Source: Undaria pinnatifida | Taxonomy: Eukaryota > Sar > Phaeophyceae > Laminariales > Alariaceae | Length of the DNA stretch: 64,000 bases | Assembly: GCA_012845835.1 (NCBI GenBank) | Contig: JABAKD010000020.1 | Span: forward strand, 2,862,936-2,926,935 | Reading direction: 5' to 3' | Part shown: piece after piece, positions 1 to 64,000 of the stretch | Numbering within the stretch: position 1 is the first letter of the stretch | Layout of the letters: each line of letters opens with the position of its first letter | The notes under the pieces: model-generated | What the model was told of the DNA's origin: nothing | Database searches by the model: none | The model's input: only the letters and a program-made list of their open reading frames with translations | Position numbers and translations under genes: made by a program

Positions 1-2018
1 AGAAGGTCGCCAGAAAAGTCATTGTACGACACAGAATCACAAAAAAACACAGCTGAGTATCTTACACACTGCTCGAGTCGGAACTCACAGCTGCCGTACT
101 ACCAAGGTATAATGTAAATAGCATTTAGCTTCAAGCTGACGAGGTGTTTGTTTTCCACAATCCAACTTTTGGAAAAAAAAAAGCACGCGCCAAACATCGC
201 GCCTTGTCAACTTTTCTGACAAATTCAAGACCGTGTATTCATTTAGCTACAGTAAAAAATCAAACAGCGCCAGCGCCCACTACCAGGGTCGTGGTGCACG
301 ATTCAAAAGGCACACTATCCCCCGCCCCCCACATTTCTTCTCCGGGCGAAACGTACCTACCAAGTCAACATGGGTGAGATTACAGGTGAGCACCTTTCAC
401 ATAAAAACGGGCGATGGGAACCCAGCAGGCGTCTATTACAAGAGTGAAAACGGTAATGAAAAAAAAAAAAAAAAATTGCCAGTGCTGCTTGTACTTGCCA
501 TCGTAAGAAAAAAAAGCTCGTAATAAAAGAACCAGGCATACATTTTTTGCGCGCTGATCGAAAGGCTTGCTGTCTGGAATTTTCTGGATGCTGCTGGTTC
601 ACCTGGCGCACGCGTAGTATCTTCGCGCGAAGGATTTGGGTGCTGCCAGTAAGGGGGCCGCGATCGCTCACTTGCCCCCCCCAGTGTTCCAGCGGTGTAC
701 TAAGGTTTTTCAGGCCGATGCCCTGCGAAATAGTTTAGGTGTGTATACAATATCATGGAAGTGTTTGTTGCAGTTACACTTCCGCTGCTGTATGTAACGG
801 ACGCGTATGTTTTTGTTGTCAAGCACGACGGACTATTCACTGCTACGTAGTCTTTCGGGAGGGCACAGGTACAAAACCCCAACAATAGGCTACAATACCA
901 ACCAGCTGTTGATTCCAATGCAATACATCGCCATCACCGCGAGACGCGATGCTCCTTTTTTATATTTTAGTTTTTGCTCTCTAGAGTAACGCCTCCTTCA
1001 GTCGTTTGTTATGCGAGACTTTCTTCTTGAGGCAATACACAGAGTTTCTCTTGCTTTTGATTGAATTTTTCGATTGAATTTTTGCTTGCGAAAGCGAGGA
1101 AATCGGGCCGCCTCTTCTCGAAAGGACACTTTTTACTCTTTCAAGAGGTGCTCAGATCAGTTTCCCGGTTCTTAAGGGTCGCAGTCGCGAGAAAGTCGAA
1201 CTATTTAATAACAGGTTCGTAGCTCATCATTCAATTGACTCGTCAGAAACATGTCAGCTGAACAAAAAAGGGGGTCCATTTTGATCAACTATTTTTTTCT
1301 GGCACAAAATTTGAAGAACGAGCTATCAATACTCCGAAATTATCGCAGCTGCGACCCTCCAGAAGCACGGAACTGATCTGGGTATTTCTCCGAGAGTAGC
1401 CAGACTCATTACGAAAAGAGCCGGCCCGGTTCCCATGCTTTCCGGAGCAAACTCTCATTCGAACGTGAAAAGATAAAAAGTCTGTTTGCAACCTTGAAGA
1501 AAACGTCCCGCTTCTGGTCATCGTAAATGTTTTTTTTACACGTCGATGCTCACCTCTAGCCACGACGGCGTCGCGAGGTAAGATTCGACACAACAAATAC
1601 AACACAGCATACATGTGACTATTTCCCCCAGGGACTGGTTTGCTCAGCTCATTCTTCTGGTGACCTCGGCGAGCAAGCGGCTACCAAACTTCAAGTTGAA
1701 GTGAACCCTCGTACCATTAAAATACTGCAAAAAGTAACCCAAACTACTTCCAAGCGACCAAGTTAATATGACCTCGATGGTCATTGTTCGGTTTCTTGTC
1801 GAAACACAACACAATACAACACATGACCCCCCCAAACGCCACCCCACTCCCAACTCCAAGCTAGTCCTCAGTATTCTGCCCTCCCCTCCAAAAAAGCCTC
1901 CCCACCGATCTCAAAACCGGGCAAGTGCTTGGCCTCCAACCCTATTTAAGAAGCCCCCCCCCCCCCCCCCGTCTCGCCTCCCCCAAAACTAGCAACTCCC
2001 CTGGGTGGCATATCTCAC
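1..2018 (-). other. CNOT1 intron 23 (partial)
   Basis: This follows the donor GTGAGATATG after exon 23. It is AT-rich and non-coding in all frames. A 17-base C run at 1954-1970 reads as a G run ~50 nt after the donor in the transcript. The next exon, expected to encode the connector and then the NOT1 C-terminal domain, is not visible here. Confidence 0.75.
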
Positions 2019-2234
2019 CTTCATCGTAGCCACCTGGTAACTCTTGCCCTCCGGACCGCCAGCATCTGTGTGCTCGAACACACACTGTCGGATCAGGGCG
2101 AGCGCGTACATGCCCCACTCATCCTGAAGCTGCTGCAGTTGCTGCAGCTGCGTCGGATCCGTAGCTCCCGGCAAGGACAGCGTGATGTTGCGAGTAAGGA
2201 ATGCATCCGTCTTCTCGAGATCCACCATGTTCAT
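2019..2234 (-). CDS. CNOT1: CNOT1 exon 23
   Basis: 72 codons, phase 0 at both ends (acceptor CTCAG, donor AAG/GTGAG). It begins MNMVDLEKTDAFLTRNI and contains YALALIRQCVFEH. This matches the human connector segment just before the C-terminal homology domain. A short Gln/Leu run (QLQQLQQLQ) is present. Confidence 0.88.
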
Positions 2235-5200
2235 CTGAGGGGGGGGGGGCGGAGAGGGGGAACGGGGAAAGCGAAGCGGGGGGGGCGGGGGGGGGGGGGG
2301 ACAGAAGGTGTGTTGGAGTGGTAGGGAAGCGAGGGGGAAGAGGTGAGGAAGGACGGAGGTCAGGGCAAAATATGCGATGACGTATAGCGGAGGATAGTAG
2401 TGAATAAACCACTTGGTTTGGTAATAGGAGCAACAACAACGACAACGACAACGACAGCAACAGCAACAGCAACAACAACAACAGCAACAGCAACAACAAC
2501 AACAACAAAGCTAAACGAACAGATACAAAGACAAAACAGTGCACTCCAGCAGGCTGGATGCTTGCACTTCTTTTCCACCTGTATTTCGTTCCCACAGCAC
2601 AAGCTGTTGCAGGTGTTATTTCGAGTACCCACACAAAAACATCACAGCCAAAACCAGTATCGCACCCAGATATTTTCTTACCAGCAAATGATTCAAATTC
2701 TATAAATCTTCAATTCGAAGCTTCAAAAACTCTATTTGGGCGATCGGCAAAAACAAGCGCCAGTAAAACATTAGTTGACTCAACAGCGGAAGCGGAAATC
2801 GTGCCCCTCGAACGCGCAAATATATGAAAAACTTCACCCCACCACTGCTGCGTACCATAGTTGTATGCTTTCACAAAAATACAACAAAAACGAGAAAACG
2901 AGATAAAAAGGTCGCGCGGCACCCACCTGCACAAGATATTTGAGAGCGCCAAGGTGCAACTTCCTCGACCCCGGCCCCGCCAGCGCCTGGGGTGGCAGCG
3001 ACGTGTACCACTGGCTGAGCAAGTCTTCCTTGTTGCGGCCGCCGGCAAGGGATGTCCTCACCGTGCGGAGGCATAACTCTAGAACGGCCGCGTACACCTG
3101 ATAATGTATACCAGGTAGGGGGTAATGCGGCGACATCAATTAAACATTGTTTTGGTCATAGAGGGAACGGTTAATTGTTTTGTTCGGGGAAGCAATGAGG
3201 GTTGGCGAACACAATTCACTATTTCCGAAACACAAAATATACGACACCGACGACGACGACCACCAGCACCACGACAGCAACAACAGAAGCGCGCCCGAGG
3301 CGCCAAGAGGGGGACAAGGAAGAAGCAAGATCGAAAAACAAAAGCGTAAGCTAAAACGTCGACAAGGATGACAGGAGTGCCAAAGGGCAGTACAAACATC
3401 CAGAACAGGCCTAGTCCCCTAAAAACTGTCGTTTCCTACGACGACGCCGGACGGATCAAACTGCACCCTTGTCCGTTTCACACTGCAGTTTTACACCATC
3501 CCCAGCACCTGTTCCCACCCCCCACCAGAAAAGCCTCATTACAACGGAGGTCGCCAACAAACGTCGCAGCAACAAGGCGCCCCTCACCGTAATACCCAGA
3601 AACACCAGCAACTGATTGAAGCACACCAAAAACAACAGCAGCACCGGCTATTATAAATATTAATAGTACCAGCAGCGAAATAAAAGGCCACCTAAGGCAC
3701 ATTCAGGACAGCTAAAACGCGCCAATACCCTCTACTCCTACCCTTTCCCCCACCCCGCCCCTTCCTCCTCCAGGCAATCCTCACCTCCACCCTCAGCATT
3801 GGAACACCCGCTGGGTTGTCCTCCTTCCCACGAGCCATGTCGAACAGGCGGTTGAACACCGCCCGGGCGAACTTAGTCAGGGCCTCCTCGCGCGACGACA
3901 ACGGCACGCTCTTGCCCACTGTCACGATCTGCCAAACAACGATCAGCGCCGGTAGGGGGGGGCAGGGAGGGGGGGGGGGGGGGGGGGAACAATTAAACGC
4001 GCGGGCCCATTGTGGCGGGAGAGGAGGGTTGCCTCGGTTGGGTAGTACTCGTAGCTGTTGTAGGTTTTTTTCCAAAACTCACACCTCCACGAACCACATC
4101 GTATAGACTAGACTTGTCACCCGATATCATACGTACCAGGCAGGGCTTCTCTTGGCCACGGGCTACGGTGTCAGAATGAGCTAACGCGACAAAAACAACT
4201 AACAACGGAAGTGCAGAACAAAACTCCTCGGCGCCAAAACAGCTCCCATTTAACCCTGTCACTACTGCATACTACAGACCCCAAATCCCTATAGCAGGTT
4301 GTCCTTAACAATGGGTGCATTGTACCCCTTGACCTCACAAAAAACGCGCGCACAAGCCCCCCCCCCCCCCCCCCCCCCCCGTCCCCTTCCTCAACACCGA
4401 AACCCCCGCGAACACCACACTTCCTGCAACCCCTCCCCCCCCGCCCCTTCCATAGAAACCCCGCGAATGGTATACCGCACCTCCTGCAAAGCCGCCGACA
4501 GCTCCTGGTCCCTGTTCGCCGCCTGCAGCGTCAGCTCCTGCCCCCCGGCCCTCCTCTGGGCCGTCAGCAGCCCGCCGATCGCCATGTCCAGCCTCCCGAT
4601 CGCCCCCTGCCACGCCGCCAGCGCTTCCTCCAGGGTCAGCTCTACGCCCTTCGGGCTCAACCCGCCCCTCCCAGCCGCCGCCGCTGCTGCAGCAGCCGCA
4701 GACGACGCCCCCGCTGCTGCTGCCGCGGCCGACGCCGCCGCTACCCCTGCCGCACCCTGAACACTACCCAACGCAGGACTAGCGGGCGACGATGGCACCA
4801 GCCTCGGCGAAGGAGCGGTTCCAGACGCGCCCCCCCCCCCAGGGCCCGGAGCGCCTGCCGGGCCTGCAGGAGACCGCGTCACCGAGGGCTGCCGCGGCAC
4901 ACGCTGGAAGGCCTCGTACACCAGAAGCTGGTGGGGGTGAAGCCCCCCCGGCTTGGGGCGCAGGGCGTCGGGCAAAGCGCCCGGGTAGCGCAGGTTGTTG
5001 AAGATGCTCATGTCGTAGTACGGTTGGCCCGTCGTTTCTCGGCTCTTGCGCCTCGCCTTCAGAGACGTTTTGCACCCAACGTGTGGATGGGTTTGAGTGG
5101 GTGTTGGCGTTTAGAGGGGGGGGGAGGAGGGGAGGGGGTGAGGGACACGCGGGGGGAAGATGGGAGAACAGAGGAGAGGAGGGGGCGGAACGGGGGTACT

Positions 5201-8200
5201 TTTTCTTTCTTTTTTCGCTCACAGACTGATAGTGCACACGTAATGACCTACTGTTGTCCCATTCCTGATACTGCTGTACCTGGTGTAGCAGTACGATAGT
5301 TGCTTAACTATCGATCTGAATGTTTTCATTTAGTTTTGAGTTGACGAGCCCCAATTCCCCCCCCCCTTCAAGTCAACAGTCTGCAGTCGGCGATGTCACC
5401 CACCCACCCCCTCCCTCTCTCCCCCCCGACCCCTGCCCTCCAAGTTACCCAACCGCCAGCCATCAAACTTCACCAACCCACGCACCTGGAGCGACGCCGC
5501 GACAGCCTCATCGATGTCCCGCATGGCCTTCTCCGTGGCAGCCTTCTCGATCAACATGCAACCCAGCTCCAAGTTCTCCGACGAGCAGAGCTGCACCAGC
5601 ATCTCCATGGTCGCGTGGTCGGCGTTGGGAGCGGTCGTGGCCAGGAGGGATCTCATGTGATTGCCGATGCTGACGCGGAGAGGCTCCTTGCAGGTCACAA
5701 GTGCCAGCGAGCCCGCCAGATTGCTCACCATCAGGTGGGCGGCCTAGGAGAGAGAGGGGGCGGGGAATAAGGGGAGGGGTAGCAATTAGATCGAAAATAT
5801 GTGTATATATCCGCAGTTTGCTATGTACGCTTACAGTATCACCTGCAATCAAGGTATCACGGTATCACTCTCAGCTTGCACAGATCGAGTAAAGGACAAA
5901 GCATCAAACGCTCATATGTAGCTGACGATTTGTTCTCAAATTCAAGTACAATTATAAAAACCTCCTGCGCTCATCTCACCTTCCGCATCTTGTTCTCGTC
6001 GGACTCCATCGCAAAGTCCTTCTGCACCAGCTCCTTCGACGTGATGCACGCAATCGTCACGCTCCGCTCCACCACCGGCTGAATAATCTCCCGGATAGCC
6101 CTGTCCACCGCCACCGGCACCACCCTCTTCAGCACCTCCTTCAGCTGAGGCTGCGTCGAGAACACCTCCAAGGTAGGGTTAATCGTCACGTACGACGCCA
6201 AGTTCGGGATAACCGTCTGCTGGCTGTCAAGCTGCTTCTGAGCGCTCTGCGCCCGCTCCCCCCCTCTCCCTTGCTCCGCGCCGCCCGCGCCCCTCCCCTC
6301 CTCCCTCGCCCCTTCTCCCTCAGCCGCCCCACCCTGATTACCCGCTCCGCCCCCCTGAGCGCCACCGCCACCACCACCTGCGGCCGATGCCGCCGCCGAT
6401 GCCGCCGCCGACGCCGCCGCGGCGTCGTCGCGAGCCCGTCCTGCTTCGGCGCGCGCCGCGGCCCTGCTAGCCGTGAGGTTGAAGTCAGGGTTTTTTTCTT
6501 TCTGGGGTGTCATGCGCGTGCGGAGGCGTCCGTACATCGGGACGTCTGCGATGGTCACGTTGAACTTCTGGCAGAGCATCTCTATCTCAAACTTGATGTT
6601 CATCTTCAGATCTTGCAGTTCGTACATCTGCAAGAGGAAGGGAGAAAGGGGAGGGGGGGGGAGGGGCAGCGCGAGGGGGCAGGGGGTGGTGAGGCGAGGG
6701 GGACAAGGAAAGGACGCCTGCCAGGTACCGATACACCCAGCAAAAAACAATACGAAAATACGCAGCGACGCATCACAATGAAACGGCTTGTAGTTGGATA
6801 CAACGTTTTCGACCCATCGGTGAAGGTATAAAGCGAGCTCGACTGGTCGACGAATGTCCACCGTCCTCTTGTTTTCCGTGAAGAGCGCAACGAACTGCGA
6901 CGCACACTATTAATAGTGAACAAGTATCATATATTCATAGCTCATGTACCGACCTCGTGAAGAGCGGAGAAGAGCCCCATGATCCACGGGTTCGGAGGTT
7001 TGAACACGCGGCTGTTGCCGGAGGGCGCTCCCTCCAAAATCTTGGCGATGAACGGAGTCACCGCGATGAGCCGACCCGTCTCATACCCCTTCCCGTTCCG
7101 ACAGCAAAAACAAACGTAACCAAAAATCCGAGGGCAAAAGCGGGAAGACGTCGTTAAAACACTCGAAATGGCCACAAACAAAAAACAAAGAAAACATACT
7201 TTCAACAGACATCACCATTAGGCGACCAGAACCATGTGCCTAGTACTAACATACAAGCCCTTTCGGGGACTTGAGGCAACAAGGTAACAACTGACGAAAA
7301 CAAACAAAACTACAGCGTCGTGGCACCACACCGCAATGCCCACATCAAATTCTACAATACAACAATTAGCACAGCGACTACTCTCACGCAGCATGCATGA
7401 TCTACTCGTACTGCTGCGCGCTCACACCATTAACACGACATACGTGGACACATAACACAACAATGTTCAATACTGCTGTACTGGTCGCTATATCTGGGTC
7501 TCGAAAGAGAAAATCATCCAGATGTGAAATGGAAATCATGTTCATCGGGGGGGGGGAGGGGGTAACAAAACACCAGGTAAGTGGCACTGATTTATCGGCG
7601 AGACGAAACAGTACACACAACAGACAAACCTGGAACAGCAGCTCCTTCATGTCCAACTCCCTCTGCAGCACCGGCTTGTCCCTCCCCAGTGTGATCTTTC
7701 CGAGCCAGGAGCCCAAATTCTTCAGCAGGGAACGCTCTGAGGTCGAGGTGATGATCTTAACAGAACGGAGCAACTTACCCACATTGTAGAACACGCTACG
7801 GAGGATGGCGTCCATGAGGGGGGGCGTCTGCGCGGAATGTTTCGGGACAAAATCAACAAAATATAATGAAAGGGGGCAAGGTCAAGCGAACTGTACATGG
7901 TACCAGGCATACGATTTACCGTAACCACTGGCACTTCAGATACAGATGCCAGATTCACAACGACTCCCCCCCCCCTTCTCCCTCAACCCCCCCGTCTTCC
8001 CCCACCCCCCAACAAGGACATTCGACAAGAAAAGCATTCAACAGACAACACACGAGTTGGATCACCTCAAGTTGCTTCACAAGCTCTAGGTAGAGGTCGT
8101 GAAAGTTGGGCTGCGTGCAGATGCGCTTGACCACAAGGTAGTTGGCCAGCCAGGGGTGGTGCTCCGGGTGGTTTTGGACGTGGGATTTGATCTCCGTCAC

Positions 8201-10556
8201 CTGCGTTGTCGTCATTATGGTCATGGTGATTTTGTAATTTTGGTGATTACGGCGATGATGGTGATTTTGGCTATTTCAATTTCCATCAATACGGTCATGC
8301 CATGCTGAATATGGTTACTGCAGTCACTATGACCATCACGGTCATCGTAAAAAATATGGCCATGGCATTATGGTCATGATCATACTGGCCGTCAAGTCAT
8401 AGCCAGTCCTGGTCATCATCATAATCACAATCAACGTACCAGCACCACCGTAACCAACGTTATCATGACCGTACACGTCATAACGTTACTCGTACACAAC
8501 TGTAGTAGTTCAAATTAAACCGCGGAAAGCGAGTAGACTTTACCCCTCATTTGGCACGATTGTTGACACACCTCGTGCGGTACGAAGAGGACCAACACAA
8601 AACATTGGTTGATTGGGTTGGCCGTTGGGTTTAGCGGCAGGTATATTCGAACAGTCATCCGCAACCCTAATGTCGAATAAGTGGTAAGCTGCCCAAGAAA
8701 ATAATCGTGAAAAGGAAAAGCCGTTGCAACCCACTCGTTACTGCAGAGAGCCGTTGACAAATATACTCGTTGAATAAAACAAACCCTTCAAATGCAGACG
8801 CTAAAAAATAGTGATGAGAACTATCATTGAAAAAAAATCGTTCAAGGCCAACGGGTGAAAAACAAATGTTGACAACAAATCTAAAAAAGCAGTCGAAAAA
8901 ACAACCGTTGGACAACAAAATCGTCGAACAATCGCTGAAAGAAAGCCGTTCACAAACGATCACTCAAGAGGAGTCGTTCAGAAATGACCGTAGTAACAAC
9001 AATGGTTCAAGGACACCTTGTCTCAAGCAAACACTACTAAAACAACTGTGTTTCAAAAGCAAACCGTTCCATAATGATCGTCCGAAGCGATTTACCAAAA
9101 AAAGATCCTTTCAACAACCAACCAACCAAAAAAAAAAAATAATCCAAACATAAACCGCTGAAAAAACAATCGTCCAAACACAAAACATGAAAAACAAAAG
9201 CACTCGTTTAAAATCAAATCGAATCAAATCAGTTGTTCGCCATTCAACCAAACAAACAAAAAAAACGTGACAACAGAAAACAGCGTAAAATAAAATGAAA
9301 AAAAAATAGGAAGCTTTGTTCTTACCTTGGAAGAGAGGTTCGAGGCGGTGACGTTGTTGATGACGAAGTGGATGCGGTCCATAACCGCCTCCGGAGGATT
9401 CACCAGGGCCGTAGGTTCCTCCACCTTCGCCATCAGCGTGTCCATGTTTGGCGTTCCCAGGCCCTCCGGCTGCTTCGGCTGAGAGTGGAATATACGAGTG
9501 AGCGAGAGACAGGAGGATAAGATACACACGCGGGTGTTACCTTCACAACAAACCGATTTTTCTACCCAACATCATCACAGCACATCAAAGTGTTCGTCTT
9601 CACGTTTCATCTTAACGATGAAATCTATGGTCACAGACTGTGCGACATATGTAACAATCGAAATACCCGCATATCAATCCAGGAAAGAGACTGAAACGTG
9701 GTATGTACGAATAATGCAACAACAAAAAGCCAAACAAAACAATAGGAATTAAAGCAAAAAAAAAGACAAAACCAGAAAGGATTCCTGAAACGAGATAACG
9801 CCATATAGAATACCAGGTACCCGGTACGGTCTGAGAATAACGAACGAAAACGCAAAACAGCAAAACCATCAACAGCACCAACTACAACACCGCTCCCAAC
9901 ACCACCACAATCAACACAACCACCAAGACCGACGCCACCGCAAAACCACTACAACCACCAACACTACCACCACCTCAACCATCAACAACCCCGCCCCCCG
10001 GCCCCAAAACACCTATACAGCCCCCCCCGTCCCGCATCCCGTTCACACCGGCAAAGCCCCCGTCGACGGGGCCTTCCTCTCTGGGCCCCCCCCGGCAGCG
10101 CCGTTGGCGGCAGCGGCAGTAGCGGCAGCAGGCGGCCCCTGCGCCCCACCCCCACCCTGCGGCAACCCCGTCCCAGACGCTGATGTCCCCCACGTGTCAT
10201 GGCCCGGCGCCCCGGCCGCTACCCCTCCCCCGATCGCCCTCAACGGCGCCGCCGACTGGTCGAGGCCGCCAAACGTAAGACCCCCTCCGAGACCCAACCC
10301 CCCCGCCGCCCCCAGGCCCGGCTTTCCCCCTTTGCCGCCAGCTGCTGTTGCCGCCGCAAGGAGCTGGCTTCCGGGGGCGGCACCCGCTGCGCCACCGCCT
10401 CCTCCTCGGAAAGAGGAAGCCCCATCTCCGCCTACCGTGGTGGATGTTGCTGCTGTCGTTGCTGGCGCTACTGAAGAAGCTTGAGCGACGCCCGGGCGTT
10501 GCGGTGAATCGGCGTGACGTAGCTGTCGCTGGGCCATCTGTTGCTGTTGCTGCTGT

Positions 10557-10597
<41 letters not shown>

Positions 10598-13500
10598 AAG
10601 CATGCCGGATGCAGAGGGGTCTAACTGGCGCATCCCTTGCCCGCCACCGCCCATCTGGCCGAGACCTTGCTGCTGCTGCTGCTGCTGGCCCAAGCCCATG
10701 CCCATCGCCCCACCGGCAGTATGGCCCATCCCGTGACCACCCTGGCCCAGAAGGTGCTCGCCCGGCCCGGGCAGGCCTTGATCGCCCCTGGGGCTGCGGG
10801 AAATCGCCGGCATCGCCGTAGCCACACGGTCCGGCGCATCCTGAGCGGCAGCCAACCTCTGCTGCTGCTGCTGCTGCTGTTGCTGCCGCTGCTGTTGATG
10901 CTGCAGCTGCTGCTGACCTCCCTGTGCGGAGGACGCTCCCCCAGCGCCGGCCCCTCCCGGCCCAAGAGTACCTTCCCCGGCCCCTGCCGCTGCCCCCGCT
11001 GCCGCCGCCGCTGCCCCCGCAGCAGCTGCCGCTGCTGCCGCCTTACCCCCCAGCAACTGGGACTGCTCCTCTGGCGGAGGGGAACGAGTCGGACCCCCAA
11101 CCGCGGCGGCCGAAATGTTCAGGGGCGGCCCCTCCAGCCCAGCAACATTGCCGCCACCCCCACCCCCGCCCCCACCACCCGCACCTCCCTGGCGCTGCAT
11201 GGACCTCTCGATCTCGTCCACGAGCGTAGGGTGATTCCCGACCAGGTGGGGGATCTGCACGATGTGGCTGCAGTACTGCGGCCACTCCCCCAGGCGCCCC
11301 TTGAATTGCTCTAGGGCGAACATCCCGAAGCGGAACATTTTTCCGGAGGTATCCGGCCCGGGCGGGCGGCGGAGCGCCTCCAGCACGTAGCGGAGCGCGA
11401 TGCCGAGGGTGATCGAGCTCACGAGCTGGTGCTGAATGAGGGAGCCAAAGAGGATGCCGGTGATGCGCAGCTCCTTCTCCGGGTAGTTGTGGAAGAAGCG
11501 GTACTCATCGAAGAGGTTGTGCACCATGCACGCGAATATCTCCTGCTCCCGAGTGTCCGAGGAAGACTTGAAACGTTCCAGCATGGCGATCACCTTCATT
11601 GCGGGAGAGGGAGGGGCGCGAGAGGATCCCACCACGTCCACCGTACACAAGAGCGAAAAGTTGAAGAAAAATTGAGACAAAAAAACGCAAAACAAAAACA
11701 AGCCGTGGTGCAGAGGAACAATGACAGGCGCGAAGCAAACACAAGTCTACAACAGTCCGTCCCCCAAGACATGAGGGTGCCATCTACAACAGTCCGTCCC
11801 CCAAAACATGAGGGTGCCATGCCCTCTCACCGCCTCCCCCCGCATGCCGCAAGGTTTCACAACAAAACTCCATGCACTCATCTACAGCAGTCTGCCCCTC
11901 CACAACAAAGGAGCTGCGATTTTTAAAGAGGACGCTAGCGAAGACTAAAGACAACCGCTTGTTGGGGGGGGGGGGAACCCACATGCAACCAAGGAACAGC
12001 GACATTTTTTTTGCACCAAAACAAAGCCGATGACGCAAAAAACTGCATGCATTACTGCTGAAAACCTAAACATTGAACGCTTCACGACGCACCTCTTCGA
12101 TAGACTGCTCCGCGGTGTAGATGCGCTGGAAGTAGCTGTCGGCCATCGACTCGATCTCCTCAGGCGGGTTCAGCAGCTGCGGCAAGCGCGCACAATGGAG
12201 GCCGCATGTAGTGTGCACGCGGGGGGGGGGGGGGGGGGGGTCAAAACGGTATAGCACGCCTACACAACAAAGGAGATAAAGACGTAAGGAGCCAAATAAC
12301 AGAGAGCTGAGAAAAAAAAGGCAAAACGAAAATACCAGGCAGACAAAAAAAGGCGACCGTATTACAAGAGCCATGCCTGTAGAGGTGTATTAACGCCACA
12401 AGGTCCCACTCACGTGTGCTCCGAGCACACGCCAAAAAACAGTAACAAACAAACAAACGAACAAAACAAATAATAAAAAAACACGATAACGCCTCCCATA
12501 CCTGGTTCAGGGTAGGGTGCATCTTCTTCCCCGCTTCCGCCAGCTGCTTGGCCGACGCCTGAATCGCCGGGTTCTTCTTCGCGAGGGCCTCCGCAGACGG
12601 GGACACCAGCCCCGTAGCCCCTAGCGCCTTTAGCAAGAGCGCGCTAGCTTCCAAAGACATGGCGCACGTTGGCAGCAGACCCTCCCCCGGCGTATCGCCC
12701 GGTTTTTGTGACAGCTGCCGTAGCCTAGCCGTCGGGAAGTGCGTCTGCAGGCCGAAACCGATATAGCCAACAAAGGAGGATGGGGCGGGGCGTGAGAGTG
12801 GGTACGCCTTTGTTGCTTGCCTGAATCATTTGACCATCGATCACGCATCCCTTTCGACACGGGGCACTGCTGCTGGTCCTAATAGCTCCAAGGTTTGAGC
12901 CCTCGTAGCGTTGGGGGGAGGGCGGGGTACTCATTTTGTGCATAGCCGTGGTCGTAGTCGTATGATCAATCAAGTGTGTGGGTCAGGGGGGGTTAGGGGT
13001 AAGGAGGCGGTGGGCGGCGGCGCGGGGGGGGGGGGGGGCTTGAGAAATACAGTACTTAACACAGGTTTTTGAGGGACAAACTACATGTTGGATAAGCTTC
13101 GCGGTTCAGCCGCGTACAGGAATAAGACACAGCCGCCCGTACCTGCACGAAGGAGAGGACCTTCGCCGCAAAAACCTCCCGGTCTTTCCTGGTCAGCCTT
13201 TCCGCGCACCAATTATCCAGGTCCAGCGGAGGCAGGGGGTTGGGCGGCAGCGGTTGCGGCTGAGGGTTAGCCATGGGCGAAACTTCCGCTCCATATGCTA
13301 CGCTAGCCACCGCCACCGCGAACGCGCAGTCGTCAGCGCCGAGAAGCTCTGACGCGCACTCCGGCACGAGGCGCATGATCCGCAGAACCTGGGGACGTCA
13401 AAAACAGCCGGAGCAGAGGGAGCGCGAGTGGGGGCCGTGGTGGGGATTGAGGTGGAGGTCAGGGTGAACGTTGGTTTGGGTGAGGTAAAGGGTTGGCGGG

Positions 13501-15269
13501 GACAAGCGGACGCGAGGGTAGGTGGGGGCGGGCGATGGGGTGGGGTAGGGATAGGGGTGGGGGCGAGAGACTGGGGGGGGGGGACTGTTGCTAACGACGT
13601 ACAACTTTTTAGGTGAAACTACCCAGGGAGAGACCGAAACCGAAAATCAAACATAGCAATCCAGCCCCATCCCCCAAGCCTCAGCTACGTGGAAACCGGT
13701 TTCTTCTCCCCGGCAATTTACCACTCTTACCATCACCGCCACGAGTCGGAGTGTCACGTTACGGGCATAGAGCGTATCATAATGAACGCGGTGGAAGGAT
13801 TGCTGCCACTCCAGGGTAATTCCACTCACACAAACTGCACCCACGTTTCAAGGGACGATACATTCATCGCCCACGATACGACATAATGCGAGTAGAATTT
13901 CCGGCAAGCGAGCAGCACCCTGATGATACTCGTATTCCTCCGCACCCACGCCAAGCACTTATCGTGTGTTTGGTCGCTATTCTGGGTCCAAACAGGGTAA
14001 AAGCTGGCAACATACCAACAACACCCCAACCAACATCATTATCACCCCCCCCCCCACAACCATCACCACCACTTACGTACACCACGCTGGGTAGGGTGCT
14101 GTCGACGTTGAACGCCTTAACGCCGCTCTGTACCACCAGCCGCGCGTTGACTTTCCACAGCCTCCGGATTAGCGCCGCCGCGTGCTTGTTCCTGTTCGGC
14201 CGGAAGTACAGCGGAAGCAGCCGCGACAGCATCTCCACGCGCAAGCTACCGCCGGCCTCGTTTGTGACAGCCGCCAGGGCTAGGAGGAGAAGCTCCGGGC
14301 ACTGGTACGCTGGCTTGCTGAACACGTCACGGACCTTTTGGGTTCGGGGGAGGGGTGTGTGTGTGTGGGGGGGGGGGGGGGGGGAGCACATCTTGTTGTG
14401 GTTGGTGTTAAAACAATCTATAAAACGCTCAAAGACACGCACACTCTCAACACGCATCTATCTATACCTCAAAGCGGAGCGTTTGGTGTGGACCAGTTCT
14501 ACTAATGTCAACGACACAACAATACATGACTCTCCGCTTTCATATACAAGACAGTGCGGTCACATAGAGCTGTTCTAAAAATCGATCCTCCCACAACCCA
14601 ACCATCCATCCCCACCCCCCCCTCCAATCCAACCACCCACCCCTAACCCCCCCCCAATCCAATCATCCGCTCTACACAACCAACAGCACCCCATCCCACC
14701 CCACCCCTTCTATCCACCCAACCGCACCTCACCACCCAACTTCCAAGGAACTCCCTCACCTGCGCGTACAAGTCGGTGTCGCTCGCCAAGGACAGCAGAG
14801 ACGCTACAAGGTCCAGGCTCAGCCACGCCCCGTTCGGGGTGGCCGCCACGGGGTCCACTCCCTCCAGGGGCGCCTGCTTAGAGGGGGAGGACGCGAACGT
14901 GAACAGCTGCGGCGGCGCCAAGATGGCCGCCCGCAGGAGGCTGAGGTGGCCGCGCCTGTTCTGCCACGGCATGTACAGCGCCTCGAACGGGATGTCCCGT
15001 CCCGCCGGAGCACGGTACAGCACCAGCAACATCCGCAAAGCGTTCTACAGAGTGGCGGGAACGGGGGCGGTGGCAACGGGGGCGGGGGTGGGGGCGGGAG
15101 GGCGCAGAGGGGGGATGTTAGGAGAATAAGGCAAGGTGTTCCACAGCAACAGAAGCGTGTATGCGCACTTAAGGCGAGGGTGAGGTAGGGGGTGAAGGGT
15201 CAGGTGGAGAGAAAAACATTAGCAAGGAGCTCGAGAGCAAGGGACGGGTGAGCACGCGCACACGCGCGC

Positions 15270-15300
<31 letters not shown>

Positions 15301-18300
15301 AACGTTGGCAAAGAGCTGCGGGGAACGGGGGGGGGGTTAGGACGGGGAGGGAGCATTCGCACGATTTCTCGTACAGCACGGGAGGCGTTCATGGGCAGGG
15401 AGGAGGAGGTGCAAGGGGGGAGTTCCAGCGGGGTTCCTGGCGGTAGGCCGAATATTTTATATATAGAATTTAGAGTATACTTTAGTATTAGCATTGAAGA
15501 CTTGCCAGTACCTCTGGTAGTGGCGAAACCAATATCGACGTCAATAGGTATTGAAAGTATTACCCTCGTCGAAAACCACTAACTGGTAGTCAAACGTCGA
15601 TTGTAAGATTCGATAGTTCAAGTATTCCGGAGTGCAACAAAAACTGCTCGTTTTCAGGGCCGAGGCACAGCTCTACAATACACTCAAATCTGCATTTTAT
15701 TTCGTTCGGTCCATCTTGCTTCAGCCCCGCTCGCCCGGTCCTTGTCCGACGCGCGTCATCGATATCTCATACTCGACTCACCTGGTCCGGGACGTTAAAC
15801 CTCTCGTGGTCCAGCGCCTTGGCGACCGCTACCCAATCCAGGCGCGGCCCGTAGTCCTCCACGAGCACCTGCCTCGCCACGTCGAGCTTCCACGCCCCCT
15901 GCCCCTGCCCCGCCGACCCCCCTCCGTCCCTCCCGCCATCGCCGGCCATCTTTTGCGACACGTCATTCGGGGAAAAAACGTCACGAAGAGAACACACAAT
16001 ACAAGTCAAACAACATACGACAAGATACATGCACTCACGAACGTAAACAATAACAAGAACATACGATACACGTTATGTTAATGTTTCCTGCTATGCTTTT
16101 GTTTCAAGCCGAGAAAACGTCGCAAACACGCCCCAGCTGAATTAAGAGGGGCAGCGGGGGGGGTGAGTGTAGAATCCACGGCACACACAGCACAGGCAGT
16201 ACATCTGGTAGGCCAGCTAAATGTCTACTGGTTGGTTAGTAAGTTTGCCGGTCGGACAGTCAACGAGCCAGTCAAATCACTCAGTCAAACAAGGAACAGC
16301 AGTCAACTTATTAATAGTCAAGTCAGATAGTCAAGCAACTCCGATAGAATCAAATCAGAGGAGCCAAACCAGTCAATCAAGTCATCAATTTCGTCAGCCA
16401 ATCACCCACTTATTCATCCAACAGTCTATCGGTCAACGCCAGTCAGCCAACAACAATCCCACTCGGTCAATAAAAAAAAACAAGCACTCAGTTAATCGTA
16501 ATTGGCCGATCACTCACCCCATCGTTTACTCGGGCAGAGGGTACCCTTCCGCTTTTTCGACAACATGGTTGACATACTCTTTATATTATATATATATACC
16601 CTGCCCCTATCCCTAACCCAATGAAACACACCAACCATTGTACGGTGAAACCCCGTTCGTCTCGTACACAGCGCGCGTCATGTTGTCGAACAAGTGGTGA
16701 GCTCTACTGCTCGGAAAACCGATCAGCCAATCAACCACATCAGCCAATCACAACACTCACTCATTCAACCAGATTCACACCAACTTAAGTCAGTGAAATC
16801 AGTCGATGGAATCCGTCAATACTATCAGTTAATGAAATCAATGAATCCGTCAACGAAAGTAGTCAATGAAATCAACTAGTAGTGATAAAACTCCGTCAAT
16901 GAAATCAGACGATGAAATCAGCCAATGAAATCAATAGGATCAATCGGTCTGTTGGTCCTCCGCCTCACCTGCCCCTCTCCCGACGAGAAGAGGCTGCTCG
17001 TAAGCGCCGACGACAGGTCCCCATCGTCCCCCTGTCCCTTGGCGCTGTTGTAGTTGTTCGCCAGCATCGCAATCACTTGCGCCACCTGGCGTTCGTCAAC
17101 CACTAGCCCACTCTCCTGCAAGGGCAGCAACGGACAACAGAATATCGCGTTCGCGAAAAAATAAAATAAAATAAATCACATCTTTATACATCGGAAATAC
17201 AACAATATCGTGTCTCCGAAACAAAACAAGACATTACTTACCCCGCTTACATATACCACAGGTGTCGTTATCATTATGAAAAAGGTGTAACATCAGCCGT
17301 CGATGCTTAGTCAACTACCTGAGAGTTTACTTTCGGATCGCCCGCAACAAAAACGCCATCACATCTTGATATGACAGTAACCCCTTTAACGCGTCTACAA
17401 CTGGAAACCCTTTCGGGAACAAATTTACTCCAAGTTAGTATTATATGGAGGTATTTTGGGGCTCTAAAGGGGTTACGGCTGAAGAGGTAAAACACGTCGA
17501 ACCTACACGGTGACTACAGCATCGGCGACACGAAGCAGCCCTTTATGCTGGGGTGAGGCACAAATCTTAAGTCAAACGTATGACGCTGTACGAAACACGC
17601 GCAGCATGAAAAAAACAAAGGGTTTTTTAAGAGTCAGATCGGATCAAAGTGACCCGACCCGACCCATGACATCGTAAAAACGTCCTGACCCGATCCGACC
17701 CGATCAAGCAGACTTCGAACACCACCTGACCCGATCCGATCCGACCCGGAATTATTCGTACACCACCTGACCCTATCCGACTCGACCCGCGAGTAATTTT
17801 CAAAATTCCGGCACCGACCCACGGGCCGGGTCACGAGTCGTGAAAAGCCCTGAAAAAAAGCACGTAGCTGCACGCTTTTGCAATCATAGGTGGATGGTAA
17901 AATATGCCATCTTTTTTCGTTTCTTCATTCGCAGCGTAGGCTAAATGTGTTCTCAAAAGGGCAACCCCTTCATTGGCACTGCACCGACCTTTCGGGGTAA
18001 AACTATTAATACTTGAAATCAGAGATGATTCGTAAAAGCTGTACTAGTTGGAAAATATTTTACGACGAGCTTGAGCTTTTATGCCACTGCAAACGTTCCA
18101 CTTTAAGCCCACACTATTTACTTGTCCACGGAAGGAGGGAGCACTTCGAAATGGGTAAAATCGTCATCAACTAGCCCGTGGTAACAAGACCGGCCCCAAA
18201 AATACATCTCGAGGGGGAACAAACATGAACATCCTAACCCTACATGCGTAAAACAATAAGGAGCAATACATGAAACGTTCAAACAAAAGAAAGAAAGCAC

Positions 18301-21300
18301 TCCCCCTGCCGCGCGCTGAACGCGTTTGTTATAAAATAGCCACATGGCAAAAGCCAAGGCAACGAGGTATCGGGGTTTCGACTTGTCGAACAACACCGAA
18401 ATCCAAAGTTAGCCGAGCCAAGGCAAGGCACGGCACGGCAAGGTAGATAAAGCAAGGCAAGACCATGCCACGCCAAGCCACGCCAGGACAAGTGAAAAGA
18501 CAAACCCCAACACAGGTCACAAGATAAAGCGCCCCTACCTCCCTCCCTCCCCCACCCCCTCCCGCCCTCTCTCACCCTGATCGCCTGCCTCAGTGCGCCG
18601 GTGCTAGAGCAGCACGTGTGCCCGAGGTCCTTCAGGAACCCAGCCAGACTGCCCCCCTGCCCGATCCTGCTGGCAATGTCAGCGACGTCAACCCCAAGCG
18701 ACATTGCCCCACCCGTTTTGTTCAAAAAGTTCATCCCCCCTGTTGCAGCGCTGTCCGAGAAAAGCGGCAGCAGCGCAAGCGCGTCTGCGTCTAGCAGCGA
18801 ACTTCGCGACGGTGCAACCCCTCCCGCGTCTGCAGCAGCTGCAGTACCGCCCCCCGCTTCCCCTCCTCCCCCTCCCCCGCCGGCAGCACCCCTGCCCGCT
18901 GATTCCGCCCTCCCCGCTCCCCGTGCGCCTCCCGCCTCGGTTCCCTCCTTGAAACCGCCTTCCAAACCCGCCAGGTACTCCTGGTGGGATTCCCTAATCT
19001 GCTGTAGCAGCGACTTGGCCAAGTGCGGCTGGTAGCGCGAGGTGACGAGATGAGAGGCGCGGCGGAAGCAGGAGAGGAGAAAGACGGGTAGAGAAGAGAA
19101 CAGAGGATGGGAAGGAGGTAGGGGAGGCAAGTGAAATCATAAGAAAGGGAAACAAGAGGAAAGGAAAGGAAAATAAAGTAAAATGAAGGACAAAACATAG
19201 AAAACAGAGGGAAACCAAGCACGAAAGGAACAAAACAAGAGGGAACTGGAACACGAAAGTAACGGGGGCCAAATTAAAACGGAAAATAAAACAAGAAAGG
19301 CATATACGCGAAATAAGAGCAAAATAAAGCACGAGAAAAAAAGGAGACGAGACGAGGCGACATGATACTTGAGATGAGGAACAGCGGAGACGGGGGCAGG
19401 CAAAGGAAGCAAGTGAACAAAATTTCGTAACGGTGGTGGAGTTGAGTGCGGCTGGTGCCAAAAGTACTCTTGATTCAGACACGAAGAAACGAGACGGTCG
19501 CAACAACCTGCCATCCACAAGAGAACGGACCAAATGCAAGCTCACAAGCACACGCATAAGAACACCCGCACAAACAAACACGTGACTGATCTTGCTCATG
19601 GAGCGCGTCGCAGCTGAAAACCTCGTCTTGGCAGCAGGAGACCTCGCATCTCAAACTCGGTACGTGAAGCGCGGAGCCTTCAACCCGCGGTAGGAAAAAA
19701 ACAGAACGCGCCCCGCGGCTGCATGGGCGCACGCACGCGCGCACGCCTGCCCGCCCGTAAAAAAAAACAGCCGCAAGACTGGGAAACCCTTTCCTCACAA
19801 CCATCAGCGATATCACAAAAAAAAAGGGGGGGGGCTCTACCGGTGTACCGGGTACACACTAAACTTTCTGCGAGCACAATACTCCTGCAACACGAGAACT
19901 CGCGGACTCGTAGATTTCAATATTTTTCAATTACGTTTGGTCACCTCTTTTTCCACGACCGTAAAATAGTCCCAGGATGTTTACAAGCAGGGTGTCTCTT
20001 AAAAAAGTGCAGCTACTACTGCTGCATAGGGGTTACAGCCCTATTACCCACGGCAAACACGCCAACTCGATTTCAAAACAGTTATTTTTAAAAGGTCATA
20101 CGAGTAGCAGTTGCCCGGCGTCGGCCTCACCCTCTATCGTCGTGCGTTAAGCGCGGCCGCACGTGGCCATCGTAGGCCAGGAGCGTGTGATGAAACAACA
20201 CAGTAGTATGAAATCGCCAGAAAAATCAACACGAGATGAACCCACAAACATTGAATACCATGCGGTATACATATGATACCAGGGTATAAAATACGGTAAA
20301 AATTACCACATCACCACTACACCGGAGAACTTACCATTGATCAAATTACCACATCGCCACACAAAGGCCTGACAAAGGGTCACATAACACAAAACAAATA
20401 TCACATATCAGAATGTTTATGAGAGATCGGGAGTAAACCTCATGCCGCACGTTTACTGTCGGATGTCTACGACTAGTCTTGATATGTACTCAGCACTCGG
20501 CACCAGTCAAGGCAACAACGTGCCAACAGACATCTTACCGTACCTTCCATGAACAAACCACGTGGCACAAGCGGCGAGCCGAAAAACAGCGAACCACCAC
20601 CAAACAACAAAAACACAAGCAAAGACATAATCAGGCGCACCGGCTCCAAACACAAACCCTCCCGAGAATCTACCAGCGGCGCCGCATCAGACCAGATCAT
20701 TCCGACCCCCGACATAGAACAACAATCGTCCCATGCCGAACTATACCACAATGCTGGGCGGCACCGCATCAGACCAGACCATTCCGACCCCTGATACAGA
20801 ACAACAATCGTCCCATGCCGAACTATCCCACACTGCTGGGCGGCACCGTATCAGACCAGATCATTCCGACCCCCGATACATAACAACAATCGTCCCATGC
20901 CGAACCACACCACACTGCTGTGCGGAAAATTGAGGACCGTTAATGGGTATTAATATGGATACCAAACGGTCCTTACATGGCCGTACTGCCGGAACCCACA
21001 TATTATACCAGGTATATTATACAAGGCTCCACTTCAGGATGGGGTTGAGTTATTAAACCCGGGGGAGTCGCAAATCGAAAAGGGGAACATGGGCATTTCA
21101 ATGATATGTATGAGCTACTGTTTTTGCTACCGTTGTACGCTTCGTATACCTGTTATGAAGTCCGACGATGCGTGTTTGATTTGATGGTTGCGTTGGACGT
21201 GATAATGAAAATGTTGTCGTGGTTCGATCTCCTCCTGTGCACCAGCCACACGAACACTGTAACTACTGCCACAAAAGGCAAGAGCTTGAAACACGGCTGG

Positions 21301-24300
21301 CGTTTTACTGCTGCTGCTGTGCTGTTGTACACTGATTTTGTGGCAAACACACACCACGCACGCATATCTGGTATATACCGAAGCGTACAAACATACACAT
21401 ACTACAGAAGCACCGTCTGTGGCTATTACAGGACAGATCACACCACGGCTGCTGTTTTATACCGTGACTGCCACAAGTACTACTGAACCTGGATGACCAT
21501 ATGTGACGCAGTAGAAAAGCAGCAGAGCGAGATTAGACATAATGTGGTGAAACTTCCACTTTCACATTAATAAACAAAAGAGTTTATATGTGCCCTGCGC
21601 GGCTCGGCGAAACGAGGCAAGCGGCAATATGGGTCTTGCTCTGTGGGTCTTGCCCGGTGCGACTATCCCAAACGCGGCGCGGGGCGTACAACAACGCGAG
21701 AAATAGTAGGAACGTGCCAATCTCCCAGGTAGACAGGCGGAGGGAGGCATTCAGTCACGCGAGGTGTATTACATGATGTTCAGTGCGAGTCGCACAATAG
21801 AAGTCTCAGGGCTAGGTGCAACAGATAGATACGTACTTCGTATCATGTTCAACAGATGTGCTGTTGCTGGTTATATGTATAGCTGCGTCGTAGCCGACAG
21901 CAGAGAGGGTGAGATGTATTTGACTGATGATGTCGCCCAGCGGACGAGAGAGCAGAGCGAACAATGTAAAAACGGAACGGGCTATTATTTAAAAAGAACA
22001 CAAACAACGTGGTGTTTTCCATGCAACTGATCGCCTCAGCGAGGCGGAACACAACGCCTTGGCAAAAAGAGCCAGCTCAGCCATGTTGCATGCTCAGAGC
22101 ACCGCGACGGAGCTCGGCCGGGATCCAGATATGGCATCGCAATATATCCACGGCCCCCTTGCTTGCCCCGCACCCGAAAGTTCGTGAAAAAAAAACTCGG
22201 CCGCCAGACAACACCATGCCAACAAAAGCGCATATCTTGCAGACATATTACACAAGGTTCTACTTCGGGAGGGGGCTGACTTGGTATACCGGGGGCGTCG
22301 CAAGCCCAAAAGGGGGAACAAAGGAGTTCCTTCCAATCATATGTACCTAGTATAGGCTACTAATATAACGCTTTTTGTTCTGCTGCTGAAAGTTTCGTAT
22401 GCCTGGTATGAGGTCCGACAATGAGCGTTTGATGGTTGCATTGGACGCGAAGATGTTGTCGTGGTTCCATCTCCTCCTGCTGCTGAGCACCAACCACGCA
22501 CATACCCTGCTGTGACTAGCACAACGGCGAGTGCTTCGAGTACGGCTGCCGTTGTACCGCTGCTATTGTACTGCTGCATACCAAGTACTGGTACACATTA
22601 TGCCGATTTTGTTGTGGCGAGGCTGGGCGGCTGCTCTTGAAAAAGTACATCCACCGCTCTTCTTGATCGTTTTGTGTGCCTATGACCTATGACAGCAAAC
22701 TTCCCTCTAACACACACAGAGGCGCACACACATACACACAAAACAGAGGCACCGCCGTGCGTGGCTGTCACAAACAAGTGCTGCTGCTGCTGTTGCTGCT
22801 GCGTCGTAGCAGACGGCACAGGGTACAAAAAAACATGGACCAATGATATACAGCGGGCGGGGGAGCGGCGTAAACAAAAAAAACTGTGGGGAGAGGGCTA
22901 TATAAAAACAACAACAAAAAAAGTGGGGTTTTCTGGGTATCTCCGCTCAGCGAGGTGGACGCAACCCCATGACAAAAGAGCCAGCTCAGCGATTTCGAAT
23001 GCTCAGAGCACGCGCCACGGACCTCGGCCGGGATCCAGGTATGCGTCGCAATGTACCGACGAATCCCTTGATTGCTCCGGAGCCGAAAGCTCAAAGCTCG
23101 AGAACAAAAAACTCGGCCGCCGGAGAACAGCACGCCAAGAAAAAAATAAAACGAGCACATTTTCCATCTACATACCAACACGCTCACCTGCCCAGAAACT
23201 TCCTCGCTCGACTTCACCAGCTCCAGCAGAGAGTGCAACGCCTCCAGGCTAAGCTGCCCCCCTCCCCCGCCGGTGAGCCCCGGTACCCTAGCGACAAGAA
23301 ACTTGACCCCTTCCTTAGCAACTCCCGGGTTAGAGGAGCGCGAAAGTCCGAGCCCTACCGCGACTTGCTGCGGCGGCGAAAGCTTTAGCGCACGGCAAAA
23401 GCCTGCGCGAGAGGGAAACCCGGGCACAGCGAATGCGGGGGGGGGGGGGAGGCGCAGACGGTAACGTTAATCAACTATCTTACTGCTATGACTTTAACGG
23501 GACCGATGTTTTTTGTTCGGGGCAAACATGACGAACTACACAAAAACGTACCTTGAGCCCTAGCAGGATATTTTGGTAGCTCTACAAGTCAACCCTACTA
23601 CCTATTACGCATGACTCCATCTTAAGCGGGGTATCTGCTTGGAATCGGAGATAACAGTGTTTGTGCAGTCGAAAACAGACCAACACTATGTACCGCGCCG
23701 ATGTATGGAATTTCTGAAATCCTAACGAGTGTGAAATATTGTCGCACATTCCGGCATACTGTGGAAGGCGCAACAGCAGTCGCATCATACCTAGAACCAT
23801 AATTGGACAGTTGTCGCAGCAGCAGCCGAGTGATGTACAACCTATTCCACAAAACTGCACCCACATATATCAAGCACATTTGTCTGGAATCAGAGTGCGA
23901 CCATGTTGGACCGTTTCAAGTCGAGAAACGAGTAGATTGAAGCTTCCTTGTGCTTGCATCCACGTGTCGGAGACAACCTACTTGGAATAGGACTTGGCTC
24001 ATTTACGGTAACGTGCGTATGAATACGTATGAATATATTATAAAAATAAAAAAATACACCCCAGCTGTAAGATCGAAGATTTTGTCGAAACTCATCTTTG
24101 CAAGCTGTGTCATACTCCGATCGCGCGTATTACGGGTTGTGTGTCCTCATTAAGGATATAGGTCGGCGACTCCCCTTGCAACTACAGTGTAGCTATCAGG
24201 GTCAACAGGGTGATGCTAGTCATATGTCGCAGGGGTTCCCTGGAATCACGCGCGCACGATCGAAGAATGCCGCGAACATCGCAGCAGCGGGGGGTGGGGA

Positions 24301-27300
24301 CAACACAAAAACAACGCGCTTACGGTTCAATCGCAAGCCGGTCCGGATTGCACACAACAAACTCACCAACCCCCCCATCACCTCACCCCCCCCCCCATCC
24401 ACCCGCCCACCCGCCCTCCAACAAAACCCACATCCACCCCACCCACCTGAAAGAAGTTCTTCGCCGATTCTGTGCGGCCCCTGTTGCCCCTGACCCCCCC
24501 CCCTCCCCGTATGCCTCCCAACGGAGTCCGCCCTGTCTCTTCCTCCTCCTACTCCCGACCCCTCTAGCGCCCTGCAGATGGCGCTCACAAAGTTAGGTTT
24601 GTCCGCCGCTTGCGCTACCTCGTGTTGCAGCAGCTGGATCTGTCAAAGCACGCGACGCGTCCACGGGAACAACACGAGAAAAAAAATCGAAAACTATACT
24701 CGCCTCGGTCGGGTGCAAAACTACTTGCAGTTGGATTAAGGCTATTCGTTTCCTGCGGCATAATTGCTGCCTGCACGGAATGGTCATACTCTGATCCACT
24801 CCGTCATGCCGTAGTCCTGAAACCGACACATGTGGTGAACGAAAGCTCGAGCGATCTCACCAGCCAACGTGGCTGTCTCTACAGCAATGGCAGGGACATT
24901 GAGCACATCATACCATAGAAGCAAAACAAGGGTTAGTTAAGCCTTTTGGTACCCAGATACGACGACCTCAACCATAAGAAGCGCCGTCCCACCAACCTTA
25001 CAGGGTCAACTGATCAGCAGCACGAGCACACGATACCATCAATAGCAACATGCGAGCACGTCGTACAACTCCTTGCAGTGGTGAAGAACTTCCGGTGCCA
25101 CATATTCCATCCCCTACCCCACCACCGCCGGGCTGTTACTACATCATATCATACGATACGTGTGGCCCATGCCGTGAAATGCCGTACAACACGCTAGCAT
25201 AACACACGCCCTGGGGCCAAGTTCAGACGCCGATTATCTCCAAAACCCGCATTCTGTCCAAAACATGGGGGGGGGCACAAAACAAAAATTGTGGGCTTTG
25301 GAAAGATCTCGCCGATATCCTTCCGTAGGCACATCGCTTGGCGCTTACAATCTCTTCCCGTTGTCGACAAAACCAGCTTATTAATAGTAAAACAAGAAAA
25401 TCGTCCGATGGATGGTGTCATCTTGGGTGTGAATAATGGTAGCGTCTTCGTCACCTTTCGCTTCTGAAACACCTTCTGAAAAACCCAAAAAGGTCAACAA
25501 CCCTCAACCTTTCTAGAGCTGCAAGCATGATTCCACACTAATTTCAAGTAAACTCTCTCCAAAAACACGTGGGCAGTTCTACAAGGCTTCAAATAGGTCA
25601 ACCCTTCTAGAACTGCAAACATGAGTCCACACAAATTTCAAGTGATTTGTCTCGAGGCAGTTCTAAGAAAGGGTTAAAATAGGCCAAAACCCTCCACCAT
25701 TCTAGAACTGCAAACCTGATTCCACACTAATTTCACGTCACTTGTCCCAAAAAAGGGGTAACTGCACCCAATTACTCGGGGATAAACTACTTGGAATTAG
25801 TACAGGATGTATTGATTTCAGCACGACCGGTACAAGCGCGACATCTATACGAGCGGTGTTTTTCTTTGTTTTATCGCACTTCGCCGATGACAGTCCACCT
25901 GCTATCGTGTTACTCTCCAGCACATTTTTTTCCTCTCTTGTTGCAGATAGTCTGGTGTGTTGGCTTTCATCTTGTTTTCGTCCGCGTGTTCATTGCGGCT
26001 CATTTAGCCAAATCACTCTGCTGCATTTGCACCGTGTATCTCAGTCTCGACGTTTTAGGGCCATAGAGTCCGTCTCTCTAGGAGGCATAGGCACGGAAAC
26101 TGGTTGGGCTGTATGTTCATGGGTGGAAATCAGTTTCATGTGAAGAACACCCACAATACAAGCTTATGTTTGCGAGTTCCAAACTATTTTGGGTTAGAAA
26201 ACGTGACAATAATCGTTTCGACCAAACAAACGTCAAAATAACCCACGGTAAACCAACCCACAAACAAATTACGTTCAAAAATCATGAAAAAAAAAAGTGG
26301 GAAGAACAGTTTCAACCGTTTTTTTTCGCTGATTTTTCGCGGGTTGGGTTGGCCTCGGATTGTGACGCTCGACGGTTTCAATACCATTATCAAGTGTTTT
26401 CCTACCCAATTCCTGCCCAATAAAAGCTGGTGTCGCGCAAAAACGCTACTACAGTATAGTACTGGTACTCGCATTTCTGGCAACCTCGGTGAGACCCGTG
26501 GGTCCCGACCAAAAAAGTCGTGAAGACCCAGTCGTGTCCTCGACAACGTCAAATGTGAAGGCGCTACCTACCTGGTTAACGGGGTGCTCGAAAAAGATGG
26601 GCATATTACCGAGTCCGGGTTAAAAGAAAAAGTCACGTACCGGTAACATTTTCCTCTCCTCGGAAAGGCGGGATCATTGAGATGCATCGGTCGACGGGTG
26701 TCCAACTAAAGTTGTACGTGCATTACCCTCCACTCTGTGAGAGGCAGGGCACGCGGAACAGAAGGCACGTACTGGGTACGCATCGATGGCGGCGCGCCAT
26801 CTCGGAAGACGCGGCGCACGGTATGCAGAGACCTGCCCGACAGAATTGAGTCGCGCAACAGAGGCGACTGCTGTCGTGCAGACGGGTCGTCAACCCCGTG
26901 CCCTATACCCCAAATGAGATCGCAATGGCTAGCTTCTGCGAAAGCCTGTCGCCAGCCTTCAAGGATAAGAGGTCGGCGTCGAGATATCCCGGTACTCGGT
27001 TTACGATTTTTTGCCGTGCCTTCTTGCGAGTTGGTAGGACATTACATCGTCGTCCGTGTAGAGACGCCCTTAGACGGCCAAAGAGTGCTCTTCCGGAGGG
27101 GGGACAGCATAGTAAGGATTTACCCTGTCTAATCGACCTTTTAGGCGGAGCGTGCAGCAAGCAGTATTCGTAGCTGCAGAATAATATTCTGCTGCGCGGG
27201 TGTCGCATATCGTGTGTTCACTCCTTACATTCCAGTCCGAACACATTCTCCAATCCAGCGGCCGGGGCTGCTTGGCTTGGGCGATGCTAGCATCGTCTTT

Positions 27301-30300
27301 TTTAGACAACTGACACTTGTCTAGTCCCAAAAAGGGGAGTTCCCCTCATGGACCCACGCAAACCGGCCTAAAAAAGACAACGATCCACACGTCGGGACAG
27401 GTCACCGATCCAGACTTGATGATCTCCATGTTTCAAGGAAGGTCTGTATGGTCTAGCTCATGTTACCGGGTGAGAGCCGAACGATCTGCACTAACTGTGC
27501 ACTATCTAGCTTTTTCGTTTTTTTTTAATCCTCCGGCGCATGGGGAAAAATAAAGCTCAAGCTCACCACACTTTCACGTATTTTCATACGCGTCGTGTGT
27601 CGATTTAACCCAGTTGCTTTCGCAACCCAACGCTAGCTGGCGCACCCTTCGAATCCCACTGTAGCTAGCAAATTTCTCGGGTTGGACCTGGACTCTACGT
27701 ACACATCCTGCACAATATCTCACAACGGCAGATAGACGATCTACTGTACATGATCTACAGTCTATATGATCTGTATGATCTATATCATCTGTCAGAGGTG
27801 GGCAACAAGTCATACCACCCGGCTGAGTGATCTATACACCCGGGCCCAGTCTCGACAAATCTGTCCACTTTTTTTTATATATTTACAACACTCAACCCCC
27901 AACGTATCCCAGGCTGCACATATCTAAAGCATAGCCGCAGTCGAACGACCATAAACCTTCGCATCCCTACAATGTCTTTACCGTGCATGTCGGGTTGTCA
28001 CCGACGAGGCTGGCCTCGCGTGCACCAAGCGCAAAGCGCCGAGAGATGCTCGGCGATCTGCATCAAGGGCGAGCCGCATCCTACTAACAAGCCACTTGTG
28101 AGGCAAACTTAGGCACCTTGTGCGTACCTTCTTGGGTATATTTTGAAACAATGAAAAAATACTCTTCAGCTGTGTGTGTGAAATCGACCAAAGAGGATTT
28201 CGATCAGAACTCATATTTGCAAGCTGCGTGCGATACTTTGATCGATATATGTAACAGCTTCCAATGAACTAATTATTTTCTGGTGCAACCAAATTCCAGC
28301 GCAACAGCGGGAGGGGGGTGGCGCAAAAGAGGGGGAGGTGCGGGGTAGGGTACCCAATAGCGGCCTGCGCCACTCGTACCACGCGCGTCTTTCTAGTCAA
28401 AACAAGGGCGGGGGTAAGCCCTCGTCGGTTGAGGCAGCCAATCATAGGAGAATGAACAAAAGCGAGGTCGTCAGAATACCAGTCCCCTCAATCCCCGTCA
28501 TGTCAACTCCTGGTACCCTTAGGATAAGCCAGGACTCCGTCATTTCAACTCCTGGCACCCTTGTGACAAGCGAGTAATCAAATCGTTTCACCTCTTGGTT
28601 ATCTTGGGATCACCTCCTGGTTCCCTTGGGATGAGCGGGGACTCGGTCATTTCAGCGCTATGATGAGGGCGGGTGTGAATCCTCGTCGGGTCAGGCAGGC
28701 TATCATAAGAGAATGATGCAAAGTGCATCGCGTCCATGTTTTAAACACGTCAGCTGCGACTTCGATAAATTTAGGGTCGATACTCATATTTGCAAGCTGC
28801 TTGATACGCCGGCAGCTCGTTTTTGCACATGTAGGATTTTTTTAAATATATATCCGCGTGTTATCTTGTGTCATACGTCGGCCACAAGCAAGAAAAAAAG
28901 TGAAAGCCAACAACAAAACCGCCGGCTGCATGTGCAGCCCTAGACTTGCAGCCGATGATGCTGCCGTAAGATTTCGCTCTTCGTACATGAAGTATTTCGG
29001 GGGTGGGGGTGGGGGGTGGGGAGGGAGGGGCGTCACTGCTGTCTATACAGCAGTACGACAAATATTTAGATTAAAGATCACCAGCCCCGCTCGTCACGTC
29101 GCGAAACGGTACGTACAGAAGCCATTTAGAGTCCGATAAATATCGCATCACAGCAAGTATACAAAACCTAACCGTCGCCCGCCGCATTCAACCCATTTGC
29201 TACTGTACTGCAAACGTGATACAACCCAAGTTCCAAGTACTTTGTCTATAACAGTTGGGTGCCGGCAGTCGAAATGAGACAAATAATTTGAAGGTTTGAA
29301 GCAAAAAAATAAAAATAAATATTGGGGATAAGTCTGCAGGAGCCCGACGAACCGTTCAAGGGCTTACGGTCCCGCCTTGTCACGTCTCGTGTGGTACAAC
29401 GCGCAGTTTTGGTAATCTACAAACAAACAAAAAGGCCAAACATGGAGACAACTAATCACGATCCAAGGGACTAGTCTGGACCCCAGCGAACGATTCATTC
29501 GAGGAAAGTTCCGCCCTTCCCCATGCGGGAAACCAGGACTTTGTGTTTGGAGCAAAACCACGCGACGAGTGCGACGCCCTCCTTAACACTATCTGCCGCG
29601 AGGCGGCTTGACAGATAAATTTCTCAAAGAGCCGCGAGTATCGTTGCTAACCTCTGCCTCGGCGGGACAAGGAAACCATTCGTACAAATGCCGCGAACGC
29701 CCACGTTTAGGCGACAAACTTGAATATCAATATGTAGAAAACAAAGGCACCAGTCTACAGCAGTAGCGGGCCCTCTGGCGCCGGTATGTACCAGCCTGAA
29801 ACACGGGCACCATATGATAGCGGCAACCGTCGGTACTCCGAAAGCTGTCACTAATGCGAAATCAGCGCCAAGCGATTTCACAGGCACTATTAGCGAGCAA
29901 CCGACACTGCTCAACTGGCGCGATAGAGGGATCACTCTGCAGCCAACTTGAGAAAAATGTAGAGAAAAAAAAGGCCCACCGCAGAGTCGACAAGACCGAC
30001 GACCACGCCTAAAGTTTCCGAGAAAGATCAAGCCTTTACGTCGTAGCTCTTCGGAGCACAGCGTACGCTTTCCTGACGACACACCATGTGGGTGTAGGAC
30101 GCTTTGTGCGCTCGGGGCCCATCATAGCATGTCCCACTCGTGTGTCTGGAGGGCTCGTCACAACGCCAGGAACTGAACAAAAAAATAAATAAACCACTTC
30201 CACCACCGCTCCGAGAAATAAAACATAACTCTGTAGTGTTGACAATACTTTTTTTTGGTTAAGTCCTTTCCATCTGAGCCAACTTCCTTTGAAAACAGAG

Positions 30301-33300
30301 TTGATTGCATCACGTTTGGAGCTAAAATAAAAAACATCATGGGTGAACTTCACATTAAGTGAACGTGCTTCTAACAAAAAATATGAAGCCAAAAACACAA
30401 AACGTCAAGAGAAACACCAGGCGGAACGAATGATCCCAAGAGACCAGACCATACAGAGCCAAACCCTAATAGCATAACGAGCGCAGGCAGCAGACAGGGC
30501 GCCACTGCAGTCCCCACCGCGCTCACAGCGTTCCAAAAAATAAAATAAGTAAATAAACGCTGCGATAGCTCCGCCATCGTTAACGCCCTTTCCAACTGGA
30601 AACCTTTTTCTTTACAAATTAACTTGAAGTTAGCATAGGGAGGGATTTGGGGGCTCCCAAGGGGTTAACGCTACCATTTCCACTACCGCTACCACCGCCA
30701 CTACTTCCATCAACCTTCACCATTATCACCATATCACCACTACTGCTATTACCACCAACCCCACTTTTACCACAATTCACCGCCACATTACCACTACCAC
30801 CACCACCGCCCCACCCTTACCGCTGCTGTTACCGCAACAAAACCACCTTCCTCCCCGGCCGCACCTTCTGAGCGTCTTTGTTCCCGTGGTGTGCGTGTGC
30901 TCTCTGCTCTTTGAACCCGGTTTCTTCCACCAGACACTCCAACAGGAACAGCCGTGCATCTTCCCCGTATAACTCGATCAACTGCAAAACAGCAACCAAA
31001 ACATTTACCCATGTTGGTTTTGGCCGAAGGCGTAGAGCCGGAGAGCAACGACAAGACGAGACGTAAGGCAGCAGGTAGACATCGGAGAAGCAAATGTCCG
31101 GCCGACGGCAAGCAAACGAAAGCGAGGGAGGGAGGGGAAGGAGGGGAGGGAGGGGAGGGAGGGGAGGGAGGGGAGGGAAGGGAGCAAGGGAAGAGGGAGG
31201 GGAGCAAGGGAAGAGGGAGGGGAGGAGGAAGGAGAGGGGGGGGGTTAAGTTTGCGCTTGGGACTGCTGCTGCTACTGCTGGTTTACCGAAAGAGAAGGCA
31301 CGCCTTGAAAGAAAAACGGACAAGTTCCTGTCCCCTTCCGAGTTGCTCCGTCAGACACGGCACCTTTCCTGTTGAGACCTTAAGAGGACAAAGGGGTTGT
31401 GGTGTGGTCGGTTGAAAACAAACACGTTAGCCTTCGACAAGGCTCAGCGAGAATGGAAAAGATGGCGAGAGCCAACAAGAGATCCCGCAAGAGCTTTCCG
31501 ACTTGGCCTTCCCGCCCCCCGACCCTTCCCAATTTGAAAAAACAAAATAAAATTTCGAAATAACGTGTGGATCGTTGTTCGGAAGGACGGGCACGCAAGC
31601 CCGGGGAATAAATCAAATAGCTGGAGATGAAAAAAAATGGTAATAGTTTTCGCGCCAAATTCGATATTGAGGCAACGCACCATGCGCCACGGGCCGCCAA
31701 AACTTGTACACGCCTCCCCCGTCCCTGCCCCCCCCCGGTGGAGAAGGAGGTCGAACTTTCTGTCTACGCTCAATAAACGCAAGAAAAAAAAGAACAACGA
31801 CTGGGACTCGGCCGTCATGTCGTTCCCGGGGCTCCTCCTTTTCCCTCCCTTCCTTTCATATCCCGCCAACCACAAGACAACTTCATTGTTACTCCATAAC
31901 TGTCCGCCCCTGCCTTCAAGTGCAGCGTACATGGTGCACACTGCCCTTGACTCGTGTACCACGTAGATGTCGTATAGCGGTTACTATGTTACTTTAACGC
32001 CTTTATAACTGGAAACCCGTATTAGGGAAACTACTTGGAATTAGTGTCCGGAGGGGTTTGGGGGCTCTCAAGGGGGGTGGTAACCTCATGGTCTACCAGC
32101 AGGAGAGCCGCCAAAGCTACAGCAAGCGCAGCTATGTTGGGAAAACTTCGACCATATCGAGCGTTGTTGCCATTTAGATTATGATACACGCTGCTAGCGG
32201 GCGGGGATAGGGATGTGCCACGCTGGATCGCGACGAGAAGCAGCAGCAGCAGCGATAACAGCCAAGCCAGCGCCGGCGATGCTGCAGAACGCTGTGTACT
32301 GTGGGCGTGTGGGCGTCTGTACGTTTTGTTGTGGAATGAGTGATACGACGGCTCTCAACAAAAAAAATGACGCTAATGAATCCAACTTGCGATTGGATTG
32401 AACTAGAATCATGACGATTTCGGTCGTCTCGTCCCGTCGAAAAAAACAATAGAAAAAATTGGGATCAATGTACTAGAACGGCCAATTTGGTCTCCGATCG
32501 GAAAACGCCTTTTAATCAATCCGCGTATCCGACTGTGCAATAATTGGCTCAAGCAGTGCTTTTCACGGATCCGAGTATTTCCATTATAACGGGTCGGGTT
32601 GAGTCGAGAAAGGGTCACCTGACCTAAACCGTGAAAAAATTGAGTTGTCGACATCTGATCCGACTCGATCCGGTCGGTGAGATTGGAAAACCTCCCGATG
32701 CACCCCGACCCGTGATATGTTGAAGACATCCAGGCCCGACCCGACGATACCCGACCCGAACCGACGATACCCGACCCGACCCGACCCGACTCGCGCAATT
32801 TAGAAATCTCTCGACCCGATACGTGGGTCAAGAGTTTAGCCCCCACTAGACGAATACAAGCCAAACCTGTTTGAGTTGGGTCCACAGTGGCCAAACCTGT
32901 AATTTGGGTTTGGGGTTTCTGTTTAGCGGTCAAATACCGCAGTATCTGCCCAAACGAATGTAAGCCAAACGCTTTTAACCCCTTTAGAGCCCCCGAACCC
33001 CTCCTCTTACTAAATCCAAGTAATTTTGTCCCCAAAAACGGGTTTCCAGTTGTAAAGGGGTTAAGCTGGGTTTGTATAATAAGCCAACGCTCTAATTTGG
33101 GTTTGGGTATAACCCAACCCGTACGGTTACGGCACTTTAGGGGTCCCCCAGTAAGTTGGTGGTGTACCCTAGCAATGTGACCGCCTTATTGGGGGAAGCC
33201 GCCTTATTCGTCCCAGGTTATGAATGCAATTCCCCAGTCGTTTAACGCCAAGCGATGTTTGACCGTCTTATATCGGGATACCGTCTTACTCAGACCGCCT

Positions 33301-36300
33301 TATCGGGGGGCCCCTACTGTATATCCCTACCGTAAAGTACTTGGGAAACCCAAACCCTTCCCAAGGGTTAACCCCTTCGACAAAACCAACAGTGCAAGAG
33401 CACAACTTGACCCAAACAAATTCCAAGTAGTCTGTCGCTAAAAGCATGGTTGCAGTGCGAAGGGGGTCATCAACCTTTCCAGTACTTCCTTCGCTCGGGT
33501 TAACAACACAAAAACTCTTTGAACATGACTACGGCGGAGCCTACAGGCTGGATCAAACAAAAAACCCAAATTATCTCCCGCACGAATACCGCTCGCAATG
33601 TCTAGTGAAAGAGTTAATATTTGGTATCATACTGACCACCATGACCAGTGTAAGGGGGTAAGAGGGTGTCATGGCCGAAAAAAAATTACCAGCCTCGGGC
33701 TGTCTCTGGAAGCGAAACTCGTATCGACCAATGACCGGCCTTCAATTTTTTCCATATTAGTCGGGCTTTTTCCCAGCGGGGGCGAAAGACAAAATGCGCC
33801 GCATTTTGCACGATCCGGTTGGACGTACTCCAAGGCATGTCCGTACAATTTTCGCGAAAAAAATCGAGGATCTAACCTGCCTTGCCTGTGTTCCAACATC
33901 AAGCATATTCGAGCGAAAAAAATGGATCCTACACTAGAACCAAGTCATTTCAAGGAAATAACTTATCCTACTCATTTTTACGCACGAAAGTCCAAATGTC
34001 CACGCCGTCTTGTAGCGATAGACCCTGAATTTTTGCACGTGTTCTACATGCCCATCCTGAGGCCTGACCTGTGGGGGGGGGGGGGCTTTTTTTTTATTTC
34101 GCCGACAAAAAATGGGCTCAAGAGGTCCACATTTTCCGAAAAATCGTAACTGACGAAAAATCAGGTAAAAATAATCAAACCTAAAAAAAACTCAACATCA
34201 GGTGAGGTCTTCGCAAGGGCACATAGAAGACGAGAGCAAAATATCACGGTCTGAATCGAAAAAACGGCGTGGATATTCGCCGGGGAATAAATTTAGTTTT
34301 CATGCGTGAACAAGCTCGCAGTCACGATTAAACATGGTACAGAGTAGGCAACAAAAACTATGAAACCTTTAGATTTTTGTGCATGTGGTGGGTTGTGATT
34401 ACTACGATCCTCGGAAAAATCAAGAAAGTGAAAACCTAATTTCAATTCAAGTTCACTACTCTTCGAACCGCGAAAAAAAAATGTCAAACCCTGATTTCAA
34501 TTCACGCATGTACACTACTCTCCAAACAGCAAAAGAAGCCAAACCCTAAATTCAAATCAAGTACACTTACTACTCAAACAGCAAAAAAAAGTCACCCTGA
34601 TTTCAAATACACTCCCCTACCGCCCGTCTCACAAAAAATTTCAGCCCGATAACTCCAGTGAGCGAAACTCACAGGAGCGGTTATACTGAAGCTAGTGTGG
34701 ATCACAACTTTTCTCAACTACGAACCCTAGCTTGGGTCAGCTTCCTGGTTTCTTTTTGTATTTGGTAGGTACTGCTTACTTGCTGTATGGCAGTATTTCC
34801 CCAACTCACGGGTGCGGTTGCGAAGCTGTAATTAGTACATTCGTCATCAAAATAACATCTGTACATCGATATTGAAATATTGATTTCTTTAATATTTTCG
34901 AATGCTAAAGGCAAAAAACGTCGCGAGCCCAACAGGGAACCCGGATGTTGCGGACAACGGCAGCGGGTACCGGTGCGGGCGGGTGAGGACAAAAAAGTAC
35001 ATGAACCAAAACAACAGAGGCGCCTTTACCGGCTTTGTCCCACACATCGTACCAGATCAAGTATCAAACATATTTCACTTTTTAGAGCTTTAAGCTATTT
35101 TTTTGTGTGGTTGTTTTTTTTTGTCAAATCGCGAGAGGGGGTCGACCCACCCCACCCTAACCCTAACCCCAACCCCAACCCCAACTCCTAACCCCAACCC
35201 CCAACCCCTAACCCCGACCCTAACCCACGCTAGGGCGTCGACCCGAGCGCGGCTTCGCCGCGCGTTATGGAAAAACTGATGAAAAAAATGTGCGGACCAC
35301 CTTAAACATCGAAATATATTTGGTACTTTATCTGGTACGATTTGCGAGGTGAGAGCATCGCGAAAGGCTCGTACTGAAACAACAAAAGAAACGAAAACGT
35401 GGAAACGGATTGACATCATTTGCACATACAGCACTATAGTGCCGATTTTTCGTGCCGATTTTTCATCCTGTCGTAAGAGAGATACAAGCTATGTGGTCAC
35501 AGGCTACGAGATAGGCATGCACCAGGTACATCACAACAAGAGTAAGGAGATGTGGCCATGCAACGCCAAACATACTGGGTACGAAATATGGTGTGGCCCT
35601 TTTGCAAAACCTGCGTGCAGCAACCAACCAACCGGCAGCAGTTCCTGTTGCGAAAAACAAAAAACTTGAGGGTTAACGCGGATCACGCGGATCGGCTTTT
35701 GGACTCTTTCTCGGTCCTCTTATCTCTCCGGTGGTCTGCTCTCTACGAACAGCGTTGTAGCCTCTATAGCCCCCTTGTGCCGTTGGCAATTCAGAAAAAC
35801 GGCTACATCAACAGATGTCAGAACTCGAAATTCAATGCCAGGATTCAATCCCTGCAGGAAACACGAAACCACGAATCCTACGAAATCCTGCGGTTGCAGC
35901 TGGTAAGAACATGGCCTCGCGACATACCGACCGGCACGGTGCGGAGAATCCTTTCCCTTTTTGTTCATTGACCGCTGGCCACTGGCCGGTGCCCAATGAA
36001 AAGACCCCCGCGCCTCGACGTAGCCCAGCCCGTATTTGGTTAGCGCTGTGCATAACCGTTCCCAAGCTCCTCAGCCGTGCAACAATACAAACTAATGAAA
36101 CAAAAAAAGAGAGTGTTTAGTAGGGTGAATACCGGACTATTCACTAAATACTCTGGGGTACCCCGGTACCTACCCGAGCATGGCCTGAACACTCGGGTTC
36201 AATACCCGGGCATGTCCAGAGTATACACCCTACCAAGCACACCCTTGGAACAGTTGGACTGATAGTACGAAAAAACAAGAAAACGAAACAAGAAAAATAG

Positions 36301-39300
36301 CAACTACTGCCCTCTGTATGACACCAGGTATGTATTCGTACAAAGTACATAAACACCAGCAAGAGGGAAAAGTACCAGGCAGAGTACACTCTTCGTTCGT
36401 ACTGTAGTACAAAAAACACAGAAGCACATGAACAAAACGACTGCTGCCGTCTGTATGATATGTACAAGGAACAAAAAATACCAGGTACGCGTACTAGTAG
36501 AAAAATAAGAAAGCAACAAAAACAAACAAAAACAACGAACGCCTTCTGCTCAAATACACAGCTCTTCCAAGTGCGGCTCCTCCTACTTGCGAGAAGGTCC
36601 TTCAAAATACACCTTCTGCAGGACACCTACCGTCTAATTCAATCTTGCACGTGGGTCCGCAGTAACCGTAACCCTTTGCGAGTCCCGAGGTCGGCAAGGG
36701 CGGTCGCGCGGCTCTTCGGCGTGTTTTGGTACTGCAGGGTTTTTCCAAAAACACGAGCGCTAACGCCTCTACAATTGGAAACCCGTTTGGGGGGACAAGT
36801 TACTTGGAATTAGTGTAAGGAGGGGATTTGGGGCTCTACAGGGGTTGGCCAGCCTCAACCGATCAGACCAAGACAATGCAGGAAGTTTTTGGCCGGGACG
36901 TCTTGCAGATAGGTGGAGTCCCCGAGGCGGGACGCAGCCAAGCCGGCCTCCCTGAACGCAGACTCTCCGGATAGAAAAAAAAACACCGGCCATATCATCG
37001 TAACACTATATTAGCTCCCAATAAGTCAGTAAGAAAAACAGGAAGTCATCGTGCCGAAAAATGAGAAAATATTCCATCTACCCTTTACGGACTTCAGACG
37101 GAAAATTGAAAATTGTCGATAAAACGTGACGATAAACAGCCATACCTGGTAGGCCGAACGAAGCACTCGTACCCTAGTAGATGAACGGGCTGCTGGGATA
37201 AGGAATGTATCCGACGTGCGACGTAATGACCAGTACGGTACGCGCGCAGCTCGATGATACATGCACTAATCCATACCCTGTCTATAAGGTTGGATAATAT
37301 CACACGCCGCTTTTTAGGTCGCTGTGGCTGGGTCCCTGGTACCCGGTAATACTCGCGCTGTACCAACGCTGTTGCCTAACCTTCAGGAACGAAGATTCGT
37401 TGTCTCATCACTCCATGAAAAGGGACCAACCAAAAACAACAACTGGCATCACACGTACGACTAAAGACTAAATACCAAGATCAATACTACAGATAGTACG
37501 GAACTGGTGCTGATACGGGCATAGCAAAACCTTGTAGAGGTACTGGTTATAGTACCATGTACCTAGAATGGCACTGGCGTAGCGGCACTACAGCACGTAT
37601 TGGTACTGGTACTGGGAACTGGGAACCGGTTCTGGCAACTGGGAACCGGTTCTGGGAACTGGTACGGGTGGCGATACTCGTACTCCTGAGTGTGAAGTAC
37701 GAAAAGCACGGATCATAGCAAGCTTAAGCTGTCTTGGGTCACAATGAGGTCCAAGTGCACGTTCATAACCTCCAACAAGAACGAATACCATATTGTAGCA
37801 CACGAGCATACAGCAACGGTGCCTGCGTACTGCTGCGTTGAAGTATCACACTGAACTGCGGACGTGCAACACGACTTACCGTGCCATATATACAAGGCAT
37901 AATTTGGCGGGTGCGCTTGTGTAGACCTGGTACAAACCACCCAGGTGCACGTGTCCATCAGCCGTATCACACGCAAGATAGCACACATCCCTCGTATGAA
38001 TTTCAAGAGATAACTCTCTCGGTGACGGGCAGAGTGCGAATGCCGAGAGGGGCGCCTATGTTATGGCAAGGTTTCGTCGAGATATTTCCGAGAGTCACCA
38101 TTTTGGTTGTGTGTTCTCGTCGAGACATTTCCACAGTCACCATATTCGCTGTGTTCCCCCTCTTGCTCCTCGTGTTGTGGGGAAAATCATGTCGAAACTT
38201 CATTCCAGTGGCTGGGTGTGTTATCATGCGTGCTGTACGTACACTCAACGTCTCTGTAGACATGGTGCACAGATAGAGTTATCTTCGGCAATCGGCCATG
38301 CATATTCCAGATTATATCCGCACATCAGGGTTTATTTCAGGCATGAAAGAGCGGTCATCGTTCGTGGCAATTATTAATACTGAGTCACGGTACTCGTACA
38401 TGTATTGTGTTTCTATGACTTATGCATGATAGAGCTGTGATCGGTCGCGAGCGATATGTTTTGCGCTTCTATGAATCATGCATGATAAAGATGTGATCAG
38501 TCGTGGCACACCCTAGTACGCATAAGTTTTATTGTTATGATTCACGCAGGATACAGCTGTGACCGGCCGTGACTCATCTTTCTCTATTATTAGTATAAAT
38601 ACATGCATGTTTGTGGTATCTACAATTCGCGCAAGGATAGAGCAGTAATCGCTCCAGGCAAACTTGGTCGCTCGTCACGGTCGGCGACTGGGCGACGGGC
38701 GATCAAAGACAAATCTATAGCAAGCGCGAGCGCCGAAAAGACAACGGCTCCCCAAATCAAAACCCTCAAAATGTTGGAGAGTAACTATTTACAGTCCATG
38801 GACTGCAGCTCTTTACTGCAATCCGCACGCTATTCCACTAACCCTATCCCTAACCCAATAGGTCTGCACCTACTAAGTGGGAGCAGAGTACGAAATGGGA
38901 TCCGGGCCGGGCTCGGTAAAGGTAGAGGTATTGGCCAACTAAAAAAGGAGGTGTGGTTTATTGAGCACCTCATTTCAACCGTTTCAAGCCTAGAACCAAA
39001 AAAATACAAATAACAGGGTGTGGACTGACCGTCCGCCGTCCATAGGATGTTAGTACTTGTAGGTGCCGTCCAAAACGTTCGCCATTTTTCCGTGTCAGAC
39101 TGCTGCTGTGTCTCAACTTCGCTCACACCGACAACACTTCCTGGACTCCCTTTCCCTTTGCTGACCTAAGCTAGGTGTTGTTGTGCAGCGCCCGTGTGTT
39201 TAGGTATACATAGCGCCTTGTGAACAACAAGATGCCGCTTTCTGCCTGTTCCCCCATGGTCTCTTAGTCTATACCAGGTACAATAGAGGTTCCCCTATCG

Positions 39301-40048
39301 CGCGGCGCTACTCCGTATGCTGCCACTACTGGTTGTTCCCATATGTGCCAGGCGATTTCACAGGCAATATAGCGGGCAACCGGCATTGCTTGACCAGCAC
39401 CGTAGAGGGACCAATAATAATCATGTGCCTGGTACATATGTACACACCGTTGTCCCTCTTAAGCACGGCGCAACTCCGCATACTGCCACTACTGGTTTTT
39501 CCATTTCAGGCGATTTTACACGCACTAGCGGTAAACCGGCACTACTCAACCGGCACTATAGAGGACTAATACTAGTGTGTCTAGAATATATTCAAACACC
39601 GTCAGAGCATACGTACAGCAAGAGAGTACTGCCGAACTGCTGTGACACAAATCCTAGAAATAAATTATACCAGCGCGGCACGGGCGAGGTAAGGGAAAGC
39701 ACGTCACAACGCAAGGCGATGCCCCCGTCCCCAGCCTCAGCGCCCGCGCGCCCGAAGCCCAAATGAGTTCGGCGTCGAAAACCGAAAACAAAACTAGTTC
39801 GTAACGTCAAACATCACGCAAAACCCGAAAGTTCAAAGCGCCATTCGAAAGGGCTCTTTGCTGCGGCGACAGCCGTACTCTGCTTGTACAGCAGGTCCAA
39901 CAAAACAACAAGAACACATCATCCTTCGGGCATGAACACGAGAAAAACAGCTTGCCTGGTTGAGCTCGGAGATGGAGCTCTTAAGGTTTTTCTTGGTGAG
40001 ATTGGTCACAAGGTAGCGGATCTGCCAGAATATGGGCGACGCAAACAT
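2019..40048 (-). CDS. CNOT1: NOT1/CNOT1, scaffold subunit of the CCR4-NOT deadenylase complex; 23 coding exons, C-terminus outside window
   Basis: The joined product (2,227 codons here) follows the known order of metazoan and plant CNOT1. It has an N-terminal HEAT/MIF4G-like region (exons 1-11), the central tristetraprolin-binding MIF4G (exons 12-13), the CAF1/CNOT7-binding MIF4G (exons 14-17), the CNOT9-binding DUF3819 helical bundle (exons 18-19) and the start of the connector (exons 20-23). CNOT1 is a cytoplasmic scaffold that brings CCR4 and CAF1 nucleases to mRNA for poly(A) removal. Diagnostic stretches are YLVTNLTKKNL, YLVVKRICTQPNFH, RSLLKNLGSWLGKITL and KPPNPWIMGL. Exons (minus strand): 40048-39956, 30981-30865, 24639-24447, 23402-23188, 19028-18576, 17115-16969, 15949-15782, 15044-14760, 14334-14077, 13388-13143, 12744-12502, 12176-12093, 11593-10049, 9478-9326, 8200-8066, 7827-7630, 7088-6954, 6627-5980, 5743-5486, 5056-4481, 3928-3785, 3097-2927, 2234-2019. 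All junctions keep frame. The NOT1 C-terminal domain is missing to the left. Two short conserved blocks, between exons 4/5 and 9/10, were not found. Confidence 0.96.
2235..2926 (-). other. CNOT1 intron 22, with CAA/CAG-type triplet repeat
   Basis: 692 bp. A G-rich plus strand at 2238-2300 gives a C-rich tract directly before the acceptor. An imperfect CAA/CGA/CAG triplet repeat lies at 2429-2508. Long open frames here are low-complexity artefacts. Confidence 0.75.
2927..3097 (-). CDS. CNOT1: CNOT1 exon 22
   Basis: 57 codons, phase 0 both ends (acceptor TATCAG, donor CAG/GTGGGT). The protein runs VYAAVLELCLRTVRTSL, then EDLLSQWYTSLPPQ and ALKYLVQ. It aligns in order with the human stretch around LLVLKALQDGR and NVEAVELLIRNHLV. 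Confidence 0.87.
3098..3784 (-). other. CNOT1 intron 21
   Basis: 687 bp. A C/T-rich tract on the plus strand (3720-3783) gives a purine-rich, G-rich start just after the donor. I see no other structure apart from a short CGA/CCA triplet patch near 3249-3290. Confidence 0.7.
3785..3928 (-). CDS. CNOT1: CNOT1 exon 21
   Basis: 48 codons, phase 0 both ends (acceptor TTGGCAG, donor GAG/GTGAGG). It reads IVTVGKSVPLSS, ALTKFARAVFNRLF and PMLRVE. This corresponds to the human helix pair around LLQKAVEGLLD and LLLRYREC. Confidence 0.85.
3929..4480 (-). other. CNOT1 intron 20, with complementary G and C tracts
   Basis: 552 bp. A 24-base C run at 4357-4380 becomes a G run ~100 nt after the donor. A 19-base G run at 3969-3987 becomes a C run ~40 nt before the acceptor. 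The two tracts could pair and loop out the middle of the intron. Confidence 0.75.
4481..5056 (-). CDS. CNOT1: CNOT1 exon 20
   Basis: 192 codons, phase 0 both ends (acceptor CTGAAG, donor GAG/GTGCGG). It starts ARRKSRETTGQPYYDMSIF, then GGLHPHQLLVYEAFQRVP. This matches the human segment after DUF3819 (VGGVDPKQLAVYEEF). A long Ala/Gly/Pro linker follows, then a helical end, ELTLEEALAAWQGAIGRLDM. The acceptor has a weak pyrimidine tract, so the first residues are less sure. Confidence 0.87.
5057..5485 (-). other. CNOT1 intron 19
   Basis: 429 bp. C-rich plus-strand blocks at 5357-5445 lie by the donor side and G-rich blocks at 5116-5150 by the acceptor side. No repeat family copy is seen. Confidence 0.7.
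5486..5743 (-). CDS. CNOT1: CNOT1 exon 19 (DUF3819, second half)
   Basis: 86 codons, phase 0 both ends (acceptor CTCCTAG, donor CAG/GTGCGT). It reads AAHLMVSNLAGSLALVTCKE, RVSIGNHMRSLL and SSENLELGCMLIEKAATEKA. This is the core of the CNOT9-binding domain, very close to human [20 protein letters not shown]. Confidence 0.95.
5980..6627 (-). CDS. CNOT1: CNOT1 exon 18 (end of CAF1-binding MIF4G, linker, start of DUF3819)
   Basis: 216 codons, phase 0 both ends (acceptor CTTGCAG, donor AAG/GTGAGA). It begins MYELQDLKMNIKFEIEMLCQ, the end of the CAF1-binding MIF4G. A ~90-residue Ala/Gly/Glu/Arg linker follows. It ends with IPNLASYVTINPTLEVF, VVPVAVDRAIREIIQPVVER and KDFAMESDENKMRK, the first half of DUF3819. 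Confidence 0.95.
6628..6953 (-). other. CNOT1 intron 17
   Basis: 326 bp. A G-rich plus-strand block (6640-6690) gives a C-rich tract upstream of the exon 18 acceptor. Nothing else is recognisable. Confidence 0.7.
6954..7088 (-). CDS. CNOT1: CNOT1 exon 17
   Basis: 45 codons, phase 0 both ends. It reads GYETGRLIAVTPFIAKILEG and VFKPPNPWIMGLFSALHE. This matches human LLYVVPFVAKVLESS and VFRPPNPWTMAIMNVLAEL in the CAF1-binding MIF4G. The donor is GAG/GTCGGT; an alternative GT 4 bases further on would break the frame. Confidence 0.93.
7089..7629 (-). other. CNOT1 intron 16
   Basis: 541 bp. Its G tract (7549-7562 on the plus strand) is on the opposite side from most other introns. I see no repeat or coding signal. 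Confidence 0.65.
7630..7827 (-). CDS. CNOT1: CNOT1 exon 16
   Basis: 66 codons, phase 0 both ends (acceptor GCGCAG, donor CAG/GTTTGT). TPPLMDAILRSVFYNVGKLL is followed by ERSLLKNLGSWLGKITLGRD and DMKELLFQ. This is the most conserved stretch of the CAF1-binding MIF4G domain. Confidence 0.96.
8066..8200 (-). CDS. CNOT1: CNOT1 exon 15
   Basis: 45 codons, phase 0 both ends (acceptor ACGCAG, donor GAG/GTGATC). VTEIKSHVQNHPEHHPWLAN and YLVVKRICTQPNFHDLYLEL match the human YLVMKRVSIEPNFHSLY block. Confidence 0.95.
8201..9325 (-). repeat. CNOT1 intron 14, with two degenerate minisatellites
   Basis: 1,125 bp. At 8205-8470 a degenerate ~12-15-base unit around GGTCAT/ATGGTCAT recurs on both strands. 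At 8815-9200 an A-rich unit around ACAA(A)TCGTT recurs about every 20-25 bases and creates spurious Lys-rich open frames. Neither looks coding. Confidence 0.65.
9326..9478 (-). CDS. CNOT1: CNOT1 exon 14
   Basis: 51 codons, phase 0 both ends (acceptor CTCTCAG, donor AAG/GTAAGA). TPNMDTLMAKVEEPTALVNP leads into MDRIHFVINNVTASNLSSK. This matches human [22 protein letters not shown] at the start of the CAF1-binding MIF4G. Confidence 0.94.
9479..10048 (-). other. CNOT1 intron 13
   Basis: 570 bp. On the plus strand 9848-9980 is a CACCAAC/ACCACC-type low-complexity stretch. 9985-10045 is C-rich, giving a G-rich start after the donor. No other element is seen. Confidence 0.7.
10049..11593 (-). CDS. 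CNOT1: CNOT1 exon 13 (TTP-binding MIF4G plus giant Gln/Gly/Ala linker)
   Basis: 515 codons, phase 0 both ends (acceptor ATGAAG, donor CCG/GTGTGA). It starts VIAMLERFKSSSDTREQEIF and continues FDEYRFFHNYPEKELRITG and TLGIALRYVLEALRRPP. This is the tristetraprolin-binding MIF4G, in which human has FEEYRFFPQYPDKELHITA. After about residue 135 a ~380-residue low-complexity linker begins. It is rich in Gly, Ala and Gln, with poly-Gln tracts encoded at 10539-10598, 10668-10688 and 10858-10890. The linker is far larger than in animals. Confidence 0.95.
10539..10598 (-). repeat. Coding CAG/CAA repeat (poly-Gln) in CNOT1 exon 13
   Basis: On the minus strand CAG with occasional CAA runs for ~20 codons. 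The interruptions suggest a fairly stable tract. Shorter Gln runs occur in the same exon. Confidence 0.9.
11594..12092 (-). repeat. CNOT1 intron 12, with a 36-bp tandem duplication
   Basis: 499 bp. A 36-bp unit beginning CTACAACAGTCCGTCCCCC is repeated head to tail at 11747-11782 and 11783-11820. A decayed third copy lies near 11880-11905. The rest shows no structure. Confidence 0.75.
12093..12176 (-). CDS. CNOT1: CNOT1 exon 12
   Basis: 28 codons, phase 0 both ends (acceptor CCGCAG, donor GAG/GTGCGT). LLNPPEEIESMADSYFQRIY matches human EIDDEANSYFQRIYNH, just before the TTP-binding MIF4G. Confidence 0.94.
12177..12501 (-). other. CNOT1 intron 11
   Basis: 325 bp. A run of 20 G at 12221-12240 gives a C20 tract ~45 nt before the exon 12 acceptor. 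There is no other feature. Confidence 0.7.
12502..12744 (-). CDS. CNOT1: CNOT1 exon 11
   Basis: 81 codons, phase 0 both ends (acceptor CTGCAG, donor CAG/GTATGG). It reads THFPTARLRQLSQKPGD, then AMSLEASALLLKALGATGLV and HPTLNQ. The match to human is moderate (PPETLATMLACLQ), but position and frame are right. Confidence 0.85.
12745..13142 (-). other. CNOT1 intron 10
   Basis: 398 bp. There is a G run at 13022-13038 on the plus strand. I see no repeat family and no coding potential. Confidence 0.65.
13143..13388 (-). CDS. CNOT1: CNOT1 exon 10
   Basis: 82 codons, phase 0 both ends (acceptor CCCCAG, donor CAG/GTACGG). VLRIMRLVPECASELLGADD, then DDCAFAVAVASVAYG and LDLDNWCAERL. These correspond to human RILDVAQDLKALSMLL, FAFVIDLAALASR and LKLDKWLTDKI. 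Confidence 0.9.
13389..14076 (-). other. CNOT1 intron 9
   Basis: 688 bp. 13410-13585 is G-rich on the plus strand. Human CNOT1 has about 30 more residues at this junction, and I could not find an exon for them. Confidence 0.65.
14077..14334 (-). CDS. CNOT1: CNOT1 exon 9
   Basis: 86 codons, phase 0 both ends (acceptor CCAAAAG, donor TAC/GTAAGT). VRDVFSKPAYQCPELLLLAL and SRLLPLYFRPNRNKHAAALI match human [20 protein letters not shown] and LMPIFLGNHPNSAIIL. Confidence 0.94.
14335..14759 (-). other. CNOT1 intron 8
   Basis: 425 bp. C-rich plus-strand sequence fills 14590-14745 on the donor side. A GT repeat and an 18-base G run (14367-14384) lie on the acceptor side. This is another intron with complementary tracts near its two ends. 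Confidence 0.75.
14760..15044 (-). CDS. CNOT1: CNOT1 exon 8
   Basis: 95 codons, phase 0 both ends (acceptor CTGTAG, donor CAG/GTGAGG). It reads RDIPFEALYMPWQNRRGHLS, then AWLSLDLVASLLSLASDTDL. This matches human [21 protein letters not shown] and WKSLDLIESLLRLAEVG. Confidence 0.94.
15045..15781 (-). other. CNOT1 intron 7
   Basis: 737 bp. 15058-15125 is GGGGGCG-rich and 15272-15300 is a run of 29 G. The rest is plain AT-rich sequence. Confidence 0.7.
15782..15949 (-). CDS. CNOT1: CNOT1 exon 7
   Basis: 56 codons, phase 0 both ends (acceptor AAAAG, donor CAG/GTGAGT). AWKLDVARQVLVEDYGPRLD and VAKALDHERFNVPDQ match human WNVEVLIDVLKELNPSLNF and VTYELDHPGFQIRD. Confidence 0.92.
15950..16968 (-). 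repeat. CNOT1 intron 6, with degenerate GTCAATCA-type minisatellite
   Basis: 1,019 bp. From 16210 to 16940 a short unit around AGTCAATCA / CAGCCAATCA / GAAATCAATCA recurs many times with drift. This is a degenerate 8-12-bp minisatellite broken by a unique stretch at 16500-16700. Confidence 0.7.
16969..17115 (-). CDS. CNOT1: CNOT1 exon 6
   Basis: 49 codons, phase 0 both ends (acceptor TTGCAG, donor CAG/GTGAGG). ESGLVVDERQVAQVIAMLAN matches human [20 protein letters not shown]. Confidence 0.92.
17377..17476 (+). mobile_element. Small TIR element, family M (copy 1, diverged)
   Basis: It begins GTAACCCCTTTA and ends TAAAGGGGTTAC, with internal CAACTGGAAACCC and GGGGCTC shared with the other copies. 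It is ~100 bp, slightly longer than the 89-91-bp full copies. The end tetramer is GTAA/TTAC, not TTAA, so it has decayed. Confidence 0.75.
17640..17830 (+). repeat. GACCC-type degenerate minisatellite (copy 1)
   Basis: Repeats of GACCCGAC / GATCCGACCC with spacer blocks. A tail with CGCGAGTAATTTTCAAAATT resembles the tail of the second copy at 32590-32840, so both belong to one dispersed family. Confidence 0.75.
18576..19028 (-). CDS. CNOT1: CNOT1 exon 5
   Basis: 151 codons, phase 0 both ends (acceptor TACCAG, donor AGG/GTGAGA). PHLAKSLLQQIRESHQEYLA, a Gly/Ala linker, LLDADALALLPLFSDSAA, then RIGQGGSLAGFLKDLGHTCC. The last part matches human MESSLADFMQEVGYGFCAS. The exact acceptor is the least certain in this exon. 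Confidence 0.85.
20685..20930 (+). repeat. 82-bp tandem repeat, 3 copies
   Basis: Units start at 20685, 20767 and 20849, each beginning (C/T)ATCAGACCAGA and including AACAACAATCGTCCCATGCC. The spacing is exactly 82 bp. The unit length is not a multiple of 3 and the reading frames are not conserved. Confidence 0.92.
21006..22232 (+). repeat. Segmental duplication, copy A
   Basis: Shares ordered blocks with copy B: ATTA(T/C)ACAAGG, GGGGAACA, TGAGGTCCGAC/TGAAGTCCGAC, ATGTTGTCGTGGTTC, AGAGCCAGCTCAGC, CTCGGCCGGGATCCAG and ACTCGGCCGCC. It is ~300 bp longer than copy B because of the unmatched segment at 21480-21840. Confidence 0.85.
22233..23160 (+). repeat. Segmental duplication, copy B
   Basis: Direct tandem partner of copy A; ends only ~27 bp from the exon 4 donor. 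It contains a CTG/TGC triplet patch (22780-22805). Minus-strand frames resemble each other between copies, but many indels argue against coding. Confidence 0.85.
23188..23402 (-). CDS. CNOT1: CNOT1 exon 4
   Basis: 215 bp; starts in phase 1 after exon 3 and ends in phase 0 (acceptor GCGCAG, donor CAG/GTGAGC). FCRALKLSPPQQVAVGLGLS matches human [20 protein letters not shown]. It continues KEGVKFLVARVPGL and ALHSLLELVKSSEEVSGQ. Confidence 0.92.
23403..24446 (-). other. CNOT1 intron 3 (the only phase-1 intron)
   Basis: 1,044 bp. It carries a copy of the CTCCAGCTGTGAG family (24050-24225). A G run at 23437-23449 (C-tract before the acceptor) and a C run at 24386-24396 (G-tract after the donor) flank its ends. 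Confidence 0.75.
24050..24225 (+). mobile_element. Foldback-family element F (solo arm)
   Basis: Shares CAGCTGTAAGATCGAAGATT, CATCTTTGCAAGCTGTGT, GTGTCCTCATTAAGGATATA and TATCAGGGTCAACAGGGTGA with the arms of the 42.7-kb foldback element. It is truncated after the GATGCTAG position. Confidence 0.9.
24447..24639 (-). CDS. CNOT1: CNOT1 exon 3
   Basis: 193 bp; begins phase 0 and ends phase 1 (acceptor TGACAG, donor CAG/GTGGGT). IQLLQHEVAQAADKPNFVSA matches human LIQECASLITKPNFISTL. A short Gly/Arg-rich insertion follows. Confidence 0.9.
25470..25765 (+). repeat. Tandem array of three ~85-105-bp units
   Basis: Each unit has TCTAGA(G/A)CTGCAA(A/G)C, (A/G)TTCCACACTAATTTCA or a variant, and ends near GGTCAAC/GGGTTAA. 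The third unit runs into an M-like end (ACTTGGAATTAGT) near 25790. The array looks like nested or tandem M-related elements. Confidence 0.75.
27527..27690 (-). mobile_element. A-tailed retroposon-like element S (copy 1)
   Basis: Read on the minus strand it is GGTGCGCCAGCTAGCGTTG ... GAAAGCAACTGGGTTAAATC ... GCTTTATTTTTCCCCATGCG ... CCGGAGGATT followed by an A-rich tail. Same order and tail position as copies at 44.8 and 47.8 kb. The tail suggests retroposition; no RNA polymerase III boxes are clear. Confidence 0.75.
27715..27800 (+). repeat. GATCTATAT-type simple repeat (copy 1)
   Basis: Imperfect (GATCTATAT) repeat preceded by CTGCACAATATCTCACAACG and GGCAGATA. The same leader precedes the longer array at 57.5 kb, so leader and array move as a unit. 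Confidence 0.75.
28135..28800 (+). repeat. Two decayed family F fragments with a 265-bp direct repeat between them
   Basis: 28140-28265 and 28740-28800 keep TTGCAAGCTGC and flanking CAGCTG/CGATA pieces of family F. Between them GGGCGGGGGTAAGCCCTCGT (28404) recurs in altered form at 28670, each followed by CAATCATAGGAGAATGA-like sequence. Confidence 0.6.
30579..30669 (+). mobile_element. Small TIR element, family M (copy 2)
   Basis: Begins GTTAACGCCCTTTCCAACTGG and ends CTCCCAAGGGGTTAAC. TTAA is present at both ends. It lies ~195 bp from the exon 2 donor inside intron 2. Confidence 0.85.
30865..30981 (-). CDS. CNOT1: CNOT1 exon 2
   Basis: 39 codons, phase 0 both ends (acceptor TTTTGCAG, donor AAG/GTGCGG). 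LIELYGEDARLFLLECLVEE matches human [20 protein letters not shown]. It ends GNKDAQK, which joins exon 3 exactly where the human protein continues with LIQECASL. Confidence 0.9.
31120..31240 (+). repeat. GGGAGGGGA purine repeat
   Basis: GGGAGG / GGGGAAG units repeated for ~120 bp; in the transcript it is a long CCCTCC pyrimidine tract ~140 nt upstream of the exon 2 acceptor. Confidence 0.85.
31993..32084 (+). mobile_element. Small TIR element, family M (copy 3, decayed right end)
   Basis: Starts TTTAACGCCTTTATAACTGG and carries ACTTGGAATTAGT and GGGGGCTCTCAAGGGG. The right terminal TTAA is disrupted (GGTGGTAAC). Confidence 0.8.
32590..32840 (+). repeat. GACCC-type degenerate minisatellite (copy 2)
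   Basis: CCGACCCGACCCGACCCGAC and GACGATACCCGACCC repeats, with the same kind of tail as the 17.6-kb copy. A GGGTTTGGGTTT-like stretch follows (32860-33130). Confidence 0.75.
32975..33064 (-). mobile_element. Small TIR element, family M (copy 4, full length)
   Basis: 90 bp. TTAA + CCCCTTTAGAGCCCCC at one end and TGTAAAGGGG + TTAA at the other. Internal ACTAAATCCAAGTAATTTTG and GGGTTTCCAGTTG are shared with copies 6 and 8. The intact TTAA on both sides is as expected for a TTAA target duplication. Confidence 0.9.
33127..33313 (-). mobile_element. Pogo/Tigger-like terminal region (partial)
   Basis: The right end reads GGGGCCCCTACTGTA, i.e. TACAGTAGGGGCCCCC on the other strand, with CCGCCTTATCGGGG sub-repeats inside. 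CAGTAG at a TA dinucleotide resembles pogo-like ends. The left end is not clearly symmetric. Confidence 0.5.
33368..33473 (+). mobile_element. M-related TIR element (subfamily 2)
   Basis: TTAACCCCTTCG at the left and CGAAGGGGGTCATCAA at the right. The inside shares AAATTCCAAGTAGTCTGTC with the 25.5-kb array. The right TTAA is mutated. Confidence 0.65.
35046..35343. mobile_element. Inverted-repeat element with telomere-like core
   Basis: Arms of ~31 bp at 35047-35077 and 35311-35342 are inverted copies with ~28 matches (ATCGTACCAGATMAAGTAYC, then AAAYATATTTC). Between them, 35150-35228 is CCCTAACCCTAACCCCAACC-type sequence, flanked by GGGTCGACCC and GCGTCGACCC. Confidence 0.8.
36118..36232. 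repeat. Imperfect inverted-repeat element
   Basis: Left TAGGGTGAATACCGGACT and right GTATACACCCTACC, with CTCTGG / CCAGAG inside. About 115 bp and hairpin-like. A related ACCCGGGTA/GAGTATA stretch is at 61040-61100. Confidence 0.55.
36761..36847 (+). mobile_element. Small TIR element, family M (copy 5)
   Basis: TAACGCCTCTACAATTGG at the left, TACTTGGAATTAGTGTAAGG inside and GGGGCTCTACAGGGGTT at the right. The TTAA ends are partly lost. Confidence 0.85.
37590..37672 (+). repeat. CTGGGAACTGG minisatellite
   Basis: GGTACTGG and GGGAACTGGGAACCGGTTCT units repeat head to tail at least twice, with single variants around. Confidence 0.7.
38060..38640 (+). repeat. Two tandem repeats
   Basis: At 38065-38155 a ~45-bp unit (CGTCGAGAYATTTCC ... 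GTCACCAT) occurs twice. At 38325-38640 a ~55-70-bp unit (TATGAXTCATGCATGATAXAG ... GTGATCGGTCG, with X variable) occurs about four to five times with decay. Confidence 0.65.
39290..39575 (+). repeat. Tandem ~165-bp repeat, with a dispersed relative at 29860-29945
   Basis: Both units contain CTGCCACTACTGGTT, AGGCGATTT and CGGCA(T/C)T(G/A)CT, ending in TAGAGG. The fragment at 29860-29945 has AGCGATTTCACAGGCACTAT and CGATAGAGGGAT. Confidence 0.75.
39956..40048 (-). CDS. CNOT1: CNOT1 exon 1, start codon
   Basis: 31 codons. ATG at 40048 follows an in-frame TGA two codons upstream (TGA GGA GAA ATG), which fixes the start. MFASPIFWQIRYLVTNLTKK then NLKSSISELNQ matches the human N-terminus (QISYLVDNLTKKN ... 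QEIQ). The donor is a GC type, CCAG/GCAAGC. Confidence 0.9.
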
Positions 40049-40094
40049 TTCTCCTCACGAACGCTGGCTGATGCGCTGGATGCAACCCGTGCAC
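40049..40094 (-). other. Probable CNOT1 5'-UTR part of exon 1
   Basis: A strong acceptor (CTCTCTTTTCTCTCCCAG) ends at 40095, so the start exon probably has 46 nt of leader after splicing from an upstream non-coding exon. Confidence 0.55.
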
Positions 40095-40781
40095 CTGGGA
40101 GAGAAAAGAGAGAGGCACCCATCTGTGTCAGAAGATATAATGAAGTCTACTGCAGCTGTAGGGGAGGAACTCCCATCAAGCTCACCACATGTTCCAGAAA
40201 ACCCTCTCATTGGTCAACTACGGGTATGTGGGAACGTTTCATTGGTCAACAAACGCACACACATTTGCACCCTGCTCCTGCGTGACATCCCGACCCCACA
40301 CAGACCTGATCCAAAAATAAGGGGCCTGAGGCCCCCAAACTGACCCCGGGTATGTACTACCGTAACAAGGAGCCGCCGAAAGGGGCCACCAAGCACCCTG
40401 GTCCTACGCCGACCAAAATCGAGGCCCGGCCGGAGCAAATCGAGGGTTTTTGAAGGGGAAAAAATGAAAAACGTCAGCTGTGAGTACGACCGATTGAATG
40501 GTTGCCTCCCTCAACCTTGCAAGCTGCGTGGCACATCTATATTTCATTATGATAATATGGTGTGGGTTTTGAAAAAAAAACAGCGAACAATTTTTCCAAC
40601 ATTCCCTCTCGCTCTACAACACCATTGCTTAGTACATTGGACTACAAATTCGTAGACGACAGGGGTATTATATCAATTAGTACCTGGTACAAAACAAATC
40701 AACCAATCAAAATCGGCCACCGAGGCGTACAATAAAATGCATATGATACCATGCCCCGTGCCCAACACAGCAGCAGTAGCA

Positions 40782-40833
<52 letters not shown>

Positions 40834-42103
40834 CGGCGGCGGCGGCGGCGACGACGGCTGTAGCAGCGCGGCGTCAAGCAAACAAATAAAATCATACTGG
40901 TAATAGGGAGAGGAGGCGTTCAACACTCACGAGAGCTCTACCAGGTACCCAACCTAGGCTATCATAACATAAAACCGGAGCTCGAGCAGCTCGGAACCGG
41001 GTTAGTCATAACCAGTATTCGGTACGCCGATGCTCGTGTGATCTGATATGATGCTACGAACGATACTCGTACACGGGTACGAGCATCTTGCGTATAATAT
41101 AATGCTAGCGGGGCGAGGCGGGGAAGGGGGGGGGGGGGGGGAATAACGACGCAGCCAGCTCCTTCGCCATTATTTCATCAAAATGCGAGGTGGCTGTTAT
41201 ATCAGCTGGTTATATTGCCAGGTACCTGGTACTGCTTACCGCTTAGACCACTCCTGCTACTACTGCTGCAAATAGCTCTTGGCTTTCGGGCAAATACGAA
41301 GGAAGTCGTAACACAATCTACACAACTGCTGCACTATTAAATATAATGAACTGATGGTTTAGCGGTTCACATTCTTCCTTGGGAATTAATTGCACAGCCA
41401 AATAGTATCACTGAAATGGTACTTGTATACCCTGCGCTCAATATCCGATACTGCACCTGGTATACTCGAACGCGCAGTCAACCACCCAAAACGAAACAAC
41501 GATAGACCAGTCCCGGCCGCATCTGTCTCCCCAACAATCCTCAAAATGTACCTTCTGAGTACCAGCTGTTTTTACAGCAGGCGCCTATAATACTATGATC
41601 GCAGGCGGGCTTTTTAGTCTCGTCTTGTGTGTGGGGCGAAATCTGTCTTGCCATTTGGGTCCTTTCTGCACTCTGCGCTGCCAAGAAAGAATGCGTTCAC
41701 GAGTTGCGACAGGGAAACAAACAAAAAGAGCGGGGAATAATCTAGAGCCGGATCACCAGGGCCAACAGAAAGTGACCGGCGTTGGGGTGGAGCACAGGTA
41801 GCCGATCTATCCGGGGCCCTGTTGGTGGTGATCATGCGACACACCAGGAAACCCCGAAAACACAAAACCATATGGCGCAAAATCCTATGTTTGTTGGGGC
41901 TGTGCTAGCCAGGGCATGCCTTTGCACACAGCCTCCAACGGGACTCAAAAACACTGATCAACCCAGAGTGCCGCGGGTATGCTTCGACGATGAAGGCGAG
42001 GCCCGGCATGAGGAGGAGAAGCCGAGCGCGTGCTGGCTTCTGTTAAACGTCGGTCGCTGCCGAGCCCAGGCGCGTGCACCTTTCCAAAGAGTGTCTTACC
42101 TAC
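40095..42103 (-). other. Upstream region or 5'-UTR intron of CNOT1
   Basis: About 2 kb without convincing coding sequence. It holds a CAG/CGG triplet repeat at 40768-40857, a small family F-like fragment (40475-40540), and several GTACCWGGTAC palindromes (40681, 40940, 41221). No TATA-type promoter can be called. Confidence 0.5.
40768..40857 (+). repeat. CAG/CGG triplet repeat
   Basis: Nearly pure CAG (with TAG and CAA interruptions) followed by GGC and GAC units, ~720 bp upstream of the CNOT1 start codon. Confidence 0.95.
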
Positions 42104-42245
42104 CTGTCTGCGCTATGCTGCTGTGCGCTCTAGGAGGGGATGATGAAGACCTCTCAACTATGGAGCGGAAGGAGGGAGCAGAAAGCTTTCGGCGGAATGG
42201 CAGAGGGAGGCGATCGCAGCAGTGCACGGGTCTCACCTACACATG
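42104..42245 (-). other. Candidate CNOT1 5'-UTR exon
   Basis: On the minus strand GCGCAGACAG/GTAGGTAAG is a good donor downstream of a GC-moderate, pyrimidine-rich stretch (GCTCCCTCCTTCCGCTCC). It would splice to the acceptor at 40095. Support is splice-site quality only. Confidence 0.3.
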
Positions 42246-42748
42246 ACGTTCCCGTTCCCACGAGGTAAAGCTCTCCTAATCTTGCCTCTGTAGTTTCTGT
42301 TTCCCTCTCTCCACGAGCGAAGTGTCCAGAAAAACACGCCTTTTCCAAAAATGTTGGGGATCAGGGGATGAACTTTTTCGTTCATGATACAATGTCATGC
42401 TGCCCCACATCTATCTGTGCACCGATAGATGCACAGATCATAGACAGGTAGACACACATATTAATTGTGCAGCACGTTCTCGTAGAGATTGTATCCACAC
42501 CTGGTACATTTCAGGACCAAGACGAGGCAGAAAGCAAAAACAGCACCGCACAACGAAAACGAAGCGTCGAACTTTTAGTGTGGAGACTTGTTTTCGTGTT
42601 TTCGTTGACGGGCGCTCGCTTTCGCCGCCTGTCTGTGCTTCGTAGAAGAGTCAGGGATGCGATATTCATATGACGCAGTAGTTTTTCTGGCGAGAGTTTA
42701 TTTACTTTGTATGCGCCACACTTCTGTTCATGCCAGGTACCACGTAGT
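42246..42748. other. Intergenic, no feature seen
   Basis: About 500 bp of mixed sequence with no recognisable gene or repeat copy. A short CACCTGGTAC-type palindrome lies near 42500. Confidence 0.5.
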
Positions 42749-44065
42749 ATATTATAGAAACTAAAACACACTCCAGCTGTGAGATCGAATATTTTGTCGA
42801 AACTCATCTTTGCAAGCTGTGTGTGATACTCCGATCGCGCGCATTGCGGGTTGTGTGTCCTCATTAAGGACATAGACTATTAGGTCGGCGACTCCCCTTG
42901 CAACTAACTACAGTTAGTGTGGCTATCAGGGTCAACAGGGTGATGTTAGGCAGTCTGTGCGCGGAAACTATAAAACCCGTTTCTGAGGGGGACAAAATCT
43001 GACAGCTGTGGAGGGAAATGCATCAGTTTATCAAGCGAAATCTGTAAGCCGAATTTCCGGTGAGGGGAGGGCGGAGTTTTTAAGCACGTGGGGGCCTGAC
43101 TGTGATCAAAAGGGGGGCGGGAGGGGGGGAGGGGGGGGGGAGGGGACGGGTGGGGCAGGTTAATTTGTGCGTGGAAACTATAAATATCTCTTGTGGGGGA
43201 GGGGGGGGGAATGTGCCGGGGGGGGCGGGGGGCGGGGGGGGGAGGGCTTTAGGTCGCATAGATGTAGGGGTTTGCAATACGCGTGGTGCTAGGTCTAGGC
43301 GATGGTGCGGGTGGTGGGGAAGGAGGGGGCGTTGGGGGCGGGGGTGGGTGGGAAATGCAGCAGCAGCATGGACGGCTCTAAAATGATGACGAGGCGATAT
43401 CCAGGGCGTGGAAGTGTTTATTTCTCTGGCGGATTTCGATATTAGGTGGGGCGTTTAATCAAGAGGAAGCAAGGGGAAGAAAAAAAAAAAAAGGGGGCGG
43501 GGGGGGGGGGGGGTTGAAAAGGTTTAGGTCATTTTTTTTTCTTTTTTTTTTCCCCAAAACCGTCAAATTTATCCCCTAAAAAGGATTTATACCTTCCACG
43601 CACAAATTGCCCGCCCGTCCGCCCCCCCCCCCCCCGCCCAGTCCCCCCCCCCCCCCCCCCCTCCCCCCCCCCCTTCCCCCCCCCCCTCCAAACCCGCTCG
43701 CTTTTGATCAAAACCAGGCCCCCACGTCCTTCAAAACTCCCCCCCCCCCTCACCGGCTATTCGACTTACAGGATTCACTTGATAAACGGATACATTTCCC
43801 TCCACAGCTAGCTGTCAGATTTTGTCCCCCTCAGAAACGGGTTTTATAGTTTCCGCGCACAGACTGCCTAACATCACCCTGTTGACCCTGATAGCTACAC
43901 TAGCTGTAGTTAGTTGCAAGGGGAGTCGCCGACCTATATCCTTAATGAGGACACACAACTCGTAATACGCGCGATTGGAGTATCACACACAGCTTGCAAA
44001 GATGAGTTTCGACGAAATCTTCGATCTCACAGCTGGAGTGTATTTTTATTTTTTGTAATAATATT
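42749..44065. mobile_element. Foldback (inverted-repeat) element, family F
   Basis: Two arms of ~430 bp run inward from TATTATAGAAACTAAAACAC (left) and its inverted partner ending GTAATAATATT (right). Arms share CTCCAGCTGTGAGATCG, GCAAGCTGTGTGTGATACTC, GGAAACTATAAAACCCGTTT and TTTGTGCGTGG in mirror order. The left inner part is G-rich (43085-43540) and the right C-rich (43618-43690), so nearly the whole 1.3 kb can form a hairpin. No transposase is encoded. Confidence 0.92.
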
Positions 44066-44215
44066 AAAATACACTCCAGCTATGAGACCAAGAATTTGCT
44101 CGACACTGATGTTCGCAGCATTGTGTGTGATCCTCCGATCGCGCGTATTAATCATATATGTAGGGGCTTGCTATACGCGCGGTGCTGGGTCTAGGCGTAT
44201 ATGGAGCATAACGAA
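44066..44215 (+). mobile_element. Family F element, internal deletion copy abutting the foldback
   Basis: Starts ACACTCCAGCTATGAGACC, jumps after CGATCGCGCGTATTA to TGTAGGGGCTTGCTATACG and GTGCTGGGTCTAGGCG. The latter motif is the loop sequence of the foldback at 43262-43300. Confidence 0.85.
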
Positions 44216-44325
44216 GAGTGACTACTGTTTATATACATACATGTACTGGTAGACTAGTACTCGTTCACCGATCTCGCTCGTGCTATGTAACAGGTACTAC
44301 ACACATGTACATAGTACACTCCTCA

Positions 44326-44414
44326 TTAACCCTTTTAGAGCCCCCAATCCCCTTCCTATACTAAATCCAAGTATTTTTGTCCCCAAAACGGGTTTCCAGT
44401 GGAAAAGGGGTTAA
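44326..44414 (-). mobile_element. Small TIR element, family M (copy 6, full length)
   Basis: 89 bp. TTAACCCTTTTAGAGCCCCC at the left and AAAAGGGGTTAA at the right, with ACTAAATCCAAGTATTTTTG inside. TTAA is intact at both ends. Confidence 0.9.
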
Positions 44415-44789
44415 CTTACAGTATCATGGCAAATACCTGGTGTGGTACCAAACACCAGGGTTGTTGTTGTTGTTCTCACATTAACTCGCATAATCAAGTC
44501 CGTGGTCACAGGACAGGCTTCAGTCACTCTGGAGCTGAGGAATACCCCAGGGAAAACACACACACAACCCAAGGTGGTACACGCATATATCACAGCTGAC
44601 GCAATTCATGCCTCCACCAGAAACATATAAAAGTGAAATCGGGAGTCAGTCTACGATGTGCCAGGTCCATACCGGTGCATACGTCTCATTACTCGCGCCT
44701 GGAAAAACCGACTATACCGCTTGCCACCCAAGAAAGACTACCACGTTTTCGGGGTTGTAACGAAGACCACTGATAGGGACAGCTTACGC

Positions 44790-44953
44790 TATACCTACAA
44801 TGGGACCCGAAGGGTGCGCCAGCTAGCGTTGGTCTGCGAAAGCAACTGAGTTAAATCGACACACGACGCGTATGAAAACACGTGGAAGTGTGGTGAGCTA
44901 AAGCTTTATTTTTCCCCATCCGCCGGAGGATAAAAAAAAAAAAAAAAAAAACT
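44790..44953 (+). mobile_element. A-tailed retroposon-like element S (copy 2)
   Basis: GGTGCGCCAGCTAGCGTTGG, GAAAGCAACTGAGTTAAATC, GCTTTATTTTTCCCCATCCG and CCGGAGGAT followed by a run of ~20 A. This is the best-preserved copy with its tail. Confidence 0.85.
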
Positions 44954-44999
44954 ACCACGTATATATTACACGTAGTATCTATCACTACGCATACGCACG

Positions 45000-45200
45000 A
45001 CAGACGCAAGTCAATTGGAAAAAAGAAGCGAAGAACAAATAAGAAGAGAAGGGAAAGGAAAGAAAAGAGAAGAAAGCGAAAAAAAAAAACGAAGAAGGAA
45101 AGGAAAGAAAAGAAAATACAAGAAAAGCAAGAAAGAAAAGACAAGAAAGAAAAGGCAAGACAAGAAGAGAAAGCAAGGTAAGGAAAAGAGAAAAAAAATG
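45000..45200 (+). repeat. A/G-rich low-complexity tract
   Basis: GAAAAGAAAGGAAAG-type sequence for 200 bp. On the minus strand it is a TTTCTTTTC tract lying downstream of the LINE remnant. Confidence 0.85.
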
Positions 45201-45359
45201 TCATACTAGCAGACCCTAGCAACTGACTAAAGACGGCATTGATTGGGCTCATAGAGGGTATCAAGTGCATCATCAAACGGCACTGGGGAGAGAACGCAAC
45301 ATGGCGAAGAAGTTAGGGCAGTCCTACGCTATCTCGTGACGGCCATTGGAAGGCCCACA

Positions 45360-46300
45360 ACTTTCAAGACGATGATGGCCAAACCCAGACTTCAGTCTCT
45401 TGGGCATAACGTCCCCCCTCCCCCCCCCCCCCCCCCCCTTCCCCCTTCCCCCTCCCTCCCCTCCCCCCCTCCCCCCCTCGCCCCCTCCCCCCTCCCCCCG
45501 GCCACCTAGAGATGCCGACGGTGGATGGCACTGCCGCGGCCTTTGAGTGTAGCTCTGCAGCTCTGTGTCTCTCCGTCTCATGCCAATTCCGCATGAACAA
45601 CTCGGCTCCTTCCTCTACCTGTCGAAACCATCTGCCGGCCTCTGAGCAGCCTTTCGCCACCCTGCGAATTTCATTCCGAAGACCGACATATCCTCCTTCA
45701 GATGAGCCATCCAGTCTTTCTCTTCCCCCCCTGAGTAGCCCTTACCCCCAGCAAGCTCCCCAAACATCACCCTCCGGGGCAGAAGCTCCTCCCCCATATG
45801 TGCTACGAATCCCGCGAACAATATCCTCCGTTCGCGCACTATCTCATCTATGCTCTCGGAAGCTGTCTTGGCAAGCGCGTCGGCGTACGATAGGGTGTGG
45901 TCGTCGCGCTTCCGTTTCCGCCATCCGAGGCATCGGAGGAGCATGGAGTGGTGAACCCGTCGTAGCCTGTCATAGTCAGGCTTGTTCAGGCTCCACGTCA
46001 TGCAACCGTAAAGAAGTGTCTCGACCACCTCGGCTTTCAGCAACCGCACCTTCAACCGTAAGCGCACACCCGGGCGATCATAGATTTCCATCTTGTACCG
46101 CTGGAAGCACGCCCAGGCCCTCTGAAGACGCCGCGTTATTTCAATGCTAAGTTCTCTGTCTGCGGTGATAGCCCCGCCTACGTACGCAAACTCGATTGTT
46201 TGTTTGTATATCTGGCCGGCTGCATTGATTGTGAACGACACCTTCCCCCCGCCTTTGGTTTCCAGAGGTATCCGACAACGACGGGTAGCCGGCCGAGACC
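45360..46300 (-). pseudogene. 5'-truncated LINE (non-LTR retrotransposon), C-terminal end of the reverse transcriptase ORF
   Basis: The minus-strand frame 46241-45615 reads IEFAYVGGAITADRELSIEI, RLQRAWACFQRYKMEIYDRP, VVETLLYGCMTWSLNKPDYD and RVHHSMLLRCLGW. This is the region after the RT catalytic core in many LINEs (YLGG, EI..R...A, LLYG.ETW, L..FH...LR..LG). A shifted frame (45660-45364) continues with GRWFRQVEEGAELFMRNWHE, typical of LINE C-termini, so a frameshift is present. The RT catalytic Asp motif and everything upstream are missing. CT-rich sequence follows at 45417-45500. Confidence 0.88.
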
Positions 46301-46690
46301 TCTTCTAGTAGTTGTGCCTCCAGGGGCTGTCCGCAAACGACTCTCTCCTGCCAATAAAATATTAGACTAGACCTACATAATAAACAACGTTGTACGTACC
46401 TGCCTGGTTCGAGTTTTATAATAGGGTGGCGGTAGCGATGCGGGGGGGGGGGGTGGGGGGGGTACTTTAGGGTATTGTTTTCGTACGTCCCCAGATCAGG
46501 GCCCTCTCGCTCTAACTAAGTAACTACAAGTAAAAACTGCTCATTCATGCACCATCGCGTAGTAACTGGTTTTACGTTGCGCCAAAACAAAGTTATTGGT
46601 TGAGTGAGAGGTAGGGCCGCTCGCCCTGCTTTTAGTAATGGCCCGAACACGGCGGTGGGATGCACTGTATGAGGTGAAAATAGAACTAAG
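46301..46690. other. Intergenic; upstream flank of the LINE remnant
   Basis: Possibly a few more decayed LINE codons up to ~46350. There is a G run at 46442-46462. Otherwise nothing seen. Confidence 0.5.
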
Positions 46691-46871
46691 TACAGTAGCC
46701 CTATATAGTGCGGGTCATATAGTGCGGGTGTCCGATATTGTGCGGGTGGAATCGTTTGGCACAATACAGACCCCCTCTATAGTGGCCGGTTTTTATATAG
46801 TGCGGGTGCCCGGTATAGTGCGGGTAATTTTTCGTGACACATACCCGCACTATATAGGGCCACCTACTGTA
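46691..46871. mobile_element. Pogo/Tigger-like MITE with TA target duplication
   Basis: TA + CAGTAG...CCCTATATAGTGCGGGT at the left and ACCCGCACTATATAGGG...CTACTG + TA at the right. The terminal inverted repeats are ~25 bp and ATAGTGCGGGT sub-repeats recur inside. 181 bp with no ORF. The CAGTAG terminus at a TA site is typical of pogo-type (Tc1/mariner) elements. Confidence 0.8.
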
Positions 46872-47308
46872 TATGTATATTCCCCCTGTACTGCATCTGC
46901 CGTACTTACTTGCAGCTCGGGTACAGCAAGGAAAGACTCATCATGGAGGAAACTCCCCCAAAAGACGCTTACGTACGTACGGGTGATGCGTGTGTGATGA
47001 CGAATCACTACTACTGTCAATACTTCGTATATATACTATTAATACTACTGCTAATAAGGCAGTACCGTAGCACGCCATTGGAAGGTGGTCTGTGCCCTCT
47101 GCCCTTCTTGCGGCCTCGTGGCCAGCCGCGTGCGTGCTTCCGACTCGTGCTGCGCCGAGCGCGGATTGGCGCGGCGCGAGACAACGATTTCCGCCCCGAT
47201 TGTGCCACCCACCTTTCGGAGCCCTCGCCGAAAAACAGCGAACACGGCTAACTAGTGCTGCCGTAACGGCGCGAATCCTCCAGACACACAGGCAAGACAT
47301 TGCCATCG
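46872..47308. other. Intergenic, no feature seen
   Basis: A GC-rich segment (47080-47240) has open frames on both strands but no recognisable protein. Confidence 0.4.
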
Positions 47309-47344
47309 ACAACAACAACAACAACAACAACAACAACCACAACC

Positions 47345-47377
<33 letters not shown>

Positions 47378-47379
47378 CC

Positions 47380-47411
<32 letters not shown>

Positions 47412-47443
47412 CAACACCAACAACAACACCAACAACAACAACA
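47309..47443 (+). repeat. CAA/ACC triplet microsatellite
   Basis: Imperfect (CAA) with CAC interruptions for 135 bp. It produces poly-Asn/Thr and poly-Val/Cys frames that are not genes. Confidence 0.95.
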
Positions 47444-47766
47444 CACGCACCTTGACACACGTCGACGACAACACACACCAAACCACCCGGCACCACAACC
47501 GCAAAGAAAGGCCAGCGCCCGGGTGTGACATACCAGGTAAGCTGGGTACGGGTCCCTCGACATAGCATCACAACGCGTCACGCAACACAAAGGAGAGTTC
47601 CAACATAGTCTAATAATGGTGTACCTGGTACCAGTTATTTTGCATCGTATTGAGCCCAGAAGGAAAAAGACGTCAAAAACGTGCAGGCGTCGACGCCAAA
47701 TACCTTGTCTTGCCGCCACGAACGAACGACATGATGAGCTCAGGTTGCCACTACTAACTAACGCTA

Positions 47767-47875
47767 TTGACCATTCTTTTTTTTTTTTTTTTTTTTCCTT
47801 GTATATCCTCCGGCGGATGGATGGGGAAAAATAAAGCTTTAGCTCACCACACTTCCACGTATTTTCATATTATTA
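47767..47875 (-). mobile_element. A-tailed retroposon-like element S (copy 3, short)
   Basis: A T run (A tail on the minus strand), then TATCCTCCGGCGGATGG, GGGGAAAAATAAAGCTTTAG and CACGTATTTTCATA. Only the tail-proximal ~90 bp is kept. Confidence 0.8.
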
Positions 47876-48340
47876 TTGGGATTTTTTCGTGCAACACACG
47901 ATCGTCGACTGTTTTACTGATTCATAGCACCGTTTCTGATTATTATATTTTGAGTTTTTTTTTCCGATATCTACCGTGAGGAAATAAATGAGCCTTGATT
48001 TCTTATGAGCGACACGTTCTTCCGAGCGGGCGCCCTCTGTATGTTAGCTACACGTCGACAAATCCTGGGCGCCACCTCTACTGTCAGCACACCCAGGTCC
48101 GTGGTTATTCGCTTGGTATGGAGTGATTTTGCATATCTAGCTACAGTCTATATATCGATAATATTGCGCACAGGCTGCTTGCTGGTGGAGCAGTAACGGT
48201 GGCCGCCGGCAGGGACAGGTCGCGCTGTTGATACCACGGCAAGACTGAGGGATATACGCCGGCTATCATAGCGCGCTGGATTGCGCGTACACAAGTTACA
48301 GCTGAAATCGACACGTGTGCGCCATTTGTGGAAAATTAAT

Positions 48341-48428
48341 ACGTGGAAGAGTACCCCCAAATCCCTCCCTACACTAAATTCGCGTAATTTTTCCCCCAAA
48401 AAGGGTTTCCAGTTGCCAAGGCGTTAAC
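48341..48428 (-). mobile_element. Small TIR element, family M (copy 7)
   Basis: ACTAAATTCGCGTAATTTTT, AAGGGTTTCCAGTTGCC and GGCGTTAAC are kept, with a decayed left end. Another M-like fragment (48428-48512, CAAGTGATTTGTCCCC) directly follows. Confidence 0.8.
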
Positions 48429-48512
48429 CCACATTTCCAACTCCCACCTTTTTCCAAGTCTAACTTCAAGTGATTTGTCCCCATGTCGGGAGTGCGTTCC
48501 TAAAATAGGACT

Positions 48513-50280
48513 AAAGCTTAATTTTTCCCTACAAGTATTTGCCGTAGGATAATGAAGATAGGGCCTACGCAGAACGGGCCTGGGGGACCTTATGTGTTCG
48601 TAGTATTTTATAAAAATTTTTGAAACGTAGTGTTTTGTAAAATTATTGTAACAACGCCGTCATAATATGATGCGAGTTTGACAAATTTAGGGTCGATACG
48701 CACTACTACTCATCTTATTGCAGGCGCTGCGCAATACACCGGGGGTGTCACCGTTTTTCTCGAGTAGCTTTTTCGTGAGACAAAAACCCTAAGGACTTGT
48801 TTTAGTCAATAACGGGCCTTTTAATCCTGTTCGATGAACCCGATGAAGACGTCAACGTTTTAGGTGACAAGGTGGAAATTGGTGTTCATGTGTACACACT
48901 ACGTCGAATAAACGATAAAAGTATCTCCTTTGCTATTGTCGTCATCATTTTAATCTAGGTATTACGACCAAGTGTTTGGCTGCTCCAGGATTTGTGTCCT
49001 TTAGGTCCGACAGTAGCGGCCACCGGTAGCTTATTGTGGGACAATTACGAGGAAGGGTGGCGGGGGGTTGATAGCACCTCCTGCCCCCATCATTTTACAT
49101 GGGATATTTTTATCCTTCCAAGCCGTGAGCTAAGAAACAAGCCATCTACGGGAAGAATCTAAATGATGCGAAGTGGTGTGCTCCCCAGCATCGATATACC
49201 TCCGCCTGTGTCATTTACCACTCGGCAACGCGTTGACAGACGGCGTCGGCGGCAGCAGCAGCATGCAGTTGGCTTCCCCCCCCCCAACAAACTTGTCGAT
49301 AACCCAACCGTTGCCGCGAGAGACGCGAAAAGTTGAGGAGGACCAGCTCGCAATTTGATCGTACTCTCCCCCTTCGGCGGTGCTCGGTGATGACGTGACA
49401 GTCTACAGCCAATCCATCCATTATTATATCTACACCATGACAACCAGTGAGCTTCGTGTGCAGTCAACGCTGACCGCATAGCTCGTCCAATGGTCATTGA
49501 TGGTGTGGCAGTAGAAGAGTGTTTAACACATACATGCATCTCCAGCACAAACGTTGATGTGTTTTAATAATCCATGTAGATAGGCTATCCGGGCTTCTTC
49601 TGCGCAGGAACGTGTGAGCAAGCTGCAAACAAAAATACTATGCGGGGTGCGCAGAAATTCATGCGAGCAAGAGAGACTGTGTAAAGGAGGCCTCTGGTAC
49701 CATCGGTGTGTACAGCACCAGTACGCCATTTTAGCCCGCCCGATCTACACGTTACTATAGAAGGCTATATACCCCCGTATTCTCTATTACCATACCGGGT
49801 TTATGCCATAATTAATGCACCGCAAGCGACCTGGTTTTACGAACCTCGCGCAAACACGGACTTGAAAAGAAAAGGTAGTCTAAAGCGATATCACATGTAT
49901 GGGGCTGGGCGGGGGGGGGGGTAGATTGTTGGGGGGGGGGAGGGGGGGGGGTGGAGCTAGTTCTTTCAAAGTTGAAGCTGGACCCTCGCCCCGCTCTTTT
50001 CTTTTTCAGCGCAACAAAGCGAAACAGCGAAAAGTCCACGGCGGAGCGGCGGCGCGCATCGCGAAGCGAGTGACTCTGAGCCGCGGAGATAGAGGCGCCA
50101 GAAGAGGCTTCTTCTTCCGTATAGCCTTGGTTTGAGCTATGTACGAGGTCCTCTTTTTTTTCCCCCATGATGGTGTGATATGTATATATATATATTTTTT
50201 CATCATCATCAGACTTTGAACGCTAAGGGGTTTTGCCCTCTCACTGATCTCTTCTGGGCGAAAGGCGTGGTCACAGGCGG
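48513..50280. other. Intergenic, no gene seen
   Basis: Mostly single-copy-looking AT-rich sequence with a small family F-like patch (48660-48725, TTAGGGTCGATACGCAC) and G runs at 49911-49952. The longest frames (around 49.2-49.5 kb) show no family motif. Confidence 0.5.
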
Positions 50281-50296
50281 TAGGTGGCTTGCCTTT

Positions 50297-50322
50297 CCCC
50301 CCCCCCCCCCCCCCCCCCCCCC
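50297..50322 (+). repeat. C homopolymer, 26 bp
   Basis: An uninterrupted C run; a G run of 21 lies at 50678-50698. Such runs are common throughout the window. Confidence 0.95.
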
Positions 50323-50764
50323 GGTACATGCAGTTTATTTATTTTTCGCGAATACAGGGCTCAGCATTTTCAGTCTCACTTTTCAGATTCTTTTTTTTTT
50401 TTTTCGTGCTCTCTCGTTGATGTTCGTTCGTCTCAAATTTTGCTACATGTACTATGCAAAATGAACAACACTGAACATTTAACTGTCCACCATGCTTCTT
50501 CAGTCCGCTCGCCTTTTCCGGCAAATTAGTCAGTGTGCAGCGCACGTATCCTAGACTACTATTAATACATGTATGTATGATGCCACACACACGTTTCAAT
50601 CCTTCAAAAAAAGACACGACGTGCGCCGCGATACTTTTGCATGCTCAATTTCAGGCGGGGGGGGGTTGGTGCGCGCCGGGGGGGGGGGGGGGGGGGGGTC
50701 CTTTTCGTACGAATGACATATGTTTTGTTAGAGGTACCCCATATGAAGTGAGACGTGTGCTGCA

Positions 50765-51800
50765 AAGACAGAGGTGTGCCCACTTTTCTTTCTGAGGTTC
50801 CTCAATTTTTGGGAGGTTAAAAGACATGTCCTTCTTGACCCCCCCCCCGAAAAAAAAACTCAAAACCTGGACAAAAAATAAAACTGCTGCTTATGCTGTA
50901 CGTTTACCGGATGAAAACGAAAAAATCCCACGGCCTCCGAGAACCGATGCAAGAAAAAGAAAAAAATGGCGTGTTTCCGACGATTTTTGGGTTAATCCGT
51001 TCCACGAGTTGAGAGGCATTCCCCGGTGGGGGTTGGGGGTTGCAAGTACTCCCCGTCACTCAGAAACCGTTTCAGAAGAAAAGTACTACCTCTAACGTAG
51101 CACGAGTTGAGAGGCATTCCCCGGTGGGGGTTAGGGGTTGCAAGTACTCCCCGTCACTCAGAAACCGTTTCACGAGTTGCGAGGCATTCCCCGGTAGGGG
51201 TTGGGGGTTGCAAGTACTCCCCGTCACTCAGAAACCGTTTCAGAAGAAAAGTACTACCTCTAACGCAGCACGAGTTGAGAGGCATTCCCCGGTGAGGGTT
51301 AGGGGTTGCACTTTGTGGGCCATATGTTTTCTTTTTTCCTGCTGAGCTCCTCTGTGAGAAACTACCGCTTAGTCTGATACCTTTTCGAGTCGTATATTTT
51401 GTTTTTTCTTGGGGGGGGACGCGCGTGCTACGACAGAGGTGGGCCACTCCCCCCCCCCCCCCCGCCCGAGGTTCCTCTCGCTTTATTGGGAGCTTAAGAC
51501 ATGTCCTTTCTTGACCCTAATCACTGATTTAAAGAAAATAAAACCGCTATGTTAAGGTACTAGTGGGGTATTAGTCCGTTTGACCACTTGCAAAAAGGTT
51601 AACCAATAGCTTACTTACCCAAACTAAGCCTTAGAACAGATTCCGGATGAAAAAAAAACACACATAACCTGGGTATATATACAACGAGGATTATGCGATT
51701 TTTTTTTGCCTATTTCCAACGATTTTGCGTTAAGGAGCCACGTCATTCAAAAACAAAAATAGCCAAAAAGAGGTACACCTCTATCGAAGCACGCGTCGGA
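50765..51800 (+). repeat. Family R repeats, two copies, the first expanded by a minisatellite
   Basis: Copies at 50765-51002 and 51437-51800 share CAGAGGTG, GAGGTTCCTC, AAGACATGTCCTT, CCGGATGAAAA and GGGTTAA/GCGTTAAGGAGCC in order. The second ends CCTCTATCGAAGCACGCGTC. The same modules recur at 60.1, 60.6 and 63.3 kb and inverted at 54 and 56 kb. Confidence 0.75.
51003..51310 (+). repeat. Tandem repeat with 98-70-98-bp units and G-rich telomere-like core
   Basis: Units start at 51003, 51101, 51171 and 51269 with CACGAGTTG(A/C)GAGGCATTCC and GGTTRGGGGTTG. The 70-bp unit lacks the AGAAGAAAAGTACTACCTCT part. GTCACTCAGAAACCGTTTC is the family R end motif. Confidence 0.92.
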
Positions 51801-52637
51801 TTGCGCAAAAAACGCCTTCGAAGTCAGGTTTTCGGTGTGAGATATTGAGCCAGCTCCTCATATGTTGGGAAGAGCTCAGAAATTTTTCTATCCCCAACCG
51901 TGTGGGATGCCTCAAGTGGAGGGCACGACGACCAAAAAACCGCCGTATCGCGCACGCAATGTTCCAACTCCCCCCGCTTTTTGTTTGTTCGTTTGTTCGC
52001 TTGCGCCAGAACACAATCACTCCCCCCCCCCACAAACCTCAACAATCAGTCGTGGACCAGACAGACAGAAAGCGGACCCAGCTTCCTGCTGGGACCTGTG
52101 GATAGGATGCGCAGGAACAAACCACCATTCATTATATTGCCAAGCTTGGTCTTACCGACGATCTAAAACTATGAACACCATGAATAATGTTTTGTGAGAG
52201 AGCGCGAGAGTTTGACTTTTTGAGTATATCACCCTGCACACTCACTCGTCATACCGTGGAGATCTCCGTGCATTGCCCTTGTTTACGTCGGGGCCATCCC
52301 ACGGTGGCAGGGGATGGCCAATTTCTCACCCCGGAGCATGACTTGGAAGGCGTTCGTTCGCGCAACTCCCGACCAGCACTTCTGGATGCCCTGGTCTAAC
52401 AACAAGCCGCCCTTCCTTGTGAGATTGTTACACCAATAGCATGTCAGTAGTCCCTCACCTACCTGGGGATCTCAACCGTAGGACGGAAACATTTTTGGCT
52501 CAAAAAAATGCAAACCCCCACCACCGCGGAAGGACTCTTCCCGGCCGAATCTTCTTCGGTTTGCATCGCCTGACGACGCGTGCCACGATACCGGCGCACC
52601 ACATATTTTTTTTTGTTAGGTCCCTCGCTTTCGGAGC

Positions 52638-52727
52638 TTAACCCCTTTACAACTGGAAACCCGTTTTTGGGGACAAAATCACTTGGGTTTAGTATAGGGA
52701 GGGGTTCGGGGGCTCTAAAGGGGTCAA
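52638..52727 (+). mobile_element. Small TIR element, family M (copy 8, full length)
   Basis: 90 bp. TTAACCCCTTTACAACTGG at the left and GGCTCTAAAGGGGTCAA at the right, with ACTTGGGTTTAGTATAGGG inside. One base of the right TTAA is changed. Confidence 0.9.
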
Positions 52728-52854
52728 CAAGACACCTCCCCCGAAAAAACTGATTTGGACAAAAACAAACCCTTCACTACTACCGAATGAACTTCCTGTG
52801 TTGCCTATTAATAGGAATACACAACGAAAAACATGCAATAAAAACAAAATGGCC

Positions 52855-53175
52855 AATTATATACGTATATATATTATAAAAAATGAAAATACACTCCTCC
52901 AGCTGTGAGATCGCAAGATTTCGTCGAAACTCATCTTTGCAAGCTGTGATATATAAAAAATGAAAATACACTCCTCCAGCTGTGAGATCGAAGATTTCGT
53001 CGAAACTCCTCTTTGCAAGCTGTGTGTGATACTCCGATCGCGCGCATTACGAGTTGTGTGTCCTCATCAAGGATATAGGTCGGCGACTCCCCTTACAACT
53101 ACAGTGTAGCTATCAGGGTCAACAGGATGATTTTAGTCAGTCTGTGCGCGGAAACTATAAAACCCGTTTCTGATA
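52855..53175 (+). mobile_element. Two family F copies in tandem
   Basis: A short arm (52872-52950) then a longer one (52953-53175), both starting ATAAAAAATGAAAATACACT. The longer one runs through AACTATAAAACCCGTTTCTG before entering a TA repeat. Confidence 0.88.
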
Positions 53176-53205
53176 CACATATATATACATATATATATAT
53201 ATATG
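53176..53205 (+). repeat. TA/CATA dinucleotide repeat
   Basis: Short ATATATACATATATATATAT tract between family F and the next repeat. Confidence 0.9.
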
Positions 53206-53212
53206 AGTCTTA

Positions 53213-53897
53213 CTACGGTAGCCCCCCCAACATTTCTTTGACGAAATCGCCGGTTTCGAAACCAGCTCCCGGTCGTACATCCTGAAAAAAATACGGTGGT
53301 GCCCCTTGCCCCTCCCGGACGTCATCATTCGATAGTCCTTTGCAAGCAAAAACATATGCGAAGATTGTATTTTTTCATGTAATCCTTCCTTGTGTCGAGC
53401 AGCCATGAACCATGACCATGACCATGAACCATGACCATGACCACGAAACGTCCGTTAAAGAAAATCGCTGGTTTTGGGGGGGCGGCTATCGTAGAGTCAG
53501 TCATATTTTTTTTTTTTCCGCGACGATTTTAGGTCAAGGAAGCCTCGTCATTCAGAAACCATTTTCGCCAACAAAAGGTATACCTTTAAACACCTCCATA
53601 CATACGGGGCAAGAAAACGGACAGCTCAATATTTTTAATGTAAAATGTACGAAGGAGTCATTCTATGGTAGTCCCCCAAACTTTTCTTCAACGAAATCGC
53701 CGGTTTTGAAACTATCTTTCGGCCGTACCTCCTGAAATACGGTGCCTTTTACAGCCCCGACGTCATCGGTCGGTAGTCCTTCGCCCACAAGAAAGCATGT
53801 GAAGATATACTTTTCATGCTAGCATCCTTCCTCGTATCGAGCAGCCACAAAAAGTTCGGTAAAGAAAATCGCTGGTTTCGGGGGGGGGCTATCGTAG
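53213..53897 (+). mobile_element. Two direct copies of a TIR element with CTACGRTAGCCCCC ends
   Basis: Copy 1 (53213-53494) and copy 2 (53663-53897) share ACGAAATCGCCGGTTT, GATAGTCCTT/GGTAGTCCTT and GAAAATCGCTGGTTT. Both have inverted ends (CTACGGTAGCC / GGCTATCGTAG). The left flank of each has GAGTC and the right flank (A/G)TCAGTC. A CCATGAC simple repeat (53403-53440) interrupts copy 1. Confidence 0.75.
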
Positions 53898-54480
53898 AAT
53901 CAGTCGAAGTTTTTACATTTTTTTGCCTTTTTTTGTGCGCGCTTTTTCACTCTTCGTAAAACTCCGGGTTCCGTCCCGGCGGCGGAGGGGGGTATCGCAA
54001 GCCGAAAAGAGGGGGACACACAACTCTTGTAAAAAAACACACGGAAAAAAAGCAGTTATTAGCCAGCACCCCCGCGCGCAAGGAAAGCTCGGCAGAGTTA
54101 ACGCCGGGCACACAGAGTTCTCCCTGTATGGACTCGTGCTACGAGATAGAGGTATACCTTTTTGTGGCGAAAACATTTTCTGAATGACGGGATTCCTTAA
54201 CCTACTACTACTATCGTCGGGAAAAAAAAACAATAATTGGCCCCCATTTTTTTTTGGTTTGCATGTGGTTCTCGTTCTATGCCTATAGACCATCACGGGA
54301 CTACGAGTATTCGCCCGGGGTGTTATACGTCGCGGTTTTATTTTTTCTCCAAATCGGTTTTTATTCTATACATATTTTTTTTTGGGGAGGGGGGGAGAAG
54401 TGTTAACCCTCCCAAAAAATTGAGGAACCTTGCAGAAAAAAAAAAGTTGTGCAAACCTCTATCGTAACACACATCAAAAA
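53898..54480 (-). repeat. Family R fragments in inverted orientation
   Basis: 54140-54215 holds GATAGAGGTATACCTTTTTG, TTTCTGAATGACGG and CTTAACCTACTACTACTATC. 54400-54470 holds CTCCCAAAAAATTGAGGAAC and CTCTATCGTAACACAC. Confidence 0.6.
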
Positions 54481-56080
54481 GAAAGAGAAAGAAAAAAAAA
54501 AAAAAAAACGGGACCCCCATCCTACCGCACCCTTTTCGTAGGAGGGTCCCTTTTTGCGCCTTGTCTCGCGGTGGCTCGAGGTCATTCGCGCGAGGGATCC
54601 CCCTGTTTCTCTGCGGTGTTGAGCGCTTTTGTGCTGTTTTTGTTTTGTTTTTGTTTTGTTGTTGTTTTGCTGTATGGGTCCGAAAAGGCATGGTCGTCGA
54701 CGCTGCGCCAAAGCAAACTCGAAAACTTCTTCGTCCGCGAGGTAGGGAGTCACTCACTCGTGCGAGTGGCTCAAACCAGGCAGTGAAAATCGGGGCACTC
54801 TTTACCCCCCCCCCCCCCCCCCCCGCCCCCCCCCCCTCTACCGCACCCTTTCTTCGTGCGTTTTTTTCTTTTTTTCTTTTTTTCTTTTTTTTGAGTGGTT
54901 CGAATTTGCCACGCCGGTCCCGACTAATGGAGGAAATTATCTGTGTCGGCGCCACGACGGGACAGCAGTTGGCAGTAGACACGCGCCCCCGCACGCGTCC
55001 GCAAAAACACAAGCAGGTTTTTGAAAGGCATTCTCAGAAAACACCATGAAAATGTACGTACACACGTTTTGCGGGGAGATGAGATCTGCTTCAAAATAAA
55101 TTGAGTTCATTTTTGCGGGGGGCGGGGGGCGGTTGTGTGTGAATCCAATTTTTCCGCTACCGCCCGACGAATGGAAGTCAGTGTCGACACTTACTTGCGA
55201 CGGGACAGCATTGACAGTAGACACACGCCCGAGCCCTCCACCTGACTAGAAGTGCGTACATGAAAAGGGAATGCCCCGCGAGAGAAAAGCGCTGTTACCT
55301 CTCAGCAGTTTGCTGCTACAACAGACGAACGCGTTGTCGCCCCGGCAGAACTCCCAACGTTTCGATTAAGAAAAAAAAACGTAAAACATAACATGTGAAA
55401 TTTGCTAAATTTGGCTTTAAATTTTGCCAAATTTTTGGGCAAAATCCAACATTGAACAGCACCATCAAAAAAAGTAGGAGCTCCTATTTTAGAGAGCGCC
55501 ATTAAAAAACGAGAATTCCCGTATAACCAAAGAACCAAAACTTGTTTTTACGGTGTGAGGGTTAGAGCGTTTTTGTTTTGTGGTGGCTTTAGAGTGTCAG
55601 AATTGCCAGAGCAACTCGTTCGTTGCGCGCGATGTACGGTGGCATATTTCGGGGCCGATAGGTGAAAATCCGCGAAATTGATGAATGAGCACATAGCGCC
55701 CAAAAAAGCGGGGAGCACGACGGCAGCAGTCTGACTAGCATCCCGCTGCAAACCTTCTCTGAGATCGTCGGATGGTCGTCCGTTCATTCTAGCTCGGGTG
55801 CAGTCGCTTGCCTGTGGTAGGGATACTATATATATGCCCGTCATAGCCCATGCTACGCCGCGTAAGTCGGCAGTCAGGGCTGGTTTTGTGCGTCCGATCC
55901 GGCAATTCGTTAGATCGTCACTTCTTTCGCACCGGCTCTCTTGTCCCTTCGATAACCCCAACAAAAGGTGTCACGGCACAACAACCATGTATTCTCTGGC
56001 AGACAAAACGCACCCTCCACTAAGACCGACCGTCAGTCTGAAAAATAAGGTATGGCTCTACGTCGTAGAGACGGGGCGTG
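54481..56080. other. Intergenic, no gene seen
   Basis: A C run at 54805-54824, T-rich and A-rich tracts (54860-54892), and a shared motif TTTTCCGCTACCGCCCGACG (55155) that recurs at 58128. A 138-codon minus frame (55964-55548) matches no family I know and has no splice or context support. Confidence 0.5.
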
Positions 56081-56089
56081 AGCACGCGA

Positions 56090-56460
56090 GTACTGGCGTG
56101 CCAGGTACGTGTGAAGTAGACGCCTGCTACGATAGAGGTATACCTTTTTTTTTGGCGAAAATGGCTTCTGAATGACGGGGTATACCTTTTTTTGGCGAAA
56201 AAGGTTTCTAAATGACAGGGTATACCTTTTTTTGGCGAAAATAGTTTCTAAATGACGGGGTATACTTCTTTTTGGTGAAAATGGTTTCTGAATGACGGGG
56301 CTCCTTAACCTACAAATACTACCGTCGGAATTTAGTACTGGCATGCCAGGTATGTATGAAGTAGACGCCTGCTACGATAGAGGTATACCTTTTTTTGGAG
56401 AAGATGGTTTCTGAATGACGGGGCTCCTTAACCTAATAATACTACCGTCGGAAAAACGAC
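56090..56460 (-). repeat. Family R end, four 40-41-bp tandem units plus a second copy
   Basis: GGTATACCTTTTTTTGGCGA ... TTTCTRAATGACRG repeats at 56138, 56179, 56219 and 56259. The block is preceded by TGCCAGGTACGTGTGAAGTA and followed by CTCCTTAACCTA. The same leader and end return at 56334-56450 with a single unit. Confidence 0.9.
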
Positions 56461-56962
56461 ATTTATTTTTTGGCATGGTTCTCCTCGTGTACCTCGGCCA
56501 TGGGTTTTTTCGTCCGGTACATCGTAGCAGTTTTGTTTTTTCTCCAGACCAATTTTCGGGAGAGATCTTAAGCTCCAAAAAAAAAAAAAAAATGACGGGT
56601 AGAATTAGAAAGGAATGCGGCGCAACTCTATCGTGGCAAACGTCATTATCGCTTGAATACATGTGGCAGCGCGTGCAACGCTGAGGGCCTCTCGCTGGGC
56701 AGCATCGACGAAACAAACGCGATTGGTCACCGCATCACGAGAGGGAGATGTGGGTACCATGCCATGCATTTTGGCAGACGACCATTGCTTGCTTTTCTCC
56801 TCTTCTCTCTGCCTGTGACTGGTGTGTGTTAAGGAATTAGTGGGGTATTAGTCCGTTTGACAACTTGCAAAAGTTTAACCAATAGCTTACCCAAACTAAG
56901 CCTTATAATATGTGTGTGGCGGTAAACCGATAATCGACAGCCTACGTCGAGAATGCACTATT

Positions 56963-57215
56963 CCCCACGATGTACGCTCGAAGTCAACAACCTGGGTCCC
57001 GTCTGAGCGCCAACAACGAAGCCGCGATCAAGCATCAAGAAGTAACGCCATGACTCCGTACGATACGCTCAATGCTAACAACCTGGGTCCCGTCTGAGCG
57101 CCAACAACGAACCCGCGATCAAGCATCAAGCAAGAATATATATATACTCCGTACGATACGCTCAAAGCCAAAAACCTGGGTCCCGTCTGAGCTCCAACAA
57201 GGCACGATCGAGCAC
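56963..57215 (+). repeat. 91-93-bp tandem repeat, 3 copies
   Basis: AACCTGGGTCCCGTCTGAGC occurs with spacing 91 and 93 bp, followed by CCAACAACGAASCCGCGATC in the first two units. The last unit is shortened. Confidence 0.92.
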
Positions 57216-57514
57216 CAACTCATGACCACAAAACCCCCCGTGCACACGTCAACAGACAAGCAGGTTTTGACCCCTTAACCGTATTAATAGTAGCGTGTCC
57301 ATGTTGCTGGGGCACAAACAACTTCACACCTCGGACAGATCAGATCCTTCCCTATTGACCATTGCTCTATAGGTGAGCTGTGTCTTTCAGGGCACATAGA
57401 TCCCTTACCTACTACCAGGTGTATGATATGTATGGCCTATAGATCATATCGCCGGGTGGGGTCTGTACGACGTGTACGCTTTTTCATGGGTTCCATGGGT
57501 TGAAATCTGTGCTA

Positions 57515-57720
57515 AACAGGTCCTGCACAACACACCGTAACGGCAGATAAATGATGTATATGATCTATGAGATCATATATGGTCTATATGATCTATATGA
57601 TCGATACGATCTACATGATCTATATGATCTATATTATCTATTTGATCTATATCATCTATATGATCTATATGATATATATCATCTACTAATATACTCGGAG
57701 TATGATCTAGATCGTGATCT
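57515..57720 (+). repeat. GATCTATAT-type simple repeat (copy 2)
   Basis: CTGCACAACACACCGTAACG leader as at 27.7 kb, then ~150 bp of imperfect TATGATCTATATGATC repeat. Confidence 0.88.
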
Positions 57721-58650
57721 GTTCGAGGTGTGAACAGCTTGGAACTAGCGTGTGTTCACATGTTTGACCAAAGGCTACGATAGGGAGAGGACACTCCCAT
57801 TCTCGCTACTGGCTTTGAGCCACTCGCATCGAGGGACTGTACCTCACGGACAAAAAACATTCTCGGTGACTTTCTTCTGGATAACCTTACTGTAGCTTAC
57901 CTTTTCATCGCGGGTTCCATATTTCATACAAAAGTTAAAACAGCACGACTAGCTTGACACCGCAACGGAACGGGGGGGTCACACGCGCGAGAGTGACTCC
58001 CAAGCCACGGCCAAAAAATGCCCAAAAAAAAAACACACACACACACACACCTAGAGCTCTACTACTAGTACCGTACCCGCGGTCATTTGCGGGGAAAAAA
58101 AATAAAAAAAATGAAAGTGAACCGGATTCGCTACCGCCCGACGAGCGGAAATTTAGTGTCAGCACCACACCGTGGACGGCGTTGGCAGTCGGCACGCGCC
58201 CGAATCCCCCCATATTTTACCTGTATGCGATATCCTGCACACGCGAACGTAGTGTTTTGTTTCTCGCGCGTTTGTAGTGGCCGGTCTTCAGTTTATGTTT
58301 GTTGTTGGTCATGTTTTCTTCCGATTCTGGACACTCACAAGCTGCACATGGTTGGATGACGAGCGTAATACTACTATAACATCAGTATGTTTTCTTTTTG
58401 TGGGGAGCGTTTTGAGTGATCAACGTTGAAACTCATGCCGCACGAGTTGTCCGATGACAAGCACAACAGTAGTAGTGGGTACGGATTAGGAATAGTTGTG
58501 CCACAAGAGAGGTCGTAGAAACGCCAACAGAAAGCATTATTAGCCTTTTCACGAAAAGGCTGCAAGGCTCTCCCACGAGAAAGGCGTCGTGGCTCATACT
58601 TTCAAGAAGTTTGCTGGACGGACGGACGCGATTGCCGCCAAACGGTGATG
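57721..58650. other. Intergenic, no gene seen
   Basis: Includes CCGCTACCGCCCGACGAGCG-like sequence shared with 55.2 kb, each followed by GCACCACAC/GACACTTAC and CACGCGCCC(G). This is probably a decayed repeat in two places. Confidence 0.5.
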
Positions 58651-58689
58651 TTTCGTTCGTACGAAAACGACAAATCAGTCTGTTGGTTA

Positions 58690-59570
58690 TGTGGCGCTAC
58701 CCACTGAGCTACTCAGTCACTTGACTGAGTCACATGGCTAGGTAGCCAGCAGTGACATATAATATGTTTTTGAGTTCGTTGATTGAACGTCGCCGATTTA
58801 TATAGTATCAGGGATCTCCGGGACTCTCCCCTCACCATGGTCTACAGTAGTAATACTCAGGAGGACACCATCGTAACCATTCACAATGTCTCCAGCGCGC
58901 ACGCTAGAAAAGAACAAATACGAAGTCGGCGAGAGCCGAACTCATGAAGCATCCTTTCTTGGTTATATAGCACTACCTGGTATGCTACTGAGGAGACCCG
59001 TGTTGCGAAGTCGGCAAGATTCCATCAACGAGCTCAGAGAGATACATTTTGTTGGGTATATAGCACTACTCAATATGCTACTGGGGAGGCCCCTATTGCG
59101 AACTCGGCGAGATCCAATCAACGAACTCAAATATATATGTTGGTGATGTATGTTGGTTTACATACCCGCTGAGCCAAATATATATATATATATATATATG
59201 TATTATAAAAAATGAAAATACACTCCAGCTGTGAGATCGAAGATTTCGTCGAAACTCATCTTTGCAAGCTGTGTGTGATACTCCGATCGCGCGCATTACG
59301 AGTTGTGTGTCCTCATTAAGGACATAGGTCGGCGACTCCCCTTACAAATATATATGTTGGTTATGTATGTTGGTTTATATACCCGCTGAGCTATTGGGGA
59401 GATCCCTGTTACGAACTAAATATATACGGAGTATATATATATTGTTGGCGATATAGCACTACCCGCTGAGTTTTCCTCAGTCATGTGACCATTGAGCTAC
59501 TCAGCCACGGGACCACTCAGCTCCCCAGTCACGTGACCGAGTAGCTACAGTGGGTAGAGCTACATGACCA
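58690..59570. repeat. Tandem and dispersed units with tRNA A-box-like motif
   Basis: A ~96-bp unit (TATATAGCACTACYYRRTATG, GARGCCC, AACTCGGCRAGAT) repeats at 58960-59130. Reversed, TAGCTCAGTGGGTAGCGC (58700-58717) and TAGCTCAGCGGGTAT (59378-59393) look like tRNA D-arm/A-box sequence, but no T-arm follows at the right distance. Confidence 0.6.
59205..59346 (+). mobile_element. Foldback-family element F (solo arm)
   Basis: ATTATAAAAAATGAAAATAC start, then the full arm to GGTCGGCGACTCCCCTTACA. It sits inside a TA repeat. Confidence 0.9.
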
Positions 59571-60094
59571 ACACAGGGGGAGTACAGCGCACAGAGCAAG
59601 TAGCAATTGTCACGCGCGGTCAACAATCAGCAGACAACGCTAGGTCGAGAAACGTTTTCGTGATGCGTGCTACGATGTATGGGCATGCCACTCTTCTTAA
59701 CGGCAGGACTCTTTGGCCGAAAGCCGTCCAAATGGAACTCCTTTTTCAGCGAATGGTAACGTTCTTTTATTCCTAGGCCATGAGCCTGTTGGTCGACTCT
59801 GTTGATCAAGTTGCGACCCGCTTTCATCTTTTTTTTTTCGTTTATGAATATACAAACGATTTGGGTCAGAGATATAATATAGGTATTTTTACGGAGACGC
59901 GTTATTAACGGGACGAAATTACACAAACCAAAATAAAGGAAGACATCTCGCCACCTTCCAGGTGCGAGCGCTTCCACGCCACGACGGTAGCGTTCGGGTG
60001 AGGCTATGTATACCCGGTAGACACCAGCCCAAAAAAATGAACTTGGGCAAAGCGCTGTTACACAAACAAACGCTAGGGAGCGGACGCGCTCTAC

Positions 60095-60720
60095 GTTCGA
60101 GAGGTGCACCACTTTTTTTTTTTCTGAGGTTGATCAATTTGGGAGCTTAAGACCTCTCCCACAAGAAAAGCGGATTAAATTGGAGAATAATCAAAAACTG
60201 CTACGTATATATATATGTACCGGATGAAAAATACACCCATGACCCCAGGTACACGACGAAAAATCATGCAAGAAAGTGACCCGTTTCCGGCGGTTTGGGG
60301 TTAAGAAGAGCCCCGTCCTTCCGAAAAAAAAATAGCGAAGCGCATGGCTGGACATACCTGATACTGGCTTACAGGAGGCCACGTTGGTTCTTAGCAAGTA
60401 ACACGTACTGGTACTAGTGTGGTGCCACAGTTAGATCTACTTCTATTAGTGCTACTGTAATCCCCTGGCTGAGCGGGTGCGAAAGGCACCCGCCTACAAG
60501 TGTCACTATCTCTTTGGGGATCCATGTATATCGACCAAACAAACAACGAGCGCTATCTTACCAAGCGACTACACCAATAAAGACGTGCGGCACTACGATT
60601 ACCAAATAGAAAGTGGCCCGTTTCCGGCGGTTTGGGATTAAGAAGAGCCCCGTCCTTCCGAAAACAAAAATAGCCAAAAAATGGTACCAGGTATGTCTCT
60701 ATCGAAGCACGTGTCAGTGT
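60095..60720 (+). repeat. Family R copies
   Basis: 60100-60360 carries TTCTGAGGTTGATCAATTTG, GGGAGCTTAAGACCTCTCCC, ACCGGATGAAAAATACACCC and GGTTAAGAAGAGCCCCGTCC. 60600-60720 repeats only the end (GGATTAAGAAGAGCCCCGTC, ATAGCCAAAAAATGG, CTATCGAAGCACGTGTC). Confidence 0.75.
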
Positions 60721-63230
60721 TCCCCCCCCGGGCCCTCCCCCTTTTGTGCTTGACAATTCATGCTACTATCGGTGGTTCTCCGTAAATAGAGTTTTGCTTC
60801 AAGCTAGGGGCCTCAGAAAGAAACAGGCGCACACCACCCCTGTATCGCATGATGCAATATAGCATGCGTCTCGTAGCCTGGAACATACCAGCTCTACCAT
60901 CTACGGCCACTCTCCCTGACATACGCGTACCGGTGCGCCGCTATCCTTGGGGACGTTCTGAGCGATAAACACTTCCAACAAGAGGAATGTTTCGTGGGGT
61001 GTTGAGTTTGGTATGCCCAGGTACCAAAGCTGGCTATACGAATGGTCGTACCCGGGTAGATACTCGGGTATACCTAGAGTGTGTAACCCAGAGTGTATAG
61101 ACTATACGAAGTATATGCCATACGAAAAACGCGCTAGAGTTTTTTTAGAGCTCTACACGGCGGTTTTTCTGGGAGGGTGCCACTGACTCGCGCTCGAGGA
61201 GCCGAGCAATGATAGCGCTGGACCATCTGGTCGAGATATGATTGACTGTAGATTGTGTTGGTCGTATGTGTAGCGGGGACGGGGAGATTAATTGGCGCGC
61301 ACGCATGCTTTATGCCGAAAGCCATTGCTTTACGTTATTTACAATACAATTAGGGAGAAGGGAGAAGGAAGGAGGAAGGAGGGGGTGCTGGATGGGGGGG
61401 GTGGCATGTAGATGCGGAGAAAAGACGCACGACGATGCGATAGAACAACGTGTAACCCAATGCCGGTAGCAGGTGAAATAACTGCTGTGTAGAGCCAGGA
61501 CAGTGCGTACTCAAGGGGGCACACGCAGGGGAGGAGAGTGGCTCGGGCGAGAGTGAAGAGTGGTAGCATATTTCGGTGCATCGTGTGAGCTTGAGCGCTT
61601 GGAATGGATCATGAACTGTACAATGTTGGACAAGGCACATGAAATAATAAACCAACTAAATATCATGTTCACCGTCCCACAAAAAAAAATCGGAACAAAC
61701 CTTAACACGTCAACCATTCCCGAGCAGCTTTACAAAAGGCGACACTATTAATAGCGAGTTTTGGCGTAGTCGTGTTTTCATGCGGTTTATAGCCGGAGTG
61801 CGAAAGGAGCTTGGCGTGCCAGGATGCAGCTCCATACTGAAGCGCTGAGCACGGGGCGCGGGCGCTGATGTTTCACGGCGCGCGCCGGGGAGACGCAGTC
61901 GGTCCGTCGATCAAATCACAAGCAATAAACCCAAGTTTTTTTGATGTGGATTTTTGGAAGTTTTGTTGCGTACGGTGGCTTTCGGGAATCGCAGTCGTGT
62001 GCGATGACGTTGTGTTGGCGCGCTCGTGTCAGAATTATCGACGCTCGTTCGGTGCACACGCTGTGCAGATAGCACCTTCCAACGACGGCGGCGGTGAAAA
62101 CTTCGGAGCAACATGAAGCGCAAATCACCAACGAGCGGCATCGGCATACACATACATGCGCACGTGCTGTTAATTCCAGCCCCGCACGACGACTGAGCAC
62201 ACCAGCGCGGGATGAAAGCGTGTGCGGCATGTGCCGAGAGCTGCTTTCCACTGCCGAAAGGCCAGCGGAAATATCACAGATCTAGGGCTTGTGGGTGATG
62301 CGGCATGTAGTGTCGTTCGTAGTCTCCTGCGATGTCAATTTTGTGGGGAGGGGCTAGGAAACTGCCCTCCTAATACAATCGCTTGTCACCGCAATCGTTG
62401 AGGGAACACACGAACACGCAAGAAATATCCTGCAGGGGAGGAGGGGGGGGGGGGGGGAGGGCAGGGAGGCAGAGAAAGGAGACGAGGAAGAAAGAAATCA
62501 AATATAGACGAGAGCAAGGCGAAGAAACGGGACAGAGCATAGGCGTAGAGAGCGGGAGTGGAGCGCATTTTTCATCCATGTAAACCGAGCCCTTATCGCA
62601 GCGCTTGAAATGAGAATAACGGGGCTGAGTATCCTGTACAAGGCGACGAAACAGGAGATTGTGTCCGGAGGTGCCCACCGCGAAGAGGGAGAACATTCTT
62701 AGCGAGCCAAAACACGGAAACGTCTGACACGATTGTAGAGCAGTGTTCTATTGTGGCTGACCAACCAAAACGCGACAAAACCCGCTTCAAGGATGCGAGG
62801 CGAGGCGACGTGCTACTGACACACTTTTTGTGCCTCAGACGCGCGGTTGCTTTGATCGACGCAAGTATTGCAAAAAGCTGACAAAAAAAAAAGCCGTAGC
62901 TTCGTCTGCGCGAACATGCCCCAAACATCATCGGCGAAAACGGCACAGAACAACAGCGCTCCGGGGAACAAACAGCTCGCTTGAGCGTGCGAGTCTAAGA
63001 CGGCGACCTTGCCGCGCCGCGGGTAGTAGAGCAGCGAGTAGCAACGGAGCAGGGCTCAAAACAGACCGCCCTCCACGAACCCACGAACGGATGCTATGGT
63101 GGTATTATTTTTTTTTTTTCGGGGGCTCCTCACTTGAGTTAGCAGTTTTCGAGAAAAAAAAAAATACTTCGCCCAAAATCGTCGGAAAAAACGACTTTTT
63201 TTTTTTTTGCATTTTGGTGATGATTATCGT
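60721..63230. other. Intergenic, mostly single-copy in appearance
   Basis: No recognisable gene. 61170-62340 is the longest repeat-free stretch on the right. Minus frames at 61325-61134, 62251-61916 and 62946-62593 match nothing I know. Small G/A tracts lie at 61353-61400 and 62437-62480. Confidence 0.45.
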
Positions 63231-63239
63231 TGTGTAGCA

Positions 63240-63615
63240 GCTAGTCCATGGGATTTTTCATCGGGTAACAGTTTTTATTTTTCTCCAAACAAAGGTTTTG
63301 ACTCAAGAAAGGTGTTAGGCTCCCAAATCGAGGAACCCCAGAAAGAAAGCGGCACACGCCTCTACCGTAGCAGCACGCGTCATGCACGCCTTCTAGGACA
63401 AAAAGCGGAGTTTGAAGAACACTGCAAGCTCAACCCGACCTGGAAAAATCCCCATGGTGGGCTCTGGGTATACAAAAAAAAAACATATCGTAAAAAAACA
63501 AGAACACGACAAAACAAAAAAATGCGACGACTGTGGGTTAAGGAGCTGACCGTTTTTTTTTCTGAGCAAAAAATAAAAATTTCCGGAAATGTGCTACTTC
63601 AGCTGTCGTAGAGCG
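63240..63615 (+). repeat. Family R copy (rearranged)
   Basis: GTAACAGTTTTTATTTTTCT, GGCTCCCAAATCGAGGAACC (inverted module), CGCCTCTACCGTAGCAGCAC and GTGGGTTAAGGAGCTGACCG, in an order matching the 54.3- and 56.5-kb copies. Confidence 0.65.
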
Positions 63616-64000
63616 CGATTGAAGGAAAAACACGCCCGGGCATTTTCTGGGCGGGACAACAAGCTCGGCGTGAAACCCACCCCGGGATATTTGCATGTTT
63701 TATTTAAATCGTCCATGTACCGGCAGTACCGGCAGCGATAGGGTGTCGGCTTTTAGCTAACGTATGTTTCAGCTGCCTCCCAGCGCGCCTGGTCGGTTGT
63801 AAAGCTACTGTATCACTCGATGGTTTTGCAGTAGCGTACAATTATAGCCGATGGGTGCTTTTATCGCGCATTCCCAACTAAAAAAAAACGCCCTTGATGA
63901 TGCTTTTTTTCGCCTTCCCCTTTCGGACCCTGTGAGCCAGACCCGCCCCGCTACATGACAATTGACAGTGGATTGTTGTAAAAAAATACGATGCTTGCAG
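63616..64000. other. Intergenic, no feature seen
   Basis: About 385 bp of ordinary-looking sequence to the window edge. Confidence 0.45.

Follow-up and report, generated by a model that had tools for sequence, protein, structure and literature searches.

A TTAA-flanked MITE family of about 82 bp in the kelp Undaria pinnatifida, probably mobilized by a piggyBac-type transposase

The genome of Undaria pinnatifida contains, in thousands of copies, a repeat of ∼82 bp (without its flanking TTAA target duplications), a length that leaves no room for a transposase gene. We interpret it as a nonautonomous MITE family, probably (roughly 0.82) moved by a transposase of the piggyBac superfamily that would be made elsewhere in the genome. 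This reading of the element as a piggyBac-type nonautonomous derivative, proposed in a first-pass annotation, is supported by single-TTAA empty sites and by a long piggyBac-type repeat in the same genome that starts with TTAA and CCCCTTT.

Results

The starting point was a window of 64,000 nucleotides from U. pinnatifida, for which eight copies of the element had been reported. An nhmmer profile trained solely on 30 copies outside the window (L042 to L071) recovered exactly eight copies in it (E ≤ 1e-3, 56 to 95 bits), with starts that agree with the earlier ones to ∼10 bp, whereas 50 first-order Markov randomizations of the window sequence gave a top score of 13.9 bits, with none at 50 bits or more. 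Two copies are near consensus, namely, 32975..33064 on the minus strand (93.9 bits, TTAA at both ends) and 52638..52727 on the plus strand (95.4 bits, left TTAA and right TCAA). TTAA also borders both ends of the copies at 30580..30668 (plus strand, 61.7 bits) and 44326..44414 (minus strand, 80.6 bits). The left TTAA is intact at 31994..32079 (plus strand, 62.3 bits), where the right end is decayed and lacks TTAA, and at 48348..48427 (minus strand, 56.2 bits), where the right end is degenerate. At 36760..36847 (plus strand, 66.1 bits) the flanking 4-mers are decayed on either side, and at 17386..17476 (plus strand, 61.9 bits) the left TTAA is decayed. The last of these copies has an additional TAACCCC directly upstream. 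The clean TTAA-bounded CCCC/GGGG ends described earlier are thus a property of the best copies (32975 and, save for its right TCAA, 52638), while others have decayed.

Five of the eight copies had been placed inside one gene, which our data did not confirm. The sole gene identified in the window is CNOT1, on the minus strand, with Pfam matches in the open reading frames at 10046-11746 and 5974-6906. Between 24.2 and 64 kb, none of the 16 open reading frames tested passed the Pfam cutoff. Upstream of 12 kb, none of eight candidate CNOT1 exons had a Pfam match, and two of these eight had no solved-structure match.

To describe the unit itself, we used 85 full-length copies, in which the sequence between the target duplications is 82 bp in 48 and ranges from 69 to 94 bp over all 85. 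The termini are perfect 8-bp inverted repeats, CCCCTTTA or, in one subfamily, CGCCTTTA, nested in imperfect inverted repeats, since the match of left and right ends turns imperfect beyond these 8 bp. piggyBac-type ends have been described as a CC[C/T]T motif within inverted repeats of 12 to 19 bp (PMC2872659); the terminal bases of the kelp element are CCCC, or CGCC in one subfamily, and do not strictly follow this motif. Being short, noncoding, and highly repeated, with inverted ends, the element is a MITE.

Conservation along the unit was assessed in 30 copies from the window and the other genome stretches read; very decayed copies are absent from this sample because the profile search picked the copies. 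The inner block CAACTGGAAACCC matches the consensus at 93%, compared with 83% for the left 8 bp, 91% for the 16 bp that precede the right TTAA, and 88% over all columns. The earlier statement that the interior is as conserved as the ends therefore holds for the right end, which it roughly equals, but the interior exceeds the left one. Recent spread, also suggested earlier, fits a subset only: of the 43 matches listed for copy 52638, itself included, 40 are 96 to 100% identical to it (with the best 40 of 1,163 candidates scored), but the median pairwise identity among copies is 79%.

Genome-wide, the right end GGGGGCTCTAAAGGGGTYAA has 1,868 exact matches and the left end TTRACSCCTTTACAACTGGAAACC has 1,878, with none for either reversed-pattern control. 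Some copies adjoin via a single common TTAA, and head-to-tail arrays were found as well, with tandem arrays at L024 and L088. A 20-bp MITE pattern had no match in viral contigs.

The element was also compared with SINEs, whose hallmarks are an RNA-derived head, an A-rich tail, and a target duplication of variable length. This identity was rejected, given that the duplication is TTAA specific and that the window has no tRNA gene and no match in an Rfam search at the gathering threshold.

Among the 85 full-length copies, which were selected partly by their right end, TTAA is present at the left in 62 and at the right in 58, so that the family shows the TTAA target duplication of piggyBac/TTAA MITEs. 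Empty sites were sought in paralogous repeats, and as proposed earlier for the target duplication, they have one TTAA at the junction where filled sites have two. The clearest case is the repeat that hosts copy L047, for which we found 19 distinct empty copies (after removal of one duplicate by hand), 17 of them gapless at the junction, where 13 read TTAA, 2 read TCAA, and 2 differ from both. Five empty copies lie within the same window. A single TTAA is found at 24108..24198 (plus strand, 96.7% identity to the joined flanks), 42822..42906 (plus strand), 43889..43987 (minus strand), and 59274..59350 (plus strand), and TCAA replaces it at 53025..53115 (plus strand). A second host repeat (GGGAGCTTAAGACCTCTCCC) is empty at 60103..60169 on the plus strand and is filled elsewhere in both orientations; opposite orientations within one host repeat are seen, for example, in L009 and L043. 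More single-TTAA empty cases come from other host-repeat families.

In the wider set, the site could be aligned across the junction for 36 of the 85 copies. Half of these (18) have at least one gapless junction alignment, 12 with TTAA and 6 one mismatch off, and some of these gapless cases are copies nested in copies; the remaining 18 have gaps near the junction in every alignment. All empty sites are paralogous rather than allelic. Since empty sites have one TTAA and filled sites two, TTAA-specific cut-and-paste insertion is well supported by these paralogous comparisons.

An early impression was that a TCAA copy of the target might be heritable and travel with the element, as 10 of the 28 rows shown for the first 30 loci had TCAA at the right flank and TTAA at the left. 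This impression arose because the query itself ended in TCAA. In the lists of the first 100, right TCAA (8/100) and left TTGA (7/100) are about symmetric, a pattern that ordinary decay explains, and the idea was dropped.

We then considered piggyBac-type sequences in the same genome. The piggyBac DDE domain (PF13843) was found over the cutoff at 6 places and at none in 14 control genomes, and an exon query for piggyBac-type sequence gave 11 genome matches. Repeats on C13, C48, and C22 are ∼90% identical across many kilobases. Two long-repeat copies with a piggyBac-type exon, on C48 and C22, open exactly at TTAA-CCCCTTTGAG with unrelated flanks, so that homology fixes the boundary between TTAA and CCCCTTTGAGTC (exact start, TTAACCCCTTTGAGTCTTCC). 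An identical start is present once more, on C35; the three starts are C48:12191114, C22:9796746, and C35:6920248.

The long repeats and the MITE have TTAACCCCTTT in common at one end, the one long-repeat end read. Both have a TTAA boundary and a terminal CCCCTTT as the outermost 7 bp. Unlike the MITE, the long repeat has a common stretch of more than 9 kb (C48 versus C22) with a transposase exon inside. After CCCCTTT it continues with GAGTCTTCC, whereas the MITE continues with ACAACTGG or AGAGCCCC, and it lacks a MITE-like interior except for a short, weak resemblance (AAAATnACTTG). With regard to the transposase gene with matching ends envisaged in the first-pass annotation, the one end read of the piggyBac-type repeat starts with TTAA and CCCCTTT and is similar but not identical to CCCCTTTA.

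No second end of the long-repeat type (at most 2 mismatches per 20 bp) was present within a distance of 300 kb from the start on C48 or on C22. Ends of the TTAACCCCTTTGAG type number 38 in the genome versus 9 in the reversed control; of those looked at besides C35, L108 and L109 have unrelated interiors. At another piggyBac-type locus, L039 on C27, TTAACCCTTTTGAGACT lies ∼280 bp before the domain and is a candidate end; L039 and L037 have single TTAACCC-type ends. Paired TTAA-flanked inverted ends were not seen at the piggyBac-type loci on C1, C27, C33, and C55.

Long elements with the full MITE ends were searched for by pattern. A strict pattern with non-G bases upstream gave no match, at an estimated sensitivity of ∼10%. 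A looser right-end pattern gave 18 matches, comprising 17 MITEs and a 20-bp remnant (L087) with no reading frame longer than 145 amino acids in the surrounding 7.1 kb. A left-end pattern gave 10, comprising 8 MITEs, a left-left chimera (L098), and a lone left end (L099, read for ∼350 bp only). None of these 28 odd ends (18 right, 10 left) could be assigned to a long element whose end matches the MITE in full, and the two patterns are estimated to catch under half of such elements.

Discussion

Given that the outermost 7 bp are common to the MITE and the long repeats, a piggyBac-type enzyme is the likely driver of the family. A piggyBac-superfamily transposase encoded elsewhere in the genome would recognize the CCCCTTT ends, and perhaps also the conserved inner block, and would then cut and paste the unit. 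Its likeliest source would be a relative of the long piggyBac-exon repeats that start with TTAA-CCCCTTTGAG.

TTAA duplication is also produced by transposons other than piggyBac, for example, Kolobok and Sola3. Such an enzyme could have moved the MITE, with the shared CCCCTTT due to chance or convergence. The common terminus is just 7 bp, no long element with complete MITE ends was found among the 28 odd ends, and the unrelated interiors of L108 and L109 show that TTAACCCCTTTGAG-type ends are not private to the piggyBac-type repeat, all of which fit this alternative. We nevertheless regard it as quite improbable, since CCCCTTT stands directly after a TTAA boundary fixed by homology, for which we estimate a chance of ∼6 in 100,000. 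In addition, a repeat table for the brown alga Ectocarpus lists PiggyBac, with 4 families and 1,588 copies, while Kolobok is absent from the part of the table consulted (PMC12477816). Ectocarpus, with its annotated PiggyBac families, is like U. pinnatifida a brown alga.

Passive spread within larger repeats or by tandem duplication, without transposition, would account for the several copies at an identical position of one host repeat and for the arrays at L024 and L088. It is disfavored, and we give it hardly any credence, because the same host site is filled in both orientations, host repeats have empty copies, and the unit stops at TTAA in many copies with unrelated flanks. A reading of the unit as host DNA under selection, with a regulatory or structural role, rather than as a mobile parasite is likewise very improbable. 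The conservation of CAACTGGAAACCC above the left end and a G-quadruplex-like motif in 60 of 94 hits could be read this way, but the motif is kept by only 2 of the 8 window copies, and a G-quadruplex role was dropped for this reason. The decay of copies to a median identity of 79% and the lack of an Rfam match in the window also argue against selection, as do coral MITEs with the same interior conservation (PMC2872659).

These coral elements, the CMITEs of Acropora, are close in kind to the kelp MITE. They are described as ∼100 bp long with TTAA duplications, ends of CCCTTT... or CCCCT..., an interior conserved above the ends, and tandem arrays, with ∼1,600 copies estimated for one coral and an element-free allele reported (PMC2872659). 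The kelp element shares the length of ∼100 bp, the TTAA, ends of the CCCCT type, the conserved interior, and the tandem arrays but differs in its host, a kelp and not an animal, and in ends that match perfectly for only 8 bp; in a comparison by eye only, no likeness to the published 60-bp CMITE interior was seen (PMC2872659). The earlier remark that the element is far shorter than known autonomous piggyBac elements is right, but the coral piggyBac-type MITEs are similarly short. This family was not named in the titles and abstract openings listed by searches of the literature on piggyBac/TTAA MITEs and brown algae, and we consider the kelp repeat a new family of TTAA MITEs, a kind of element already known.

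A more specific version of piggyBac-driven movement, which we hold to be possible but rather unlikely, is that the long kelp family cross-mobilizes an unrelated 82-bp passenger via the outer CCCCTTT alone, with CAACTGGAAACCC as a second required site. If so, a design of conserved interior, weak ends, tandem growth, and insertion into its own TTAA would be independent in corals and kelps.

In the published repeat table of U. pinnatifida, the class “Unknown” takes up 36.1% of the genome (PMC7058681), and our results give a name and a target rule to one repeat of this farmed kelp. Should the connection with the long element prove right, brown algae would have a natural TTAA transposon system, and its very short substrate, with an interior kept better than the left end, would offer a testable case of piggyBac-type DNA recognition.

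Copies of the element in the window and the genome

A profile of the MITE, trained on 30 copies taken from elsewhere in the genome, recovered exactly eight copies in the window at E ≤ 1e-3, the number claimed in the first-pass annotation; nothing scored above 13.9 bits in 50 Markov versions of the window. The layout is TTAA, about 82 bp, and TTAA, with ends reading CCCCTTTACAACTGGAAACCC and, on the opposite side, CCCCTTTAGAGCCCCCGAACCC, which are identical over 8 bp and show scattered matches beyond; a subfamily has a CGCC start and the internal sequence ACTTGAAGTTAG. The window lies at C27:2862936-2926935 in a genome of 511 Mb and 68 contigs, and CNOT1 domains on its minus strand (Pfam PF16417, E = 2e-57; PF12842, 1e-21; PF16415, 1e-8) identify it as eukaryotic nuclear DNA. 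A first look at the genome gave 2167 candidates for the EsV-1-7 domain (PF19114), of which 150 were scored; such abundance is consistent with a brown alga.

The exact right and left ends occur 1868 and 1878 times in the genome, respectively, and their reversed controls 0 times. These counts miss many old copies, since only two of the eight window copies keep the exact right end. In ∼253 kb of other sampled DNA, we found 22 further profile matches besides the copies for which the stretches were chosen; several adjoin a chosen copy, and the match in stretch L045 is the copy for which L044 was chosen. Five 9.9-kb piggyBac stretches (L037-L041) yielded no profile match. Together, this points to a copy number around 10,000, to within an order of magnitude; the estimate is coarse, as the stretches were not sampled at random.

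Insertion at TTAA

In stretch L047, a host repeat carries the MITE between TTAA on one side and TCAA on the other. We aligned this repeat with 20 paralogous copies lacking the element (empty sites), representing 19 distinct ones, as L001 and window 53025 are one place. Seventeen were gapless at the junction, reading TTAA (13), TCAA (2), or other letters (2), and the remaining two were gapped there. Five of these empty sites belong to the window; four of them read TTAA and the fifth TCAA. A second host repeat has empty sites in the window reading GGGAGC-TTAA-GACCTCTCCC and, as judged by eye, is filled in one orientation in L009, L011, L012, L014, L016, L030, L051, and L059 and in the opposite one in L043 and L100. 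For 36 of 85 full-length flanked copies, a paralogous site could be aligned over the junction. A gapless alignment was obtained for 18 of the 36 (TTAA in 12, one mismatch from TTAA in 6), and the other 18 gave only alignments gapped near the junction. Thus, the empty-site check proposed in the first-pass annotation, run here on paralogous sites, returned a single TTAA at most sites of the L047 repeat. These data show that the MITE follows the TTAA rule, has defined ends, and is a dispersed repeat.

The host repeat of the L047 insertion also forms a 1.3-kb fold-back at window 42758-44051, composed of two inverted copies containing AACTATAAAACCCG. Relatives are found at window 24045, 52960, and 59209, with single copies elsewhere in the window; this repeat could represent a solo LTR or some other element. 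Tandem 40-bp units (TTTTTTTGGCGAAAATGGTTTCTGAATGACGGGGTATACC) at window 56147-56456 and 54145-54225 belong to a larger repeat that at other places provides the MITE with its TTAA, and tandem 9-bp units of the form TATATGATC occupy window 57567-57694 and 27745-27809.

Conservation, age, and relatives

Conservation was assessed in 30 copies not selected by their own sequence (8 from the window and 22 from elsewhere). The inner block CAACTGGAAACCC matches the consensus at 93%, compared with 91% for the 16 bp preceding the right TTAA, 83% for the left 8 bp, and 88% for all columns. Hence, the proposal that the interior is as conserved as the ends holds for the right end, while the left end is less conserved. 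The inner block may help recognition. Pairwise identity has a median of 79% and a maximum of 97%, whereas the 40 best matches of window copy 52638 (itself included) are 96 to 100% identical and spread over many contigs. The family is therefore old, with a younger layer, to which the suggested recent spread is confined.

Neighboring copies have exactly one TTAA in common in L044/L045 and L074, and in L008, L066, and the array L088 the common junction is decayed or cut. These arrangements suggest that, where copies adjoin, one inserted into the TTAA of the other. At L088:48-400, four units stand head to tail, joined via single decayed TTAAs, resembling the tandem arrays of the coral CMITEs, TTAA-type MITE families of Acropora. 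As described in PMC2872659, CMITEs are also like the kelp element in their similar size, same target, and interior conservation. Our literature searches covered titles and the starts of abstracts, and the family is new solely in the sense that it is unnamed there.

A piggyBac-type repeat with a similar end

PiggyBac families are reported from the Ectocarpus genome (PMC12477816). In U. pinnatifida, the Pfam model PF13843 matches at six places, and a piggyBac-type exon query yields 11 matches. Loci on contigs C13, C48, and C22 are copies of one long repeat, about 90% identical across several kilobases. The common sequence of the C48 and C22 copies starts at TTAACCCCTTTGAGTCTTCC, directly before which two bases match and nothing else; C35 has the identical start over the 351 bases read, with a different flank again. 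The repeat with the piggyBac-type exon thus has a TTAA boundary followed by the MITE terminal CCCCTTT, and we estimate the chance of seven matching bases beside an independently placed boundary at about 4^-7. It is the C13 copy that contains the PF13843 match, and this copy shows no alignment with the left end of the others. For C48 and C22, the match to the exon query is one of protein similarity, with best pieces of 58% and 64% identity, respectively, and the C48 match contains two stops.

At L039 (C27:15747200-15757100), another piggyBac-type locus, a candidate end TTAACCCTTTTGAGACT lies about 280 bp before the domain, and the gene region is a 1.8-kb inverted duplication with halves 99% identical. 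Ends reading TTAACCCCTTTGAG[A/G]CTTC occur at 20 of the 38 places with a long-repeat-type end, including L108 and L109, the two examined, whose interiors are unrelated. Such places are apparently further TTAA element families with a terminal motif in common.

As for the expected transposase gene with matching ends, the long repeat agrees with the MITE in the terminal CCCCTTT of its left end. A search reaching 300 kb from the C48 and C22 starts found no further end of this type (≤2 mismatches in 20 bp). The genome contains a piggyBac-type repeat whose left end is similar to that of the MITE, suggesting that the enzyme of this long repeat, or a related one, moves the MITE.
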